Position numbers and translations under genes: made by a program | Part shown: positions 1 through 64,000 of the stretch, piece after piece | Position numbering within the stretch: position 1 is the stretch's first letter | Layout: every line of letters begins with the position of its first letter | The notes under the pieces: generated by a model | What the model saw: the letters and a program-made list of their open reading frames with translations, nothing else | Told to the model about the DNA's origin: nothing | The model's database searches: none | Assembly: GCF_900105155.1 (NCBI RefSeq) | Contig: NZ_LT629762.1 | Location: 5,651,501-5,715,500 of the forward strand | DNA length: 64,000 bases | Direction of reading: 5' to 3' | Source: Pseudomonas prosekii | GTDB taxonomy: Bacteria; Pseudomonadota; Gammaproteobacteria; Pseudomonadales; Pseudomonadaceae

Positions 1-623
1 TAAGGCCGCAGACCTAGATCGCTCGGGCGGTCACGCATGAACATGAGTACTGCGAACGCAGCCAAGGCAAGCAGCGCAGAGAGTACAACGAGCGCCCAAC
101 GCCAGCCATGATGTTCGGTGATGGTTGCGAGCAGCGGCATGAAAACAAGCTGGCCTGTCGCGTTGCTCGCGGTCAATACACCGATCACAAGACCTCTGCG
201 GTGTTCAAACCAGCGGGACGCTACCACTGCACCCAGTACAAGGGCGGTCATGCCGGCGCCTACGCCAACACCCACACCCCATAATGCAACTAACTGCCAG
301 ACCTTCGTCATATTGAGCGACACAAGGAGGCAGGTCATTATTAAGGTGATTGCTGCGACCGTGACATTGCGCGGCCCGTATTTGCTCATCAATGCAGCAG
401 CGAACGGAGCCGTCAGACCAAACAAGACAAATCGAATCGAAAGTGCTGACGAGATCTCCGTAGTGTTCCAGCCAAATTCCATCTGCATCGGTACGATGAA
501 GATGCCAGGCGCACCTACTGCTGCGGCACTTACCAAGGCAGCCAAAAATGTCACGGCGACCATGGCCCAGGCATAGTGGGATCCTCGTCGAGTGAGGAGA
601 TTGGAGAGCCATACTGAAAGCAT
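1..623 (-). CDS. MFS transporter, N-terminal part (runs off window)
   Basis: Reading the minus strand from the ATG at 621-623 gives an open frame of 207 residues that continues past the left edge. It contains about six hydrophobic segments in the major facilitator pattern. After the second segment comes the loop MSKYGPRNV, which resembles the MFS motif A region, and a further loop reads RWFEHRRGLVIG. It should be an inner-membrane transporter, and the substrate cannot be told. An AGAGGT ribosome site sits just before the ATG. It lies downstream of two SDR genes on the same strand, with a 230-base gap that holds no evident gene or terminator, so co-transcription is possible but unproven. Confidence 0.8.
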   Translation of the reverse strand, partial: MLSVWLSNLLTRRGSHYAWAMVAVTFLAALVSAAAVGAPGIFIVPMQMEFGWNTTEISSALSIRFVLFGLTAPFAAALMSKYGPRNVTVAAITLIMTCLLVSLNMTKVWQLVALWGVGVGVGAGMTALVLGAVVASRWFEHRRGLVIGVLTASNATGQLVFMPLLATITEHHGWRWALVVLSALLALAAFAVLMFMRDRPSDLGLRP

Positions 624-853
624 AGGTACCTCTGAAATTTCCACTTGGAGATTAAAAAAAGAACGGTCAGGAGGCTTGTTTAGGTTGATAGCAAACCCGT
701 CAATGGCTCTGGCTGTAACTTATTGCCGAAATTCTTTCTTGTAAGCACGAGCAGTCCGCCCCTAATACTCCAGTAACTAGTGCGAGGGGCGGGATAAGAC
801 CTGGAAGGTCGCTGAGAACCCTAGAGTCTAAAGGCCGCTCGGCCGGGAGCACT

Positions 854-1600
854 CTAGATTTGGGTGAAGCCACCATCCACGAACATTTCCGAGCCCGTGG
901 TGAAGCTACTGTCGTCGGAAAGTAGGAAAACGGCTGCTTTGGCGATTTCTTCAGAACGGGCCATTCGACCTAGGGGGATGGTCGATGCAATCCGGGTCTT
1001 GATCTGAGCGGTCTGCTCGGCTCCTCCCGGTGAATCGAATGCGGGAGTATCGGTGGGGCCAGGACTAATCGCGTTAACACGGATGTTCCGAGACTTGAGG
1101 TCATTGGCCCACGACCGTGCAAATGATCGAACCGCCGCCTTCGAAGCTCCGTAGATGCTTCGACCTGGGTTGCCTTTTGACCCAGCAACGGATGCCATCA
1201 GCAGAACGGAAGCGCCGTCCGACAACAACGGTAAAGCGCCCTGCACGGTAAACAAAGTGCCGCGCACGTTTACGTCAAAAACACGATTGTACTGCTCGAT
1301 GTCTATCGCACCCAACGGCGCGCTGGCTTGAGCTGCCGCATTGGAAAACACCATGTCGAGCCGGCCTTTCTCTTCGGTGATGAGTCTAAACAACCGATCC
1401 ACGTCATCAAGATTACTCGTGTCGCCCTGGACCCCTGTCACATTGCGACCGATCGAACGGACAGCCTCATCCAGATTAGCCTGACGACGACCCGTGATGA
1501 ATACGTGCGCGCCTTCTTCGACCAGCAAGCGTGCTGTCGCCAAACCAATGCCAGAGGTGCCACCGGTGACGAGTGCAATTTTCCCTTCAAGTTTTTTCAT
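854..1600 (-). CDS. SDR family oxidoreductase (classical)
   Basis: A 248-residue classical short-chain dehydrogenase/reductase of usual family length. The cofactor motif TGGTSGIG is at residues 12-19, an SNAAA version of NNAG is near 86-90, the catalytic Ser is near 137 and the YxxxK pair is Tyr150 and Lys154. The C-terminal SEMFVDGGFTQI is also typical. Residue Arg38-Arg39 after strand 2 suggests NADPH, but this is an inference. It should act in the cytoplasm on a small carbonyl compound or alcohol. It lies 48 bases after another SDR gene on the same strand, so the two are probably one transcript. The substrate is unknown. Confidence 0.88.
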   Translation of the reverse strand: MKKLEGKIALVTGGTSGIGLATARLLVEEGAHVFITGRRQANLDEAVRSIGRNVTGVQGDTSNLDDVDRLFRLITEEKGRLDMVFSNAAAQASAPLGAIDIEQYNRVFDVNVRGTLFTVQGALPLLSDGASVLLMASVAGSKGNPGRSIYGASKAAVRSFARSWANDLKSRNIRVNAISPGPTDTPAFDSPGGAEQTAQIKTRIASTIPLGRMARSEEIAKAAVFLLSDDSSFTTGSEMFVDGGFTQI

Positions 1601-1648
1601 GCTGTATTCCCCAGTGATTTCAGCCGAGCCATCCGCGTGCTGCGGCGA

Positions 1649-2398
1649 CTAGATGTTGTAGCCGCCATCGGCATCGATGATCGTGCCAGTGATGTAGGAC
1701 GCGGCAGGGCTGGCTAGAAAGAGAATGGGTGCAACGACTTCTTCCAGTCGGCCAAATCGCGGGAAACACAAGCGCTCTACCAAAGGCGCCAAAGCGTCGC
1801 GCAGATGCGCGTTGAGGTCGGTTTTCATAAACCCAGCGTGCACCACGTTAACGGTGATGTTGCGCTCGGCAAGGTCTCGGGCGACCCCTCTGGAATAGCC
1901 ATCGATGGCTGCACGCAAGGCCGCGAGATCGGCGATACCCGACATGCCAGGTCGGTTGCCCAGGTTAGAACCGATCATCACGATTCGGCCCTGATCGCTG
2001 AGTACTTTGGACGCCGCACGCACAGTGGCCATGAACCCCGAAAGCGTAACGGCCCAGAAGCGATCGAATGCTTCGGCATCGCGGGCGGGATCATCGACTC
2101 TGCCCAGCTGATCGATGGAGGCGTTGTTGATGAGGATGTCGATACGGCCGAACTTGGCCATTACTCGATCAATGAGCGATTGCGCGGCGTCGACGTCCGC
2201 CTGATCCGCTTGAAATGCTTCGCCTCGCACGCCTTGAGCAGTCACGTACTCGATCACGTTGAGTGCCTGCTCTTCGGCGAACACGTAACTGATGGCTACG
2301 TCTGCGCCTTGCTCGGCGAGGGCCTTGGCGGTCGCCGCGCCTAAGCCGCGCGACCCGCCAGTTACCAAGGCGACTTTGCCCGTAAATAATTTTGTCAT
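1649..2398 (-). CDS. SDR family protein lacking the catalytic Tyr and Lys
   Basis: A 249-residue SDR-fold protein. The start at 2398 (MTKLFTGKV) is chosen because the cofactor motif TGGSRGLG then falls at residues 13-20 as in the family; an upstream extension is possible. NNAS is at 91-94 and the C-terminal IIDADGGYNI is normal. The active site is not: where the family has YxxxK, this protein reads LAALR, so Leu158 replaces Tyr and Arg162 replaces Lys. The fold and cofactor binding look intact, but ordinary SDR catalysis is doubtful. It is the first gene of a probable operon with the SDR at 854-1600. Upstream lies a LysR-type module shared with the GST gene at 7109. Confidence 0.85.
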   Translation of the reverse strand: MTKLFTGKVALVTGGSRGLGAATAKALAEQGADVAISYVFAEEQALNVIEYVTAQGVRGEAFQADQADVDAAQSLIDRVMAKFGRIDILINNASIDQLGRVDDPARDAEAFDRFWAVTLSGFMATVRAASKVLSDQGRIVMIGSNLGNRPGMSGIADLAALRAAIDGYSRGVARDLAERNITVNVVHAGFMKTDLNAHLRDALAPLVERLCFPRFGRLEEVVAPILFLASPAASYITGTIIDADGGYNI

Positions 2399-2470
2399 GC
2401 TGAATCCCGTAATGGCTGAAGACATTAGTTGATGAGTCTTGAGCCAAAAATAACCGGGAGAAGGGCGGGC

Positions 2471-2514
2471 GATAATTGCCCGAGCCACGATAAAACCTAT
2501 CGATAGGCGGAATA
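2471..2514 (-). promoter_or_regulatory. LysR-type operator/promoter module, copy A
   Basis: The spacer upstream of the SDR gene at 2398 holds GATAATTG at 2471, the dyad CGATAAAACCTATCG at 2488-2502 and CGGAATA at 2508. The same three blocks occur in the same order with the same spacing (17 and 20 bases between block starts) at 7843-7886, between a GST gene and its divergent LysR gene. On the minus strand the first block reads CAATTATC, which could supply a -10 element 73 bases before the start codon. No LysR gene is adjacent here, so control by the LysR at 7923 is inferred. Confidence 0.65.
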
Positions 2515-2541
2515 AATCAGCATGACATGAACAGGGTAAGG

Positions 2542-3549
2542 TCAGGCCAACATGTGCTTGGCGACCTCGTCAGGCAGATCGAACTGCGGCCAATGTTCTG
2601 CATCGAGTGTCGTCAGCGTCGCGTGAGGGCAATGGCTGGCGATATCTTTAGCGACGGCCGTGTTGAGGTATTTGTCCAGACCACCCCAGATCAGTTTGAC
2701 CGGCTTATTGAATTTAGCCAGTTCAGGAAGGCGCCGGTCATTTGCCGCAAGGTTTGCGTACGCTTTCCCGGTCATGGCCAAAAAAGCGGGCATTGCACTC
2801 GGCTGCTGGGTGAAGTTGTGCGCAATGATAGGTTGCAACACCGTTTCGAAGCGCGTCCTCATTGCCGGCGTCATGTTGGCCAGCAGTAGGCCCTGCTGAA
2901 AATTGAAGAGGTAAGCTGCTTGCTTAGGGTCCGTCATCATCGCGTGGGCCAAAAGCTTGGTTTTCGGATTGCAGCACAGTTCAATGAAGTCGGGAAAGGC
3001 CAATACTGAGGCGTTTGCGTAATAACAGTTGAGCAGTACGAGAGAGGCAACGCGGTCCTGATTGTCCAATGCGAAGTTAACCGCTGCCGGCCCCCCTGCG
3101 TCGTGCCCAACCGGGATGACTGAATTCAATTTTAGATCATTGACTACAGCGTTGAAGTCGGCCAATTGCTGTTCAAAGTCGTAGCGGAAGTTTGTTGGTT
3201 TGTCGGACGCGCCGAAGCCAAGAAAATCGAAAGCGATGACGCGTCTGCCAGCGGCGCTCAGACGTGGGGCCAAGTCTTCATAGATACGACAGTTATCGGG
3301 AAAGCCATGCAGAAGGACATAAGCAGGTTCTTTGCCGGGATAGTCGCGAACGTAGATTCGATGGTTTTCCCTCAATACAATTTTTTCAGTGAAACCTGAT
3401 GCGAGTTTTGGGTTACTGGGAGGTGCCGGCGACTCTGAAGTGGCTGCCCAAGCGGAGCCATGATTGATCGCCGCCATTGCTGCGGCCAAGAGCATGGATT
3501 GCTTGAGTACGTCGCGGCGTGACAACTCACTGCGCTTGAGGCTTTTCAT
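2542..3549 (-). CDS. Tat-exported alpha/beta hydrolase, Asp-nucleophile (epoxide hydrolase/dehalogenase-like)
   Basis: A 335-residue protein from the ATG at 3549. The N-terminus has a twin-arginine signal (SRRDVLKQ, then a hydrophobic stretch ending SAWAA), so a folded export to the periplasm is expected. The body is an alpha/beta hydrolase: LLHGFPDN forms the oxyanion region and GHDAGG places Asp at the nucleophile position, as in epoxide hydrolases and haloalkane dehalogenases. DAEHWPQFD supplies the late catalytic His. Asp-nucleophile enzymes of this family open epoxides, or remove halide, through an ester intermediate. Export by Tat is unusual for the group. The exact substrate cannot be read from the sequence. 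Confidence 0.85.
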   Translation of the reverse strand: MKSLKRSELSRRDVLKQSMLLAAAMAAINHGSAWAATSESPAPPSNPKLASGFTEKIVLRENHRIYVRDYPGKEPAYVLLHGFPDNCRIYEDLAPRLSAAGRRVIAFDFLGFGASDKPTNFRYDFEQQLADFNAVVNDLKLNSVIPVGHDAGGPAAVNFALDNQDRVASLVLLNCYYANASVLAFPDFIELCCNPKTKLLAHAMMTDPKQAAYLFNFQQGLLLANMTPAMRTRFETVLQPIIAHNFTQQPSAMPAFLAMTGKAYANLAANDRRLPELAKFNKPVKLIWGGLDKYLNTAVAKDIASHCPHATLTTLDAEHWPQFDLPDEVAKHMLA

Positions 3550-3803
3550 TTTTATTCCCCGTTTTGTTCCCGTGCAAATCAGCCACTTGGGAATGGGTTT
3601 CCAGTTCAATGGAAATCCAGCAGCACCTGCGATTGCTCAGCAACAGATAACGAGCAATAGCCTTCATGATTTATTGAAGGCGGTCACTATGAATGTGTCA
3701 AGGCAGAACGTCGTCATCGGGGCGCCCCGCGATCAACGTGATCAAGCGCGAAGTTTTTCAGAGAGGATGAGCCCGTGCATGACACAGGCTCAACTCACCG
3801 TCT

Positions 3804-4685
3804 TCATACGTCGAATAGATCTTTGTGAAGAGTGACGAACTCTTGCACAGTCATTGGCGCTTGTCCGGTGACTTCTCGAATGATCTTGTCTTCGCCTTCG
3901 AACACACCATGCTGGTAATCCAACGCTACTTCGACCAGATGTTGAACGACGAATGGAGGTAAACCTGCTTCAAGCAGTTCGTGTTTGTATTCTTCAAGGC
4001 TGATTTGCTGATAGGCGATCTTGCGCCCCAGCACCTCGCCGATAGCGTCGGCGACACCTTGCTGATTCAACTCGGTAGGGCCATGCAGGGTGTAGGTTTG
4101 GCCTTCATGTTGGCTCGGATTTTCGAGAATGGCGGCAATCAGACGGGCTTGATCCTCAGCGGCGATTGGGGCGTGCCGGCCTTCACCAAACGGTAGGCGG
4201 ATCTCACCTTTTTCCAGGATGTGCGAGCGGAAATGAGGGTAGATCAGCCACTGTGCAAAATAGGTTGGGCGTAAGTGAGTCATTGCCAGTCCTGACCAAT
4301 CGAAGACCCGCTCCGCAGTCCAATGATCAAGCGCCGCATTGCTCTTGGCTTCGCGTCTCGCGGAAATCTGCGACATGTTGACGACGGCTTCGACGCCGGC
4401 TTCCTTCGCTGCTTGGGCGAAACGAGCGGTCGCATCAATCAAGCCTGGGGTAATTGGGTATACGAAGTACGCTGTGCGAATACCTTCAAGTGCGCTGCGC
4501 ACGGCGTTCAAATCCAGCAGATCACCGAGCACCACTTCGGCGCCCATGGCACGAAGCTCTGCCGAACGTTCATCTTCTTTGTGCACCAGGGCCCTGACCG
4601 GAACACCTTTAGAGGTGAGGATTTCGACAGTTCTACGACCGGTGTACCCAGTAGCGCCTGTTACGAGAATAGTAGCTTGCGTCAT
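3804..4685 (-). CDS. NmrA-like NAD(P)-binding protein (atypical SDR)
   Basis: A 293-residue Rossmann protein starting MTQATILVTGATGYTGRR. The GATGYTGR loop at residues 9-16 is the atypical-SDR cofactor site of the NmrA, azoreductase and QorB-like group. There is no classical YxxxK pair in register, as expected for NmrA-like proteins. Members act either as NAD(P)H-dependent reductases of quinones and azo compounds or as redox sensors, so the role stays open. It is divergent from a TetR gene at 4791, with a 20-base dyad between them, which makes it the likely target of that repressor. Confidence 0.82.
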   Translation of the reverse strand: MTQATILVTGATGYTGRRTVEILTSKGVPVRALVHKEDERSAELRAMGAEVVLGDLLDLNAVRSALEGIRTAYFVYPITPGLIDATARFAQAAKEAGVEAVVNMSQISARREAKSNAALDHWTAERVFDWSGLAMTHLRPTYFAQWLIYPHFRSHILEKGEIRLPFGEGRHAPIAAEDQARLIAAILENPSQHEGQTYTLHGPTELNQQGVADAIGEVLGRKIAYQQISLEEYKHELLEAGLPPFVVQHLVEVALDYQHGVFEGEDKIIREVTGQAPMTVQEFVTLHKDLFDV

Positions 4686-4740
4686 GTTGGTAGCCTCAGG
4701 TTATGGTGCGAAAGGTTAAATATTACGCTCGTCATAAATA

Positions 4741-4760
4741 TAGATGTTAAGTAACATCTA
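4741..4760. promoter_or_regulatory. Near-perfect 20-bp palindrome, probable TetR operator
   Basis: The sequence TAGATGTTA-AG-TAACATCTA has perfect 9-bp arms around a 2-bp centre. It lies in the spacer between the divergent NmrA-like gene (start 4685) and the TetR gene (start 4791), 30 bases before the latter. The size and position fit a TetR dimer site that controls both genes. This is an inference from symmetry and context. Confidence 0.7.
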
Positions 4761-4790
4761 AGTCAAACACCATTGATCAGGATTTTTGGC

Positions 4791-5366
4791 ATGCGCAAAT
4801 CACGGCAGGAAACCAGCGAGACCCGGCAACGAATCGTTGATGCTGCCAGCGTCGAGTTTCGCAAGAACGGTATTGGCGGGACGGGACTTTCTGGTTTGAT
4901 GTCTGCGGCGGGCCTGACGCACGGCGGCTTCTACCGCCACTTTCAATCCAAGGATCAGGTCGTGGCAGAGGCATGCGGCGCAGCAGTTGACGGACTGATG
5001 TCAGAGCTGGAGAAGGTCGCTGACGACGGAGGCTTTGATGCAATCGTAGGCCATTACCTTTCGCCTCTACACCGGGATGCCTTGGAGCAAAGCTGCCCCT
5101 ATGCAGCGCTTGGGAGTGAACTGGTCCGGAGCAACGAGCAGGTAAAGCAGGTCGCGACCCAAGGTCTGGAAAGGATCATCGAGTTATTGGTCGCTCAGTC
5201 CAAATCTGAGAAAGGCGAGTCGGAACGCGCTCGTGCACTCGTCGCGATGTGCACGATGATGGGGGCGCTCACCTTGTCGAGAATGGCATCGCGCCCGGCG
5301 CTGTCAGCTGAAATTCTGGAGACAGCGGTAAGTCATCTGACTCACGCCGAGCTGTCAGATGCTTAG
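4791..5366 (+). CDS. TetR/AcrR family transcriptional regulator
   Basis: A 191-residue regulator. The ATG at 4791 (MRKSRQETSETRQRI) is preferred because CAGGA lies at a proper distance before it and the TetR helix-turn-helix then begins at the usual place. The recognition region reads MSAAGLTHGGFYRHFQSK, placing it in the same subfamily as the regulators at 5363 and 10990. The C-terminal half is the ligand-binding domain; the ligand is unknown. Its 3' end overlaps the convergent TetR gene by 4 bases. It probably represses itself and the NmrA-like gene through the palindrome at 4741. Confidence 0.88.
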   Translation: MRKSRQETSETRQRIVDAASVEFRKNGIGGTGLSGLMSAAGLTHGGFYRHFQSKDQVVAEACGAAVDGLMSELEKVADDGGFDAIVGHYLSPLHRDALEQSCPYAALGSELVRSNEQVKQVATQGLERIIELLVAQSKSEKGESERARALVAMCTMMGALTLSRMASRPALSAEILETAVSHLTHAELSDA

Positions 5367-5956
5367 GAACCGGCTGAGTTGGCAACCGCCTTCAGATTCT
5401 CTCTAGTTGCCGCAATGATTTCATCAGCAAGCAGAGGGTTCGTGGTTTTGGTCGCCCGCGCGATGGCGACACTGCCGACCATACTGCACATGAAAAACAA
5501 TGCTTCGCGGCGAGCAGTTTCATCCGCGAAATCCCGAGCCAGCACTTCCTGGAGGATTGCGACCATGTCCTCAAAACCGTGAGTAAAAGTGTTTTGGATG
5601 GCTTCATCCTGACTTTTGATTTCGCATGTATAAGCAGCCATCGGACAGCCCTCAGCGACGGCCTCGACGTGCTCGGGGGACACATAGGCGTCAATTAGCG
5701 TTTCCAAGTCGTTCGCAGCCGGCCCCATCATGGCGCGCCATGAGTCGCGACCGTTGGCCATTGCTTTCCGGCAAGCAGCTTCGACCAACAGGCTCTTAGA
5801 TTTAAAATGTCCGTAAAAACCACCTTGGGTCAGTCCCGCCTCTTCGCTGATTTGCGCGACGCCAGTGGCGGCGAAGCCCTGTGTCTGGAACAGGCTGGAA
5901 GCCGCTGAAATGAGCGCTTCACGGTTGTAAGCATTTTGTTCTTTTGAAACCTTCAC
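5363..5956 (-). CDS. TetR/AcrR family transcriptional regulator
   Basis: A 197-residue regulator beginning MKVSKEQNAYNREALISAAS. The HTH region reads ISEEAGLTQGGFYGHFKSKSLL, closely related to the TetRs at 4791 and 10990. The C-terminal domain keeps the 'GCPMAAYTCEI' segment of this subfamily. It is divergent from the MDR oxidoreductase at 6083, and the 126-base spacer holds two interleaved inverted repeats, so it probably represses that gene and itself. Its stop overlaps the end of the convergent TetR gene, a compact arrangement of two regulator-target pairs back to back. Confidence 0.88.
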   Translation of the reverse strand: MKVSKEQNAYNREALISAASSLFQTQGFAATGVAQISEEAGLTQGGFYGHFKSKSLLVEAACRKAMANGRDSWRAMMGPAANDLETLIDAYVSPEHVEAVAEGCPMAAYTCEIKSQDEAIQNTFTHGFEDMVAILQEVLARDFADETARREALFFMCSMVGSVAIARATKTTNPLLADEIIAATRENLKAVANSAGS

Positions 5957-5978
5957 GCATCACTCCTGAACTACACTG

Positions 5979-6030
5979 ATCCATTCATTGTGATCGCCTC
6001 CAATAGAATGGATACTTTTGCGGGCGATCA
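5979..6030. promoter_or_regulatory. Two interleaved 8-bp inverted repeats upstream of MDR gene
   Basis: ATCCATTC at 5979-5986 pairs with GAATGGAT at 6006-6013. TGATCGCC at 5991-5998 pairs with GGCGATCA at 6023-6030. Both pairs are perfect, and their axes are offset by about 14 bases. They lie between the divergent TetR (start 5956) and MDR (start 6083) genes. This is a candidate for one or two regulator sites; the spacers of 19 and 24 bases are long for a single TetR dimer. Confidence 0.45.
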
Positions 6031-6082
6031 CTATGATAGGTGTCCGGCATGGACATTTAAACCCTCACGCAGGTACTCCAAC

Positions 6083-7060
6083 ATGAAAGCGATCCAGATC
6101 AACGCTTACGGCGACCCCCTCGAAAGTCTGGAGTTGGTCGACATCGCTGAGCCACCCCCACCCGGACCGGGCGAGGTGTTGATCGGTGTCGAGTTCGCCC
6201 CAGTTAACCACAACGATTTACTGTTGTTTGGCGGTAAGTTTCCGGTGCATCCGCCATTACCGAGTGTTGTCGGCAACGAAGGCGTCGGTATCGTGTTGGT
6301 CGTTGGCGCGGGCGTGGACGATGTAAAGGTCGGGGATCGCGTGACGCCACCGCTCTATAGCTTTACCTGGCGCGAGCGGATGGTCATTCCCGCCGCAGAT
6401 CTCTTCGCTTTGCCCGTGGATGCGGATATTCAGCAGCTCGCCATGTTGCGTATCAATCCGCCCACAGCGGCACTTTTGCTGAGTGAATTCGTTGACCTAC
6501 AACCCGGCGATTGGGTGGTGCAGAATTGCGCGAACTCCGGGGTGGGCAGGGCGGTGATCGCCATCGCCAAGGGGCGCGGGTTACGGACGGTCAATTTTGT
6601 GCGGCGACAGGAGCAAGTCGCTGAGGTGGAAGCGGCTGGTGGAGACATTGTTTTGGTGGATGAAAATGATGCGACTGAGCGCGTTCAAGACATGGTCGGT
6701 GACGGTGCAGTGCGCTTGGCGCTCTGCGGCATCAGCGGAGTGGCGACTGCGCGATTGGTTAGCGCGTTATCGGCTGGAGGATCGTTGGTCAACTACGCAC
6801 AAATGAGCGGCGACATGTCTGCACCGGGAGATCTCAGGCCGCTGATGAGAAAGAGCATCACGATGCACAACTTTTATCAGAACAAACCCGCCTTCAGGGT
6901 GAAAGTGCCTGAAATATTGCATGAAGCGGTCGAGTTGATCAGATCCGGAAGTCTACAAGTACCGGTTGCAAAGGTGTATCCGCTGGCAGCCTTCAAGGAC
7001 GCCATCGTCCACACTCAAAAAGGCGGCAAGGTGTTGTTGGAGATCAACGGGGCGCACTGA
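6083..7060 (+). CDS. Zinc-free MDR oxidoreductase, enoyl-thioester reductase-like (MexS-like)
   Basis: A 325-residue medium-chain dehydrogenase/reductase starting MKAIQINAYGDPLESLELVD. The N-terminal GroES-like part has NHNDLLLFGGKFP and PSVVGNEGVG. The cofactor domain has NCANSGVGRAVIAIAKGRG followed by NFVRR, the NADPH-binding pattern of the MECR/ETR1 2-enoyl thioester reductase group. No structural or catalytic zinc ligands are seen. MexS, the oxidoreductase linked to MexEF-OprN in P. aeruginosa, belongs to this fold group, so a MexS-like role is possible given the efflux operon downstream, but that is inference. It is divergent from a TetR gene and is probably its target. Confidence 0.8.
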   Translation: MKAIQINAYGDPLESLELVDIAEPPPPGPGEVLIGVEFAPVNHNDLLLFGGKFPVHPPLPSVVGNEGVGIVLVVGAGVDDVKVGDRVTPPLYSFTWRERMVIPAADLFALPVDADIQQLAMLRINPPTAALLLSEFVDLQPGDWVVQNCANSGVGRAVIAIAKGRGLRTVNFVRRQEQVAEVEAAGGDIVLVDENDATERVQDMVGDGAVRLALCGISGVATARLVSALSAGGSLVNYAQMSGDMSAPGDLRPLMRKSITMHNFYQNKPAFRVKVPEILHEAVELIRSGSLQVPVAKVYPLAAFKDAIVHTQKGGKVLLEINGAH

Positions 7061-7075
7061 CCATTTGGTTAAGGA

Positions 7076-7094
7076 GGCGCCGATGTTCGGCGCC
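7076..7094. terminator. Stem-loop between convergent genes
   Basis: GGCGCCGA at 7076-7083 and TCGGCGCC at 7087-7094 form a perfect 8-bp stem with a 3-base loop. It sits between the ends of the convergent MDR and GST genes. There is no T-run on either side, so an intrinsic terminator is possible but not typical. Confidence 0.4.
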
Positions 7095-7108
7095 CCCACA
7101 CAGTCAGA

Positions 7109-7774
7109 TCAGAACGTGATACCGAACGCGGAAAACGCGCGGTCCATGCGGTCGTCCAGCAGCTCTTTGGTTTCTTTCCAGGCCGGAACTTCATCCAGCA
7201 GGCGTTGCTGCCAGGCCATGATGTTCGGGAATTCATCGTACGGTGTTTTGGTTCTGGCCATCTGCGAGAACGGTGCTGCGATATCGAAGTCCGCCAGCGT
7301 CACCTGGTCACCGACGATGAATTTTTTGCCTTCGAGGTGTTTGTCGAGCATCGCGGCGTTGCTGCGGATGTTGGTGAAGATGAACTCGACCATAGTCGGG
7401 TCTTCCGCCACGCCCATCACGCGTTTGCCGATGCGTTCGTTGAACAGGTAGGAGGAAAATACGCGCCAGTGTTCAGCGGACCAGAACATCCACTGCAAGG
7501 TTTCATACCGGGCGGTGCCTTTGGGCAACAGCGGCGAGTCGAATTTCTCCGCCAAGTAGATGTTGATGGCCGAAGCTTCGGAGATGACGATATCGCCATC
7601 GACCAATACCGGCACGCGACCGACCGGGCTGATCGCCAGAAATTCCGGCGCTTGGCTTTCGCCTTTCAACAAGTCGACCGGGATATGTTCGAACTGAATG
7701 CCCATGTGTTTTGCAGCGGTCCATACGCGGCGAAAACTGCCGGAACCACTGTCGCCGTAGATGCTGATGGTCAT
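7109..7774 (-). CDS. Glutathione S-transferase family protein
   Basis: A 221-residue GST. The ATG at 7774 (MTISIYGDSGSGSFRR) is preferred over the one at 7786 because the GGAG inside the upstream ATGGAG is well placed as its ribosome site. The N-terminal thioredoxin-like domain has the cis-Pro segment ISPVGRVPVLVDGD and the SEASAINIYLAEKF glutathione-contact segment. The C-terminal helical domain contains FIVGDQVTLADFDIA, the N-capping/hydrophobic staple region. It should conjugate glutathione to electrophiles or act as a related lyase or isomerase. A LysR gene is divergent, with the conserved module between them. Confidence 0.87.
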   Translation of the reverse strand: MTISIYGDSGSGSFRRVWTAAKHMGIQFEHIPVDLLKGESQAPEFLAISPVGRVPVLVDGDIVISEASAINIYLAEKFDSPLLPKGTARYETLQWMFWSAEHWRVFSSYLFNERIGKRVMGVAEDPTMVEFIFTNIRSNAAMLDKHLEGKKFIVGDQVTLADFDIAAPFSQMARTKTPYDEFPNIMAWQQRLLDEVPAWKETKELLDDRMDRAFSAFGITF

Positions 7775-7842
7775 GACTGACTCCATAAAACTGAATGTTA
7801 AGGGCGTTGCGCAGAGCCAGACTAATAGAGCGGTTCAAAAGT

Positions 7843-7886
7843 GATAATTGGTTGGGCGACGATAAAATTTATCGCCGGCCGGAATA
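7843..7886 (-). promoter_or_regulatory. LysR-type operator/promoter module, copy B
   Basis: GATAATTG at 7843, the perfect 15-bp palindrome CGATAAAATTTATCG at 7860-7874 and CGGAATA at 7880 lie between the GST gene (start 7774) and the LysR gene (start 7923). The minus-strand reading places CAATTATC as a likely -10 about 70 bases before the GST start. The palindrome would lie near -35, a usual place for LysR activation. The same module, with the same spacing, is at 2471-2514. Confidence 0.7.
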
Positions 7887-7922
7887 TATGCAGGCCGGGT
7901 ATGACAGCGGTAGAGGGGCGGT

Positions 7923-8834
7923 GTGGACAGATTTTCGGCGTTAGAAATCTTCGTGAGGGTCGTCGAAATCGGCAGCTTTTCGCGCACGGCGATTGAGCTG
8001 TCGATCAGTCAATCGACGGTCAGCAAGCAAATTACCGATTTGGAAAAACAGCTACAGGCCAAGCTATTTTCACGTACCACCCGCCGGTTGTTTTTGACTG
8101 ATGCCGGTGAGCGGTTTTATGAGCAGGCGAAGCTTATTCTTGAGCAATACGCCATGGCGTTAGGCGATGCATTCAATACCCGCCAGACGCCTTCAGGCAC
8201 CTTACGTATCGCTACACCAATTCTGCTCGGGCGAAAGCAATTGACCCCGTTGCTGCCGCGCTTTTTCCAGCGCTACCCCGACATCGTGTTGGAGCATTTC
8301 CTGAGCGATTCCGCGACAGATCTGATTCGCGATGGCGTAGATGTGTCTATCCGCGTTGGCGAAATGAAAGATAGCTCTCACCAGGCGCGAAAACTCGGTG
8401 CTCTCCAACCTGTCACCGTAGCCTCGCCCGCGTTCCTGAAGGACCATCCAGCGATTCTTCATCCTCGCGATTTGGCTCGCGTACCGTGCCTGATTTACCT
8501 GCGCAACCCCACGCCTTTCGAGTGGACGTTCAGCGGTGTCAACGGTGAGACAGTGTCGGTTGAAGTTGAAGGACCCTATCGGGTGAACGGGTTTGAAGCG
8601 CTTTGCGAAGCCGCGATCGCAGGACTTGGAGTTTTGAGAGCGCCATTGTCGGCCTGCGGCGAGGATCTGGAGGCCGGTAGATTGGTTAGGCTGCTGACAG
8701 ATTACGACGCCGCTTTCGTTCCCATCTATGCGGTAATGCCTGCCTCATCCTGGATCCCGCAGAAGACTCGCGTGATGGTGGATTTCCTAGTGGAAGAGTT
8801 CCAGCGCAATCCGTGGCTTAGAGGACCTGACTAA
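7923..8834 (+). CDS. LysR family transcriptional regulator
   Basis: A 303-residue full-length LysR regulator with a GTG start preceded by GAGGGG. The HTH covers about residues 3-62 (FSRTAIELSISQSTVSKQITDLEKQL, then FSRTTRRLFLTDAG). The effector domain follows, with the STDALRD-like SDSATDLIRDGVDVSIRVG typical of the CrgA/DntR-like group that controls SDR, GST and quinone reductase genes. It is divergent from the GST gene. The module shared with 2471-2514 suggests that it also controls the SDR operon there. Its stop overlaps the end of the convergent TetR gene by 4 bases. Confidence 0.88.
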   Translation: MDRFSALEIFVRVVEIGSFSRTAIELSISQSTVSKQITDLEKQLQAKLFSRTTRRLFLTDAGERFYEQAKLILEQYAMALGDAFNTRQTPSGTLRIATPILLGRKQLTPLLPRFFQRYPDIVLEHFLSDSATDLIRDGVDVSIRVGEMKDSSHQARKLGALQPVTVASPAFLKDHPAILHPRDLARVPCLIYLRNPTPFEWTFSGVNGETVSVEVEGPYRVNGFEALCEAAIAGLGVLRAPLSACGEDLEAGRLVRLLTDYDAAFVPIYAVMPASSWIPQKTRVMVDFLVEEFQRNPWLRGPD

Positions 8835-9502
8835 AGCCTTGGGCCAGCAGGAAACGCTTGCATGGCGACCTGAACGATCTCCAGAAGTTGGTGGGAGGTC
8901 GCACCATCTCTGGCTTGTACAGCCAATCCTCGGGCGAGCACATTGAAGTAAGCGGCTAATGCTTGGGTATTGGTGTCGGCCGACACGTCACCTTCATCGA
9001 TGCCGCGCTGAATCCTCGCCTCCATTGCATGGCGAGCCATCGCTCTGTGCTCGGTCATCATTTCGCGAACCGAATGCAACGCGGGAGGAACGTGAACGCA
9101 TGCTACGGAAATCATGCAGCCGGAGGGTAGATCGTCTCGGGTGAACTCAGTAGCGGTCGCCTCCATCAATCGTTTGAAGGCGGTTCGCGTGTCAGTCGCA
9201 TCATTCAAGATGCCGAGAAACCACTCACCTGACGCTGCCAGATAGGCATTAGTCGCCTCTGCGTAGAGCTGCTCTTTACTCCCAAAAGAGTTGTAAAAGC
9301 TCGACGCACTGATTCCCATCACCGCAATCAGGCTTTCGAAGGATGTGCCTTCGTAGCCCGACTCCCAAAACAATTTCATTGCTTGGTGCACGGCAATCGC
9401 CCGGTCGAAATTCGATGGCCGCCCGCGACCACGTTTTTTGGGTTCAGATAATTTTGGTTCAATCACTCCAATATTCCTTGACGAGGGGATTTCCAGCGCC
9501 AT
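8831..9502 (-). CDS. TetR/AcrR family transcriptional regulator
   Basis: A 223-residue regulator if the ATG at 9502 (MALEIPSSRN) is used; a GTG at 9526 in the same frame would add 8 residues but lies inside the operator palindrome. A basic segment, KKRGRGRPSNFD, precedes the HTH, as in many AcrR-type regulators. The recognition region reads AVMGISASSFYNSFGSKEQL, a different subfamily from the other three TetRs here. It is divergent from the operon at 9577-10927 and should repress it through the palindrome at 9516. The ligand is unknown. Confidence 0.85.
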   Translation of the reverse strand: MALEIPSSRNIGVIEPKLSEPKKRGRGRPSNFDRAIAVHQAMKLFWESGYEGTSFESLIAVMGISASSFYNSFGSKEQLYAEATNAYLAASGEWFLGILNDATDTRTAFKRLMEATATEFTRDDLPSGCMISVACVHVPPALHSVREMMTEHRAMARHAMEARIQRGIDEGDVSADTNTQALAAYFNVLARGLAVQARDGATSHQLLEIVQVAMQAFPAGPRL

Positions 9503-9529
9503 AGTATTGCATATAGGAGTGATCACTCC
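9461..9529. promoter_or_regulatory. TetR operator palindrome with a second half-site
   Basis: GGAGTGATCACTCC at 9516-9529 is a perfect 14-bp palindrome between the TetR gene (start 9502) and the operon starting at 9577. A half-site, AATCACTCCA at 9461-9470, matches 9 of 10 bases of the right half (GATCACTCCA at 9521) exactly 60 bases away, inside the TetR reading frame. The pair could allow cooperative binding and self-repression. The function is inferred from symmetry and position. Confidence 0.68.
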
Positions 9530-9576
9530 AAAAAAACATTTCCCCGATTTAACGCATCGCTTATGAGGTCGCTTTT

Positions 9577-10179
9577 ATGAAAATTGGGATGTTGGGCTCG
9601 GGCACTGTGGCGCTGTCCATTGCTAAGCACGCGATTGATCAGGGCCATGAGGTCTTGCTGAGCAACCGCAGTGGTGCGACTAAATTGGCCGATGCACTGT
9701 CGCAGTTGGGGCCGAAGGCTTCCGTCGTCACCCTCGCCGAAGCCGCCGCAGCTCCGGTGGTGCTACTGGCTACGCCTTGGACGACGATCGAGACAGTTCT
9801 CAGTGGACTGCCAGCATGGAACAACCGAATCCTGATTGACGCCACTAACCCGTTTTTGGAGACAACGCCCAAATGGGTGTTTGACGACCTCGGGGAGCGT
9901 GGCGCGAGTGAAATTGTTGCTGAGTTGGCGCCGGGCGCACGGGTAGTCAAGGCGTTCAACAATCTTGAAATGGCTAACTTCAATGCTGGCCCCGTCCACA
10001 ACCAAGGCCGAAGGGTGCTGTTCGTGTCCGGCGATGACAGCGAAGCCAAGGCGTTCGTGACCGAGTTCATTCAGAGAATTGGCTTTCGCACCGTCGATCT
10101 CGGGGGACTCAAGGAGGGTGGAAGAATGCAACAAGCCGGCGGCCCTCTCGCCGGGCATGACTTCTTACTCCCTCAATAA
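9577..10179 (+). CDS. NADPH-dependent F420 reductase-like protein
   Basis: A 200-residue Rossmann protein starting MKIGMLGSGTVALSIAKHAI, the N-terminal pattern of F420:NADP oxidoreductase-like proteins (COG2085 type). It then has LLSNRSG, which fits NADPH, LATPWTTIETVL and the conserved LIDATNPF, followed by RVVKAFNNLEMANF. Pseudomonads do not make F420, so the true electron carrier or substrate is unknown; a flavin or small molecule is possible. It is the first gene of a likely three-gene unit with two YciI proteins 41 bases downstream, under the divergent TetR. Confidence 0.82.
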   Translation: MKIGMLGSGTVALSIAKHAIDQGHEVLLSNRSGATKLADALSQLGPKASVVTLAEAAAAPVVLLATPWTTIETVLSGLPAWNNRILIDATNPFLETTPKWVFDDLGERGASEIVAELAPGARVVKAFNNLEMANFNAGPVHNQGRRVLFVSGDDSEAKAFVTEFIQRIGFRTVDLGGLKEGGRMQQAGGPLAGHDFLLPQ

Positions 10180-10220
10180 TCATTCTTTCTAAACAAACTA
10201 TCCTTCTGGAGTGCAAAACG

Positions 10221-10550
10221 ATGATTGACGAAAACGGGCCACACTATTTTGTAGCCTTTCACACCCCAGGGCCGAAATGGGTACCGGGCGTGAAATACAA
10301 CGAACAACCTGAGTTTATGACTCATGTGAATTACATGATCGAACTGCATCAGAAGGGGCTGATTGTGCTCAGCGGCCCGTTCATGGAAAAGGCGGGCGGG
10401 CTCAATGGAGTGTTGGCAAACGGCGGCATGTCGATTTTCAAGGCCGCTGATTTTGAAGACGCAAAAAAAATCGCCGGCGACGATCCAACGGTCAAGTCCG
10501 GCTTCCTAAACCTCGAAGTCAAAATGATGTGGGTCCCATTCCATACCTGA
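10221..10550 (+). CDS. YciI family protein, copy 1
   Basis: A 109-residue small alpha/beta barrel-like protein of the YciI/YCII group (dimeric ferredoxin-like fold). It begins MIDENGPHYFVAFHTPGP and contains a conserved segment, LIVLSGPFMEKAGG, near the middle, where family members keep an acidic/His pocket. A few YciI proteins act on small chlorinated or aldehyde-like compounds, but most have no known reaction. TCTGGAG precedes the ATG. It differs from the next gene at only about 20 of 109 residues, so the two are a recent tandem duplication. Confidence 0.85.
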   Translation: MIDENGPHYFVAFHTPGPKWVPGVKYNEQPEFMTHVNYMIELHQKGLIVLSGPFMEKAGGLNGVLANGGMSIFKAADFEDAKKIAGDDPTVKSGFLNLEVKMMWVPFHT

Positions 10551-10597
10551 CAGCACATCGCTTTTGAATCCCCCATTTTCCTTTTGGAGTAACAATC

Positions 10598-10927
10598 ATG
10601 ATTGACGAAAACGGCCCACATTATTTTGTCGCCTTCCAATCCCCTGGCCCGAACTGGGTCCAAGGCGTGAAATACAACGAGCAACCTGGGTTCATGGACC
10701 ATGTTGGCTACATGATCGAAATGCAAGAGAAAGGCCTGACCGTGCTCAGCGGTCCGTTCATGGAAAAAGCTGGCGGGCTTAATGGCGTACTGGCAGACGG
10801 CGGCATGACGATCTTCAAGGCCGCTGACCTCGAAGAAGCCATCAAGATCGGCACCGACGATCCAACGGTTAAGTCAGGCCTACTGAATGTCGAAGTGAAG
10901 ATGATGTGGGTGCCGTTCCATACCTGA
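10598..10927 (+). CDS. YciI family protein, copy 2
   Basis: A 109-residue paralogue of the gene at 10221, about 82% identical by direct comparison, 47 bases downstream, with a TTTGGAG ribosome site. The changes cluster in residues 14-45 and 76-101, while the LSGPFMEKAGGLNGVLA core and the KMMWVPFHT end are unchanged. This pattern suggests that both copies are kept functional and may differ in ligand. A strong terminator lies about 50 bases after the stop, ending the three-gene unit. Confidence 0.85.
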   Translation: MIDENGPHYFVAFQSPGPNWVQGVKYNEQPGFMDHVGYMIEMQEKGLTVLSGPFMEKAGGLNGVLADGGMTIFKAADLEEAIKIGTDDPTVKSGLLNVEVKMMWVPFHT

Positions 10928-10979
10928 TCAGCCCAGGAAGACTCATATGATGTTCTTCGGGGTGTGGTTTTCATCCTTT

Positions 10980-11009
10980 GAGCGGCGCTTTACAGCCCGC
11001 TCTTTTTTT
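10980..11009 (+). terminator. Rho-independent terminator of the YciI operon
   Basis: GAGCGG at 10980-10985 pairs with CCGCTC at 10997-11002 and is followed by seven T. It ends the plus-strand YciI operon and overlaps the last codons of the convergent TetR gene. Confidence 0.65.
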
Positions 11010-11565
11010 CAGGCGCGGCAGGCCAGCCACTGATGACCGACTGCAAGAACTGTTCAGATAATTGAGGGCTGTCCAGCGCTCTGGCAATCAGCATTGCACC
11101 AGCTATTGAGGAAAGTATGCGAAGCGATTCCCGGTACTTCTCGTCATGAGTTTCGCCCTCGACCAGCACCATCAGCGTTTCAATCAAGTCCTCAATACCT
11201 TTGGTGAATGCACTGCTGACTGCACCGCCAGTGCGAGCGACGTCTGCACCTAAAGCGGGGATGGGGCAGCCCTCCATCCAATTATCCAGATGCGCTTGCG
11301 TCAAGTAACCCTGTATGAGTTCCGAGATGGTTTTTGCGTTCTGCCACTCTTGGATGTTTGACTCGAATGTTCTGCTGACGGCTTCCGATGCTAGCTGTTC
11401 CTTTCCGCCAGGAAACTGTCCGTAAAATCCGCCATGGGTCAGACCCACTGATCGTGAGAGTTCACCGATGCCAATTCCATCTATACCTTTTTCGCGATAT
11501 AGGCGGGATGCGGCAGTGAGGATCGCCTCTTTATTCGCCGCCGCTTGTTCTTTCGTGACTTTCAT
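10990..11565 (-). CDS. TetR/AcrR family transcriptional regulator
   Basis: A 191-residue regulator starting MKVTKEQAAANKEAILTAAS. Its HTH reads ELSRSVGLTHGGFYGQFPGGKEQL, so it belongs to the same subfamily as the TetRs at 4791 and 5363, and the N-terminus is nearly the same as that of the latter (MKVSKEQ). The C-terminal domain has the 'GCPIPALGADVARTGG' segment of this group. Its target is not obvious: upstream (11566-11733) is only a LysR remnant, followed by the MexEF-OprN-type operon. It may control itself, the remnant or the efflux genes. A 10-bp palindrome, ATGCTAGCAT, is at 11614-11623. Confidence 0.87.
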   Translation of the reverse strand: MKVTKEQAAANKEAILTAASRLYREKGIDGIGIGELSRSVGLTHGGFYGQFPGGKEQLASEAVSRTFESNIQEWQNAKTISELIQGYLTQAHLDNWMEGCPIPALGADVARTGGAVSSAFTKGIEDLIETLMVLVEGETHDEKYRESLRILSSIAGAMLIARALDSPQLSEQFLQSVISGWPAAPEKKSGL

Positions 11566-11733
11566 GAGGTGTTCCTCTAGTGCAGGCGAACCTGATTGAA
11601 CCGATTTGCTTCGATGCTAGCATTGATTACGGTGATCATATAACGTCGTAGACGAACGTCCTTCGGACCTCCGCGATGCTAGGCGTGTCCCGAGTCTGCG
11701 ACTCTAGTCAAAATCTATACGGGAATGTGTCCC

Positions 11734-12012
11734 ATGAAACGTAATGAGCTGCGCAGTATCGATTTGAACCTGCTCGTTGTCTTCGAAACGCTCATCCAGG
11801 AACGTAACTTAACTCGTGCAGGCAAGAGGCTATCGCTCGGCCAGCCAGCGGTGAGCGCTGCGTTGATTCGACTTCGTAGGCTGTTCAACGACCCATTGTT
11901 TGAGCGCAATGGCCGCACAATGGTGCCAACGCCTAGAGCTTTAAGTGCAGCGCAAATGCTTGGCCCGGCGCTTGATTCTGTTTGCGTTGCTCTTGCGGAT
12001 ACCAAGGGTTGA
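11734..12012 (+). pseudogene. Truncated MexT-like LysR regulator (HTH domain only)
   Basis: Only 92 residues, starting MKRNELRSIDLNLLVVFETL, before an in-frame TGA. It covers the LysR HTH (RAGKRLSLGQPAVSAALIRLRRLF, then DPLFERNGRTMVPTPRA) and then stops, where LysR proteins run to about 300 residues. The sequence style and the position directly upstream of mexEF-oprN-type genes match MexT, the LysR activator of that operon. The following bases up to the adaptor gene do not continue the effector domain, so this looks like a deletion. A free HTH peptide could still bind DNA. A complete regulator may exist elsewhere in the genome. Confidence 0.75.
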
Positions 12013-12050
12013 ACAGGGCCAGTTCTTCTTTCGGCTTTAAACATGACACC

Positions 12051-12067
12051 TATCATTAATAGTGATA
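12051..12067 (+). promoter_or_regulatory. LysR-type dyad upstream of the efflux operon
   Basis: TATCA-TTAATAG-TGATA, with perfect 5-bp arms and the T-N11-A pattern of LysR sites, lies 87 bases before the adaptor start at 12154. MexT is known to bind ATCA-N5-GAT type sites; this one resembles them but has a longer spacer. It is a plausible activator site for a MexT-like protein. Confidence 0.5.
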
Positions 12068-12153
12068 CCCAAATTCACTCCGTTCAATTCGTCGAGGCCT
12101 CGCGTGAGGCCGAGAATCCACAAATCCCTAAACCCGTCTGGCGGACACATCCC

Positions 12154-13413
12154 ATGGAACAGTCACTAAAACCTCTGCGTTATCCTCTTGCTGCGTTGGC
12201 ACTGACAGTTCTGGCAGCGTGTGACCGCACACCTGATGCAGCGTTGGCACCAGCAGCGCCACACGTCACCGTTGCCAAGGTACTCGAACAGCCCATCACC
12301 GAGTGGGATGAAGTCACCGCTCGACTGGAGGCGCCAGAAACCGTCGAGGTTCGTCCTCGGGTTTCGGGTCAGATCGACCGTGTGGCCTTCACCGATGGTG
12401 CACTGGTAAAAAGAGGTGATTTGCTGTTTCAGATTGATGCACGTCCGTTCGAACATGAAGTCCATCGCATCGAAGCGCAGCTGCAACAAGCCCGAGCAAC
12501 TTTGGTTCGCACAGGCAACGAAGCTCAGCGCGGCCAGCGCTTGTTGAGCAGCAACGCGATTTCCGCAGAGTTGGCCGACACTCGCACCACCACTGCACAA
12601 GAAGCCCGGGCCGGTGTCGATGCCATTCAGGCGCAGCTGGATCTCGCACGCTTGAACCTCAGTTTCACCCGCGTTACCGCACCGATCACCGGTCGAGTCA
12701 GTCGGGCGGAAATCACCGCCGGCAACATCGTCACCGCTGACACCACGCCGCTTACCAGCGTTGTCTCCACCGATAAGGTCTACGCCTATTTCGATACTGA
12801 CGAGCGCATGTTCCTTAAATACAGTCTGCTTTCCCGCCAAGGGCAGCGCGGTCAAGCCACTCCGGTGTACATGGGCCTGTCAAACGAGGAGGGCAACAGC
12901 CACATCGGGCAGATGAACTTCGTCGATAACCAAGTCAACCCGAAAACCGGCACCATTCGCGGCCGCGCGGTGTTCGATAACGCTGACGGTCAGTACACCC
13001 CCGGACTGTATGCCCGGTTGAAGTTAGTCGGCAGCGCTGCCTACCCCGGCTTGCTGATCAAAGACGAAGCAGTGGGGACTGACCTCGGCAAGAAATTTGT
13101 GCTGGTCGTCGATAAAGACAACAAAGCTATCTATCGCAGCGTCGATCTGGGGCCAAAGCTTGAGGGGCTGCGCATCGTTCGCAGTGGTTTGCAGAAAGAA
13201 GATCGCATTGTCATCAACGGCCTTCAACGCGTTCGTCCTGGCGCGGTGATTGATCCGCAGGATGCGCCAATGGCTAGCCCGGAAACGGTTGCCACACTGG
13301 CGAGCCAGCGTCAGGCAATTGAAGCCAGTAATCGTCCCGTCATCCAGTCGCCCGTCTCTGTCAAATCACCTGAACTGGTGAAGACGGAAACTGCGATTTC
13401 GCCTCGCGGTTAA
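12154..13413 (+). CDS. mexE: RND efflux periplasmic adaptor subunit, MexE-like
   Basis: A 419-residue membrane fusion protein. The start at 12154 gives a lipoprotein signal with LAAC ending at Cys23, so the protein should be anchored in the inner membrane and reach through the periplasm. The lipoyl-like half motifs (VRPRVSGQIDRVAFTDGALVKRG and FTRVTAPITGRVSRAEITAG) flank a coiled-coil hairpin. The next genes are an RND pump and an outer-membrane channel, in the order of mexEF-oprN. The long C-terminal tail after the beta-barrel part is normal for MexE. It should join the pump to the channel to expel drugs and electrophilic metabolites. Confidence 0.85.
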   Translation: MEQSLKPLRYPLAALALTVLAACDRTPDAALAPAAPHVTVAKVLEQPITEWDEVTARLEAPETVEVRPRVSGQIDRVAFTDGALVKRGDLLFQIDARPFEHEVHRIEAQLQQARATLVRTGNEAQRGQRLLSSNAISAELADTRTTTAQEARAGVDAIQAQLDLARLNLSFTRVTAPITGRVSRAEITAGNIVTADTTPLTSVVSTDKVYAYFDTDERMFLKYSLLSRQGQRGQATPVYMGLSNEEGNSHIGQMNFVDNQVNPKTGTIRGRAVFDNADGQYTPGLYARLKLVGSAAYPGLLIKDEAVGTDLGKKFVLVVDKDNKAIYRSVDLGPKLEGLRIVRSGLQKEDRIVINGLQRVRPGAVIDPQDAPMASPETVATLASQRQAIEASNRPVIQSPVSVKSPELVKTETAISPRG

Positions 13414-13425
13414 TGGAGATCTGAC

Positions 13426-16400
13426 ATGAAATTTTCCCAGTTCTTCATTACGCGGCCAATTTTCGCCGCCGTACTGTCTCTGCTGATTTTAATTGCTGGC
13501 ACTATCTCGCTGTTCCAATTGCCCATCAGCGAATACCCCGAGGTGGTTCCTCCGACCGTGGTGGTCCACGCCAACTATCCGGGTGCCAACCCAAAAGTTA
13601 TTGGGGAAACGGTGGCTGCTCCACTGGAGCAAGCCATTACTGGCGTAGAGAACATGCTGTACATGTCCTCGCAATCAACCGCTGACGGTCGCCTGACTCT
13701 GACAGTGACCTTCGCCCTCGGCACCGATCTCGACAACGCCCAAGTCCAAGTGCAAAACCGCGTGACCCGCACCGAGCCAAAGCTGCCGGAAGAAGTGACT
13801 CGCATCGGTATTACCGTCGACAAGGCTTCGCCTGAGCTGACGTTGCTGGTGCATCTGGTATCGCCGGATAAGCGCTACGACATGCTCTACCTGTCGAACT
13901 ACGCGATCCTCAATGTAAAGGATGAATTGGCCCGTCTGAACGGTATCGGCGACGTGCAGTTGTTCGGCATGGGCGACTACTCACTGCGTATTTGGCTCGA
14001 CCCGAACAAGACCGCTTCGCGCAATCTGACCGCAACTGATGTAGTCAACGCGGTACGTGAGCAAAACCGTCAGGTCGCTGCTGGGCAACTCGGTGCGCCA
14101 CCAGCGCCGAATGCCACCAGTTTCCAAATGTCGATCAACTCCCAGGGACGCCTGGTCACTGAAGAAGAGTTTGAAAACGTGATCATTCGCAGCGGTGCCA
14201 ACGGCGAAATAACGCGCCTGAAGGACATCGCCCGAGTCGAACTCGGCTCAAACCAGTACGCTTTGCGCGCCTTGCTGAACAACCAGGAAGCGGTAGCGAT
14301 GCCGATCTTCCAGCGCCCCGGTTCCAACGCCATCGACATCTCTAACCAGGTGCGGGCGAAAATGGCCGAGCTGAAGAAAAACTTTCCGGAAGGCATGGAT
14401 TTCGAGATCGTCTACGACCCGACTATCTTCGTTCGTAGCTCGATTGAGGCGGTGGTCCACACCCTGTTCGAAGCCCTGATTCTCGTGGTGCTGGTGGTGA
14501 TCCTGTTCCTGCAAACCTGGCGCGCCTCGATCATTCCCCTGGTCGCGGTACCCGTGTCGCTGATCGGTACCTTTGCCGTGATGCACCTGCTCGGATTTTC
14601 GCTTAACGCCTTGTCGCTGTTCGGACTGGTATTGGCCATCGGTATCGTGGTCGACGATGCGATCGTGGTGGTGGAGAACGTCGAGCGAAATATCGAGGGC
14701 GGGCTGGAGCCGATCGAAGCGACCAAGAAAGCCATGGGCGAAGTGACGGGGCCAATCATCGCCACGGCATTGGTGCTCTGTGCGGTATTCGTACCTGCGG
14801 CGTTCATCTCTGGCCTTACCGGGCAGTTCTATAAGCAATTCGCGTTAACCATTGCCATCTCGACGGTGATTTCGGCATTCAACTCGCTGACCCTTTCGCC
14901 GGCACTGGCGGCGGTATTGCTCAAGGCCCACGGCGCGCCGAAGGATCACTTCTCGAAAGTGCTCGATCGTTTGCTAGGTGGCTGGTTGTTCAAACCTTTC
15001 AACCGCTTCTTCGAAAAGGCCAGCCACGGTTATGTGGTGGCAGTAGCCAAGATCATTCGGGGCAGTAGCGTTGCGTTGCTGATTTATGCTGGCCTGATCG
15101 CGATGACCTACATGGGCTTCAGCACCACCCCAACCGGGTTCGTGCCGACGCAAGACAAGAAGTACCTGGTGACCTTCGCCCAATTGCCAGACGCCGCCAG
15201 CCTGGATCGCACTGAGAATGTAATCCGTCGCATGAGCACCATCGCCATGAACGAACCGGGCTTCGACAGCGCCGTGGCGTTTCCGGGCCTGTCGATCAAC
15301 GGCTTCACTAACAGCCCGAACGCCGGTATCGCGTTCATCGGGTTGAGCAACTTCGAAGAACGCGCCGACCCGAGCCTTTCGGCGATGGGGATTTCCGCAT
15401 CGCTGAACGCCAAGTTCGGCGGCATCCAGGACGCCTACATCGCGGTGTTCCCGCCACCACCGGTACAAGGCCTGGGTACCATCGGTGGTTTCCGTTTGCA
15501 GATCGAGGACCGGGGCAACTTGGGCTACGACGAGCTGTACAAGGAAACCATGAACATCATCACCAAAAGCCGTTCGGTGCCGGAATTGGCCAACCTGTTC
15601 ACCAGCTACACGGTCAACGTGCCGCAGGTCGAAGCAAACATCGATCGCGAGAAAGCCAAGACTCACGGCGTGGCAATCAGCGATATTTTCGACACCTTGC
15701 AGGTCTATCTCGGCTCGCTGTACGCCAACGACTTCAACCGGTTTGGCCGCACCTATCAGGTCAACGTCCAGGCTGAACAGCAGTTCCGCCAGGAGCCTGA
15801 ACAGATCGGCCAGTTGAAGGTGCGCAACGACCGTGGCGAGATGATCCCGCTGGCGACCTTCGTCAAGGTCACGCCCACCTCCGGCCCGGATCGGGTGATG
15901 CACTACAACGGCTTTATCACAGCGGAAATTAACGGCGGCGCGGCACCGGGATACAGCTCCGGCCAGGCTCAGGCTGCGATAGAAAAACTGCTCAAGGAGG
16001 AACTGCCCAACGGCATGACCTACGAGTGGACCGACCTGACCTTTCAGCAGATTTTGTCCGGCGATACCGCGTTGCTGGTGTTCCCGCTCTGCGTACTGTT
16101 GGCGTTCCTGGTACTGGCGGCACTGTACGAAAGCTGGAGCCTGCCGTTAGCGGTGATCCTGATCGTGCCGATGACCCTGCTGTCGGCGATTGCCGGGGTA
16201 ATCATTTCCAAAGGCGACAACAATATCTTCACCCAGATTGGCCTGATCGTACTGGTGGGCCTGGCGTGCAAAAACGCGATCCTGATCGTCGAGTTCGCCA
16301 AGGACAAACAGGATCAAGGGCTGTCGCCGCTGGACGCGGTGCTTGAAGCCTGCCGTATGCGTCTGCGCCCGATCCTGATGACTTCGTTTGCGTTCATCAT

Positions 16401-16617
16401 GGGTGTGATTCCGCTCGTGACATCGACCGGTGCCGGATCGGAAATGCGCCGTGCCATGGGCGTTGCGGTGTTCTCCGGGATGCTCGGCGTGACCTTCTTC
16501 GGCTTGCTACTGACACCCGTGTTCTTCGTGTTGATCCGTCGCTACATCGAACGCAAAAACGCCCGCAAGGTTGGCAAGGCTGAGCAAACCCACGCTTCGA
16601 ATCCGGAGGCACACTGA
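13426..16617 (+). CDS. mexF: RND efflux pump inner-membrane subunit, MexF-like
   Basis: A 1063-residue HAE-1 type RND transporter, almost the same length as MexF. It begins MKFSQFFITRPIFAAVLSLL and has 12 membrane segments in two repeats with large periplasmic loops. The proton-relay acids are in [15 protein letters not shown] in segment 4, and the C-terminal half has GLACKNAILIVEFAK in segment 10. It exchanges protons for substrates such as chloramphenicol, quinolones and signalling intermediates in known MexEF systems; the range here is inferred. It starts 12 bases after the adaptor gene and overlaps the channel gene by 1 base (TGATG), so the three are translated together. Confidence 0.9.
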   Translation: MKFSQFFITRPIFAAVLSLLILIAGTISLFQLPISEYPEVVPPTVVVHANYPGANPKVIGETVAAPLEQAITGVENMLYMSSQSTADGRLTLTVTFALGTDLDNAQVQVQNRVTRTEPKLPEEVTRIGITVDKASPELTLLVHLVSPDKRYDMLYLSNYAILNVKDELARLNGIGDVQLFGMGDYSLRIWLDPNKTASRNLTATDVVNAVREQNRQVAAGQLGAPPAPNATSFQMSINSQGRLVTEEEFENVIIRSGANGEITRLKDIARVELGSNQYALRALLNNQEAVAMPIFQRPGSNAIDISNQVRAKMAELKKNFPEGMDFEIVYDPTIFVRSSIEAVVHTLFEALILVVLVVILFLQTWRASIIPLVAVPVSLIGTFAVMHLLGFSLNALSLFGLVLAIGIVVDDAIVVVENVERNIEGGLEPIEATKKAMGEVTGPIIATALVLCAVFVPAAFISGLTGQFYKQFALTIAISTVISAFNSLTLSPALAAVLLKAHGAPKDHFSKVLDRLLGGWLFKPFNRFFEKASHGYVVAVAKIIRGSSVALLIYAGLIAMTYMGFSTTPTGFVPTQDKKYLVTFAQLPDAASLDRTENVIRRMSTIAMNEPGFDSAVAFPGLSINGFTNSPNAGIAFIGLSNFEERADPSLSAMGISASLNAKFGGIQDAYIAVFPPPPVQGLGTIGGFRLQIEDRGNLGYDELYKETMNIITKSRSVPELANLFTSYTVNVPQVEANIDREKAKTHGVAISDIFDTLQVYLGSLYANDFNRFGRTYQVNVQAEQQFRQEPEQIGQLKVRNDRGEMIPLATFVKVTPTSGPDRVMHYNGFITAEINGGAAPGYSSGQAQAAIEKLLKEELPNGMTYEWTDLTFQQILSGDTALLVFPLCVLLAFLVLAALYESWSLPLAVILIVPMTLLSAIAGVIISKGDNNIFTQIGLIVLVGLACKNAILIVEFAKDKQDQGLSPLDAVLEACRMRLRPILMTSFAFIMGVIPLVTSTGAGSEMRRAMGVAVFSGMLGVTFFGLLLTPVFFVLIRRYIERKNARKVGKAEQTHASNPEAH

Positions 16618-18017
16618 TGAACACTCTTAAGCTTTTTTTACCCAGCCTCCTGGTTCTAGCCCTCGCTGCCTGCACGGTAGGCCCGGACTACAAGGCACCC
16701 GATACCGCTCCCGCGACGATCGCGGCAGCGCACACCAGCCAATACGATCAGTCGCGATTTGAAACGGTATGGTGGCAACAGTTCGATGACCCCACGCTCA
16801 ATCAGTTAGTGAGCAAATCCCTGCAAGGTAACCGCGATCTTCGTGTTGCGTTCGCTCGCTGGAAGGCGGCACGGGCGATACGCGATGACGTCAGCAATGA
16901 CAATTTGCCGGTGGTCACAAGCCGTATTAGTAGCGAGCAAGGGCGGGCTCAAGTGCCGGGCCAAACGGAACGCCGAGTCAATCAGGAACGTTACGATCTT
17001 GGTTTGGACATGGCTTGGGAAGTCGATCTGTTTGGGCGTATCCAGCGTCAACTGGAGTCCAGTAATGCGCAGGAGGGCGCAGCAGCGGCCGATCTATACC
17101 AACTGCGCGTGACGATGATCGCTGAATTAGTGGACGCCTACGGACAATTGCGCGGCGCCCAACTGCGAGAAAAAATCGCCTTGGCGAATCTGAAGAATCA
17201 ACAGGACTCGCGCACTGTGACAGTTAGTCTGCGCGATGCCGGAGTCGGAAATGAACTCGATGTAGTACGGGCTGATGCGCGTCTGGCTGCTGTCGAGGCA
17301 ACTGTTCCGCAGCTACAAGCGGAGCAGGTGCGGCAGCAAAACCGCATCGCCACGCTGTTGGGTGAGCGCCCGGATAAACTGAGCGTATCGTTGGCCCCTG
17401 CGGACTTGCCGGCCATCGCGAAAGCGCTGCCAGTCGGTGATCCAGCCGAGTTGCTGCGCCGGCGTCCGGACGTGCTCGCTGCCGAACGCAGACTGGCATC
17501 CGCCACTGCGGATATCGGCGTGGCCACCGCAGACCTGTTTCCGAGGGTGAGCTTGAGCGGCTTTCTGGGTTTCACAGCCGGCCGAGGTTCGCAGATTGGC
17601 TCCAGTGCTGCCAGAGCCTGGGGGCTCGGACCAAGCATTACCTGGGCGGCATTTGACTTGGGCAGCGTTCGCGCACGCATTCGTGGCGCCGACGCCGACG
17701 CCGAAGGCGCCTTGGCCACCTACGAGCAACAAGTGTTGCTGGCTCTGGAAGAGTCGGAGAACGCATTCAGTGATTACGGAAAACGCCAACAACGGCTGCT
17801 ATCGCTGATCCGGCAGAGTGAGTCGAGCCGTGCAGCAGCTGATCTGGCAGCCATCCAATACAAAGAAGGGACCGTGGATTATCTAGTGTTGTTGGACGCA
17901 CAGCGTGAGCGCCTCAACGCCGAGGATGCTCAGGCGCTCGGCGAAACCGATCAATACCGTGCGATCGTTGCGATCTACAAATCACTGGGAGGTGGTTGGG
18001 ATAGCGATAAAGGTTGA
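16617..18017 (+). CDS. oprN: Outer-membrane efflux channel, OprN-like lipoprotein
   Basis: A 466-residue TolC/OprM-family channel. The signal peptide ends in the lipobox LAAC with Cys19, followed by TVGPDYKAP, the usual start of OprM-type proteins. Two repeated alpha-barrel/beta-barrel halves follow, with LLRRRPDVLAAERRLASATADIGVATADLFP in the second as in the NodT family. It forms the trimeric exit duct for the MexEF-like pump. An internal CCGGAGG ribosome site lies before the ATG, which overlaps the pump's stop. A strong hairpin follows the stop codon. Confidence 0.88.
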   Translation: MNTLKLFLPSLLVLALAACTVGPDYKAPDTAPATIAAAHTSQYDQSRFETVWWQQFDDPTLNQLVSKSLQGNRDLRVAFARWKAARAIRDDVSNDNLPVVTSRISSEQGRAQVPGQTERRVNQERYDLGLDMAWEVDLFGRIQRQLESSNAQEGAAAADLYQLRVTMIAELVDAYGQLRGAQLREKIALANLKNQQDSRTVTVSLRDAGVGNELDVVRADARLAAVEATVPQLQAEQVRQQNRIATLLGERPDKLSVSLAPADLPAIAKALPVGDPAELLRRRPDVLAAERRLASATADIGVATADLFPRVSLSGFLGFTAGRGSQIGSSAARAWGLGPSITWAAFDLGSVRARIRGADADAEGALATYEQQVLLALEESENAFSDYGKRQQRLLSLIRQSESSRAAADLAAIQYKEGTVDYLVLLDAQRERLNAEDAQALGETDQYRAIVAIYKSLGGGWDSDKG

Positions 18018-18029
18018 CCAGGCCGCTAA

Positions 18030-18055
18030 GTCTCAGCGATTTGCATCGCTGAGAC
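18030..18055. terminator. Hairpin terminator after oprN-like gene
   Basis: GTCTCAGCGAT and ATCGCTGAGAC form a perfect 11-bp stem with the loop TTGC between the stop of the channel gene and the convergent epimerase gene. The T-run is short (GGTTTGTT), but the position is right for both genes. Confidence 0.7.
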
Positions 18056-18065
18056 GGTTTGTTAA

Positions 18066-18962
18066 TCAGAGCCCTTGTTCAACTGCTTGCTCAAGCGACG
18101 GACCACTGGGTTGCCAATCCAAAAGCTTGCGCGCGTTGATGGCGCGTACACGTGCGTTTGTCGCCAGCGCAATCCGAGCGAAACCACCCAGTTCAGACAT
18201 CGCATCATTAATGTCCCAACTTAGGGTTCTGCCTTCGAAACCAAGGGACTTGCTCACTGCGCGCGCGATTGATTCGAAGGTACTTTCACCATTCTCTGCA
18301 AAGAAAAATGCTCCGGATGGCGCGCGTTCCAAGGCTGAAAGGTAAAGATCCACAAGGTCGTTGATGTTGACGTTGGACCAGATAGTTTTGCCGCTGCCGA
18401 TGTAAACCCCGGCACCCAGTTCTTTGGATTTCGCGACGATTTTGGGTAATTGGTCACTCACGACTTTCATGCCTAGGCCGTTGCCGTAAACCGTCGACGG
18501 GCTGATTACAAATGCGCGCAAACCTTGGTTGACGCCCGCAGTCCTGACCATGCGATCGATTTCAATGCGGGGAACGCGGTGCAGCATGGGTGTGAAAGGC
18601 TGATCATCTGCGTAAATGGCCTGACTGGGTTCACCTCCCATCGCGTCGTCACAGACGATGCTGGCTCCGCTGGTATGGATGAGGGTTTTCCCGGTACCGG
18701 CCAACGCAGTGATCAATGCTCGAATGGAGAAGTAATGATCTGAGTTCGCGGCATTGATAGTGGCGTCGGCGGAGCGCGCGACCTCTTGAAGCAAATCGGC
18801 GTCATCAAGCGTTCCGATCTGCGCAGCAATGCCCCGCGCTTCCAACCATTCAGCTTGTACAGACGTCCTTACCAAACCGATAACCTCATGTCCATTTTCG
18901 ACCAAGCGGTGGCTGATGGAACCGCCTAAGTACCCCGATGCTCCAGTGACAAATACTTTCAT
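18066..18962 (-). CDS. NAD-dependent epimerase/dehydratase-like SDR
   Basis: A 298-residue extended or atypical SDR from the ATG at 18962, which has AGAGGA seven bases upstream. GASGYLGG at residues 7-14 is the cofactor loop. HTSGAS and ISPSTVYGNG are the conserved middle strands of the epimerase group, but the YxxxK pair is absent (HRVPRIEIDR at that place), so it may be a reductase or a binding protein rather than a sugar epimerase. It is divergent from a LysR gene and is probably its target. The substrate is unknown. Confidence 0.82.
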   Translation of the reverse strand: MKVFVTGASGYLGGSISHRLVENGHEVIGLVRTSVQAEWLEARGIAAQIGTLDDADLLQEVARSADATINAANSDHYFSIRALITALAGTGKTLIHTSGASIVCDDAMGGEPSQAIYADDQPFTPMLHRVPRIEIDRMVRTAGVNQGLRAFVISPSTVYGNGLGMKVVSDQLPKIVAKSKELGAGVYIGSGKTIWSNVNINDLVDLYLSALERAPSGAFFFAENGESTFESIARAVSKSLGFEGRTLSWDINDAMSELGGFARIALATNARVRAINARKLLDWQPSGPSLEQAVEQGL

Positions 18963-19067
18963 CTTCAATCCTCTGTGGTGACGTTTTAGCTCACCACGCT
19001 TGTGCATCAAAGCGCGGCGCAGAGCGTGTTGAAGAATGGTGCGGTATTCGCAAAATGGAGACTATCG

Positions 19068-19086
19068 GGTGATTTTGAATATCACC
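19068..19086 (+). promoter_or_regulatory. Dyad upstream of LysR gene
   Basis: GGTGAT-N7-ATCACC, perfect 6-bp arms around TTTGAAT, lies 15 bases before the LysR start at 19101 and about 105 bases before the divergent epimerase-like gene. The size fits a LysR recognition site used for self-control and for the divergent gene. Confidence 0.55.
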
Positions 19087-19100
19087 TATCCGAGATCAAA

Positions 19101-19988
19101 ATGAGTGATCGTTTCCAAGAGTTAAAGGTGTTCGTGAGAGCGGCTGAGACAGCGAGCTTTTCGGCAGCAGCCCGGGAGCTTGGTTTATCTCAGCCCTCCA
19201 TCTCCCGAATAATTTCTGAACTCGAATCAAGATTAAATACGCGACTATTGCTGCGAAGTACCCGCCGAATTGTGCCAACGGAGGCCGGACAGGTTTTTTT
19301 GCAAAAAGCACGGCAGATTCTGTTTGATCTGGAGGAGGCCGACCACGTCGCAATGGGGATGGACAGCCTGAAAGGTGTACTGCGAGTGGCGCTGCCTTCT
19401 ATCTTGGCGGGGAGGATCGTTATTCCTCAGTTGCCGAAATTCTTGGCAGTTCATCCTGAGCTGAAGCTGGAGCTTCTGACGTTGGACAGAATGCATGATC
19501 TTGTCGCTGAAGGCGCTGATATGGCGATCCGTTTTGGCGAATTGGAAGACTCGTCATTTGGTTTCAAGCGGCTCGCCATTGAGAACAGGTTGTTGGTTGC
19601 CTCGCCTGCTTTTTTGGCTGCCATGGGCACTCCTCAGCAACCGTCAGATCTGACGAATTTTCACTCCATCGCAGGTCCCGGCGGGTCAGCAAGTCCAGGT
19701 TGGAATTTCAGTCGTGATGGGGTATCGACTGTGGTGAAGATGTCCCCGCGTATTCGTGTCGCTTCGGCAGAGGCCGCCCTCGCGAGTGCTTGTTCAGGGC
19801 TGGGATTCACGATTGCATCTGCCTGGATATGCCAAGCCGAGTTGCAGTCTGGACAGCTTATCTCGGTCTTGCCGGACTGGTTGCTGGATTCAATAGCGGT
19901 CAACGCCGTTTATCCAGCGGGACGGGTTCCTTCGCAAAAAGTACGGCTATTCACCGAGTTTCTTTCAGAAGTAATGAGATCGCTTTAA
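19101..19988 (+). CDS. LysR family transcriptional regulator
   Basis: A 295-residue LysR protein. The start at 19101 (MSDRFQELKVFVRAAETASF) puts the HTH at the proper N-terminal position (RELGLSQPSISRIISELESRL, then LLLRSTRRIVPTEAG); an upstream frame extension would not align with the family. The effector domain carries LVAEGADMAIRFGELEDSSF, close to the LysR at 7923 and to the CrgA-like group. It is divergent from the epimerase-like SDR at 18066 and likely regulates it. The GST gene at 20220 is downstream on the same strand after 231 bases and could also be a target. Confidence 0.87.
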   Translation: MSDRFQELKVFVRAAETASFSAAARELGLSQPSISRIISELESRLNTRLLLRSTRRIVPTEAGQVFLQKARQILFDLEEADHVAMGMDSLKGVLRVALPSILAGRIVIPQLPKFLAVHPELKLELLTLDRMHDLVAEGADMAIRFGELEDSSFGFKRLAIENRLLVASPAFLAAMGTPQQPSDLTNFHSIAGPGGSASPGWNFSRDGVSTVVKMSPRIRVASAEAALASACSGLGFTIASAWICQAELQSGQLISVLPDWLLDSIAVNAVYPAGRVPSQKVRLFTEFLSEVMRSL

Positions 19989-20172
19989 TGGCAGCGTCTC
20001 GCTTAATGAGTACTACACCGGTATCAAGTCGGGCGGAAGCCAGAACACCGAGTTGTTTCAGAGACTCATCGACACCTACACATGCCGTGCAGACGGCAGC
20101 GCAAGCGGAGCTGCGACCAATCAGTTCCTGGCTCAGGGTCTGGCAGTCGCCACCGTATTCTGGTCGCTCCAT
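19951..20172 (-). CDS. Possible small protein, unknown
   Basis: A 73-residue frame starting MERPEYGGDCQTLSQELIG lies opposite the space between the LysR and GST genes and overlaps the LysR 3' end by 38 bases. It has three Cys in a segment reading SSACAAVCTACVGVDESL and an ordered codon pattern. No family is recognised and no strong ribosome site is seen. It may be a remnant or spurious. Confidence 0.25.
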   Translation of the reverse strand: MERPEYGGDCQTLSQELIGRSSACAAVCTACVGVDESLKQLGVLASARLDTGVVLIKRDAAIKAISLLLKETR

Positions 20173-20219
20173 AACGGTTGACCCGTCGCTAGGGATTCTG
20201 AAATCGAAAAGAGTGCCAT

Positions 20220-20834
20220 ATGAACGACTTAATTGAGCTGTACGGCGCCAATACGGGAAATAGTTTTCGGGCCGCGATCGCGCTGGAAGAGGCGGGCATT
20301 TCATATACCCCCAGGAAAGTGGATCTTTGGGCACACGAGCAGCGCGATATATCTTACAAGGCTCTCAATCCTGCCGGTAAGGTTCCTACACTGGTCGACC
20401 ATTCGGAGACGCCAGCGCTGATCATCAATCAGTCGAACGCGATCATCCAATACGCTGATGCCAAAGTCCCAGGTCAGCTCGCGCCAATTTGGCCCGGCCC
20501 AGAAACTGTCAGAGTTTTTGATCGCTACTTCTTTTTCGTGACTGACGTTATCGCTCCTAGCCACGCTGCATTTTTCCTACGTCAGGCGGGATTGGACGAT
20601 GCCGCCGCAGTAATGAGCGAGCGCGTAATCGAGCAGCTCATTTTTGCAGAAGGTTTTCTGACGGAGGAATTTATGGCCGGAGATCGTTTCTCTATGGCAG
20701 ATATTTCTGCATTTACGATCGCTTCATCTGTTCGCGACCGTTTGGACTGGAGAAGCCATCCTCGACTGGCAGATTGGTTTCACGCCATCGAAGCAAGGCC
20801 CGCCGTCCAGCGGGGCTTGAACGCTTTTCAATAA
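20220..20834 (+). CDS. Glutathione S-transferase family protein
   Basis: A 204-residue GST starting MNDLIELYGANTGNSFRAAI, with a thioredoxin-like N-terminal domain. The cis-Pro segment is NPAGKVPTLVDHS and the glutathione-contact segment is INQSNAIIQYAD. The helical C-terminal domain has FMAGDRFSMADISAF. Asn12-Ser15 could take the place of the activating residue. It shares the layout of GSTs used to open or reduce small electrophiles, but its own substrate is unknown. The ATG overlaps a CATATG; a weak AAAGAG lies upstream. It follows the LysR at 19101 and precedes the convergent PRISE-like gene. Confidence 0.85.
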   Translation: MNDLIELYGANTGNSFRAAIALEEAGISYTPRKVDLWAHEQRDISYKALNPAGKVPTLVDHSETPALIINQSNAIIQYADAKVPGQLAPIWPGPETVRVFDRYFFFVTDVIAPSHAAFFLRQAGLDDAAAVMSERVIEQLIFAEGFLTEEFMAGDRFSMADISAFTIASSVRDRLDWRSHPRLADWFHAIEARPAVQRGLNAFQ

Positions 20835-20943
20835 GCAGGAAGAGCAAGTGTTGCTGGCGAGGTAAGGTTAGTCGCCAGGATCTCAACATCTTGGCGTAGT
20901 TGTGTGGAAGAGTTTTTTAACGTCAGTGTGGATACCAAACACA

Positions 20944-21993
20944 TCACGGCAAAAAGCGTTTTGCTCGCAAGCTAGCGATCATTTCGAGCAAAGCGACTTC
21001 GGTGTGCATAGGCTCCGTGAAACCGGCACGGCGAATCTTGCCCATGTCAGATAGCAGGTCCTGTTGGAAGTTGAATACAAAGTCTCCAAACCCCCAGTTC
21101 ACTAACTGTGCATATGGTATGGGTTGCAAGTCGTGTTTCTCTGCGAGGTGCTGCCAAACATCTGCCTGATCAGCCATGTGCGTGCTCATCGACATCGGTT
21201 GTGGCTCATCGATCGGCAGGTCAAGGGCTTCACCCAGCTTCTTCCACAGGTGGTTCCAGCGGAACGGTTCACCGACTAAGTTAAAGGCTTCATTGCGCGC
21301 ACTATCGGCAGTTGCGGCCCATAGGCTTGCGCGCCCAAGCCAGCGGGCATCTGTTAATTGAGCGTAAATGCCCCGATAGGTGTGTGGCGAACCGGGGAAT
21401 TTGAGTGGCACACCGGATTCGCGGCACAGTGCCGCGTAAGCACCGATGACCATGGCGATATTGAAAGGATTGCCAGCGATGTCGCCCAATACGGCATCCG
21501 GCCGGAGAATTGAGTATTCCAATTCGCCGGCGAGCTGGCGTTCACGCAGGACGTCTTCCTGGGCGAAATACAAATTCGCCGCCAGATGCCGAGAAGCATC
21601 TTCGTAAAATGGCGTAGGAACCGGCCCGCCCAAGTGGCCGCCGTATACTTTCGCGCCCTGGTACAGCACGACTCGCTGAACGCTGGCTCCAGCGGCTTTC
21701 AGGCCGTCGAGGACGTTGCGCAACATCGCCGCATTGGTCTGTGCCTCAGTTAGCGCATTGCCATTGGGCTGGTATGCCGCAAAAAAAACGTGGGTGATAT
21801 CGCTGACATCCGCCAGCGCGGCCTTGGTAGCTGCTGCATCTGTGAGGTCGCACTCGATGGAATCGACATCCGGGTTCAGACTGCGACGCAGGGCGCGGAC
21901 ACTCCATTGCGGATCTGCCACCAAGGTCTCCACCACCGCATTACCGATGATGCCGCTGGCTCCAACGACCAACGCATGAAGATGAGTGTTCAT
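20944..21993 (-). CDS. PRISE-like SDR (progesterone 5-beta-reductase/iridoid synthase-like)
   Basis: A 349-residue extended SDR from the ATG at 21993, with GGGAG upstream. VVGASGIIGNAV at residues 8-19 is the cofactor loop. The segments LRRSLNPDVD, HVFFAAYQPNG, VVLYQGAKVYGGHLG and FYFAQEDVL-like LYFAQEDVL match the plant and bacterial progesterone 5-beta-reductase family, which reduces activated C=C bonds (enones). ILRPDAVLGD and FNLVGEPFRWNHLWKKLGE complete the pattern. Bacterial members are known to reduce small enones. No regulator is adjacent on the upstream side, but a near-palindrome is at 22175. Confidence 0.83.
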   Translation of the reverse strand: MNTHLHALVVGASGIIGNAVVETLVADPQWSVRALRRSLNPDVDSIECDLTDAAATKAALADVSDITHVFFAAYQPNGNALTEAQTNAAMLRNVLDGLKAAGASVQRVVLYQGAKVYGGHLGGPVPTPFYEDASRHLAANLYFAQEDVLRERQLAGELEYSILRPDAVLGDIAGNPFNIAMVIGAYAALCRESGVPLKFPGSPHTYRGIYAQLTDARWLGRASLWAATADSARNEAFNLVGEPFRWNHLWKKLGEALDLPIDEPQPMSMSTHMADQADVWQHLAEKHDLQPIPYAQLVNWGFGDFVFNFQQDLLSDMGKIRRAGFTEPMHTEVALLEMIASLRAKRFLP

Positions 21994-22174
21994 GCGCAAC
22001 TCCCTTTTATTAGGGGGGCACAAACATTCCGCGCTTCAAGCTGAGCGCTTGAAAGGTTATGGCTTGGACTAGATGACAGCACCTTGAGTATTCCTGAATA
22101 GAGATGGTAGGCATCATGAGATGCAGAGCCATGCTCCGTCATTCATGAAGCTTTCGGTATCTACTGTTCACGAA

Positions 22175-22198
22175 CATCAGATATCCGAATATCAGATG
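22175..22198. promoter_or_regulatory. Near-palindrome upstream of the PRISE-like gene
   Basis: CATC-A-GATAT-CCGA-ATATC-A-GATG reads almost the same on both strands over 24 bases, with mismatches only at the two A positions and in the centre. It lies 180 bases upstream of the PRISE-like start at 21993, in a spacer with no other evident feature. It may be an operator. Confidence 0.35.
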
Positions 22199-22209
22199 AA
22201 TGATGGGAT

Positions 22210-22371
22210 TTAGGGATTGAGGTTATATATCCATGCTGCCTTGACGGTGAAGCGGGCCTGCGCCATCGGCACTGCTCGGCCGATCATTTCGTACAGGTCT
22301 TTCGTGGCGATTCGTGAGCGGATGCGCAGCGCTGCGCGCACTTCGTTGCCGAGTTGGATGCTGGGATGCAT
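22210..22371 (-). CDS. Small hypothetical protein
   Basis: A 53-residue frame starting MHPSIQLGNEVRAALRIRSR, with CGGAG seven bases before the ATG. The frame is open further upstream to an ATG at 22419, which would give 69 residues. It is rich in Arg, Ala and Ile, with no signal or membrane segment, and I do not recognise a family. It sits next to the lipoprotein pair and a decayed gene, so it may itself be the remnant of a larger gene. Confidence 0.4.
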   Translation of the reverse strand: MHPSIQLGNEVRAALRIRSRIATKDLYEMIGRAVPMAQARFTVKAAWIYNLNP

Positions 22372-22540
22372 GGCGATCTCCGGTTGAGGTGAGAACCAAC
22401 AAAACTCGGCTGCACTCATCCGTTCCGCTGGTTGCCGTTGGGTGCGGAGGGGAGGGCATGCGGATTTAGTCGGGGAGGGTGACTAACTTTTGGTGATGGC
22501 GTCTACGCACCAGACAATGGAAAAGTAATAAGGAAATTAC

Positions 22541-22747
22541 GTGCTACGGAAGCTCATGTTGACTTTGATCACATCCCAACTCGGTGGTTGCGCTTGGCTT
22601 GGGGCAGTCACCAACCCTCCGTATGATTGCTACGATGGTGTCAAGGGTGAGTACGTGCTCGCGCAGTTTCTCGGTCCGCTTGTAATCATCGACTTACCAT
22701 TCACTTTCGTAGCTGATACGGCCTCGCTGCCTTTCTGCTGGTACTGA
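22541..22747 (+). CDS. YceK/YidQ-like lipoprotein, copy 1
   Basis: A 68-residue protein with a GTG start preceded by AAGGA at six bases. It has a lipoprotein signal with lipobox QLGGC ending at Cys17. After it come NPPYDCYDGVKGEYV and the hydrophobic IIDLPFTFVADTASLPF, the pattern of small YceK/YidQ lipoproteins, where the 'D-x-P-x-S-x-x-x-D-T' segment marks the C-terminal helix. The family has no firm function; it is found in the outer membrane and often near envelope stress genes. It is one of a tandem pair with the next gene. Confidence 0.7.
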   Translation: MLRKLMLTLITSQLGGCAWLGAVTNPPYDCYDGVKGEYVLAQFLGPLVIIDLPFTFVADTASLPFCWY

Positions 22748-22793
22748 TCACCGCTATACGTTGACATGAGTGCGACCATTAAAAGGACGTTAC

Positions 22794-23033
22794 GTGGTTC
22801 GAAAAGTGATTCTGCTAACCCTGATTGCCAGTCTAGGTGGGTGTATGGCCACCGCTATGCGGATGGATTACGACAAACATCGCTGTCCCTACATCGGGCT
22901 GCGATATGACTGGTGGCTCGTGGGTACTTCGAAAGGAAAGCTAATTCCTTTTTTGCTGATCGACGCACCATTCTCATTGGTGGTAGATACAGTATTTTTT
23001 CCCTTCGAATATCAGTACAGCTGCAATATCTAA
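22794..23033 (+). CDS. YceK/YidQ-like lipoprotein, copy 2
   Basis: A 79-residue protein with a GTG start; AAAGGA lies six bases upstream, so both paralogues share the same unusual start context (AAGGA-N6-GTG). The lipobox is SLGGC with Cys17, as in copy 1. The later part reads YIGLRYDWWLVG and LLIDAPFSLVVDTVFFPFEYQ, the family signature. It lies 46 bases after the first copy, so they are probably co-transcribed. The 3' end overlaps by 4 bases the end of a decayed gene on the other strand. Confidence 0.72.
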   Translation: MVRKVILLTLIASLGGCMATAMRMDYDKHRCPYIGLRYDWWLVGTSKGKLIPFLLIDAPFSLVVDTVFFPFEYQYSCNI

Positions 23034-23429
23034 GCGTTGAAATTCATCCGCATTGGCAAGTGATCCGGCGACTCAATTTTCATAAACGGATCCTTGCCGG
23101 TGAGCTCGCGAAGCTTTCCGTGAAGCTCGCTGATCACTTTGTTCTGCGCCAAAAGCTCCCAATTTGATTTCGTTTCGATGCTGCCCGCCTTGCGGTTGGC
23201 ACCAGCGGCCTCTGTGCGCGCGACTCAGTTCGGCGCTAAGCTGGTCGCGCTCGTTCGGCACCTCGGCGTGCATCTGCACCTGGCCGAAGATGTCCTGCAG
23301 GAACTCGCGCAGTTCCGAGGTTAGCTGTTGGACTTCGTTCTCGGTCATGTGCAGGAACTCGCGGCAGGTTTCCAGCTAGGTCGGTGAGCCCAGCCACTCG
23401 CTGGTTTCTTCGATGTCATGCGGTTCCAC
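23030..23429 (-). pseudogene. Decayed gene, coiled-coil-like, function unknown
   Basis: On the minus strand a frame from the GTG at 23429 reads VEPHDIEETSEWLGSPT, meets a TAG at 23376-23378 and then continues in the same frame through LETCREFLHMTENEVQQL. It goes on as a charged helical stretch. Near 23220 the meaning moves to another frame (KAGSIETKSNWELLAQNKV, then ELHGKLRELTGKDPFMKIE), so a frameshift is likely. With one stop and one shift undone it would make about 130 residues. I do not recognise the family. Its place next to the 3' end of a tRNA-Ser gene fits a relic of a mobile region. Confidence 0.5.
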
Positions 23430-23637
23430 GGGGAGATGCCTAGATACTGTTTGAGTAAACAGTAATCGGGTCGGGCAGGATCGAGCGAGGGTGAAGCAAC
23501 GAATTGTATGGTTTGGGTTTGTATACGGTCGGCAGGACGGCAGAAGAGTGCTTTGCGCTAATCAGTTATGAGCGCTTCCGGAATACTTATGTAACACATG
23601 CTCAGCAGCAAAGAATTCGACAAACCCCATAAACGAC

Positions 23638-23661
23638 AAAGCCCTGAATAATCAGGGCTTT
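23638..23661 (-). terminator. Terminator of the tRNA-Ser gene
   Basis: AAAGCCCTGA at 23638-23647 and TCAGGGCTTT at 23652-23661 form a perfect 10-bp stem with a 4-base loop, 13 bases past the 3' end of the tRNA in its direction. Read on the minus strand it ends in GCTTTGTCGTTT. Confidence 0.7.
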
Positions 23662-23674
23662 GTCGGTACAAATA

Positions 23675-23762
23675 TGGCGGAGGCGATGGGATTCGAACTC
23701 ATGGACCTGTTACAGTCGACGGTTTTCAAGACCGTTGCCTTAAACCACTCGGCCACACCTCC
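23675..23762 (-). tRNA. tRNA-Ser (anticodon UGA)
   Basis: The minus strand folds as an 88-base serine tRNA. The acceptor 5' end is GGAGGTG and the 3' end is CACCTCC-pairing CGCCTCC followed by the encoded CCA at 23675-23677. The anticodon loop CTTGAAA holds TGA at 23726-23728. The T arm reads GTTCGAATCCC, and there is a long variable arm, as expected for serine tRNAs. A terminator follows. Confidence 0.95.
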
Positions 23763-23885
23763 TATTGCGTTGCGGGCGCCATAATACCTGAATGAAACAC
23801 ACTGTCAAACTCTCTGCATGGCTTGTTACAGAGCGTCTGTTATGATCTTTGCCACTGAACGTTTCAAACCAACAGGAGTGTCGCC

Positions 23886-24557
23886 ATGCGCGAACAGGAT
23901 TACGCAGTTAATAACAGCGTGCAGGCTGAGCAGCTAGAGGTTAGCCGCGTCCTGCGCAACACGTACGGCTTGCTCGCCCTCACTCTCGCATTCAGCGGTG
24001 TGATGGCGTTCGTAGCTCAACAGATGCGCGTCGGTTACCCGAATATTTTCGTGGTGCTGATCGGCTTCTATGGCCTTTTCTTCCTGACCAACAAACTGCG
24101 CGATTCCGCGTGGGGCCTGGTGTCGGCGTTTGCCTTGACCGGTTTCATGGGTTTCCTGCTTGGCCCGATCCTCAACCGCTACCTGGGCATGCAGGGCGGC
24201 GCTGAAGTGGTCAGTTCCGCGTTCGCGATGACTGCGCTGGTATTCGGTGGTCTGTCGGCTTACGTGCTGATCACCCGTAAAGACATGAGCTTCCTCGGTG
24301 GTTTCATCACCGCCGGTTTCTTCGTGTTGCTGGGTGCAACGCTGGCCAGCATCTTCTTCCAGATCAGCGGGCTGCAACTGGCGATCAGCGCAGGTTTCGT
24401 GCTGTTCTCCTCGGTCTGCATTCTGTTCCAGACCAGCGCCATCATTCACGGCGGCGAACGCAACTACATCATGGCGACCATCAGCCTGTATGTATCGATC
24501 TACAACCTGTTCATCAGCTTGTTGCAGATCTTCGGCATCATGAGCCGCGACGATTGA
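23886..24557 (+). CDS. Bax inhibitor-1/YccA family membrane protein
   Basis: A 223-residue inner-membrane protein with seven hydrophobic segments and short loops. It begins MREQDYAVNNSVQAEQLEVSR and carries the BI-1 pattern, ending in ILFQTSAIIHGGERNYIMATISLYVSIYNLFISLLQIFG. That last pair of helices holds the Asp/Glu and Tyr residues of the family. YccA in E. coli binds and modulates the FtsH protease; other members leak calcium. It stands alone between the tRNA and a strong terminator, and it is a core pseudomonad gene. Confidence 0.88.
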   Translation: MREQDYAVNNSVQAEQLEVSRVLRNTYGLLALTLAFSGVMAFVAQQMRVGYPNIFVVLIGFYGLFFLTNKLRDSAWGLVSAFALTGFMGFLLGPILNRYLGMQGGAEVVSSAFAMTALVFGGLSAYVLITRKDMSFLGGFITAGFFVLLGATLASIFFQISGLQLAISAGFVLFSSVCILFQTSAIIHGGERNYIMATISLYVSIYNLFISLLQIFGIMSRDD

Positions 24558-24577
24558 TCGCCAGCCTTGAGCAATGA

Positions 24578-24604
24578 AAAAACCCGCTTCGGCGGGTTTT
24601 TTTA
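24578..24604 (+). terminator. Rho-independent terminator of the BI-1 gene
   Basis: AAAAAACCCGC-TTCG-GCGGG followed by seven T lies 21 bases after the stop. The A-run upstream would also let it work on the opposite strand. Confidence 0.88.
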
Positions 24605-24665
24605 TGGGCGCTGCAAAAGTTTGACTGGATAAATCGTCTATCAGCCTGGTTCTACTGGCCTGTCG

Positions 24666-24995
24666 TCACTCATTCAAAATTATGCTGCCATCAGCCTGTT
24701 GCCGGTAAATCGTGTAAGGCAGCAGCAAGGTATCGAGCGCGCCGGATATCACCACGTCGATCAACATGAATGCCGGCGCATTGGTATAGGTCTCGGAATC
24801 ACGCCCTTTCTCCAGCGGCGCATTCAGGTAACAGAAGTCGTAGGTCACGCCGCTGTAGATCCGCGGAATGGCGCCGCAATAACTTTTCTGCTCCTTGAGA
24901 CTTTTTGCCGCCGCTTCATCGCTGCGCACCACCGTCTGCACCGTGCCGCAACCCGTCAGCATAAGCGCGACCAATGCCATTATCTGAATTTTCAT
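24666..24995 (-). CDS. YceK/YidQ-like lipoprotein
   Basis: A 109-residue lipoprotein from the ATG at 24995; the signal ends in MLTGC with Cys16. After the signal comes a charged stretch, then the family core CGAIPRIYSGVTYDFCYL, FMLIDVVISGALDTLLLPYTIY and a polar tail. It is the third member of this family within 2.5 kb, longer than the pair at 22541 and 22794, and on the other strand. It stands alone. Its function is unknown; an envelope role is inferred from the lipid anchor. Confidence 0.75.
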   Translation of the reverse strand: MKIQIMALVALMLTGCGTVQTVVRSDEAAAKSLKEQKSYCGAIPRIYSGVTYDFCYLNAPLEKGRDSETYTNAPAFMLIDVVISGALDTLLLPYTIYRQQADGSIILNE

Positions 24996-25054
24996 AAAGC
25001 CAATCCTTAGCAAAAAAAAATCACTGATTTACGTTGATATCGACAAAAACCCAA

Positions 25055-25492
25055 TCACGCCATCGGCGGCAATCGGCGTTTGACCGGGGTCTTCTTGACG
25101 ATGGCCGTATTGGTTTCCGCGTGAGTGTTGAGGCGGTCGAGCAGGGTATCCAACTGTTCCATCGAGCGCACGTGCAAGCGCGCGATAAAGCAGTCGTCGC
25201 CGGTGACTTTATCGCACTCGGTGAACTCGGGAATAGCCTGAATCTGTCGCTCGACTTCCTGCAACTGGCCCGGCAGCGGCCGAATACGCACAATCGCCTG
25301 CAACTGATAACCGAAACACTTCGGGTCGATCTCGACGGTGTAACCCTTGAGCACACCGCGCTCTTCCAGGCGTCGCAAACGCTCGGCAACACTGGGCGAG
25401 GACAGACCGCTGATCTGCGCCAGGGCCTTGAGTGAACGCCGTGAATCTTCCATCAACGCGCTGATCAGCACTTGATCAATGTCGTCAGTCAT
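25055..25492 (-). CDS. Lrp/AsnC family transcriptional regulator
   Basis: A 145-residue regulator from the ATG at 25492 (MTDDIDQVLISALMEDSRRSL), the normal Lrp length. The HTH is LAQISGLSSPSVAERLRRLEERGVLKGYTVEIDPK, and the RAM/ligand domain follows with VTGDDCFIARLHVRSMEQLDTLLDRL. It probably senses an amino acid and controls the divergent EamA exporter gene 137 bases away, a common arrangement for amino-acid efflux control. Confidence 0.9.
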   Translation of the reverse strand: MTDDIDQVLISALMEDSRRSLKALAQISGLSSPSVAERLRRLEERGVLKGYTVEIDPKCFGYQLQAIVRIRPLPGQLQEVERQIQAIPEFTECDKVTGDDCFIARLHVRSMEQLDTLLDRLNTHAETNTAIVKKTPVKRRLPPMA

Positions 25493-25628
25493 CGCAAAGC
25501 CCCCGTTAGGCAATTGAGCCAAAACGCCCTCGATAAAAAAGGCGAAAGCCGAGTTTAGCCTGATTTTTGCGCTGGAGAAGCCCTGCGGCGGATTGGCATA
25601 ATTTGCGCTCAATCACGGGAGACTGACG

Positions 25629-26522
25629 ATGGACAAAACCTTGCGCCACGGCTCATTTGAAATGACCGCCGCCATGCTCATCTCCGGGACCATCGGCTGG
25701 TTTGTGCTGATGTCCGGGCAACCGGTGCTGGACGTGGTGTTCTGGCGTTGCGTATTCGGCGCTGGCACGCTGCTGTTGATCTGCGCCGCGTTCGGCTTCC
25801 TCCGGCCCGGCATTCTGACCCGCACCACGTTTCCGCTCGCGGTGCTCAGCGGCGTGGCGATTGTCGGCAATTGGGTGTTGCTGTTCGGCTCTTATTCCCG
25901 GGCGTCGATCGCCATCGGCACGGCGGTCTACAACGTGCAGCCGTTCATGTTGGTTGGCTTGGCGGCGCTGTTTCTCGGCGAGAAAATCACCCTGCAAAAG
26001 CTCTTCTGGCTCGTCGTTTCGTTCCTCGGCATGCTGGCGATCGTCAGCGCCCACGGTGAGCAGGGCGAGGGAGGCAATGAATATCTGTTGGGAATTGGCC
26101 TGGCATTGGGCGCTGCGCTTTTGTACGCGATTGCCGCGTTGATCATCAAACGCCTGACCGGCACGCCGCCGCATTTGATCGCGCTGATTCAGGTCTGCAC
26201 CGGCGTGCTGCTGCTCGCGCCGTTCGCGCACTTTTCGGCACTGCCGCAGGCACCGAGCGCTTGGGCGAGTCTGCTGACATTGGGCATCGTCCACACCGGT
26301 TTGATGTACGTTTTGCTCTACGGCGCGATCCAGAAACTGCCAACCGCACTGACCGGCGCGCTGGCGTTCATCTACCCGATTGCGGCGATTCTGGTTGACT
26401 GGTTTGCCTTCGGCCATCGTCTGCAAGTGCTGCAATGGCTCGGCGTCGCGGCGATCCTGCTGGCCGCCGCCGGTATGCAACAAGGTTGGCGCATCAAGTT
26501 GCGTCGGGTGGCCACGCCGTAA
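25629..26522 (+). CDS. EamA/DMT family transporter
   Basis: A 297-residue inner-membrane protein with ten hydrophobic segments in two EamA repeats (about residues 10-135 and 150-285). GGGAG precedes the ATG at 25629. The short first half contains WRCVFGAGTLL and GTAVYNVQPFMLVGLAALFLGE, typical of the RhaT/YdcZ-like exporters. EamA proteins move amino acids or other metabolites; the divergent Lrp regulator suggests amino-acid export. It is convergent with the FUSC gene, with 3 bases between the stops. Confidence 0.87.
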   Translation: MDKTLRHGSFEMTAAMLISGTIGWFVLMSGQPVLDVVFWRCVFGAGTLLLICAAFGFLRPGILTRTTFPLAVLSGVAIVGNWVLLFGSYSRASIAIGTAVYNVQPFMLVGLAALFLGEKITLQKLFWLVVSFLGMLAIVSAHGEQGEGGNEYLLGIGLALGAALLYAIAALIIKRLTGTPPHLIALIQVCTGVLLLAPFAHFSALPQAPSAWASLLTLGIVHTGLMYVLLYGAIQKLPTALTGALAFIYPIAAILVDWFAFGHRLQVLQWLGVAAILLAAAGMQQGWRIKLRRVATP

Positions 26523-26525
26523 ACG

Positions 26526-27566
26526 TCAAATGTTCCAGCGCGGCGCGGTTTTGGCCAGACGCTGACGCATGTCGCTGATATTCGCCGCCAACTGCCGGGT
26601 CAATAAACGGTAGCCGTCCAAAGGACTGTAAACCCGCGCGTCGAGGCTGGCGTCCGGCGCGTCACCGGGACGGCTGAGGCGCTGGGTCGCGCCGGATTTC
26701 AGCGCCCGGGCCATGCCGATCAGTTGCACCCGAACCTGTCGATGCTCGACTTTCAGCGACGTTTGCAGGTCGGCCATAGCCACCGGGTCACTGGCGTCCG
26801 GCCGCGTATTACCGAGGATTTCCAGGGTGCTGATGCACATGCGCAGATTGCGTTGGATCGCGTCCAGTTCGGTCATGGAAATCTTCACTTCCTTGGACAC
26901 CGACGGCATCAACGAACGCAGTTGCACCATCACCGTGTTCAGCCGACCCATGAGTTTGAGGTGTTCGTCAGCGGTGACCGATTGGCCGTTAATGATCCGC
27001 CCGTAAACTGTCGCGCAATCGCGCAAGGCGTCCGCGAGGTTGTAACGCCAGGAGAACACTGCGTACAGCGGCAGGGCGAAGGAGAACGCCAGCGCCAGGG
27101 CGATGCCGATCAAGATATCGACTCCGCGCCACAAGCCGTCAGTCACGGCGTTGTCGCCATGACCGGCGACGATGAACACCGTGATCGCCGACAGCAAAGC
27201 CGTGTAACCGCCCTTGCCGATGGCGTGATACGAGAAAAACCCGCACACCACCGACATCGCAAAATAGGTCAGCCAAGGCATGCCGAGCCAGGCTTGCTGC
27301 GCGACGATCAACAAGCCGACTCCGGCGCCAATCAACGTGCCAATCGCCCGTTCGGCGGCTTTTTTGCCGATGTTGCCGTGATGCTGCAAACCGCCAATTA
27401 CCACCAGCATCGTCACCGAGGCCCACTCACCGTGTGGCAGGTTGATCCCGGTGGTCAGTGCAATCGTTGCGAGCAAACCCAGCGAAACCCGCACCGCGTG
27501 AATCACTCGGGCGTTGCGATAACGCCGGTACGGGTCCAGCAGCGGACGGAGCAATCGGCGTATCAA
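26526..27566 (-). CDS. FUSC family membrane protein (aromatic-acid exporter-like)
   Basis: A 346-residue protein with about six membrane segments in residues 25-170 and a cytoplasmic helical C-terminal part, the FUSC/YccS/AaeB fold. LPHGEWASVTMLVVIGGLQ and GTLIGAGVGLLIVA are typical. The TTG at 27566 has no clear ribosome site. The frame is open upstream, and a CTG at 27590 has AAGGAG seven bases before it, so translation may start there and add 8 residues. Family members export aromatic acids or other toxic anions. It is downstream of the GapN-like gene on the same strand, after the 13-bp repeats. Confidence 0.8.
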   Translation of the reverse strand: MIRRLLRPLLDPYRRYRNARVIHAVRVSLGLLATIALTTGINLPHGEWASVTMLVVIGGLQHHGNIGKKAAERAIGTLIGAGVGLLIVAQQAWLGMPWLTYFAMSVVCGFFSYHAIGKGGYTALLSAITVFIVAGHGDNAVTDGLWRGVDILIGIALALAFSFALPLYAVFSWRYNLADALRDCATVYGRIINGQSVTADEHLKLMGRLNTVMVQLRSLMPSVSKEVKISMTELDAIQRNLRMCISTLEILGNTRPDASDPVAMADLQTSLKVEHRQVRVQLIGMARALKSGATQRLSRPGDAPDASLDARVYSPLDGYRLLTRQLAANISDMRQRLAKTAPRWNI

Positions 27567-27610
27567 CGGTGGCAGGCGATAGGTTCTCAGATCAGGGCTC
27601 CTTGGAAACT

Positions 27611-27662
27611 TAGTCAGAAAACATAGTCAGAAAACACAGTCAGAAAACACAGTCAGAAAATG
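27611..27662. repeat. Four tandem 13-bp repeats
   Basis: The unit tagtcagaaaaca is repeated at 27611, 27624, 27637 (c for the first t) and 27650 (cagtcagaaaatg). The last unit contains the final codons and TGA stop of the GapN-like gene, so the array seems to have grown by slippage from that gene's 3' end into the spacer before the FUSC gene. Repeat number may vary between strains. Confidence 0.85.
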
Positions 27663-29278
27663 TAATCGGTCGTCAGGAAGCTCGAATCGCGTCCGCGAAT
27701 GATCTCGCTGATCAGCGCTTTGTTGCTGTCCTGGAACTTGGTCGCGACCAGGGTCCGAATCGAAAACACCCGCAGCGCGTCATGTACTGACAACGTACCT
27801 TCGGCGGAATTCTTCCGGCCATTGAACGGGAAGGTGTCCGGGCCACGCTGGCATTGCGCGTTGATATTAATGCGCCCGACCTGGTTGGCAAAGGTATCGA
27901 CCAGCCGACCGACCGCCACCGGGTTGGTGCCGAAGATGCTCAACTGCTGGCCGAAATCCGATTCCAGAACGTAGTCGATCACCGTGTCGAGGTGCCGGTA
28001 CGGCACGATCGGCACCACCGGCCCGAACTGCTCTTCCTGATAAACCCGCATCTGCGGATTCACCGGGTACAGCACCGCTGGGTAAAAGAACGACGCCCGC
28101 GCTTCGCCGCCATTGTCGTTGACCACCGCCGCACCTTTGCTGACGGCGTCGGCCACCAGCGAATGCAGGTATTCAACCTTGCTCGCTTCCGGCAGGGGCG
28201 TCAGCGCCACGCCGCTGTCCCACGGCATGCCGGGTTTGAGCGTGGCGAGTTTGGCGTTGAATTTCTCGATAAACGACTCGACGACATCTTCGTGGACGAA
28301 GAGGATTTTCAGCGCGGTGCAGCGCTGGCCGTTGAACGACAGCGAGCCGGTGAGCGCTTCGCTGACGGCGTTATCGAGGTCGACCTCTGGCAGGACGATG
28401 CCTGGGTTTTTCGCGTCCAGACCCAGCGCCGCGCGCAAGCGATGCGGTTTTGGATGAAGTTTTTTCAGGTCGCTCGCGGCTTTGTTGGTGCCGATAAACG
28501 CGAAAATATCGATCTTGCCGCTGGCCATCAGCGCGCTGACAGTTTCGCGGCCGCTGCCGTAAATCACGTTGATCACGCCGGTCGGGAAGCTGTCGCGGAA
28601 CGCTTCCAGCAGCGGCCGAATCAGCAGCACGCCGAGCTTGGCCGGTTTGAACACCACGGTGTTGCCCATGATCAGCGCCGGGATCAGCGTGGTGAACGTT
28701 TCGTTCAGCGGATAGTTGTAAGGCCCCATGCACAACGCGACGCCCAACGGCACGCGACGGATTTGCCCGAGGGTGTCCTGTTCCAGTTCAAAGCGGCTGG
28801 AGCGGCGGTCGAGTTCCTTCAATGCATTAATGGTGTCGACGATGTAATCGCAGGTGCGGTCGAACTCTTTTTCCGAGTCCTTGAGGTTCTTGCCGATCTC
28901 CCACATCAGCAACTTGACCACGGCTTCGCGCTGTTGGCGCATGCGTGCGAGGAAGGCTTCGACGTGTTGAATGCGCTCGGCCACGCGCATCGTCGGCCAC
29001 AGGCCCTGGCCTCGGTCGTAGGCGCGAACGGCGGCGTCAAGGGCAGTGAGCGCGGTGTCGGCATCCAGCAGCGGCGTGCTGCCGAGGATCACTTGTTCGT
29101 CGCCGTTTTCACCGGTCAGGTACACCGGGCTGCGGACTTGGGCGAGCGCGCCGTCCCACCTGCGCAGTTCGCCATCGACCAGGTATTCGCGTTGTTCGGT
29201 CTGGCCGTCGAGGCGGTATTTTTCCGGAATGTCGCTGCTGTCGGGAAACAGATTGCCAAGGATGTGTGCTGTGGTCAT
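27653..29278 (-). CDS. Aldehyde dehydrogenase family, NADP-dependent GAPDH (GapN)-like
   Basis: A 541-residue aldehyde dehydrogenase-superfamily protein, the length of the pseudomonad GapN-like group. CMGPYNYPLNETFTTLIPALIMGNTVVFKPAK forms the cofactor site, and the nucleophile is in LSFNGQRCTALKILF. The place of the usual LELGGK motif reads LGLDAK, so the general-base Glu appears to be Gly. The known role would be oxidation of glyceraldehyde 3-phosphate straight to 3-phosphoglycerate with NADP, making NADPH, but the changed motif makes the exact reaction uncertain. A LysR-type gene is divergent, 260 bases away. Confidence 0.78.
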   Translation of the reverse strand: MTTAHILGNLFPDSSDIPEKYRLDGQTEQREYLVDGELRRWDGALAQVRSPVYLTGENGDEQVILGSTPLLDADTALTALDAAVRAYDRGQGLWPTMRVAERIQHVEAFLARMRQQREAVVKLLMWEIGKNLKDSEKEFDRTCDYIVDTINALKELDRRSSRFELEQDTLGQIRRVPLGVALCMGPYNYPLNETFTTLIPALIMGNTVVFKPAKLGVLLIRPLLEAFRDSFPTGVINVIYGSGRETVSALMASGKIDIFAFIGTNKAASDLKKLHPKPHRLRAALGLDAKNPGIVLPEVDLDNAVSEALTGSLSFNGQRCTALKILFVHEDVVESFIEKFNAKLATLKPGMPWDSGVALTPLPEASKVEYLHSLVADAVSKGAAVVNDNGGEARASFFYPAVLYPVNPQMRVYQEEQFGPVVPIVPYRHLDTVIDYVLESDFGQQLSIFGTNPVAVGRLVDTFANQVGRININAQCQRGPDTFPFNGRKNSAEGTLSVHDALRVFSIRTLVATKFQDSNKALISEIIRGRDSSFLTTDYIF

Positions 29279-29538
29279 GTCGCTACCCCGTGTGGATTCG
29301 GTGATGCACTGATGAATCGTTTTAGCAGACCTTGGCCTCGCTTGTCATGACCCATCGCAGGTGAGCGTTGCTTATTGAAGATAGCCCACGCGCCACAAAT
29401 GCTGGCGCCACCGAGGCGTCGCAACAACTTACTGACACACAAGTGCAGCAATCTTCAGGCAACAATCCGTGAAGGTACGCGTGGCGAGGCAGCCATCGCG
29501 AAGGACGCCAAACCCACTCGATCGACAGGACGTCATCA

Positions 29539-30519
29539 ATGGCATTTACAGAACCCGCAGGGCCGGACAACAACAGCGAATACCGCCATCCCGAACCGCC
29601 ATCGTGGCTGGCGCTCGCGGCGGCAATCGAGCCGCAAGTGGCGCACTCTTTCATGGTCTGCGCGCGGTGCGGGTGTTTCATGCAAGCGGCGCGCAGCCTG
29701 AATGTCCGGGCGACATTGTTGCGCAAACAACTGGCGCAACTTGAAGAGCAACTGCAACGCACGCTGTTCAATTTTCACGGCAGCACGCTGAGCCTCAGTC
29801 GCGAGGGTTTGCAACTGCAAGCACAATTGATCGCACTGGCGCATGAACGGCAATTGCCGCTGGTCGAGCAACCGCTGATTCGTCTCGCGGTGGCCGAATC
29901 GATCCTGCATGACATCCTCGGTCGCGACTTGATCGCGCTGCTGCGGCGCAATGCCAGCGTGCGGTTGGAGATCATTTCGCTGGACAGCGAACTCGTCCTG
30001 CAAACCGTCAGCGCTGACGTGGTGGTTTGGCTGAGTGGCGCGGGCGGGCCATTGCCGGGGCCGACGTTTGCTGTCGACGAGCCGCAGCATCTGGCGCGGC
30101 TGGACTATCTGCCGCATATCGCCAAGCGCTATTCGCGGGTGGCGGCGCGGCCCGAGAGCACCGACGACCTGACGGATTTCATGTTGGTGCAATGGCAGCA
30201 TGACCAGCAAATCGACAGCTTCGCACCCTGGAACACGTTGGTGGAACAGCGTCTGGCCGGGGTCGTGCAACTGCAATCTTACGAACTGATGCTGGAAATG
30301 ATCCGCTGCAGCGCCTGCATCGGTTTGCTGCCCGCCTACATCAGTCGTTTCGACCGCAGCCTCAGCGCGTTGCCGGGTTTGTTCAGCGAACCGATGCAGC
30401 GCAACGCGTGGCTGGCGGTCAACGCCGATTCCCGTCAGCAGCCCGAAGTGCAAGCGCTGGTCGAGATGATCCGCAGCACCTTCCATGAACGCCGCGAGTG
30501 GTTCGACCCGCAGACCTGA
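29539..30519 (+). CDS. LysR-type transcriptional regulator (divergent form)
   Basis: A 326-residue protein whose HTH begins only near residue 36 (VAHSFMVCARCGCFMQAARSLNVRATLLRKQLAQLEEQL) and is followed by LFNFHGSTLSLSREG, a LysR pattern with unusual residues. The rest fits a LysR effector domain of normal length. The N-terminal extension and a Cys cluster (CARCGC) in the first HTH helix are odd; the cysteines could sense oxidants, though this is speculative. It is divergent from the GapN-like gene and likely controls it. Confidence 0.72.
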   Translation: MAFTEPAGPDNNSEYRHPEPPSWLALAAAIEPQVAHSFMVCARCGCFMQAARSLNVRATLLRKQLAQLEEQLQRTLFNFHGSTLSLSREGLQLQAQLIALAHERQLPLVEQPLIRLAVAESILHDILGRDLIALLRRNASVRLEIISLDSELVLQTVSADVVVWLSGAGGPLPGPTFAVDEPQHLARLDYLPHIAKRYSRVAARPESTDDLTDFMLVQWQHDQQIDSFAPWNTLVEQRLAGVVQLQSYELMLEMIRCSACIGLLPAYISRFDRSLSALPGLFSEPMQRNAWLAVNADSRQQPEVQALVEMIRSTFHERREWFDPQT

Positions 30520-30617
30520 CTGGCTCGCTCGTGCATGGCTCCCTCGATTGGCTCTCGCCAGGTCAGCAGATCACGGTTTAGGATGAGCGGCCATGTACGT
30601 TTCACGGAAGAATCACC

Positions 30618-31139
30618 ATGCCGAGCACCGACGCCAACATCATCATCCAGCGCTTCAGCGAGGCGCATATCGACGGTATCACCGCGCTCTACAACGCCCC
30701 GGCGATTACTCGGCAAGTGCTGCAAATGCCGTTTCAGTCCACCGAGATCTGGCGCGCACGCCTGATGCCGGACAACGAACGGATGGTGAAACTGGTGGCG
30801 CTGCATCAGGGCATGGTCATCGGCAATATCGGGCTTGAGCAATATTCGCGGATTCGCCGCAGCCACGCCGGTGGCTTTGGCATGGCCGTCGCCGAGGCGT
30901 GGCAGGGCAAGGGGGTCGGTTCGAAACTGTTGGCCACCGCGCTCGACATCGCCGACAACTGGATGAACCTGCACCGCGTCGAACTCACGGTTTACGCCGA
31001 TAACGCCGCGGCGATCGGCTTGTACCGCAAGTTCGGTTTCGAGGACGAAGGCCTGTTCCGTGACTATGCCGTGCGTGACGGCCAATGGGTCGACACCTTG
31101 AGCATGGCGCGGCTGCGCTCGGTGCCCAGGGCTGGTTGA
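30618..31139 (+). CDS. GNAT family N-acetyltransferase
   Basis: A 173-residue GNAT enzyme. The acetyl-CoA loop is VAEAWQGKGVGSKLLATALDIAD (Q/RxxGxG/A pattern), followed by VELTVYADNAAAIGLYRKFGFEDEGLFRDYAVRDGQWVD, typical of RimJ/RimL-like and PhnO-like enzymes that acetylate small amines. GGAAG precedes the ATG. The stop is 1 base from the convergent racemase end. The substrate cannot be told. Confidence 0.87.
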   Translation: MPSTDANIIIQRFSEAHIDGITALYNAPAITRQVLQMPFQSTEIWRARLMPDNERMVKLVALHQGMVIGNIGLEQYSRIRRSHAGGFGMAVAEAWQGKGVGSKLLATALDIADNWMNLHRVELTVYADNAAAIGLYRKFGFEDEGLFRDYAVRDGQWVDTLSMARLRSVPRAG

Positions 31140-31140
31140 C

Positions 31141-31833
31141 TCACTCGCCCAAGGCGAACGCCACCGCCGCCTGCGCATGCAGTTCGGTGGTGTCGAGCAG
31201 GGGCAGGGCGCTGTGCTCGGGTTTGACCAGCATGCCGATTTCCGTGCAACCGAGGATGATCGCCTGCGCGCCACGCGCGGTGAGTGATTCGATCACTTGC
31301 TGATAAACCTTGCGCGACGCCTCGCTGATTATCCCGACGCACAACTCGTCATAAATGATCCGGTGCACAGCCTGACGCTCGTCGGTTTCGGGCACCAGCA
31401 CGGTCAAACCCATCGCCGTCAGACGCTCCTTGAGAAAGTCCTGCTCCATGGTGAACGCGGTTCCGAGCAATCCCACCTTCAACGCCCCGGCCGCGACCGC
31501 TGCTTGCCCGGTCGGGTCGGCGATGTGCAGAAACGGAATGTCGATGGCAGCCTGAATCTGCGCCGCGACCTTGTGCATGGTGTTGGTACACAGCACCACG
31601 CAATCAGCGCCACCGGCCTCGAGCCTGCGCGCCGCGTCCACCAGAATCGCCGCCGCGTCGTCCCAGCGCCCGGCATGCTGGGCCTGTTCGACCGGCCCGA
31701 AATCAACGCTGTACATCAGCAATTGTGCCGAGCGCAAAGGCCCCAGACGATCCCGAACCTGCTGGTTGATCAGGCGGTAATACTCGGCGCTGGACTCCCA
31801 GCTCATGCCGCCGATAAGGCCGATGGTGCGCAT
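31141..31833 (-). CDS. Aspartate/glutamate racemase family protein
   Basis: A 230-residue enzyme from the ATG at 31833, which has GAGGAGAG just upstream. It begins MRTIGLIGGMSWESSAEYY, the classical start of the YgeA-like group. The two catalytic cysteines are Cys82 in VVLCTNTMHK and Cys196 in ILGCTEIG. The reaction is cofactor-free two-base racemisation of an amino acid; YgeA acts on several, with broad specificity. It follows, on the same strand, the halovibrin-like operon but is separated from it by a hairpin. Confidence 0.87.
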   Translation of the reverse strand: MRTIGLIGGMSWESSAEYYRLINQQVRDRLGPLRSAQLLMYSVDFGPVEQAQHAGRWDDAAAILVDAARRLEAGGADCVVLCTNTMHKVAAQIQAAIDIPFLHIADPTGQAAVAAGALKVGLLGTAFTMEQDFLKERLTAMGLTVLVPETDERQAVHRIIYDELCVGIISEASRKVYQQVIESLTARGAQAIILGCTEIGMLVKPEHSALPLLDTTELHAQAAVAFALGE

Positions 31834-31933
31834 TGCGCTCTCCTCTGACAGTGTTTGCCCGAACAGGGCAGGCTGCGGCAGAGTGTCCAATCGTTTACGG
31901 GTTGATTCCAGCAAAAATTTCTTCGCCACTGAT

Positions 31934-31954
31934 TGCCCGTGTCAGGCACGGGCA
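31934..31954 (-). terminator. Hairpin after the halovibrin-like operon
   Basis: TGCCCGTG at 31934-31941 and CACGGGCA at 31947-31954 form a perfect 8-bp stem with a 5-base loop, 6 bases past the stop of the last halovibrin-like gene. There is no T-run, so terminator strength is uncertain. Confidence 0.45.
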
Positions 31955-31960
31955 GGGACT

Positions 31961-32896
31961 TCATCGGTGGTATTGATCAGCGTCCACATATTGAAAGGTC
32001 GCGCGCCCGGTCACCGTGGTCGCGAGGGTTATTCTAATGATGGGCACGGTAATCCGTGGGCTCGTCCAGTTGTACAGGTCACGTTGATTCCAGCGCGCAT
32101 CGGCCAATCCCACGGATGGGCTGCCGGCAATATAAAAGAACGCCATGATCGGCAGTTTGTTTTGTTGGCCTGCGCCCCACGCTGCGAGAATCAAATCGTT
32201 CTGTTCGGAGAAACCACGCTGTCCGAGCTGTTGTTTCGCGCGAATGGATTGATAGAAAGAATCGGCCCCCAAGTTGTTCATGGCGTCACGAAGATCAAAA
32301 CTGCATTGATGCAAACTTGGCTTGGCAATGCCCGCCGTCTGCCAATGTTTGATCCATTGTTCAGCTGTCGTGATTCCTATCGACTGGCAGCGCCGGCTTT
32401 GTGTGGGGTAGTCCGTACTGGGTCCGCAACCGGGGCTGGCGCGATACCAGGCCCAACCATCAATGGGAAAAGCGCAAAGGTATTCAATGTGCAGTTTGTC
32501 CTCGGGTTTTTTGAGGATTGGATAGAGCACGTAGCCGTTGCTGTTGTCCTTTGGGTTGGTCCAGGCCATTTCTCTGAAGTTGGCGTCGGCCCTGAGGTAC
32601 GAAAAATGAATGCCACCGGTTTTAACCGAAGTAGGGCTCGGGTCCCAAACGTGATAGCTGTTGTCTTGCCTGGTAACTCGCAGTGTTACCCCGGAACACA
32701 AGAACGCCGGTGCTGACGGCGTTCCACAGTTGATCCTTTTATCGTCATACAGCGCTTGCAGACGGGCGGCGACTGCATTGCCGGTGTTCGCCGCCAGACC
32801 ATTCATAGGCTCTTGTTGGGGGGCCGGGCCTGTTTGACTGCAGCCCAGTACAAAGCTCGCCCCGAGCACTGCGATCAGGAGTTTTAAGGTATTCAT
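31961..32896 (-). CDS. Halovibrin-like lipoprotein, copy 2
   Basis: A 311-residue protein with a lipoprotein signal (FVLGC, Cys19). It shares long segments with the gene just upstream: PAFLCSGVTLRVT, VWDPSPTSVKTGG, FSYLRADANF, CSFDLRD and IMAFFYIAG followed by GLADA. I place both in the halovibrin group (Vibrio HvnA/HvnB are secreted NAD-glycohydrolase/ADP-ribosyltransferase-type proteins) from memory of those sequences, which is not certain. Paired Cys suggest disulfides outside the cytoplasm. The start overlaps the upstream stop (TGATG), so it is translationally coupled. The substrate is unknown. Confidence 0.68.
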   Translation of the reverse strand: MNTLKLLIAVLGASFVLGCSQTGPAPQQEPMNGLAANTGNAVAARLQALYDDKRINCGTPSAPAFLCSGVTLRVTRQDNSYHVWDPSPTSVKTGGIHFSYLRADANFREMAWTNPKDNSNGYVLYPILKKPEDKLHIEYLCAFPIDGWAWYRASPGCGPSTDYPTQSRRCQSIGITTAEQWIKHWQTAGIAKPSLHQCSFDLRDAMNNLGADSFYQSIRAKQQLGQRGFSEQNDLILAAWGAGQQNKLPIMAFFYIAGSPSVGLADARWNQRDLYNWTSPRITVPIIRITLATTVTGRATFQYVDADQYHR

Positions 32897-33816
32897 CAGT
32901 TCACTACTTGGTCAGCGGCAACAAAAGCAAACGTGGCGGTTCCTGTAGAGGAATTGCCGGGGGTCAGGCGAATAATCGGAATAACGATCTTCGGGTTTGT
33001 CGAGTTATTGAAATCTCGCTGGTTGTATTGAGCGTCGGCCAGGCCAGCGTTAGTGCCACCAGCAATATAGAAGAACGCCATGATCGGGAATGTATTGGGG
33101 CGGCCCGCAGTCCAGGTCTTGATGATGACCTCGTTATGTTCCACGAATCCTGTCTCTGCCATCAGCGATTTGGCGCGCACGGACTGGTAGAACGCAGGGC
33201 CGGACAAGGTATTGCGAACGTCCGTTACATCAAAGCCGCATTGGCGCAAATTCTGTTGGGTCCCCGGCAGCTTCCACACTGCGAGCCACTGTTCGGCGAT
33301 GGTGACATTGGCACTGTGGCAGCGTTGACTCTGCGCCGGGTAATTGGCGGAGGGTCCGCATACTTGCGTGGCACTTCGGTGCCAACCCCAGGCATCCATT
33401 GGGTACGAGCACAGATAATCAAGGTCAATCTTGTCGGCCGGCGCTTCGAAGATCGGGTACAGGATGTAACCATTGCCATAACCCCAGGCCAGGCGTCCAA
33501 AGTTTGCATCGGCGCGCAAATAAGAGAACGAGACACCGCCGCTTTTTACCGATACGGGGCTTGGGTCCCAGACTTTATAAGCCGGATCCTCGACCGTGAC
33601 GCGCAGGGTCACGCCCGAACACAGAAACGCCGGTTGAGAGTCGGATTTGTTGCAGTTGGCAAATGTTCTCCCGTAGAGCGTGGTCAATTGAGTGGCAACG
33701 GCTTGACCCTTGGCTGTATTGGATAAAGTACCCATTTCACCATTCGTTTGCGTGGTGACCTGACTGCAGCCTGCAACTAATAAAACTATGAAAAAACCCA
33801 TGACGTAGCGCATCAC
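32896..33816 (-). CDS. Halovibrin-like lipoprotein, copy 1
   Basis: A 306-residue protein with a signal ending LLVAGC (Cys17), then a linker and the same domain as copy 2: PAFLCSGVTLRVT, VWDPSPVSVKSGG, FSYLRADANFGRLAWG, YPAQSQRC, CGFDVTD and IMAFFYIAGG. The two are clearly paralogues but diverged (roughly half of the residues agree), so this is an old duplication. They may be a two-component secreted or surface enzyme with NAD-related activity, as in Vibrio, but the catalytic residues were not identified. It lies 70 bases after the unknown gene at 33886 in the same direction. Confidence 0.7.
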   Translation of the reverse strand: MMRYVMGFFIVLLVAGCSQVTTQTNGEMGTLSNTAKGQAVATQLTTLYGRTFANCNKSDSQPAFLCSGVTLRVTVEDPAYKVWDPSPVSVKSGGVSFSYLRADANFGRLAWGYGNGYILYPIFEAPADKIDLDYLCSYPMDAWGWHRSATQVCGPSANYPAQSQRCHSANVTIAEQWLAVWKLPGTQQNLRQCGFDVTDVRNTLSGPAFYQSVRAKSLMAETGFVEHNEVIIKTWTAGRPNTFPIMAFFYIAGGTNAGLADAQYNQRDFNNSTNPKIVIPIIRLTPGNSSTGTATFAFVAADQVVN

Positions 33817-33885
33817 ATACCTCGTCCGCAGACTTGATAAGACGTTATTGATAAAAAGCTCGATGGAGTGAATTGCTGGCGAAGT

Positions 33886-35283
33886 TTATAAAGTCACTCT
33901 TAAACACCACGAAAATATAATCGGCTCGCCAGTCCCGATTTTTCTGATTGTGTAGTTGAACATCACAGGCACGCCTCGGTTTTCCGTGAGCCATGACTGA
34001 TGGACCGGGATGTTGGTATGCAGCGCTTGAGTAATCGGGATCTCGGCACTGTCGCGTATTGCTCTGCCATACAGGCGCAAACGCACGGAGTAGTTGCCAT
34101 CAAGCGTGGGGTAATAAGCCCTGATATTCAGTCGGTCCGCGGACAGGGTTGGCTCTTGCAAGTGATGGCGTTGGCGGGTGATCGTGATGTCGCGGTCTCT
34201 GGACGGTATATCGACGGTGGTCTGCGGCAGCCTGACTGTGTACGAAATTTCTGCACGGCTGCCGATGGTGTCTACAACTTCCAGGCGGGGGATCTTGAAC
34301 GTTAATGTTTGCCCGGCACGGCTGATGGTTTGAATTTCACTGCCGTAAGAAGTGCGCCGGCCGAGCCAATACACCTTTACCGTTTGTCCCGCAGCGGAAC
34401 CGGTATAGGCGACCTGAACGGTTGCAAACTCGGCACTGTAGAAGTCTTTCTCGAAGTTCAACTGCGTGCCGCTCAGTTCCTTTGCTTCAAGTACGGTTGG
34501 CGCTACCAGGTTCAAAGGCTCCGGGACTGGTTTGTCCGCCAAATCCACATTCAAGTAGGTCACCGGAGATCGGCCCGAACGGTTATACAGCTGATCAATG
34601 ACTTCGAACGAAAACGGCATCTGCGGATTGTTGCCAGCTCGCTGGAACGTATCGGTCAATAGCGTTTGCGTCACCACTGGACTGCCGGGAGCGGCCTCGC
34701 CGGGTGTGACATTACGCACGATTTGCGCGACACCCACACTCAGCTCAATACGATCGTGGGCTCTGCGGTTGACGTAATCGAAGCCGATCAGCACGCCCTG
34801 CGCGGCGCGCGTGGAATTAACGCCGCTGGCGATGACATCGGCCGGAAGTTGCAGGCGCAACCCTGCAGGTGCCGGTTCACCGGGTCGCAGGGAATGGTAG
34901 AGCACGCGCAGCGGCAACGACGTTTCGGGTGCGCCGCCGAGTCGGGTGACTTGATAGGTGATGAGATTGATATCGTCACGCAACACGCCTTTGGGGATAT
35001 AGGTCTCGACTCTGGAGTCCTCTTGACCGGCGCCGATGGTTCTTCCGGCCTCAGGGATCAGTCGATCATTTACGAGAATATTCACGTGGTCACCGATCAA
35101 CATGGGGGACGTCCATGGATCAATGAAACACTGCAGCCCCAAAGCTTTATCGTCGTAAATCGCCTTGGAAATCCCCCCGTGAGGATTTTGCGCATGGATC
35201 ACTGGGGTGATCCAACCGGGGATCATCAACGGATAAAGCACCAGGATCTGGTTTTGTGCAGACATTTCGGAAGGCTTTGCCAT
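33886..35283 (-). CDS. Large beta-rich protein of unknown function, first gene of halovibrin-like operon
   Basis: A 465-residue protein if the ATG at 35283 (MAKPSEMSAQNQILV) is used, or 484 from a GTG at 35340. The ATG is preferred because AGGTG is well placed before it and because a lux-box-like site at 35361 would put the transcript start after the GTG. No signal peptide or membrane segment is seen. The sequence is rich in alternating hydrophobic strands with repeated patterns such as DHVNILVNDRLIPE and QTVKVYWLGRRTSYG, suggesting two or more Ig-like beta-sandwich domains. I do not recognise a family. The operon suggests a link to the halovibrin-like proteins. Confidence 0.72.
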   Translation of the reverse strand: MAKPSEMSAQNQILVLYPLMIPGWITPVIHAQNPHGGISKAIYDDKALGLQCFIDPWTSPMLIGDHVNILVNDRLIPEAGRTIGAGQEDSRVETYIPKGVLRDDINLITYQVTRLGGAPETSLPLRVLYHSLRPGEPAPAGLRLQLPADVIASGVNSTRAAQGVLIGFDYVNRRAHDRIELSVGVAQIVRNVTPGEAAPGSPVVTQTLLTDTFQRAGNNPQMPFSFEVIDQLYNRSGRSPVTYLNVDLADKPVPEPLNLVAPTVLEAKELSGTQLNFEKDFYSAEFATVQVAYTGSAAGQTVKVYWLGRRTSYGSEIQTISRAGQTLTFKIPRLEVVDTIGSRAEISYTVRLPQTTVDIPSRDRDITITRQRHHLQEPTLSADRLNIRAYYPTLDGNYSVRLRLYGRAIRDSAEIPITQALHTNIPVHQSWLTENRGVPVMFNYTIRKIGTGEPIIFSWCLRVTL

Positions 35284-35360
35284 TATTTTCACCTGGTCGG
35301 GATTGGAATTTGTTAATCCGTCAAGGCGTTCATCAGACACCCGGCCTCAGTCATTGACTA

Positions 35361-35376
35361 CTGTCAGATCTGACAG
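35361..35376 (-). promoter_or_regulatory. Perfect 16-bp lux-box-like palindrome
   Basis: CTGTCAGATCTGACAG is fully self-complementary and fits the CT-N12-AG rule of LuxR/RhlR-type boxes, with the core CAGATCTG. It is 77 bases before the ATG at 35283 of the unknown gene that leads the halovibrin-like operon, and 148 bases before the divergent gene at 35525. No luxR or luxI gene lies in the window, so a LuxR elsewhere would be needed. Confidence 0.6.
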
Positions 35377-35524
35377 GTGAGCTGATGTTGTTCAGTCAAA
35401 ACCGCACCGCTGGTCGTTTACCGATGGGCAGCGCGTTATCCCGTTCTGGTTTTAATCCCCCGAGCCCCCCGTCGATCTGCCATGCTCAAAGTCCGCGACA
35501 CCGCTTCAACAAAGGAACACGGCA

Positions 35525-36019
35525 ATGAACGACGTACAGCAATTGGGCGAGATGCTTCGTCACTACGCAGACAGCGAAGCGCACAAGAAGCAATTGTTTG
35601 AATCGCAATCGAGCGTGTGGACGACGCGTATTGGTGAGTTGTTCGACCAGATCCAGCAATGGCTGGAACCGGTGCAGACCCCGACGCTGCTGGAGGTCAG
35701 CCGCGAAGCGTACGTCGCGTCCGGGCCGAGCGTGCCGGCCGAGACCTCGACCTTCAAAACCGAGAAACTGACCATTGTGATTGCCGGCAAAGCGGTCGAG
35801 TTCGTGCCGGACGTGATGGGCGCTGGCGGGCAGATTTCACTGTCGGTGATGGGCCTGACCGCCGCGCGCTACGGCAGCATTTCGCTGGTGCTGATGCCGC
35901 CTGCGGCGAATTGGCAATGGCGCAAGACCAACGGCCTGAAAGACCCGGACACTTACGCCTTCGACGCAAACTTCCTGGCGTTGCAATTGCAGAGCCTGAT
36001 CCCCCGCGAGCGCGGTTGA
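35525..36019 (+). CDS. Hypothetical protein
   Basis: A 164-residue soluble protein starting MNDVQQLGEMLRHYADSEAHKK, with AAAGGA before the ATG. The first third is helical with charged residues; the rest has alternating strands and ends LQLQSLIPRERG. No signal peptide, membrane segment or known motif is seen. It is divergent from the halovibrin-like operon and convergent with a small lipoprotein gene. Function unknown. Confidence 0.7.
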   Translation: MNDVQQLGEMLRHYADSEAHKKQLFESQSSVWTTRIGELFDQIQQWLEPVQTPTLLEVSREAYVASGPSVPAETSTFKTEKLTIVIAGKAVEFVPDVMGAGGQISLSVMGLTAARYGSISLVLMPPAANWQWRKTNGLKDPDTYAFDANFLALQLQSLIPRERG

Positions 36020-36043
36020 TCCAAGGCCCGGCGCGACGCTGGC

Positions 36044-36430
36044 TCAATCGCTCGCGACATTCAGCGTGTAGGTTCGTTGCGCCGCTTGCCCAGTGCACTG
36101 AGTGCCATAGGTGTTGAGGTAGATCGAGACTTCATAGTGCCCCGGCCGGGTCGGCGTACCGACGATATCGGCGTGGTCCTGTCCTCGTTCATAAACCAGC
36201 TTCAATCCCTCAGGCAGCGGCTGTGCCGGGTCGACATAGAACCCGGCAATCGCTACATGCGGTCGCTGCGCCTCGACACTGGCGCGGTAGGGTTTGCCGG
36301 TTGTCGCACTCGCCAGGCTGTCCGGTTGAATGGTCAGCGGTGCCCGTCCGGCACAACTGGCCAGCGTGCCCAGCTCACATCCGCTTAACAGCAGCGACAG
36401 CGCGATGGTTGAAAAAATAGCGCATTTCAT
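36044..36430 (-). CDS. Small lipoprotein with Ig-like fold, unknown
   Basis: A 128-residue protein with a lipoprotein signal (LLLSGC, Cys18). The mature part reads PLTIQPDSLASATTGKPY, PLPEGLKLVYE, IVGTPTRPGHYEVSIYL, which is the pattern of a putative Ig domain (He_PIG type). Four further Cys may pair. Its ATG overlaps the stop of a 44-codon frame (ATGA), hinting at coupled translation. The function is unknown; an outer-membrane anchor is inferred. Confidence 0.72.
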   Translation of the reverse strand: MKCAIFSTIALSLLLSGCELGTLASCAGRAPLTIQPDSLASATTGKPYRASVEAQRPHVAIAGFYVDPAQPLPEGLKLVYERGQDHADIVGTPTRPGHYEVSIYLNTYGTQCTGQAAQRTYTLNVASD

Positions 36431-36561
36431 TGTTGTTTCTGCTGTGCCGTTTCCCGATCATGGACTCGCCCGCCTGCCACAAATCGTTGATCGGTTGCGT
36501 TTACAAGTCTGGCCGAACCATCAGCAATGCACAGACGAAATTCGCCGGAGTTTCCACTCAT
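36427..36561 (-). CDS. Possible 44-residue protein coupled to the lipoprotein gene
   Basis: A short frame starting MSGNSGEFRLCIADGSARL has AGGGAAG eight bases before its ATG and ends in an ATGA overlap with the lipoprotein start at 36430. That overlap and the good ribosome site favour a real small gene or a translational leader. No family is recognised. Confidence 0.4.
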   Translation of the reverse strand: MSGNSGEFRLCIADGSARLVNATDQRFVAGGRVHDRETAQQKQQ

Positions 36562-36676
36562 ATTGAGACTTCCCTGTTTGCAATGGACCGATTCTAGACC
36601 AATCCACCGCCCAGCAACGAGCGTCTCCCATCGGCCCACCCATGACGGTTCCGAGCCCGCGCCTGACGCCATGCAT

Positions 36677-36898
36677 TCAAATCTCGATATTCCCCCAGCC
36701 CGGTTTCGCTTCCTCCGGCGCCACGGCGTTGACCTTTTTGCCCGTCGCCAGCTCGACTCGGCGCGCCACTTCCGGGTCGTCGGCGAAGGGCATCAGGCTC
36801 GCGTCCTCAAGGCTCTCGGGCGTCTGGTGCTTGAGGCAATATTCGATCGCCAGCCAAAAACCGACGACGCCCAACATATTCAGCACTGTCTCGATCAT
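36677..36898 (-). CDS. CcoQ-like small subunit paired with orphan CcoN
   Basis: A 73-residue protein starting MIETVLNMLGVVGFWLAIEYCL, with one N-terminal membrane segment and a polar tail ending KPGWGNIEI. CcoQ proteins are small single-span subunits of cbb3 oxidases, and this gene lies 8 bases after the CcoN gene on the same strand, as the ccoQ4-like gene does next to the orphan ccoN4 of P. aeruginosa. It probably joins or stabilises oxidases that contain this CcoN. The match rests on context and topology. Confidence 0.65.
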   Translation of the reverse strand: MIETVLNMLGVVGFWLAIEYCLKHQTPESLEDASLMPFADDPEVARRVELATGKKVNAVAPEEAKPGWGNIEI

Positions 36899-36906
36899 CG
36901 CAAACC

Positions 36907-38343
36907 TCAGGCGATCTGCGCTTCGCGTTCGGCCATCGCCACGTCGGCGACGCGCACGGTGCGCCAGGTGTTGTAGGCCATCAGCAACATGCCGCTGAGG
37001 AAGAACACGCCGCCGGCGAAGCGCACGACGAAGCCCGGATGGCTGGCTTGCAAGGCTTCGACGAAGGAGTAAGTCAGCGTGCCGTCGTCGTTGATCGCGC
37101 GCCACATCAGGCCTTGGGTAATGCCGTTGACCCACATCGAGGCGATGTACAGCACGGTTCCGATGGTCGCGAGCCAGAAGTGCAGGTTGATCAGCGGCGT
37201 GCTGAACATCTGCTCGCGGCCGAAGACTTTCGGCACCATATGGTAGATCGCGCCGAAGGTGATCATCGCCACCCAGCCGAGCGCGCCGGCATGCACGTGG
37301 CCGATGGTCCAGTCGGTGTAGTGGGAGAGGGCGTTGACAGTTTTGATCGCCATCATTGGTCCCTCGAACGTCGACATGCCGTAGAAGGCCAATGACAACA
37401 CGAGGAAACGCAGGATCGGGTCGGTGCGCAATTTATGCCAGGCGCCTGAGAGCGTCATCATGCCGTTGATCATCCCGCCCCAGCTCGGCGCCAGGAGGAT
37501 CAGCGACATGGCCATGCCCAGCGATTGCGCCCAGTCCGGCAGCGCCGTGTAGTGCAAATGGTGCGGGCCGGCCCAGATGTACAAGGTGATCAGCGCCCAG
37601 AAATGCACGATCGACAACCGATAGGAATACACCGGCCGCCCGACCTGTTTCGGCACGAAGTAATACATCATGCCGAGGAAGCCGGTGGTGAGGAAAAAGC
37701 CCACCGCGTTGTGGCCGTACCACCACTGCACCATGGCGTCGGTGGCGCCGGAATACACCGGGTAGGACTTGAACCAGCCCACCGGAATCGACAAGTGATT
37801 GACCATGTGCAGCATCGCGATCACCACGATGAACGCGCCGAAAAACCAGTTGCCGACGTAGATGTGCTTGGTTTTACGTTGCACCACCGTGGTGAAAAAC
37901 ACGATGGCGTAGGCAACCCAGACCACGGTCATCCACACTGCGCCGGAGAACTCGATTTCGGCGTATTCCTTGGTGGTGGTGTAGCCGAGCGGCAAGCTGA
38001 TCAGCATGATCACGATCACCGATTGCCAGCCCCAGAACGTGAACGCGGCGAGTTTGTCCGAGTACAGCCGTACCTGGCAGGTACGCTGCACCGCGTAGTA
38101 ACTGGCGGCAAATTGCGCGCTGCCGGCGAAACCGAAAATCACCAGGCTGGTGTGCAGCGGACGCAAGCGGCCGAACGTGGTCCACGGCAGGTCGAGGTTC
38201 ATTTGCGGCCAGACCAGTTGCGAGGCGATAAAAACGCCCATGGCCATGCCGACCACGCCCCAGACAATGGTTGCCACGACAAATTGGCGGACGACCTTGT
38301 AGTTGTAGGCCTCGCCGGCCCGCCCGATTGTTGCTGTGCTCAT
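36907..38343 (-). CDS. ccoN: Orphan cbb3-type cytochrome c oxidase subunit I (CcoN)
   Basis: A 478-residue catalytic subunit starting [21 protein letters not shown] at 38343; the open frame extends upstream but the family start fits here. It has about 12 membrane segments with the haem and copper ligands: [40 protein letters not shown] and [13 protein letters not shown]. It lacks CcoO and CcoP neighbours, so it must combine with those made elsewhere, as do CcoN3 and CcoN4 in P. aeruginosa. The oxidase reduces oxygen with high affinity under low oxygen. Upstream is an element also found before ccoG. Confidence 0.87.
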
Positions 38344-38422
38344 GGTCAATTCATCCATGCAGAGTCTTGCCAGGCCACCCGGTCTGGCATGGGCTGCACT
38401 GTAGAAACCTCGCTGGAAACAA

Positions 38423-38459
38423 AACAGACTCAGGAAAAGCCGATTTATGCGGATCAGAT
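38423..38459 (-). promoter_or_regulatory. Shared upstream element, ccoN copy
   Basis: AACAGACTCAGG-N14-GCGGATCAGAT, 80 bases before the ccoN start. The same 12-mer and 11-mer with the same 14-base gap occur upstream of ccoG at 57331-57367. Read on the gene strand, it begins ATCTGATCCGC, in which CTGAT resembles one half of an ANR/FNR site (TTGAT-N4-ATCAA); a full ANR site is not evident. Confidence 0.6.
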
Positions 38460-38601
38460 TCCAGTCAGTCCTGCGGCCATTTGACACGCTCTGATACGCT
38501 TTTTCTCGCGTACAGCTGGGCCTGTAATGCGCTGCGCTGCACGTCCACAATCGCGCATCAAATGCGCGCCGCAGAGCCGATGTCAGCCACGGCAAAACCC
38601 C

Positions 38602-38628
38602 TGTAGGAGCGAGCTTGCTCGCGATAGC
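38602..38628. repeat. Pseudomonas REP element, single
   Basis: A tgtaggagcgag-type element in which GCGAGC-TT-GCTCGC forms the hairpin. It is one of at least four places in the window with this family (also 39796, 40779 and 53867). Confidence 0.85.
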
Positions 38629-38797
38629 GGTTCCACATTCAGCCCATCTGCTGGCCGCGAATTCGCCACTGCAAGCATCCCTCTATTAACCCCGCTCAAA
38701 GCTGTTTCTGCTTGGGCCGGTACTGGCATTTTGATAGAGTCCGCCGCACTCAGCGGTTTTCGCTGCATGCACGAAATCAGAAAGGGAGTCTGGCGTT

Positions 38798-39766
38798 GTG
38801 AGTTTCGGCAAGAAGATTTTAGGGCTGACCGCAGGTTTGCTGATGCTGACGTTGTGGGGCGGCTACTTTTACGTGTTCCAGGAAAATCGCGACGGGCAGT
38901 TGGGCGGCGCCAGCGACAGCACAGCGTGGTGCGGCACGCCGCCGTCCGCCGAGGCGTTGTCGCTGGGCAAGGATCAACTGACTCTGCGCGTCACCAACAA
39001 CCTGCGCGGCGAGTTCATGCTCGGCGGCTCAGTGATCGTCTCCGAGCGCACGTTCAACCGTTACGACCTCAGTCGCAACGAACTGCGCCTGCGCCTGGAA
39101 CCGCTGCAATGGTCCAACGGTGCCACGCCGATTTTCCTCGAACAGGTGAAAATCAAGGCGCTGAGCCGTAACGTCGCCGCCGACAATAAAAGCGCTTATG
39201 CCGAACTTGAACCGCGCCCGATCAGCGTGCACGGCCGGCCCAGTGATTTCCCTTTCGACAGCTATCGGTACGGCTACAAACCGGTGCTGTATTACCTCAA
39301 GGGTAACGAACGCATTGACCTGCGCTTTCGCCACATCACCACGCTGATGGAAATGTCGAACACCTTCGCACCGACCCAGAAGTACAACCGCGCCGAGTAC
39401 ATCAACGAGAAAACCCCGCTGGTGCGTGACGAGGATTACAAGCCTTACACCGCCAACGAGTGCGCGTTCAACGTCGAGCGCAAGGGCTCGTTCAAGGTGA
39501 TTGTGTTGCTGCTGTTGCTGGTGATTTGCCTGCCGCTGCTGCACGTGTTTTATCGGGATGAACCGGGTATCGATTTTCTGGCGACGCTGGTGGGAATTGG
39601 GGCGGTGCGGGTGATGCTGGTCGGGCCGTTGCAGGATTTTCAGCTGTATACCATCGACTTCCTGTTCGCGGCGGCGATTTTGCTGGTGGGGACGGTGTCG
39701 CTGATCAAAGCGATGCGCGCTAACAGTCGACGCGAGTTGGCGGCGAAGAGTGGGTCTTCGTGGTGA
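38798..39766 (+). CDS. Membrane protein of unknown function
   Basis: A 322-residue protein with a GTG start and AAGGGAG upstream. One membrane segment at the N-terminus (residues 8-27) is followed by about 200 residues of periplasmic-type sequence. Three more segments follow (about 225-305: FKVIVLLLLLVICLPLLHVF, VGIGAVRVMLVGPL and IDFLFAAAILLVGTVSLI). The soluble part is beta-rich, with the motifs LRVTNNLRGEF and HGRPSDFPFDSYRYGYKPVLYYL. No family is recognised. It stands alone between ccoN and a REP pair. Confidence 0.68.
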   Translation: MSFGKKILGLTAGLLMLTLWGGYFYVFQENRDGQLGGASDSTAWCGTPPSAEALSLGKDQLTLRVTNNLRGEFMLGGSVIVSERTFNRYDLSRNELRLRLEPLQWSNGATPIFLEQVKIKALSRNVAADNKSAYAELEPRPISVHGRPSDFPFDSYRYGYKPVLYYLKGNERIDLRFRHITTLMEMSNTFAPTQKYNRAEYINEKTPLVRDEDYKPYTANECAFNVERKGSFKVIVLLLLLVICLPLLHVFYRDEPGIDFLATLVGIGAVRVMLVGPLQDFQLYTIDFLFAAAILLVGTVSLIKAMRANSRRELAAKSGSSW

Positions 39767-39795
39767 TCAGCGATTTGCCCCGGTTGGGCTGACGT

Positions 39796-39864
39796 CTTCG
39801 CGGGCAAGCCTCGCTCCTGCAGGGATCGCAAATTCCTCCGTAGGAGCGAGGCTTGCCCGCGAAG
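39796..39864. repeat. Inverted pair of REP elements
   Basis: A 23-base sequence at 39796-39818 is repeated in perfect inverted form at 39842-39864, with 23 bases between. Each half has the GCGGGCAAGCCTCGCTCC core of the family. The pair can form a long hairpin after the membrane-protein gene and may act as a terminator or insulator. Confidence 0.85.
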
Positions 39865-39891
39865 GGGCCTTCGGATCAACCCCGCATCACC

Positions 39892-40015
39892 TCAACGCCG
39901 GATCGCCAATATCCATTTTCTTCCAGCCCTGCAACAACACCTGCGCTTTGGGCTCCTTGCCGTTCTCCAGGCCCAAGCCACACGCCGCAAGGGTTGTTCG
40001 CGGCCCACACGGCAC
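39892..40015 (-). pseudogene. Possible 3' remnant of a lost gene
   Basis: A minus-strand frame ending ENGKEPKAQVLLQGWKKMDIGDPALR, then TGA at 39892, has no start codon and no upstream body. Another frame just before it reads VWAANNPCG, as if one base had been gained or lost. It looks like the last 35-40 codons of a deleted gene. Together with the REP pair it accounts for the 319-base space between 39767 and 40085. The parent family is not recognised. Confidence 0.3.
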
Positions 40016-40085
40016 ATTATTGATTTTTAGCTATAACTACCTAGGCGTTTTCAGTCGCGCCACGATCCTCTACAGGAGTTACAGC

Positions 40086-40757
40086 ATGAAGCTTGCGTTA
40101 ATGATGAGCACACTGTGCATCGCCTCGATCGGGGTGGTCGGCTGCTCCAGTAAAGTGGTCGAGCCCGACCAGTATTCGGGGTTTCTCAAGGACTACAGCC
40201 AGCTCAAGGAGGCCAAGTCGCCGTCGGGCGCCGAGGTCATGCGCTGGATCGACCCGAAACTCGACGTGAGCAAATTCACCAGCGTCTACATCGAGCCGAC
40301 CCAGCTGTATCCCCAGCCGCAGCCAACAGTGAAAATCCCTCAGGCAACCCTCAATGGCATCACCGGTTACTACGATCAGGCGCTCAAGCGTGAACTGGGT
40401 AAATCGCTGCCATTGGCGGCCGGCCCCGGGCCTGGCGTGATGGTGCTGCGCGCAGCGATTACCGCAGTCAGCAGCAAGACCGAAGGATTGAAGCCGTATG
40501 AAGTGATCCCGATTGCTCTGGTCGCAGCGGCGGTCAGCACCGCCAGCGGGATTCGTGATCAGGAAACCACCTTGGCCACCGAAGCGGTGTTCCTCGATGG
40601 CAGCAACAACAGCGTAGTCGCGCAAGTCGTGCGCAAGGGCACGGGCAAGCCGCTGAGCAACGACAGCCAGGTGATGAAGGCCGATGACGTAAAAAGCGTG
40701 ATCGACGGCTGGGCTTCGGATCTGCATCAGTCGTATTTGAAGATCAAATCCGAGTAA
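40086..40757 (+). CDS. DUF3313-like lipoprotein
   Basis: A 223-residue protein with a lipoprotein signal (GVVGC, Cys20) followed by SSKVVEPDQYSGFLKDYSQL, the usual start of DUF3313 proteins. VYIEPTQLYP, VMVLRAAITAVSSKTEGLKPYE and GWASDLHQSYLKIK are further family marks. The location is the outer membrane or periplasm. Function unknown. ACAGGAGTTACAGC precedes the ATG. It is monocistronic, with a REP element after it. Confidence 0.82.
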   Translation: MKLALMMSTLCIASIGVVGCSSKVVEPDQYSGFLKDYSQLKEAKSPSGAEVMRWIDPKLDVSKFTSVYIEPTQLYPQPQPTVKIPQATLNGITGYYDQALKRELGKSLPLAAGPGPGVMVLRAAITAVSSKTEGLKPYEVIPIALVAAAVSTASGIRDQETTLATEAVFLDGSNNSVVAQVVRKGTGKPLSNDSQVMKADDVKSVIDGWASDLHQSYLKIKSE

Positions 40758-40778
40758 TTTGTTGCGGCTGAGCGCCTC

Positions 40779-40807
40779 ATCGCGAACAAGCTCGCTCCCA
40801 CAGTGGG
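40779..40807. repeat. REP element, single
   Basis: catcgcgaacaagctcgctcccacagtggg-type element, one base different from the 53867 copy in its stem. It follows the DUF3313-like gene. Confidence 0.75.
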
Positions 40808-41003
40808 TTGACGACCTGGTTCGATTGAGGTGACTCAGCAGCAGCTCGTTGCCCGGGATCGGGTTTGGGCCTCTTTAAATGAACAGTGAGGCTGTATCCA
40901 ATTCAGCCGACGACACATGACAATTTGTGTTTGGGCATAGGTCGTCGGGCCATTTCGTGGTTAACTTCGGCCTCTTCATATTTCCAACAGAAGGACTCCG
41001 TTC

Positions 41004-41504
41004 ATGGCTCAAGTCACTCTTAAAGGCAACCCGGTTCAAGTCAACGGCCAACTGCCACAAGCCGGTTCCAAGGCGCCAGCCTTTTCCCTGGTGGCGGGCA
41101 ATCTGTCCGACGTGACCCTGGCGAGCTTCGCCGGCAAACGTAAAGTGCTGAACATCTTCCCAAGCGTTGACACCCCGACCTGCGCCACCTCGGTGCGCAA
41201 GTTCAACGCCCAGGCCAACGAAGTCGCCAACACCGTGGTGTTGTGCATCTCCGCTGACCTGCCATTCGCCCAGGCACGCTTCTGCGGCGCCGAAGGTCTG
41301 GAAAACGTCCAGAACCTGTCGACCCTGCGTGGCGCCGAGTTCATCGAAAACTATGGCGTAGCCATCGCAGACGGCCCGCTCAAAGGCCTGACCGCGCGTG
41401 CCGTCGTCGTGCTGGATGAAAACGACAACGTGCTGCACAGCGAGCTGGTCAAGGAAATCGCTGAAGAGCCAAACTACGACGCAGCCCTCGCTGTTCTGAA
41501 GTAA
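41004..41504 (+). CDS. tpx: Thiol peroxidase Tpx
   Basis: A 166-residue atypical 2-Cys peroxiredoxin. The peroxidatic Cys60 is in [14 protein letters not shown] and the resolving Cys94 is in [13 protein letters not shown], exactly the Tpx spacing. It reduces hydrogen peroxide and lipid hydroperoxides with electrons from thioredoxin. An AGAAGGA ribosome site lies before the ATG. It is a single gene ended by a strong terminator. The protein is close to full family length and has no signal sequence, so it acts in the cytoplasm here unless exported by another route. Confidence 0.95.
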
Positions 41505-41521
41505 GGCTTTTTACATTTGTT

Positions 41522-41550
41522 AACGGCCTGGCACTCGCCAGGCCGTTTTC
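41522..41550 (+). terminator. Terminator of tpx
   Basis: AACGGCCTGGC-ACTC-GCCAGGCCGTT followed by TTC-ATTT, 18 bases after the tpx stop. The stem is a perfect 11 bp. Confidence 0.85.
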
Positions 41551-41680
41551 ATTTGTGCTTCAGTGCCTTAGATATACCTCCTGATACGTAAGCCGAAGGT
41601 AAATTGCCGGTAAAGGCGCTTTGCTTAATGCCCGCCAGTGCTTATCGTTCAGCCTCCCGTAAAAGAAGCCCACGCGCCCA

Positions 41681-42991
41681 ATGGTTGATCATTCAATGCA
41701 ATCCTCGTCCCGTAGTTCCCGTCGCTGGCTGTTCGGCCTGCTTGTCCTGTTGGTCGTCGCCGTTGTTTGCTGGAAATTCTGGCCCACCGGCACTGACCAG
41801 AAAGAGGGCGAAAAACCGAAGGCGGCGGCGGGGCACACGGGCAAGTCCGGGGCCATGCGTCCAGGCTTTGGCGGCGCGACCGGGCCGATTCCGGTGCGCG
41901 TAGCCCCGGCGGTCAAGGGTGACTTCCCGCTGTATTACCGGGCACTGGGCACCGTGACGGCACTGAACACCATCAATGTGCGCAGCCGCGTGGCCGGCGA
42001 ATTGATGAAGATTGCCTTCGAGGAAGGGCAGATGGTCAAGGCTGGCGACCTGCTCGCCGAGATCGATCCGCGTCCTTACCAGAACGCCTTGCTCCAGGCC
42101 GAGGGCACGTTGCTGCAGAATCAGGCGCAACTGAAGAACGCTCAAGTCGATGTCCAGCGTTATCGCGGCCTGTTCAAGGAAGACAGTATCGCCAAGCAGA
42201 CCCTGGACACCGCCGAAGCGCTGGTCGGTCAATATCTGGGCACGGTCAAGACCAATCAGGCAGCGGTCAACGACGCCAAACTCAATCTCGAATTCACCAA
42301 GATCCGCGCGCCGATCACCGGGCGTGTCGGTTTGCGTCAGCTCGACGTCGGCAACCTGGTCGCCGCCAACGACACCACGGCGCTGGCGATCATCACCCAG
42401 ACGCAGCCGATCAGCGTGGTGTTCACCCTGCCGGAAAACAGCCTCGACACCGTGCTCGCGCGCTACCACACCGGCGCCAAACTGCCGGTCGAAGCGTGGG
42501 ACCGTGGCGACATGAAAATCCAGGCCAGCGGCGTGTTGCAAAGCCTCGACAACCAGATCGACGTGACCACCGGCACGCTGAAATTCAAGGCGCGCTACGA
42601 TAACCGCGATCAGGCGTTGTTCCCCAACCAGTTCGTCAACGTTCACCTGCTCGCCGACACCCTCAAAGACGTGGTGCTCGCGCCCTCGGCAGCGATTCAG
42701 TTCGGCACCAACGGCACCTTCGTCTACGCCATGGACGGTGACAAGAAAGTCACGGTTCGCGCATTGAAAGTCGGCGCCAGCGATGGCGATAACACAGTCA
42801 TCACCGAAGGCCTCGCCGCCGGTGACCGGGTGGTCCTGGAAGGCACCGACCGCCTGAAAGAAGGCAGTGAAGTGGAAGTGGTCAACGACAGCACCGAAGT
42901 GCCCACCAGCCCGACCGAACAGCTGCAAGGCAAATCCGCCGCCAAGACCACTGACGCGACTGTCACCGACAAGGCCAAGAAGGGCGCATGA
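41681..42991 (+). CDS. muxA: RND efflux periplasmic adaptor MuxA (MdtA-like)
   Basis: A 436-residue membrane fusion protein with one N-terminal anchor ([19 protein letters not shown]) and no lipobox, as in MdtA. The lipoyl halves are [24 protein letters not shown] and [19 protein letters not shown], with a helical hairpin between. An alternative ATG is at 41696; neither start has a strong ribosome site. The stop overlaps the start of the first pump gene (ATGA). MuxABC-OpmB of P. aeruginosa has two different RND subunits, like MdtABC of E. coli, and exports novobiocin-, aztreonam- and macrolide-type compounds. Confidence 0.9.
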
Positions 42992-45900
42992 ACATCTCGC
43001 GGCTGTTCATCCTGCGCCCGGTCGCCACGACCCTGAGCATGCTTGCCATTATCCTGGCCGGCATCATCGCCTATCGACTGCTGCCGGTATCGGCGCTGCC
43101 GCAGGTTGATTACCCGACCATTCGCGTCATGACGCTGTACCCCGGCGCCAGCCCGGACGTGATGACCAGTGCGGTGACCGCGCCGCTTGAGCGTCAATTC
43201 GGGCAGATGCCCGGCCTGACGCAGATGGCCTCGACCAGTTCCGGCGGCGCCTCGGTGCTGACCCTGCGTTTCAGCCTCGACATCAACATGGACGTCGCCG
43301 AACAGCAGGTGCAAGCCGCGATCAACGCCGCGACCAATCTGCTGCCGACCGACCTGCCGGCGCCGCCGGTGTACAACAAGGTCAACCCGGCGGACACCCC
43401 GGTGCTGACCCTGGCGATCACCTCGAAAACCATGCTCCTGCCCAAGCTCAACGATCTGGTCGATACGCGCATGGCGCAGAAAATCGCCCAGATCAGCGGC
43501 GTCGGCATGGTCAGCATCGCCGGCGGTCAGCGTCAGGCCGTGCGGATCAAGGTCAACCCCGAAGCCCTGGCGGCCAACGGCTTGAACCTGTCGGATGTGC
43601 GCACCCTTGTCGGCGCCTCCAACGTCAATCAGCCCAAGGGCAACTTCGACGGCCCGACGCGGGTGTCGATGCTCGATGCCAACGACCAACTGACCTCGCC
43701 CAAAGACTACGCCAACCTGATTCTCGCCTATGCCAACGGCGCGCCGTTGCGGCTCAAGGACGTCGCGGAAATCGTCGACGGCGCCGAGAACGAACGACTG
43801 GCCGCGTGGGCCAACCAAAATCAGGCAGTGCTGCTCAACATCCAGCGCCAGCCCGGCGCCAACGTGATTGAAGTGGTTGACCGGATCAAGGCTTTGCTGC
43901 CGAGCATCACCGACAACCTGCCGGCCGGCCTCGAAGTCACCGTGCTGACCGACCGCACCCAAACCATCCGTGCCTCGGTCACCGACGTCCAACACGAATT
44001 GCTGATCGCCATCGCGCTGGTGGTGATGGTCACGTTCCTGTTCCTGCGCCGCGCCAGTGCAACGATCATTCCCTCGGTCGCCGTGCCGTTGTCGCTGATC
44101 GGCACCTTCGGCGTGATGTACCTCGCCGGGTTCTCGGTGAACAACCTGACCTTGATGGCGCTGACCATCGCCACCGGGTTTGTGGTCGATGATGCGATCG
44201 TGATGCTGGAGAACATTTCCCGGTTTATCGAAGAGGGCGACAGCCCGATGACGGCGGCGCTCAAAGGCGCGAAGCAGATTGGCTTCACCCTCATTTCCCT
44301 GACGTTGTCGCTGATCGCGGTACTGATTCCGCTGCTGTTCATGGCTGACGTGGTCGGGCGGCTGTTCCGCGAGTTTGCTATCACGCTGGCAGTGGCGATC
44401 CTGATTTCTCTCCTGGTGTCGCTGACCTTGACGCCGATGATGTGCGCGCGGCTGCTCAAGCGTGAACCGAAGGAAGAAGAACAGGGCCGTTTCTACCGCG
44501 CCAGTGGCGCGACCATCGACTGGATGATCGCCGCTTACGGGCGCAAGTTGCAGTGGGTGCTCAAGCATCAACCGCTGACGTTGCTGGTGGCAATCGCCAC
44601 GCTGGGTCTGACCGTGGTGCTGTACATGGTGGTGCCGAAGGGCTTCTTTCCGGTGCAGGATACCGGGGTGATTCAGGGCATTTCCGAGGCGCCGCAGTCG
44701 ATTTCCTTTGCGGCAATGGGTGAACGGCAGCAGCAACTGGCCAAGATCATTCTCGCCGACCCGGCGGTGCAGAGCCTGTCGTCATACATTGGCGTCGATG
44801 GCGACAACGCCACGCTCAATGCCGGGCGCATGCTGATCAACCTCAAGCCGCACAGCGGCCGCGACCTCAGCGCCACCGAAATCATCGCGCGGCTGCAACC
44901 GGAAGTGGACAAATTGACCGGCATCCGGCTGTTCATGCAACCGGTGCAGGACTTGACCATCGAGGACCGGGTCAGCCGCACGCAGTACCAATTCAGCATG
45001 TCCTCGCCGGATTCGGAATTGCTCAGCCTGTGGAGCGGCCGTCTGGTCGAAGCGCTGGCGCAGCGGCCGGAGTTGACTGACGTTGCCAGTGATTTGCAGG
45101 ACAAGGGTTTGCAGGTGTTCCTGGTGATTGACCGCGATGCCGCGTCGCGGGTAGGCGTGTCGGTGTCGAACATTACCGATGCGCTGTACGACGCGTTTGG
45201 CCAGCGGCAGATTTCCACTATTTACACCCAGGCCAGCCAATACCGCGTGGTCCTGCAAGCGCAGTCCGGCGAGAAGATCGGCCCGGATGCGCTGAACCAG
45301 ATTCACGTCAAGACCACCGATGGCGGGCAGGTGCGCCTGTCGAGTCTGGCGCGGGTCGAGCAGCGTCAGGCGCAATTGGCGATTACTCATATCGGCCAGT
45401 TCCCGGCGGTGATGATGTCGTTCAACCTGGCGCCCGGCGTGGCGCTGGGGCACGCGGTAGACATCATCGAACAAGTGCAGGAAGACATCGGCATGCCGGT
45501 CGGCGTGCAAACCCAGTTCCAGGGCGCGGCCGAAGCGTTCCAGGCCTCGCTGTCGAGCACGTTGCTGCTGATTCTGGCGGCGGTGGTGACCATGTACATC
45601 GTGCTCGGCGTGCTTTACGAGAGCTACATTCACCCGATCACCATCCTCTCGACCTTGCCCTCGGCAGCGGTCGGGGCCTTGCTGGCATTGCTGTTGACCG
45701 GCAATGACCTGGGGATGATCGCGATCATCGGCATTATTCTGCTGATCGGCATCGTCAAGAAAAACGCGATCATGATGATCGACTTCGCCCTCGACGCTGA
45801 GCGCAACCAGGGCATGGCGCCGGAACAGGCGATCTATCAAGCGGCGCTGCTGCGCTTCCGGCCAATCCTGATGACCACGCTGGCCGCGCTGTTTGGCGCA

Positions 45901-46092
45901 GTGCCGCTAATGCTCGCCACCGGTTCTGGCGCCGAGCTGCGTCAACCGTTGGGTCTGGTGATGGTCGGTGGTTTGCTGCTGAGCCAGGTGCTGACGCTGT
46001 TCACCACGCCGGTTATCTACTTGTACTTTGACCGCCTCGGTCGGCGCTGGGGCCGCAAGTCCACCACCGTGGAAGCGGTAGAACAGCCATGA
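42988..46092 (+). CDS. muxB: RND efflux pump subunit MuxB (MdtB-like)
   Basis: A 1034-residue RND transporter starting [20 protein letters not shown]. Twelve membrane segments with two large periplasmic loops are seen; the proton-relay acids are in [21 protein letters not shown], and [15 protein letters not shown] is in segment 10. In the MdtBC/MuxBC pumps, two B and one C subunit form the trimer, with B mainly handling protons; this is known for E. coli and inferred here. Its start and stop both lie in ATGA overlaps, with muxA and muxC, so expression should be tightly balanced. Confidence 0.92.
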
Positions 46093-49000
46093 ACCTCTCC
46101 GGTCCTTTCATCAAGCGCCCGGTCGCGACGATGTTGCTGAGCCTGGCGATCATGCTGCTTGGCGGTGTCAGTTTCGGTCTGTTGCCGGTGGCGCCGTTGC
46201 CGCAGATGGACTTCCCGGTGATTGTGGTGCAAGCCAGTCTGCCCGGCGCCAGTCCGGAAGTGATGGCCTCGACGGTGGCGACGCCGCTGGAACGTTCCTT
46301 CGGCGCCATCGCCGGGGTCAACACCATGAGCAGCCGGTCTAGCCAGGGTTCGACGCGGGTGATTCTGCAGTTCGACCTCGACCGCGACATCAACGGCGCG
46401 GCGCGGGAAGTGCAAGCGGCGATCAACGCCTCGCGCAACCTGCTGCCGAGCGGGATGCGCAGCATGCCGACCTACAAGAAGGTCAACCCGTCGCAAGCGC
46501 CGATCATGGTGTTGTCGCTGACTTCGGACGTGCTGGAAAAAGGTCAGCTTTACGATTTGGCCTCGACCATCTTGTCGCAGAGCCTGTCGCAGGTGCAGGG
46601 CGTCGGCGAAGTGCAGATCGGCGGCAGCTCCCTGCCGGCAGTGCGCATCGAGCTCGAACCGCAAGCGCTGAACCAGTACGGCGTGGCGCTGGACGACGTG
46701 CGCAATACCATCGCCAATACCAACGTGCGCCGGCCCAAGGGTTCGGTCGAGGATGACCAGCGTCTGTGGCAGGTGCAGGCCAACGATCAACTGGAAAAAG
46801 CCAAGGATTACGAGTCGCTGATCATCCACTACAACAACGGCGCCGCCCTGCGCCTGAAAGATGTAGCGACGGTCAGCGACGGCGTCGAAGACCGCTACAA
46901 CAGTGGTTTCTTCAACAATGACGCGGCGGTGCTGCTGGTGATCAACCGGCAGGCCGGCGCCAACATCATCGAAACGGTCAACGAGATCAAGGCGCAGTTG
47001 CCGGCGTTGCAAGCGGTGCTGCCGGCCAGCGTCAAACTGAACCTGGCGATGGACCGTTCGCCAGTGATCAAAGCGACGTTGCACGAAGCAGAAATGACCC
47101 TGCTGATCGCCGTGGCGCTGGTGATTCTGGTGGTGTTCCTGTTTCTCGGTAACTTCCGTGCCTCACTGATTCCGACATTGGCCGTGCCGGTGTCGCTGGT
47201 CGGCACGTTTGCGGTGATGTACCTCTACGGGTTTTCGCTGAACAACCTGTCGCTGATGGCGCTGATTCTCGCCACTGGCCTGGTGGTGGACGACGCCATC
47301 GTGGTGCTGGAGAACATTTCCCGGCACATCGACGAAGGCGTGCCGCCGATGAAAGCGGCGTACCTCGGCGCCGAGGAAGTCGGATTTACCCTGTTGTCGA
47401 TGAACGTCTCGCTGGTCGCGGTGTTCCTGTCGATTCTGTTTATGGGCGGGATCATCGAAAGCCTGTTCCGCGAGTTTTCCATCACGCTGGCGGCGTCGAT
47501 TGTGGTTTCGCTGATCGTCTCGCTGACCCTGACGCCTATGCTCTGCGCGCGTTGGCTGAAACCGCACACGCCGGGTCAGGAAAACCGTCTGCAACGCTGG
47601 AGCCATCGGGCCAACGACTGGATGGTCGGCAAGTACGCGACCAGCCTCGACTGGGTGCTGCGGCATCGGCGCCTGACGTTGCTCAGCCTGATCATCACCG
47701 TCGGGGTCAACGTTGCGCTGTACGTGGTAGTGCCGAAAACCTTCATGCCGCAGCAGGACACCGGCCAGTTGATCGGTTTTGTCCGTGGCGACGACGGGCT
47801 GTCGTTCAGCGTGATGCAGCCGAAAATGGAAATATTCCGCCGCGCGGTGCTCAAGGACGATGCGGTACAGAGCGTTGCCGGGTTCATCGGTGGCACCAAC
47901 GGCACCAACAACGCGTTCATGCTGGTGCGCTTGAAACCGATCAACGAGCGCAATATCTCCGCGCAAAAAGTCATCGAACGGATGCGCAAGGAGATGCCGA
48001 AAGTGGCCGGCGCGCAATTGATGCTGATGGCCGACCAGGACCTGCAATTCGGCGGCGGTCGCGAGCAGACTACGTCGCAGTATTCCTACATTCTGCAAAG
48101 TGCCGACCTCGGCTCGTTGCGCGAGTGGTACCCGAAAGTCGTGACGGCGTTGCGTGCCTTGCCCGAGTTGACGGCGATTGATGCGCGCGAGGGTGGCGGC
48201 GCGCAACAGGTCACGTTGATGGTCGACCGCGATCAGGCGAAACGCCTCGGCGTCGACATGGACATGGTCACGTCGGTGCTGAACAACGCGTACAGCCAGC
48301 GGCAGATTTCGACGATCTACGACAGCCTCAACCAGTACAAGGTGGTGATGGAGGTCAATCAGAAATACGCGCAGGACCCGATTACCCTCAAGCAAGTCCA
48401 AGTGATCACCGCCGATGGCGCGCGGATTCCGTTGTCGACCATCGCCCATTACGAAAACAGCCTGGAAGATGACCGGGTCAGCCACGAAGGCCAGTTCGCC
48501 TCCGAGAGCATTTCCTTCGACATGGCCGAAGGCGTGACGGTGGAGCAGGGCACGGCGGCTATCGAGCGTGCGATTGCCAAGCTCGGCATGCCCGAAGACG
48601 TGATCGTCAAGGTCGCCGGCACTGCCGATGCATTTGCTGCCACGCAAAAGAGCCAGCCGTTCATGATTCTCGGCGCGCTGCTGGCGGTGTATCTGGTGTT
48701 GGGCGTGCTCTATGAAAGCTACATTCACCCGTTGACCATTCTGTCGACCTTGCCTTCGGCCGGGGTCGGCGCGTTGTTGTCGATTTACCTTCTCGGTGGC
48801 GAGTTCAGCCTGATCTCGCTGCTGGGGCTGTTCCTGTTGATCGGCGTGGTGAAGAAAAACGCGATTCTGATGATCGACCTCGCGTTGCAACTGGAACGCC
48901 ATCAAGGCATGAGCCCGCTGGATTCGATTCGCAGCGCTTGCCTGCAACGTCTGCGGCCAATTCTGATGACCACGCTGGCGGCGATCCTTGGCGCACTGCC

Positions 49001-49196
49001 GTTGCTGCTCGGTCAGGCCGAAGGCGCGGAAATGCGTCAGCCGCTGGGCCTGACCATCATCGGCGGGCTGGTTTTCAGCCAAGTGCTGACCCTTTACACC
49101 ACCCCGGTGGTTTACCTCTATCTCGACAAACTGCGCCACCGCTTCAATAAATGGCGTGGGGTACGTACCGATGCAGCTCTGGAAACTCCGCTATGA
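46089..49196 (+). CDS. muxC: RND efflux pump subunit MuxC (MdtC-like)
   Basis: A 1035-residue RND transporter starting [20 protein letters not shown], a paralogue of MuxB of almost the same length. The proton-relay region is [21 protein letters not shown], and the C-terminal half holds [22 protein letters not shown]. In the known heterotrimers the C subunit binds and moves the drug. The final segment ends in HRFNKWRGV with a short cytoplasmic tail. The stop overlaps the opmB start by ATGA, as at the other junctions. Confidence 0.92.
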
Positions 49197-50674
49197 CTGA
49201 CCGTTCGCTTATCACTCTGGCTGCACCGATTGCCATGGCCCGGGGCTCGCGCCTATTGAGCCTGGCGCTGTGTGTGAGCTTGCTCAGCGCTTGCGCCGTC
49301 GGCCCGGATTACCAGCGCCCGCAAACGGCGGAAATCGCCCAGTACAAGGAAGCCGAGGGTTGGCGTCAGGCCAATCCCAGCGATTCCCTTGCGCGTGGCG
49401 CCTGGTGGGAGTTGTATGGCGATCGGCAGCTCAACGGCCTGGTCGATCAACTGAACAACGCCAACCAGACTGTGGCCCAGGCCGAAGCGCGTTATCGGCA
49501 ATCGCAAGCGTTGGTCAAAAGTGCCCGCGCGGCGTTTTACCCGACAGTGGATTTGAGCGCGGGCAAGACCCGCTCAAGCCAGGGCGCCGGCAGCAGCAGT
49601 TCGAGCCTGAGCAGCTCGGCCAGCGGCATTCGCGATACCTACAGCACCGAGTTTGGCGTCAGTTGGGAAGCGGATATCTGGGGCAAACTGCGCCGTGGGT
49701 TGGAGGCCGATCAAGCCACCGCGCAAGCGAGCTTCGCCGATCTCGCGGCGATGCGCCTGAGCCAGCAGTCGGAAATGGTCCAGAACTACCTGCAATTGCG
49801 CGTGATCGATCAGCAGAAACGTTTGCTCGAATCGACGGTGGCGGCGTATCAACGTTCGCTGCAAATGACTCAGAACCAGTACCGCGCCGGTGTCTCCGGG
49901 CGGGACGCAGTGGCGCAGGCGCAGACGCAACTCAAAAGCACTCAAGCGGATCTGGTCGACTTGATCTGGCAGCGTGCGCAGTTCGAAAACGCTATCGCCG
50001 TGCTGATCGGTTTGCCGCCGGCCGAGTTCAATCTGGCGGAAAGTCAGGACATCCCGAAACTGCCGCAAATTCCCCTGAGCTTGCCGTCGCAATTGCTCGA
50101 ACGCCGACCGGACATTGCTTCCGCCGAACGCTCGGTCATTGCTGCCAACGCCAATATTGGCGTGGCGAAAGCCGCGTATTACCCGGATTTGAGCCTGAGC
50201 CTGAGTGGTGGTTACAGCAGCAGCACGTCGAGCAATCTGGTGAGTTTGCCGAACCGCTTCTGGTCGGTCGGGCCAAAACTGACGTTGCCGTTGTTCGACG
50301 GCGGCGCGCGCTCGGCGGAAGTCGATCGCAACGAAGCGCTGTACGACGAAACTGTGGCTACTTACCGCCAAACCGTGCTCGACGGTTTCCGCGAAGTGGA
50401 AAACTACCTGATTCAGCTCAAGGTCTATGAGCAGGAAGCGTCGGTGCGCCAGGAAGCACTGGACGCGGCGCGTGATTCGTTGCGTCTGACCGAGAACCAG
50501 TACAAGGCGGGATTGATCGCTTATCTGGACGTGGTGGTGGTGCAAGCGACCGCGTTGAATAACGAACAGAGCGTATTGAACGTGCTGCAGAGCCGTTTGC
50601 TGGCGAGTGTGCAACTGATCGCCGCGCTGGGCGGCGGCTGGGATGGGCAGTTACAGGTCAGCGAAGAACAATGA
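49193..50674 (+). CDS. opmB: Outer-membrane efflux lipoprotein OpmB-like
   Basis: A 493-residue OprM-family channel. The ATG at 49193 overlaps the muxC stop (ATGA), matching the other junctions of the operon, and is therefore preferred over an earlier start inside muxC. The lipobox LLSAC places the lipid at Cys34, followed by AVGPDYQRP. The NodT-type segment LLERRPDIASAERSVIAANANIGVAKAAYYP is present, and the second barrel half has FWSVGPKLTLPLFDGG. It completes the four-gene MuxABC-OpmB system. A stem-loop repeat follows. Confidence 0.9.
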   Translation: MTDRSLITLAAPIAMARGSRLLSLALCVSLLSACAVGPDYQRPQTAEIAQYKEAEGWRQANPSDSLARGAWWELYGDRQLNGLVDQLNNANQTVAQAEARYRQSQALVKSARAAFYPTVDLSAGKTRSSQGAGSSSSSLSSSASGIRDTYSTEFGVSWEADIWGKLRRGLEADQATAQASFADLAAMRLSQQSEMVQNYLQLRVIDQQKRLLESTVAAYQRSLQMTQNQYRAGVSGRDAVAQAQTQLKSTQADLVDLIWQRAQFENAIAVLIGLPPAEFNLAESQDIPKLPQIPLSLPSQLLERRPDIASAERSVIAANANIGVAKAAYYPDLSLSLSGGYSSSTSSNLVSLPNRFWSVGPKLTLPLFDGGARSAEVDRNEALYDETVATYRQTVLDGFREVENYLIQLKVYEQEASVRQEALDAARDSLRLTENQYKAGLIAYLDVVVVQATALNNEQSVLNVLQSRLLASVQLIAALGGGWDGQLQVSEEQ

Positions 50675-50678
50675 TCGT

Positions 50679-50708
50679 GATCGTTCCCGCGCTCCGCGTG
50701 GAACGATC
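50679..50708. repeat. Hairpin repeat of the GATCGTTCC type
   Basis: GATCGTTCC-N12-GGAACGATC forms a perfect 9-bp stem five bases after the opmB stop. A related copy lies at 58368-58398. It may stop transcription after the efflux operon. Confidence 0.75.
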
Positions 50709-50870
50709 AGGCTGGTGAATACAGCCTGAAATTTGTGTCAAACAAGCGTTTCATCGGCTTGATGGCCTTTTGCTCATTTTGTCAGTGCGTTCTTCCGCGC
50801 AATCAGTACAATCGCCGACTTTGCCCGCCGAGAATGGACGCAGTACGGTGGCGCAGTCACGAGAAACCCC

Positions 50871-52952
50871 ATGCTCATCGGCACCTACTCTCCCACGCTG
50901 GTTGTGATTTCGCTGTGCGTGGCGATTCTTGCGTCCTACACCGCCCTTGACCTGACTGGCCGGATTGCCACGACCAAGGGCCGCGCCGTGCATCTATGGA
51001 CGGCAGGTGGCGCGGTGGCGATGGGTATCGGCGTGTGGTCGATGCATTTCATCGGCATGCTCGCGTTCAATCTGCCGATCGACCTCGGTTACGATTTCGC
51101 CCTCACGGCGCTGTCGCTGACCATCGCCATCCTCTCGTGCGGCTTTGCTTTGTGGCTGGTCAGCCAGCCGAAACTGCCGGTCTGGCAACTGGCATTCGGC
51201 GCGCTGGTGATGGGCAGCGGCATCAGCGCCATGCATTACACCGGCATGGCCGCCATGCTCATGCAGCCCGGCATCGATTACGACCCGACGCTGTTCGGCG
51301 CCTCGCTGGTGATTGCCGTTGGCGCCTCGGCAGCAGCGTTGGCGATTGCCTTTCGCCTGCGCCAGCACACGCCGTATGTGGGTCTGATTCGTGGCGGCGC
51401 GGCGGTGATCATGGGTTTCGCCATCGTCGGCATGCACTACACCGGCATGGCCGCCGCGCGTTTCCCGGACGGCAGCTTTTGCGGCGCAGCACTCGGCGGC
51501 TTGAGCGGCAAAGGCTTGGACAATGTCGTGCTGATCACCACGCTGGCGGTGCTGAGCATTGCCTTGCTCACGTCGATTCTTGATGCACGCCTCGAAGCAC
51601 GCACTGCCGACCTCGCGCATTCGCTGACCGTCGCCAACCGCGAACTCACCCAACTGGCACTGCACGATCCGCTGACCGGGCTGCCGAACCGCATGCTGCT
51701 GGCCGACCGCATCGAGCAGGCGATGTCGAAAGTCCAGGAGCAGGGCGGTTGTTTTGCGCTGATGTTCATTGATCTAGACGGCTTCAAACCGGTCAACGAT
51801 GCCTTCGGTCACCACATGGGCGACCAGTTGTTGCGCGAAGTCGGCATACGTTTGCGCGAAGACTTGCGCAGTCAGGACACGCTGGCGCGGATCGGCGGTG
51901 ATGAATTTGTCCTGCTGGTGCGCCTCATCGAGCCGAGCGATGCGCTGAACCTGGCGTCGCGTCAGGTTGAGTTGATCGCACGCTCGTTCCAGGTCGCCGA
52001 CCACGACTTGCAAATATCCGCGAGCCTTGGCATCGCCATGTTTCCCGGCAATGGCCACACCGCGCAAGAGTTGCTGATGAACGCCGATGCCGCGATGTAC
52101 CACGCCAAAGGCGCGGGCAAAAACGGCTACAGTTTCTTCGACGCGTCGATGAACAGCAACGCGCGCAAGCAATTGCAACTGCTGCAAGACCTGCGCGCGG
52201 CGCTGGATCAGCAGCAATTTCGCCTGTACTACCAACCGAAGTTCGATGCCAGCAACGGGCGTGCGGTCGGCGCCGAGGCGTTGCTGCGCTGGGTGCATCC
52301 GACCCAGGGCATGCTGCTGCCGGCGAAGTTTATCGAACTGGCGGAAAAGACCGGTTTGATCATTCCGATTGGCGAGTGGGTGCTCAACGAAGCCTGCCGG
52401 CAGATGCGCGAATGGTATGTGCTCGGTTATACCGATTGGCGCATCGCGGTGAATCTTTCGGCATTGCAGTTCTGTCACGCGGGGCTGGTGCAAAGTGTCG
52501 CCAAAGCCTTGGCCACCCACCATTTGCCGGCCAATAGCCTGACCCTGGAAATCACCGAAACCACCGCCATGAGCGACGCCGATGCGAGCATGACGGTGCT
52601 GCAGGAACTCTCGGACATGGGCGTCGACCTGTCTATCGACGACTTCGGCACCGGTTATTCGAGCCTGATGTACCTCAAGCGCTTGCCGGCCAATGAGCTG
52701 AAGATTGATCGCGGGTTTGTCCGCGATCTGGAGCATGACAGCGATGACGCGGCGATTGTTTCGGCGATTGTTGCGTTGGGTCAGGCGCTGGGTTTGCGGA
52801 TTGTTGCGGAAGGCGTGGAGACCGGCGTGCAGCAGGATTTCCTGACCAGATTGGGTTGCGATTCGCTGCAAGGTTACCTGCTCGGCCATCCGCTGCCGGC
52901 CGAGCGCTTCATGGCCGACATCCACCGCGGCGAGCAGTTGCAGGCAGGCTGA
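50871..52952 (+). CDS. mucR: MHYT-GGDEF-EAL c-di-GMP enzyme, MucR-like
   Basis: A 693-residue inner-membrane protein. Seven membrane segments in residues 5-230 carry the MHYT motifs MHFIGMLAF, MHYTGMAAM and MHYTGMAAA, proposed to bind copper and sense oxygen or nitric oxide. A GGDEF domain follows, with GGDEF at 342-346 and an inhibitory RSQD site five residues before it. The EAL domain begins near 469 (AEALLRW) and has EITETTAM and DDFGTGYSS intact. So both cyclase and phosphodiesterase may work. MucR of P. aeruginosa has this order and length and controls alginate and biofilm. It stands alone. Confidence 0.88.
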   Translation: MLIGTYSPTLVVISLCVAILASYTALDLTGRIATTKGRAVHLWTAGGAVAMGIGVWSMHFIGMLAFNLPIDLGYDFALTALSLTIAILSCGFALWLVSQPKLPVWQLAFGALVMGSGISAMHYTGMAAMLMQPGIDYDPTLFGASLVIAVGASAAALAIAFRLRQHTPYVGLIRGGAAVIMGFAIVGMHYTGMAAARFPDGSFCGAALGGLSGKGLDNVVLITTLAVLSIALLTSILDARLEARTADLAHSLTVANRELTQLALHDPLTGLPNRMLLADRIEQAMSKVQEQGGCFALMFIDLDGFKPVNDAFGHHMGDQLLREVGIRLREDLRSQDTLARIGGDEFVLLVRLIEPSDALNLASRQVELIARSFQVADHDLQISASLGIAMFPGNGHTAQELLMNADAAMYHAKGAGKNGYSFFDASMNSNARKQLQLLQDLRAALDQQQFRLYYQPKFDASNGRAVGAEALLRWVHPTQGMLLPAKFIELAEKTGLIIPIGEWVLNEACRQMREWYVLGYTDWRIAVNLSALQFCHAGLVQSVAKALATHHLPANSLTLEITETTAMSDADASMTVLQELSDMGVDLSIDDFGTGYSSLMYLKRLPANELKIDRGFVRDLEHDSDDAAIVSAIVALGQALGLRIVAEGVETGVQQDFLTRLGCDSLQGYLLGHPLPAERFMADIHRGEQLQAG

Positions 52953-53087
52953 CGCCACAGGAAATGAGTGTTGAGCGATCTCCTGCGTCAGTGTCGGCCT
53001 CCTCATAGATGCAGGTCATGCAAAAGCGGCGAATGGCGGTTATTCTTGGCGCCGACTGCTTAAGCTTGAATTCGGGGGATCGTCAGC

Positions 53088-53834
53088 ATGGAAAAAGTCA
53101 TGGTCATCACGGGAGGCAGCCGTGGGATCGGCGCCGCCACGGCGCTGTTGGCCGCTGAGCAGGGCTATCGCATCTGCATCAATTACCTGGCGGACGAAGA
53201 AGCGGCGCAGCGTGTGCTCGACCAGGTCCGAGCCCTCGGTGCACAGGCCATTGCGGTTCGCGCCGACGTCAGCATCGAAGACGAAGTGGTCGCCTTGTTC
53301 CACCGTGTCGACACCGAACTGGGCCGGGTCACCGCGCTGGTGAACAACGCCGGCACCGTCGGGCACAAGTCGCGGGTCGACGAAATGTCCGAATTCCGCA
53401 TCCTGAAAATCCTCAAGACCAATGTTCTGGCGCCGATCCTCTGCGCCAAGCACGCAGTGCTGCGCATGTCGCCCAAGCATGGCGGGCAGGGCGGCAGCAT
53501 CGTCAACGTGTCGTCGGTGGCGGCGCGCCTGGGTTCGCCGAATGAATACGTGGATTACGCCGCGTCAAAAGGCGCGCTGGACAGCTTCACGATTGGCCTG
53601 TCGAAAGAAGTCGCCGGCGAGGGCATTCGCGTCAACGCGGTGCGGCCGGGTTACATCTACACCGATTTCCACGCCCTGAGCGGCGACCCGGACCGGGTCA
53701 GCAAACTGGAATCGGCCATCCCGATGGCCCGTGGCGGGCGCCCGGATGAAGTGGCGGAAGCGATTGTCTGGTTGTTGTCGGACAAGGCCTCGTACGCGAC
53801 CGGGACGTTTGTTGACCTTGGCGGTGGACGCTAG
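53088..53834 (+). CDS. SDR family oxidoreductase (classical)
   Basis: A 248-residue SDR with TGGSRGIG at residues 8-15, NNAG near 84-87, Ser in VNVSSVAARLG and YxxxK as YAASK, all in register. It is of the YgfF/glucose-dehydrogenase-like group with FVDLGGGR at the end. It should be an NAD(P)-dependent oxidoreductase in the cytoplasm; the substrate is unknown. GGGGGAT lies before the ATG. It is followed by an inverted REP pair and the convergent MocR gene. Confidence 0.87.
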   Translation: MEKVMVITGGSRGIGAATALLAAEQGYRICINYLADEEAAQRVLDQVRALGAQAIAVRADVSIEDEVVALFHRVDTELGRVTALVNNAGTVGHKSRVDEMSEFRILKILKTNVLAPILCAKHAVLRMSPKHGGQGGSIVNVSSVAARLGSPNEYVDYAASKGALDSFTIGLSKEVAGEGIRVNAVRPGYIYTDFHALSGDPDRVSKLESAIPMARGGRPDEVAEAIVWLLSDKASYATGTFVDLGGGR

Positions 53835-53866
53835 TCCGGAGGACCTGCGCCGTCCGGTCCGACGCC

Positions 53867-53956
53867 ATCGCGAGCAAGCTCGCTCCCACAGTGGTTGTGG
53901 TGAACACATCATCTGTGAACACCTTCAGCCCCTGTGGGAGCGAGCTTGCTCGCGAT
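53867..53956. repeat. Inverted pair of REP elements (BIME-like)
   Basis: The 25-base REP at 53867-53891 is repeated in perfect inverted form at 53932-53956, with 40 bases between. It lies between the stops of two convergent genes. Confidence 0.88.
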
Positions 53957-53983
53957 AGCCATTGACCAGGCAACACATCACAC

Positions 53984-55393
53984 TCAGAACGAACGCACGA
54001 TCCGCCCCAGCGTTTCCATCGCTTTCTCCGCAGCCTCATCCCACGGGCTGCCGTAATTCAGCCGAATACAATTCCTGAATCGCTGCGTCGGTGAAAAGAT
54101 CGGCCCCGGCGCGATGCTGATGCCTTGCGCCAACGCCATCTGAAACAACTTCAACGAATCCATCTGCGGCGGCAGTTCCAGCCACAGAAAGTAGCCGCCG
54201 GCCGGTTGGCTGACGCGGGTTTGCGCCGGGAAATACCGGGCGATGGCCGCGAGCATGGCGCTTTGCTGTTCTTCCAGTGCGTAACGCAATTTGCGCAAGT
54301 GCCGGTCGTAGCCGCCGTGTTGCAAGTAATCGGCAATCGCCGCTTGTGCCGGCATCGAGGCGCACAGCGAGGTCATCAGTTTCAGCCTTTCGATTTTCTG
54401 CGCATAACGCCCGGCCGCAACCCAGCCGATGCGATAACCGGGAGCGAGGCTTTTGGCGAACGAACCGCAATGCATCACCAGCCCTTCGGTGTCGAACGCC
54501 TTCGCCGGTTTCGGCGCTTGCTGGCCGTAATAAAGTTCGGCGTAGACATCGTCCTCGATCAGCGGCACCTGATGGCTGCGCAGCAATTCGACCAATTCCT
54601 GCTTCTTCGCTTCGGGCATCGTCGCGCCCATCGGGTTCTGGAAACTGGTCATGCACCAGCAAGCCTTGATCGGATGGCGCTCCAGCGTTTGCGCGAGCAC
54701 GCCGAGGTCGATGCCATCGCGCGGGTGCACGGGGATTTCCACCGCTTTGAGCTTCAGCCGTTCCAGCACTTGCAGGCTCGCGTAAAACGCCGGGGCTTCG
54801 ATGGCCACCAGGTCGCCCGGTTCGGTCACCGCTTGCAGGCACAGGTTCAGCGCTTCGAGCGCGCCGTTGGTGATCAGCAATTCTTCCATCGGCAGCATCA
54901 GCCCGCCGACCATGTAGCGCAGGGCGATTTGCCGGCGCAGTTGCGGGTTGCCCGGCGACATGTCGGTGACCACCATGCGCGGGTCCATTTCCCGCGCGGC
55001 GCTGGCCAGCGAGCGCGACAGCCGCTGCAACGGAAACAGCGTCGGGCTGGGGAACGCCGAGCCAAATGGCACGGTGTTCGGGTCCTTGATCGAGTCGAGC
55101 ACCGAGAACACCAGTTCGCTGACGTCGACTTCGGTGGATTCGTTGACCTGGCTGCTGATCACCGGTTCGCAGAACGGGCTCGGCGCGTGGGTGTTGACGA
55201 AGTAACCCGAACGCGGCCGCGCACGGATCAGGCCCCGGCGTTCCAGCAGGTAATAGGCCTGGAACACGGTGGACGGGCTGACCCCGTAAGTCTGGCTGGC
55301 GTAGCGCACCGACGGCACCCGCTGACCGGGGCCAAGCACCCCGGAGCGGATCAGTTCAGCGATGTCATCGGCGAATTTTTCGTAGCGTTTCAT
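53984..55393 (-). CDS. MocR-type GntR/aminotransferase regulator
   Basis: A 469-residue protein with an N-terminal GntR winged helix (KFADDIAELIRSGVLGPGQRVPSVRYASQTYGVSPSTVFQAYYLLERRGL) and a C-terminal fold-type I aminotransferase domain. The PLP lysine is in HCGSFAKSLAPGYRIGW, and SFQNPMGATMPEAKK and EDDVYAELYYG are further pocket residues. MocR proteins usually act as regulators that bind PLP with an amine; some control vitamin B6, GABA or taurine genes. The target here is not clear. Its upstream region is occupied by the repeat block at 55441-55826. Confidence 0.88.
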   Translation of the reverse strand: MKRYEKFADDIAELIRSGVLGPGQRVPSVRYASQTYGVSPSTVFQAYYLLERRGLIRARPRSGYFVNTHAPSPFCEPVISSQVNESTEVDVSELVFSVLDSIKDPNTVPFGSAFPSPTLFPLQRLSRSLASAAREMDPRMVVTDMSPGNPQLRRQIALRYMVGGLMLPMEELLITNGALEALNLCLQAVTEPGDLVAIEAPAFYASLQVLERLKLKAVEIPVHPRDGIDLGVLAQTLERHPIKACWCMTSFQNPMGATMPEAKKQELVELLRSHQVPLIEDDVYAELYYGQQAPKPAKAFDTEGLVMHCGSFAKSLAPGYRIGWVAAGRYAQKIERLKLMTSLCASMPAQAAIADYLQHGGYDRHLRKLRYALEEQQSAMLAAIARYFPAQTRVSQPAGGYFLWLELPPQMDSLKLFQMALAQGISIAPGPIFSPTQRFRNCIRLNYGSPWDEAAEKAMETLGRIVRSF

Positions 55394-55839
55394 CGAGTGC
55401 CTTGTTGCCGGGTGGTTGTGTGGGGGTGTCAGGGGGATTTGCCCCTCACCCTAACCCTCTCCCCAAAGGGGCGAGGGGACTGACCGAGGTGTTCTTTCGA
55501 GTGACATCGACCTGAGATAACGCGCCGAACGCAGGTTTGAAAAGCATGAAGGTTGGCACCTTTTCCCCTCTCCCAAAAAGAGTGAGGGGACTGACCGACG
55601 TATTCTTTCGAGTGACATCGACCTGAGATATCACGCCGAACGCAGGTTTGAAAAGCATGAAGGTCGGCTCCCTTTCCCCCTCTCCCCAAAGGGGCGAGGG
55701 GACTGACCGAGGTATTCTTTCGAGTGACACCGACCTGCGATATCGCGCCGAACGCAGGTTTGAAAAGCATGAAGATCGGCTCCCTTTCCCCCTCTCCCCT
55801 CTGGGGAGAGGGCTGGGGTGAGGGGTGGATTGTAAGGGC
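55394..55839. repeat. Block of three approx. 111-bp repeats with flanking inverted CCCTCACCC repeats
   Basis: The stretch between the MocR and CcoG genes holds no convincing gene. A unit starting ctgaccga at 55480, 55591 and 55703 recurs with periods of 111 and 112 bases; each unit carries gaacgcaggtttgaaaagca near its middle and a ccctctcccc-type hairpin at its edge. The left end reads ccctcaccctaaccctct and the right end gggctggggtgagggg, so a common Pseudomonas inverted repeat bounds the block. Small differences between copies show that they are not identical. Confidence 0.85.
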
Positions 55840-57270
55840 TCAACGGTTCATCGGCGCAACAAAGCGGCTCTGCGCCACGCTGTAGATGTCCGGTTCATCG
55901 CTGTCGACAATCCTGAAACTGAGCGTCTGCGAGCTGCTGCTCGGGCGCTCCGTGGTCATCGCCACCGACACCGGCACATCGACAATCTCACCCGGCGCCA
56001 GGCTCAGTTCGGTTTTACCCTGCAACTGGAAACCCTCGCCATCGACCAGGCTCACCCGATAATCCTGACGCTGCTGGGTCTTGTTGATGACCTTGAGGCT
56101 GTAGATGTTCTCGATCTGGCCGGCGCTGTTTTCGCGGAACATGCCACGGTCCTTGGTCACGTCCAGCGAGACCATCGGCCGCTCGACCAGCGCCAAGGCC
56201 AGCGCACCGATCATCACCAGCAACACCGCCGTGTAGCCGATCAGCCGAGGTCGCAGCAAATGGGTTTTGCCGCCCTGCAATTCGTGCTCGGAGGTGTAGC
56301 TGATCAGGCCTCGCGCGTAGCCCATTTTGTCCATGATCGAATCGCAAGCATCGATGCACGCCGCACAACCAATGCATTCCATCTGCAAACCGTCGCGGAT
56401 GTCGATGCCGGTCGGACACACTTGCACGCAAACCTGGCAGTCGATGCAATCGCCGAGGCCGACGTCGCTCGGTTTCACATCACGTTTGCGCGGGCCACGG
56501 TTTTCGCCACGGGCGACGTCGTAGGAAATGGTCAACGTGTCTTTGTCGAACATCACGCTCTGGAACCGCGCGTATGGGCACATGTGCATGCACACCGCCT
56601 CGCGCAGCCAACCGGCGTTGATGTACGTGGCGCCGGTGAAGAAGATCACCCAGAACAGGCTGACGCCGGCCATTTGCAGGGTCAGCAGCTCTTCGGCCAG
56701 CGGCCGGATCGGCGTGAAGTAGCCAACGAAGGTCAACCCGGTGAGCAGGCTGATGCTCAGCCACAACGCATGTTTGGCCGAACGACGGAGGAATTTGTTC
56801 AGGCTCCACGGCGCGGCTTGCAGTTTGATCCGCTGGTTGCGCTCGCCTTCGGTTATTTTCTCGCACCACATGAACAGCCACGTCCACGAGCTCTGCGGGC
56901 AGGTGTAACCGCACCAGACGCGGCCGGCGAACACGGTGATCGCAAACAGACCGAACGCGGCAATGATCAGCAATGCCGAGAGCAGGATGAAATCCTGCGG
57001 CCAGAAGGTGGCGCCGAAGATGTGGAATTTGCTTTCCGAGAGGTCCCAGAGCACCGCTTGGCGGCCGCCCCAGTTCAGCCACACCGTGCCGAAGAATGCG
57101 AGAAACAGCACGCCGGCGCCGCTGATACGCAAGTTGCGGAACAGGCCGGTGAAGCTGCGAGTGTGGATCAGGTTGTCGCTGGACTTGGCCTTCATCTTTG
57201 GACGCGAAGGCTCATAGCGCTGGACTGCCGGGGCGCTCTCTACGGTTCGGACGGGGATTCTTTCGCTCAT
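55840..57270 (-). CDS. ccoG: Cytochrome c oxidase accessory protein CcoG
   Basis: A 476-residue protein from the ATG at 57270 (MSERIPVRTVESAP); an ATG at 57294 would add 8 residues. It has about five membrane segments. A CGYTCPQSSWTWLF region and two ferredoxin-type clusters follow: CIDCQVCVQVCP and CIGCAACIDACD. The C-terminal part is an Ig-like FixG domain. CcoG/FixG is a copper reductase that supplies Cu(I) for cbb3 oxidase assembly. The rest of the cco operon is not here, yet the upstream element is shared with the orphan ccoN. Confidence 0.9.
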   Translation of the reverse strand: MSERIPVRTVESAPAVQRYEPSRPKMKAKSSDNLIHTRSFTGLFRNLRISGAGVLFLAFFGTVWLNWGGRQAVLWDLSESKFHIFGATFWPQDFILLSALLIIAAFGLFAITVFAGRVWCGYTCPQSSWTWLFMWCEKITEGERNQRIKLQAAPWSLNKFLRRSAKHALWLSISLLTGLTFVGYFTPIRPLAEELLTLQMAGVSLFWVIFFTGATYINAGWLREAVCMHMCPYARFQSVMFDKDTLTISYDVARGENRGPRKRDVKPSDVGLGDCIDCQVCVQVCPTGIDIRDGLQMECIGCAACIDACDSIMDKMGYARGLISYTSEHELQGGKTHLLRPRLIGYTAVLLVMIGALALALVERPMVSLDVTKDRGMFRENSAGQIENIYSLKVINKTQQRQDYRVSLVDGEGFQLQGKTELSLAPGEIVDVPVSVAMTTERPSSSSQTLSFRIVDSDEPDIYSVAQSRFVAPMNR

Positions 57271-57330
57271 GGTCGTTCGCTCATCAGCCTCCATCAGGCC
57301 GGTGCACTATGAGCGGCGATCTGTTTGCAG

Positions 57331-57367
57331 AACAGACTCAGGCATTGCAATAAAAAGCGGATCAGAT
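57331..57367 (-). promoter_or_regulatory. Shared upstream element, ccoG copy
   Basis: AACAGACTCAGG-N14-GCGGATCAGAT, 61 bases before the ccoG start. The 12-mer and 11-mer are the same as at 38423-38459, with the same gap length but different bases in the gap. This suggests the same regulator for ccoG and the orphan ccoN, such as an oxygen-response protein. Confidence 0.6.
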
Positions 57368-57477
57368 GGAATTCTGCGAGGCCCCTGCGACAACTTGATG
57401 CACCGGACGATGCACCTGCGGCAGCGGGCTGCGAGCGCCTAGCTCAGGCGCTCGCGGAGTTTCTTGATGTGTGTCAG

Positions 57478-57717
57478 TCAAATCACCGAATCACCGTCGG
57501 TGGCTTTCAAATGCCTACGACCGTCAACCGCGCCTGCTACGGTCAATGCATCGGCTTCGCGTTCGGTGATGTAAATACGTCGGCCGTCGAGCTCGACGGC
57601 GGACATGGCTTTTTCCGAGTCGGTGATGACGGTGACGTCGGGGCCGAGGCGAATTTCTTCGCCATTATCGAGGGTGAAAAAGCAGGCCTGGGTTTCGGGA
57701 TCGGTGCGCACGGTCAT
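57478..57717 (-). CDS. Small DUF3203-like protein
   Basis: A 79-residue protein starting MTVRTDPETQACFFTLDNGEE, with AAGGACATTCCC before the ATG. It is acidic and beta-rich (IRLGPDVTVITDSEKAMSAVELDGRRIYIT, then EADALTVAGAVDGRRHLK). I match it from memory to the pseudomonad DUF3203 group, which has no known function. It stands alone between ccoG and the MgtC-like gene. Confidence 0.65.
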   Translation of the reverse strand: MTVRTDPETQACFFTLDNGEEIRLGPDVTVITDSEKAMSAVELDGRRIYITEREADALTVAGAVDGRRHLKATDGDSVI

Positions 57718-57840
57718 GGGAATGTCCTTTTTTCAGCGGAGACTAAAACGTTAGTGCGCAGGCGACGAGCATCGTTCTGTGCAACCGATTAATGGTCGGC
57801 GCGGTCCATGCCTTATCTGAAATTACACAAGGACCGCGTC

Positions 57841-58359
57841 ATGGATGCCTGGTGGCATGAAGTCTGGGTAACGCTGCAAGCGGAGTTCGCCGACATTGGC
57901 GACGCAAAACAACTGACGCAAATCACCGTGCGCCTGGTGATCGCGGCGTTGCTGGGCGGGATTCTGGGGTTTGAACGCGAGCACAAGGGCAAGGCTGCCG
58001 GGGTGCGCACGCACATGTTGGTGGCGTTGGGCGCGGCGCTGTTTGTGCTGGTGCCGCAGATGTCCGGCTCGCAGGCCGATGCGATGAGCCGGGTGTTGCA
58101 AGGGGTGATCGCCGGGATTGGTTTTCTCGGCGCCGGGACCATTTTGAAAAACACCGATGGCGAGGACGGCCAGGTGCAAGGGCTGACGACGGCTGCCGGG
58201 TTATGGATGACCGCTGCGATTGGTGTCTCGGCGGGGATGGGGCGCGAAGCGACGGCGGTGCTCAGCACGATACTGGCGTTGGGGATTTTCAGTTTGATGC
58301 CGATGGTGGTGCGGTTGGTGGATCGCAATCACAGCGAAGAAGAAAATCGCGAACCGTGA
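57841..58359 (+). CDS. MgtC/SapB family membrane protein
   Basis: A 172-residue protein from the ATG at 57841, where AAGGA is well placed. It has four or five membrane segments and the MgtC core LVIAALLGGILGFEREHKGKAAGVRTHMLVALGAALF, then GIGFLGAGTILKNTDGEDGQVQGLTTAAGLWMTAAIGVSAGMG. Family members are linked to magnesium homeostasis and survival in hosts; MgtC itself inhibits the ATP synthase. It lacks the C-terminal domain of Salmonella MgtC, as do the short SapB-like forms. A hairpin repeat follows. Confidence 0.88.
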   Translation: MDAWWHEVWVTLQAEFADIGDAKQLTQITVRLVIAALLGGILGFEREHKGKAAGVRTHMLVALGAALFVLVPQMSGSQADAMSRVLQGVIAGIGFLGAGTILKNTDGEDGQVQGLTTAAGLWMTAAIGVSAGMGREATAVLSTILALGIFSLMPMVVRLVDRNHSEEENREP

Positions 58360-58367
58360 TGTGAACC

Positions 58368-58398
58368 GATCATTCCCACGCGGAGCATGGGAACGATC
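58368..58398. repeat. Hairpin repeat of the GATCGTTCC type, second copy
   Basis: GATCATTCCC-ACGCGGAGCAT-GGGAACGATC; one mismatch in the stem. It is related to the element at 50679 and lies just after the MgtC-like stop. Confidence 0.72.
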
Positions 58399-58407
58399 GG
58401 TCGGGTT

Positions 58408-58572
58408 TTATTCGGTAACAATCACCGGCGGCATGGTGTCCGGCGGATCCTGGCGAGGTGGCGGGGTGGTGCCCGGCGGCTCTTGCTCGGGGACCGGCGC
58501 CGGTTCGGTGTCGGGGATGGTCGGGGTGTCGATGTTCGGATCAGGCGTTTCAGCGGGGATGGGAATAGTCAT
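58408..58572 (-). CDS. Small proline-rich protein
   Basis: A 54-residue protein starting MTIPIPAETPDPNIDTPTIP. About one third of its residues are Pro, with many Thr, Asp and Glu. It has a textbook AGGAGG eight bases before the ATG, so it is very likely made although it is short. It has no signal or membrane segment. Function unknown; it is expected to be unstructured. Confidence 0.68.
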   Translation of the reverse strand: MTIPIPAETPDPNIDTPTIPDTEPAPVPEQEPPGTTPPPRQDPPDTMPPVIVTE

Positions 58573-58801
58573 CGTGAAGCCTCCTGGTGGCACATGGCGT
58601 AAGTCGTGCTTGGTTCTCTTCAACCTGATCTGTTGACCTCCGGTTAAAGCTTTTGATTCCAACCGATGCACGCGCAAATCAGCGTGAACTTTACCGAGGC
58701 CTGTCGCTCGGAACTTAAGTGAGTTCATTCCGGGCCGACCGCCCCGTGAGGATGAACATTAGCCACGTGAGCGTCCTTGGGGCGTAAAGGAAAGATGCTC
58801 G

Positions 58802-60799
58802 ATGATCGCTGAAAAACCGACCGAACTCAGTTACAACCCGCACATGCCGCTGTCGCAGGCGCTTTTGTTGCCGCGCATAGCGATCGAAGACACCATGCCA
58901 ACCCTTGATGGCGGCCAGTTCGCCGTCAAAGCGGTGGTTGGCCAAGACGTCGTGGTGACCAGCAAGGTCTTCGCCGACGGCCACGACAAACTGGCCGTGC
59001 GCATTCGCTGGCGCGCCGAGGGCGAAGAGTCCTGGCACAGCGAAACCATGGGCGAACTCGGCAACAACGGCTGGCAAGGCCAGTTCCGCGTCGAGCGCCA
59101 AGGTCGTCATCTGTTCTGCATCGAAGCGTGGATCGACCAATTCGCCAGCTTCTGCTACGAACTGGAAAAGAAACACAGCGCCCGCGTCCCGGTCAGCCTT
59201 GAACTGCAAGAAGGCCGGACGATGGTGCAACACGCCAGCGAACGCACCGAAGGTCAGCTCAGCGAACAGCTGGCCGGCCTGCACCATGAGTTGTCGGCGC
59301 TGCTCGAAACCGAGCAGGTTGCGCTGTTTTTGCACCAACGTAGCGCCGACCTGATGGCCGAGGCTGATCATCGCGCCTATCTGAGCATCAGCCAGGAATA
59401 CCCGGTCGACGTCGAACGCGAAATCGCCCAGTTCGCCAGTTGGTACGAGTTGTTTCCGCGCTCGATCACCGACGATAAGGCACGTCACGGCACGTTCAAC
59501 GACGTGCATTCGCGACTGCCGATGATCCAGGACATGGGTTTCGACGTTCTGTACTTCCCGCCGATCCATCCGATTGGCCGCAGCTTCCGCAAAGGTCCGA
59601 ACAATTCCCTGACTGCCGGCCCTGATGATCCGGGCAGCCCGTACGCAATCGGCAGCGCTGAGGGTGGTCACGAAGCGATTCACCCGCAACTCGGCACGCG
59701 GGAAGATTTCCGCCGTCTGGTGGTCGCGGCCGCCGAGCACGGTTTGGAAATTGCCCTCGATTTCGCTATCCAGTGTTCCCAGGATCACCCATGGCTGGAG
59801 CAGCATCCGGGCTGGTTCAACTGGCGCCCCGACGGCACGATCAAATACGCCGAAAACCCGCCGAAGAAATACCAGGACATCGTCAACGTCGACTTCTATG
59901 CCGCCGATGCGATTCCGGGCCTGTGGGTCGAGCTGCGCGACATCGTCGTCGGCTGGGTCGAGGAGGGCGTGAAGATCTTCCGCGTCGACAACCCGCACAC
60001 CAAACCGCTGCCGTTCTGGCAGTGGCTGATCGCCGACGTGCGCGCGTTGCACCCAGAAGTGATCTTCCTCGCCGAAGCCTTTACCACCCCGGCAATGATG
60101 GCGCGCCTGGGCAAGGTCGGTTACTCGCAGAGTTACACCTACTTCACCTGGCGCAACACCAAATACGAACTGTCGACCTACCTCAGCGAGCTGAATGAGT
60201 CGCCGTGGGCCGAATGTTATCGGCCGAATTTCTTCGTCAACACGCCGGACATCAACCCGGCGTTTCTTCACCAATCCGGGCGTGCCGGTTTCTTGATTCG
60301 TGCAGCGCTGGCGACCATGGGCTCGGGCCTGTGGGGCATGTATTCGGGCTTCGAGCTGTGTGAGTCGGCGCCGATTCCCGGCAAAGAGGAATACCTCGAT
60401 TCGGAGAAGTACGAGATTCGTCCGCGCGACTTCAATGCGCCGGGCAACATCATCGCCGAGATCGCTCAGCTCAACCGCATCCGCCGGCAGAACCCGGCGC
60501 TGCAAACGCACTTGGGGCTGAAGATCTACAACGCCTGGAACGACAACATTCTGTATTTCGGCAAGCGCAGCGCCGACGGCAGCAACTTTATTCTGGTGGC
60601 GGTCAACCTTGACCCGCACAACGTCCAGGAAGCGACTTTCGAGTTGCCGCTGTGGGAAATGGGCCTGCCGGATGACGCAGAGACCCAGGGCGAAGACTTG
60701 ATGAACGGCCATCGCTGGACCTGGTACGGCAAGTACCAGACCACACGCCTCGACCCGGCCCACCAGCCGTTCGGGATTTGGCGCATTACGACCTCTTGA
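58802..60799 (+). CDS. glgE: Alpha-1,4-glucan:maltose-1-phosphate maltosyltransferase GlgE
   Basis: A 665-residue GH13_3 enzyme. An N-terminal beta domain, FHL-like helical part and catalytic barrel are seen. The nucleophile is Asp396 in IFRVDNPHTKP and the acid is Glu425 in IFLAEAFTTP; YFPPIHPIGRSFRKGPNN is a family mark. It transfers maltose from maltose 1-phosphate to glucan chains, in the cytoplasm. The next gene makes maltose and then maltose 1-phosphate, so the two form the GlgE route from trehalose to glucan. AAGGAAAG is the ribosome site. Confidence 0.93.
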   Translation: MIAEKPTELSYNPHMPLSQALLLPRIAIEDTMPTLDGGQFAVKAVVGQDVVVTSKVFADGHDKLAVRIRWRAEGEESWHSETMGELGNNGWQGQFRVERQGRHLFCIEAWIDQFASFCYELEKKHSARVPVSLELQEGRTMVQHASERTEGQLSEQLAGLHHELSALLETEQVALFLHQRSADLMAEADHRAYLSISQEYPVDVEREIAQFASWYELFPRSITDDKARHGTFNDVHSRLPMIQDMGFDVLYFPPIHPIGRSFRKGPNNSLTAGPDDPGSPYAIGSAEGGHEAIHPQLGTREDFRRLVVAAAEHGLEIALDFAIQCSQDHPWLEQHPGWFNWRPDGTIKYAENPPKKYQDIVNVDFYAADAIPGLWVELRDIVVGWVEEGVKIFRVDNPHTKPLPFWQWLIADVRALHPEVIFLAEAFTTPAMMARLGKVGYSQSYTYFTWRNTKYELSTYLSELNESPWAECYRPNFFVNTPDINPAFLHQSGRAGFLIRAALATMGSGLWGMYSGFELCESAPIPGKEEYLDSEKYEIRPRDFNAPGNIIAEIAQLNRIRRQNPALQTHLGLKIYNAWNDNILYFGKRSADGSNFILVAVNLDPHNVQEATFELPLWEMGLPDDAETQGEDLMNGHRWTWYGKYQTTRLDPAHQPFGIWRITTS

Positions 60800-60801
60800 C
60801 T

Positions 60802-60920
60802 GTGGCGAGGGGGCTTGCCCCCGATGGGCTGCGAAGCGGCCCTCGCTGTTCCTTCAGTCACACCGAATTATCAGGATTGCGACTGCTTAGCAGCCGAACG
60901 GGGGCAAGTCCTCTCGCTAC
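60802..60920. repeat. Imperfect inverted REP pair between glgE and treS
   Basis: A tggcgagggggcttgccccc-type element at 60802-60840 and an inverted relative at 60881-60920 (acgggggcaagtcctctcgctaca) flank a short unique stretch. The elements belong to the other common REP type in these genomes. They occupy most of the 186-base space. Confidence 0.7.
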
Positions 60921-60985
60921 AACGACTCCTCGCCACAAGGGAGTGCACGGCTCAGCGTTAATTTTGAATTCAGCAGGAGTTTCAA

Positions 60986-63900
60986 ATGGCGAAGAAACCC
61001 AAGGCCACAACGTTTATCAAGGATCCGCTCTGGTACAAGGACGCGGTTATTTACCAAGTACACGTCAAATCTTTTTTCGATTCCAATAACGACGGGATCG
61101 GCGACTTTCCCGGGCTTATCGCCAAACTCGATTACATTGCCGACCTCGGCGTCAATACCATCTGGCTGTTGCCGTTCTACCCTTCGCCACGTCGCGACGA
61201 CGGTTACGACATCGCCGAATACCGTGGCGTGCACGCCGATTACGGGACCATGGCCGACGCCAAACGCTTCATCGCCGAAGCCCATGAACGCGGCTTGCGC
61301 GTCATCACCGAACTCGTCATCAACCACACCTCCGACCAGCACGCCTGGTTCCAGCGCGCGCGCAAAGCCAAAAAAGGCTCGGCGGCGCGGGACTTCTACG
61401 TCTGGTCCGACGACGACCAAAAGTACGACGGCACGCGGATCATTTTCCTCGACACCGAGAAATCCAACTGGACCTGGGACCCGGTCGCCGGCCAGTACTT
61501 TTGGCACCGGTTCTACTCGCACCAGCCGGACCTCAATTTCGACAACCCGCAAGTCATGAAAGCGGTGCTGTCGGTGATGCGTTACTGGTTGGACATGGGC
61601 ATCGACGGTCTGCGTCTGGACGCGATCCCGTACCTGATCGAGCGCGACGGCACCAACAACGAAAACCTCCCCGAGACCCACGAAGTCCTCAAGCAGATCC
61701 GCGCGGAAATCGACGCCAACTACCCGGACCGCATGCTCCTCGCCGAAGCCAACCAATGGCCGGAAGATACTCAGCTGTATTTCGGTGACACCGACAACGT
61801 CGGCCTGAATGGCGACGAATGTCACATGGCGTTCCACTTCCCGCTGATGCCGCGCATGTACATGGCGCTGGCCCAGGAAGACCGTTTCCCGATCACCGAC
61901 ATCCTGCGCCAGACCCCGGAAATTCCGGCCAATTGCCAATGGGCGATTTTCCTGCGCAACCACGATGAGCTGACCCTGGAAATGGTCACCGACAAGGAAC
62001 GCGATTACCTGTGGAATTACTACGCGGCCGACCGTCGGGCGCGGATTAACCTGGGGATTCGCCGACGTCTGGCGCCATTGATGGAACGCGACCGTCGTCG
62101 CGTCGAGTTGCTCAACAGCCTGCTGTTGTCGATGCCGGGCACGCCGACTTTGTATTACGGCGATGAAATCGGCATGGGCGACAACATCTACCTCGGCGAC
62201 CGCGACGGCGTGCGTACGCCGATGCAGTGGTCGATCGATCGCAACGGCGGTTTCTCCCGCGCCGACCCGGCCAGCCTGGTGCTGCCGCCGATCATGGACC
62301 CGCAATACGGTTACCTGTCGGTCAACGTCGAAACCCAGGCCGGCGACCCGCATTCGTTGCTCAACTGGACGCGGCGCATGCTCGCCGTGCGCAAACAGTC
62401 GAAGGCGTTTGGTCGCGGCACGCTGAAAATGCTTTCCCCGAGCAACCGCCGAATTCTGGCCTACACCCGTGAGTTCACTGGCGAGGATGGCAAGCACGAA
62501 ATCATTCTGTGCGTGGCCAACGTCTCGCGCAGTGCGCAAGCAGCCGAGCTGGACTTGTCGGCGTACGCCGGCATGGTTCCGGTCGAGATGCTCGGCGGTA
62601 ACGCTTTCCCTCCAATCGGTCAGTTGAATTTCCTCCTGACCCTGGCGCCGTACGGCTTCTATTGGTTCGTACTGGCAGCGGAGAATCAAATGCCCAGCTG
62701 GCACGTAGAACCGGCGCAAAGTCTGCCGGACTTCACCACTCTGGTGTTGAAAAAACGCATGGAAGAACTGCTTGAAGCGCCGTCACGCGGCACGCTGGAG
62801 CAAGGCATCTTGCCGAACTGGCTGCAGAACCGTCGCTGGTTCGCCGGCAAGGACGCGACCATCGAAAAAGTCGAAATCGCTTACGGCGTGCGTTTCGGCG
62901 ATCCGGAGCATCCGGTGCTGTTGAGTGAAATCGACGTCACCAGCGGTGGCCAGACCAGCCGTTATCAACTGCCGTTCGGTTTCATCGCTGAAGACCACGC
63001 TGGCCCGGCGCTGCCGCATCAATTGGCATTGGCGCGGGTACGCCGCGTGCGTCAGGTCGGTTTGATCACCGATGCGTTCAGCCTCGAAACCTACATTCGC
63101 GCGGTGGTCCAAGGCATGCAGGCCAGCACCGTGCTGACCTCCAGCGAAGGCGAGATTCGTTTCGAACCGACCGCGCAACTGGAAAAACTAGGTCTCAATG
63201 CCGAGTCGGAAGTGCGTTACCTGTCCGCCGAGCAATCGAACAGTTCGGTCGTGGTCGGCAAAGGCATGGTGCTGAAACTGATCCGCAAAGTCGCTTCCGG
63301 GGTTCACCCGGAACTGGAAATGAGCGCTTACCTGACCGAGGCCAATTTCAGCAATATTTCACCGCTGCTCGGCTCGGTGATTCGCCGCGATGCGCAGGGC
63401 GAAGACGCGCTGCTGATGATCGCCCAAGGCTACTTGAGCAATCAGGGCGATGCGTGGGAATGGACCCAGAACAACCTCGAACGAGCGCTGCGCGACGAAC
63501 TGGCCAACGCCATGTCCGAGCAGGAGCAGCATTACAACGCTCTGGGCGAATTGAAGGATTTTGCCGGCATGCTCGGCCAGCGCCTCGGGGAAATGCACCA
63601 GGTACTGGCAGCGCCGACCGACAACCCGAACTTCGCCCCGCAGGTGACTTCGCAGAAAGAAGCGCTGGCCTCGGCGAAAGACGTCGCGGCGCAGCTTGAG
63701 CATTCGTTGAAGTTGCTCAAGCAGCATCAAAATGAATTGAACCCGGCGGACCAGGCATTGGTCACTCGGTTGCTGGACAACAAAAAAACCATCCTCAGCC
63801 ATGTCCAGGAGCTGGGCAAGAAAGCGGCGGGTGGTTTGCGTATTCGGGTCCATGGCGATTTGCATTTGGGCCAGGTGCTGGTGATCAAGGGTGATGCCTA

Positions 63901-64000
63901 CCTGATCGACTTCGAGGGTGAACCGGCGCGGCCGCTCAGCGAGCGACGCGGCAAACACAGCCCGTATAAAGATGTCAGCGGCGTGTTGCGTTCGTTTGAT
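60986..64000 (+). CDS. treS: Trehalose synthase/maltokinase fusion, TreS-Mak (runs off window)
   Basis: At least 1005 residues, open at the right edge. The first 550 are trehalose synthase (GH13_16), with nucleophile Asp212 in GLRLDAIPYL, acid Glu254 in LLAEANQWPED and the late FLRNHDELTLEM. From about residue 600 a maltokinase (Pep2) domain follows with RRWFAGKD, VVGKGMVLKLIRK, catalytic HGDLHLGQVL (His956, Asp958) and IDFEGEPARPL. The fusion first turns trehalose to maltose, then phosphorylates it for GlgE. GCAGGAG precedes the ATG. The stop lies beyond 64000. Confidence 0.93.
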   Translation, partial: MAKKPKATTFIKDPLWYKDAVIYQVHVKSFFDSNNDGIGDFPGLIAKLDYIADLGVNTIWLLPFYPSPRRDDGYDIAEYRGVHADYGTMADAKRFIAEAHERGLRVITELVINHTSDQHAWFQRARKAKKGSAARDFYVWSDDDQKYDGTRIIFLDTEKSNWTWDPVAGQYFWHRFYSHQPDLNFDNPQVMKAVLSVMRYWLDMGIDGLRLDAIPYLIERDGTNNENLPETHEVLKQIRAEIDANYPDRMLLAEANQWPEDTQLYFGDTDNVGLNGDECHMAFHFPLMPRMYMALAQEDRFPITDILRQTPEIPANCQWAIFLRNHDELTLEMVTDKERDYLWNYYAADRRARINLGIRRRLAPLMERDRRRVELLNSLLLSMPGTPTLYYGDEIGMGDNIYLGDRDGVRTPMQWSIDRNGGFSRADPASLVLPPIMDPQYGYLSVNVETQAGDPHSLLNWTRRMLAVRKQSKAFGRGTLKMLSPSNRRILAYTREFTGEDGKHEIILCVANVSRSAQAAELDLSAYAGMVPVEMLGGNAFPPIGQLNFLLTLAPYGFYWFVLAAENQMPSWHVEPAQSLPDFTTLVLKKRMEELLEAPSRGTLEQGILPNWLQNRRWFAGKDATIEKVEIAYGVRFGDPEHPVLLSEIDVTSGGQTSRYQLPFGFIAEDHAGPALPHQLALARVRRVRQVGLITDAFSLETYIRAVVQGMQASTVLTSSEGEIRFEPTAQLEKLGLNAESEVRYLSAEQSNSSVVVGKGMVLKLIRKVASGVHPELEMSAYLTEANFSNISPLLGSVIRRDAQGEDALLMIAQGYLSNQGDAWEWTQNNLERALRDELANAMSEQEQHYNALGELKDFAGMLGQRLGEMHQVLAAPTDNPNFAPQVTSQKEALASAKDVAAQLEHSLKLLKQHQNELNPADQALVTRLLDNKKTILSHVQELGKKAAGGLRIRVHGDLHLGQVLVIKGDAYLIDFEGEPARPLSERRGKHSPYKDVSGVLRSFD

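Follow-up and report, generated by a model that had tools for sequence, protein, structure and literature searches.

What joins two genes that lie 19 kb apart in the Pseudomonas prosekii genome, both related to cbb3 oxidases, to one and the same upstream element, and which regulator would act there? In the window, our term for the whole 64,000-nucleotide stretch of DNA analysed, the two-block element ATCTGATCCGC-N14-CCTGAGTCTGTT occurs on the minus strand in two exact copies (38423-38459 and 57331-57367, zero mismatches in both blocks), one before a ccoN gene and the other before a ccoG gene. The reading we favour, at a probability of roughly 0.88, is that these are operator/promoter sites of MpaR, the MocR-type regulator probably encoded after the ccoG gene, and that they are switched by cyanide. 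The features on which the argument turns are as follows.

36907..38343, minus strand: orphan ccoN (ccoN4-like), cbb3 oxidase subunit I (TIGR00780)
38423..38459, minus strand: bipartite MpaR-type site (ATCTGATCCGC-N14-CCTGAGTCTGTT) 5' of ccoN4 (from sequence and genome scan)
53984..55393, minus strand: MocR-type regulator, proposed MpaR orthologue acting on both sites (from domains and gene order)
55840..57270, minus strand: orphan ccoG (ccoG2, second copy), proposed counterpart of PA14_10540 (TIGR02745)
57331..57367, minus strand: bipartite MpaR-type site 5' of the ccoG2-mpaR pair (from sequence and genome scan)

Both gene names come from matches above curated cut-offs (ccoN, TIGR00780, 724 bits; ccoG, TIGR02745, 564 bits). 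Two more ccoN genes (732928 and 736629) and one more ccoG (740181) are clustered in another part of the genome (732928-741518), and the window ccoN and ccoG are therefore extra, orphan copies. The sites lie 80 bp upstream of the ccoN ATG (38343) and 61 bp upstream of the ccoG ATG (57270) and, being on the minus strand, are oriented toward these genes. No match with up to three mismatches arose in 100 dinucleotide-preserving shuffles of the 64-kb window. The genome scan that the sequence-only reading had proposed as a guard against random placement, run with the strict pattern over 6.09 Mb at up to three mismatches, returned the window pair only, and nothing for the reversed control. A relaxed whole-genome scan gave nine matches at three or fewer mismatches, compared with two in the reversed control; exactly three have two or fewer, namely the promoters of ccoN4, ccoG2 and a microprotein gene described below, and the six with three mismatches were treated as background. 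The same reading had proposed looking for the motif especially before ccoNOQP, a check that failed: the other two ccoN genes and the other ccoG have no site at two or fewer mismatches in the relaxed scan, and over about 500 bp upstream their best scores are 7.0 to 9.5 (1.5 × mismatches to ATCTGAT + mismatches to CTGAGTCTGTT).

Identical blocks twice in one genome, 19 kb apart, might also be functionless leftovers of a promoter duplication, the outcome that the sequence-only reading had named as its own refutation. We regard this as wholly implausible and reject it, because the sequences around the blocks are unrelated—the 14-base gap is identical at 4 of 14 positions, bearing out the earlier observation of differing bases there, the downstream flanks at 16 of 43 and the upstream flanks at 17 of 60—and because the blocks themselves are kept across the family.

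The gene directly after ccoG2 suggests which regulator is involved. Its product combines a GntR DNA-binding domain with an aminotransferase-fold domain, the architecture of a pyridoxal-phosphate-type (MocR) regulator, and in P. aeruginosa the CcoG orthologue PA14_10540 and mpaR form one operon, beside ccoN4 and nirA, with MpaR turning on spare respiratory genes under cyanide (PMC10790758). By domain architecture and gene order, then, this genome has an mpaR-type gene next to a ccoG; on that basis we propose that 53984-55393 encodes the MpaR orthologue, and the match between the ccoG2-MocR order and the PA14_10540-mpaR operon counts for MpaR as the regulator of both sites. As described for P. 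aeruginosa, ccoN4 expression requires mpaR and, for its full level, cyanide as well; the MpaR- and cyanide-dependent transcription of ccoN4 requires ATCTGAT, and this 7-mer lies 61-62 bp upstream of three mapped transcript starts (PMC10790758). The P. prosekii sites are like those promoters in having ATCTGAT, the same kinds of gene and a GntR/aminotransferase regulator adjoining ccoG, and unlike them in that 19 kb separates the genes here and that a microprotein gene joins the targets. Their upstream block, which opens with this 7-mer, would be the very element needed for MpaR-dependent transcription in P. aeruginosa. That half of the site is thus already published; the full site was not found in the literature searched. 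A different, GC-rich MpaR motif was proposed by an in-vitro study cited in PMC10790758, which counts against our reading.

Conservation across the genus supports the earlier reading of the element as a functional site of conserved blocks and a free spacer: the strict pattern is present in 161 of 199 genus genomes, and its reversed control in none of the 199. After four duplicate hits had been dropped, there were 132 deduplicated strict sites, made up of the two of our own genome and 130 loci among the matches listed; 127 of them precede a member gene (ccoG2 65, ccoN4 37, microprotein 17, nirA-like 7, mpaR 1). Four of the five without a member gene behind them (L049, L052, L082, L111) are taken as chance matches, and L014 is unexplained. 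We take the nitrite/sulfite-reductase gene behind sites to be nirA; its best NCBIfam match is ferredoxin-nitrite reductase, with 235 bits, under the cut-off of 594.

Linkage is best judged on loci chosen independently of the motif. Among the best 80 of 451 named loci, retrieved by the regulator protein alone, a site scoring 4.5 or less stands before 79 of 79 ccoG2 genes, 4 of 4 ccoN4 genes, 34 of 35 nirA-like genes and the one lone mpaR, in support of the common control of two cbb3-related genes that the sequence-only reading had suspected. Such scores occurred in none of 3,000 mononucleotide-shuffled windows and in 2.2% of random 320-bp windows (3.4% at a score of 6 or less; n = 4,000, drawn from the longer loci, which still contain real sites). 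Mixed tallies (ccoG2 162/162; mpaR 21/201) include loci that had been retrieved with the motif, and were therefore set aside as linkage evidence; the site stands at just 21 of 201 mpaR genes because most mpaR genes follow ccoG2. In that position the majority lack a site of their own, a point against MpaR control. In other genera of the family (20 regulator loci, 14 genera), the site is present at 17 of 17 ccoG2 genes, and where ccoG2 is lacking (three loci), the usual place before mpaR is without a site.

Site and regulator also tend to occur together. At E ≤ 1e-130, 194 of the 199 genus genomes have the regulator; 160 of them have the strict motif as well, versus one of the five genomes without the regulator (Fisher p = 0.005, a value that ignores shared ancestry). 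In 29 of the 34 regulator-positive genomes lacking the strict motif, a member gene is preceded by a diverged site (score ≤4.5); the other five have no site at that score within the stretches retrieved. The exception among the mpaR-negative genomes, G167, in which no mpaR was detected, has both the strict motif and the microprotein site; for the remaining four, the check covered the strict pattern.

Averaging over the five gene classes, with duplicate flanks dropped, resolves the anatomy of the site. Near-invariant columns are CTGAT (positions 3-7), G10, TG (28-29), CTGT (33-36) and, further downstream, A58 and T62 of a -10 hexamer; C27 is next at 0.88, and positions 13-16 are T-rich. The gap from ATCTGAT to CTGA is 19 bp in all matches with three or fewer mismatches, although 17-22 was permitted, and 18 and 22 in two matches with four mismatches. 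The conserved register places the -10 hexamers of the two window promoters as follows.

38398..38403, minus strand: predicted -10 hexamer TACAGT of ccoN4, site positions 57-62 (from sequence and conserved register)
57306..57311, minus strand: predicted -10 hexamer CATAGT of ccoG2, site positions 57-62 (from sequence and conserved register)

With the spacing of P. aeruginosa, transcripts are predicted to start near 38391 (ccoN4) and near 57299 (ccoG2), which puts TACAGT and CATAGT at -12 to -7, a register that agrees with the transcript starts mapped in that species (PMC10790758). Relative to the same predicted start (position 69), the upstream block ATCTGAT lies at about -68 to -62 and the right block, CTGANTCTGTT, at about -42 to -32, reaching into the -35 region with its poor-looking hexamer. 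Whereas a 7-mer is described for P. aeruginosa (PMC10790758), the site here adds a second block at a constant distance and covers 37 bp: the right block, the fixed 19-bp gap and the fixed -10 position extend the published 7-mer to a full, predicted promoter.

This layout is partly familiar from the MocR family. Several MocR proteins are described as binding direct repeats that are spaced by two or three turns of the helix and arranged head-to-tail (PMC5320631), and like the operators of GabR, TauR and PdxR, the present sites have two same-facing CTG blocks before target and regulator genes; unlike in the usual MocR operators, the two blocks do not clearly repeat a single half-site. By eye, there are repeats of CTGA, 24 bp apart, and of TCTG, 30 bp apart, and a matrix comparison ranks shifts of 19 and 24 first; the expected shift of 30 is absent from its best eight, and we therefore claim no clean direct or inverted repeat. 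The 2016 MocR survey names cytochrome oxidases among regulated genes, and its main text makes no mention of MpaR, PA4132 or cyanide (PMC5320631).

The unclear pairing of the two blocks leaves some room for a composite site, in which ATCTGAT would be the MpaR half and the right block would serve an unrelated partner or an unusual -35 element. The published mutation was confined to ATCTGAT (PMC10790758) and the right block extends into the -35 region, both as such an arrangement would have it; against it stand the 19-bp gap, constant in every match with three or fewer mismatches, and the occurrence of both blocks together also before some lone mpaR genes. We consider a composite site unlikely, and prefer MpaR acting through both blocks.

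The sequence-only reading had favoured oxygen-linked control, and two cbb3-oxidase genes that answer to ANR or RoxR at low oxygen would be a natural pairing. The ANR/FNR dyad has the consensus TTGATNNNNATCAA. Within the ccoN4 promoter, CTGATCCGCATAAA departs from it at two positions, more than the single mismatch allowed for an ANR box, and no match with up to two mismatches overlaps the ccoG2 site; sites of the ccoG2 type mostly have T in the second half rather than ATCAA. Moreover, the first of the other ccoN copies, with an ANR-like box at one mismatch, has no bipartite site. Deletion of anr in P. aeruginosa left planktonic ccoN4 expression unchanged and lowered it slightly in biofilms, an effect that could speak for ANR and that the authors ascribe to its promotion of cyanide production (PMC10790758). 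On this ANR evidence, oxygen-linked binding at these sites is unsupported and strikes us as very improbable; the earlier suspicion that a regulator other than ANR is at work is supported, and by analogy with P. aeruginosa the likely signal is cyanide rather than oxygen.

Under MpaR control, the regulator would occupy both blocks—the poor -35 hexamer being the reason to think that it covers both and brings in RNA polymerase—and would recruit the polymerase to a -10 element at a fixed distance. Cyanide, perhaps via a cyanide-modified cofactor, would then act through MpaR to turn on ccoG2-mpaR, in a positive feedback, together with ccoN4 and, beyond the window, a third target that encodes a membrane microprotein of 27 residues, so that the predicted regulon of P. 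prosekii comprises three promoters. We infer direct binding, the role of the right block and the cyanide response in this species, and the targets ccoG2-mpaR and ccoN4 are carried over by analogy from P. aeruginosa. A cyanide-modified MpaR cofactor is advanced as a hypothesis in PMC10790758 and stated more firmly in PMC12688703; cyanide sensing in bacteria is described as poorly understood, with MpaR among the few candidate sensors (PMC10790758). The full site with its fixed promoter geometry makes the MpaR regulon readable from many Pseudomonas genomes, and indicates that an MpaR-type system extends well past one pathogen.

The third target came to light because eleven sites first appeared to lead into gene-less DNA, in genomes that we take to be P. 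putida-like. An alignment of the DNA behind them revealed an open frame of 27 codons (for example MGKLALFLGGFLLLTILIGILGTIPPS), with changes at third positions and, upstream, a stretch resembling a ribosome site, in place of a small RNA, a candidate that was dropped; Rfam matched no family in three microprotein loci tested. Further forms lie behind other sites. The protein has 27-28 residues, with the consensus MGKLAxFLxGFLALTIxIGxLGTIPPx, and its hydrophobic sequence, read by eye, predicts a single membrane span. That the frame is coding finds support in its variation: 81 distinct DNA versions encode 56 proteins with a median dN/dS of 0.23 (1,598 pairs), and no third codon position is invariant, compared with 14 of 26 second positions.

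A profile built from 11 proteins, those found behind sites and that of our own genome, detected the microprotein in 153 of 199 genus genomes, all with E below 1e-6 (counted by eye); 164 genomes match at E up to 0.5, and the 11 with E above 0.01 were excluded. Six of 119 genomes in a family sample match, all of Pseudomonas, and at E ≤ 0.01 it is absent from the 106 sampled genomes of 18 other family genera. Three of 145 genomes match in an order sample, our own being the only good match and the other two part-length at E of about 0.008. A site lies upstream of all 71 microprotein genes examined of the 153 (31, being our own genome and the best 30, plus 40 further), at a distance of 93-198 bp; 69 score 4.5 or less and two score 6. 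In five genomes (G026, G031, G066, G116, G136) the microprotein is the sole member gene with a site in the stretches retrieved; mpaR there has no site, and ccoG2 is absent from those stretches.

As far as our searches of openly licensed literature show, the microprotein is new as a predicted target of MpaR. One form searched against PDB sequences gave no match, and none of 11 forms matched in Pfam or exceeded an NCBIfam cut-off, searches in which such short proteins are easily missed. It resembles CcoM of cbb3 oxidase (36 aa) and CydX of cytochrome bd (37 aa) by analogy only, as a tiny membrane protein linked to an oxidase, and is unlike them in being a separate gene without sequence match to PDB, Pfam or NCBIfam; a role as oxidase subunit is accordingly a guess. 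We would put somewhat short of even odds on the wider proposal of a genus-wide cyanide regulon in which the microprotein, as its most widespread unstudied member, serves as a new small subunit or assembly aid by which a terminal oxidase stays active under cyanide. The site points to this protein, unmatched in the family libraries searched, as a target retained even in genomes where mpaR shows no site and the stretch retrieved contains no ccoG2; its function, once known, could reveal how respiration is protected from cyanide. In our own genome its gene occupies 5413308-5413388, 238 kb before the window, with ATCTGATCCGTATTTTCTGGTGTTATCTGCATCTGTA at 5413166-5413202. A hairpin-T stretch, seen by eye, follows its stop codon.

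Outside the window, the P. prosekii genome contains a third MpaR-type site, the probable bipartite promoter element also found before ccoN4 and ccoG2, together with a microprotein gene encoding 27 residues, predicted to form a single-span membrane protein, and a terminator-like hairpin 3' of that gene.

Genome 5413166-5413388 (= L225:1359-1581): third site and microprotein gene
NZ_CP143488.1:381474-381551: microprotein relative (85% identical, E 2e-4)
L014:1501-1537: MpaR-type site, genome G043
Window 55394-55839: gap between ccoG2 and mpaR (446 bp)

A catalase/peroxidase gene ends ~0.8 kb upstream of the third locus (329 bits, last 197 residues), and the relative lies on a record of 1.17 Mb that is listed as a Pseudomonas silesiensis plasmid.

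Genome G167 carries the microprotein with its site (L391) plus one strict motif; a search there for mpaR found none, so the regulator gene has either been lost or falls in a gap of the assembly. The G043 site is a good match, with CATAGT in register, and a search downstream for a member gene found none, possibly because a small gene behind it has so far escaped detection.

Several imperfect copies of a ~115-bp repeat are visible by eye between ccoG2 and mpaR; since these genes lie closer together in other genomes than in P. prosekii, the repeats may have been inserted into the operon.
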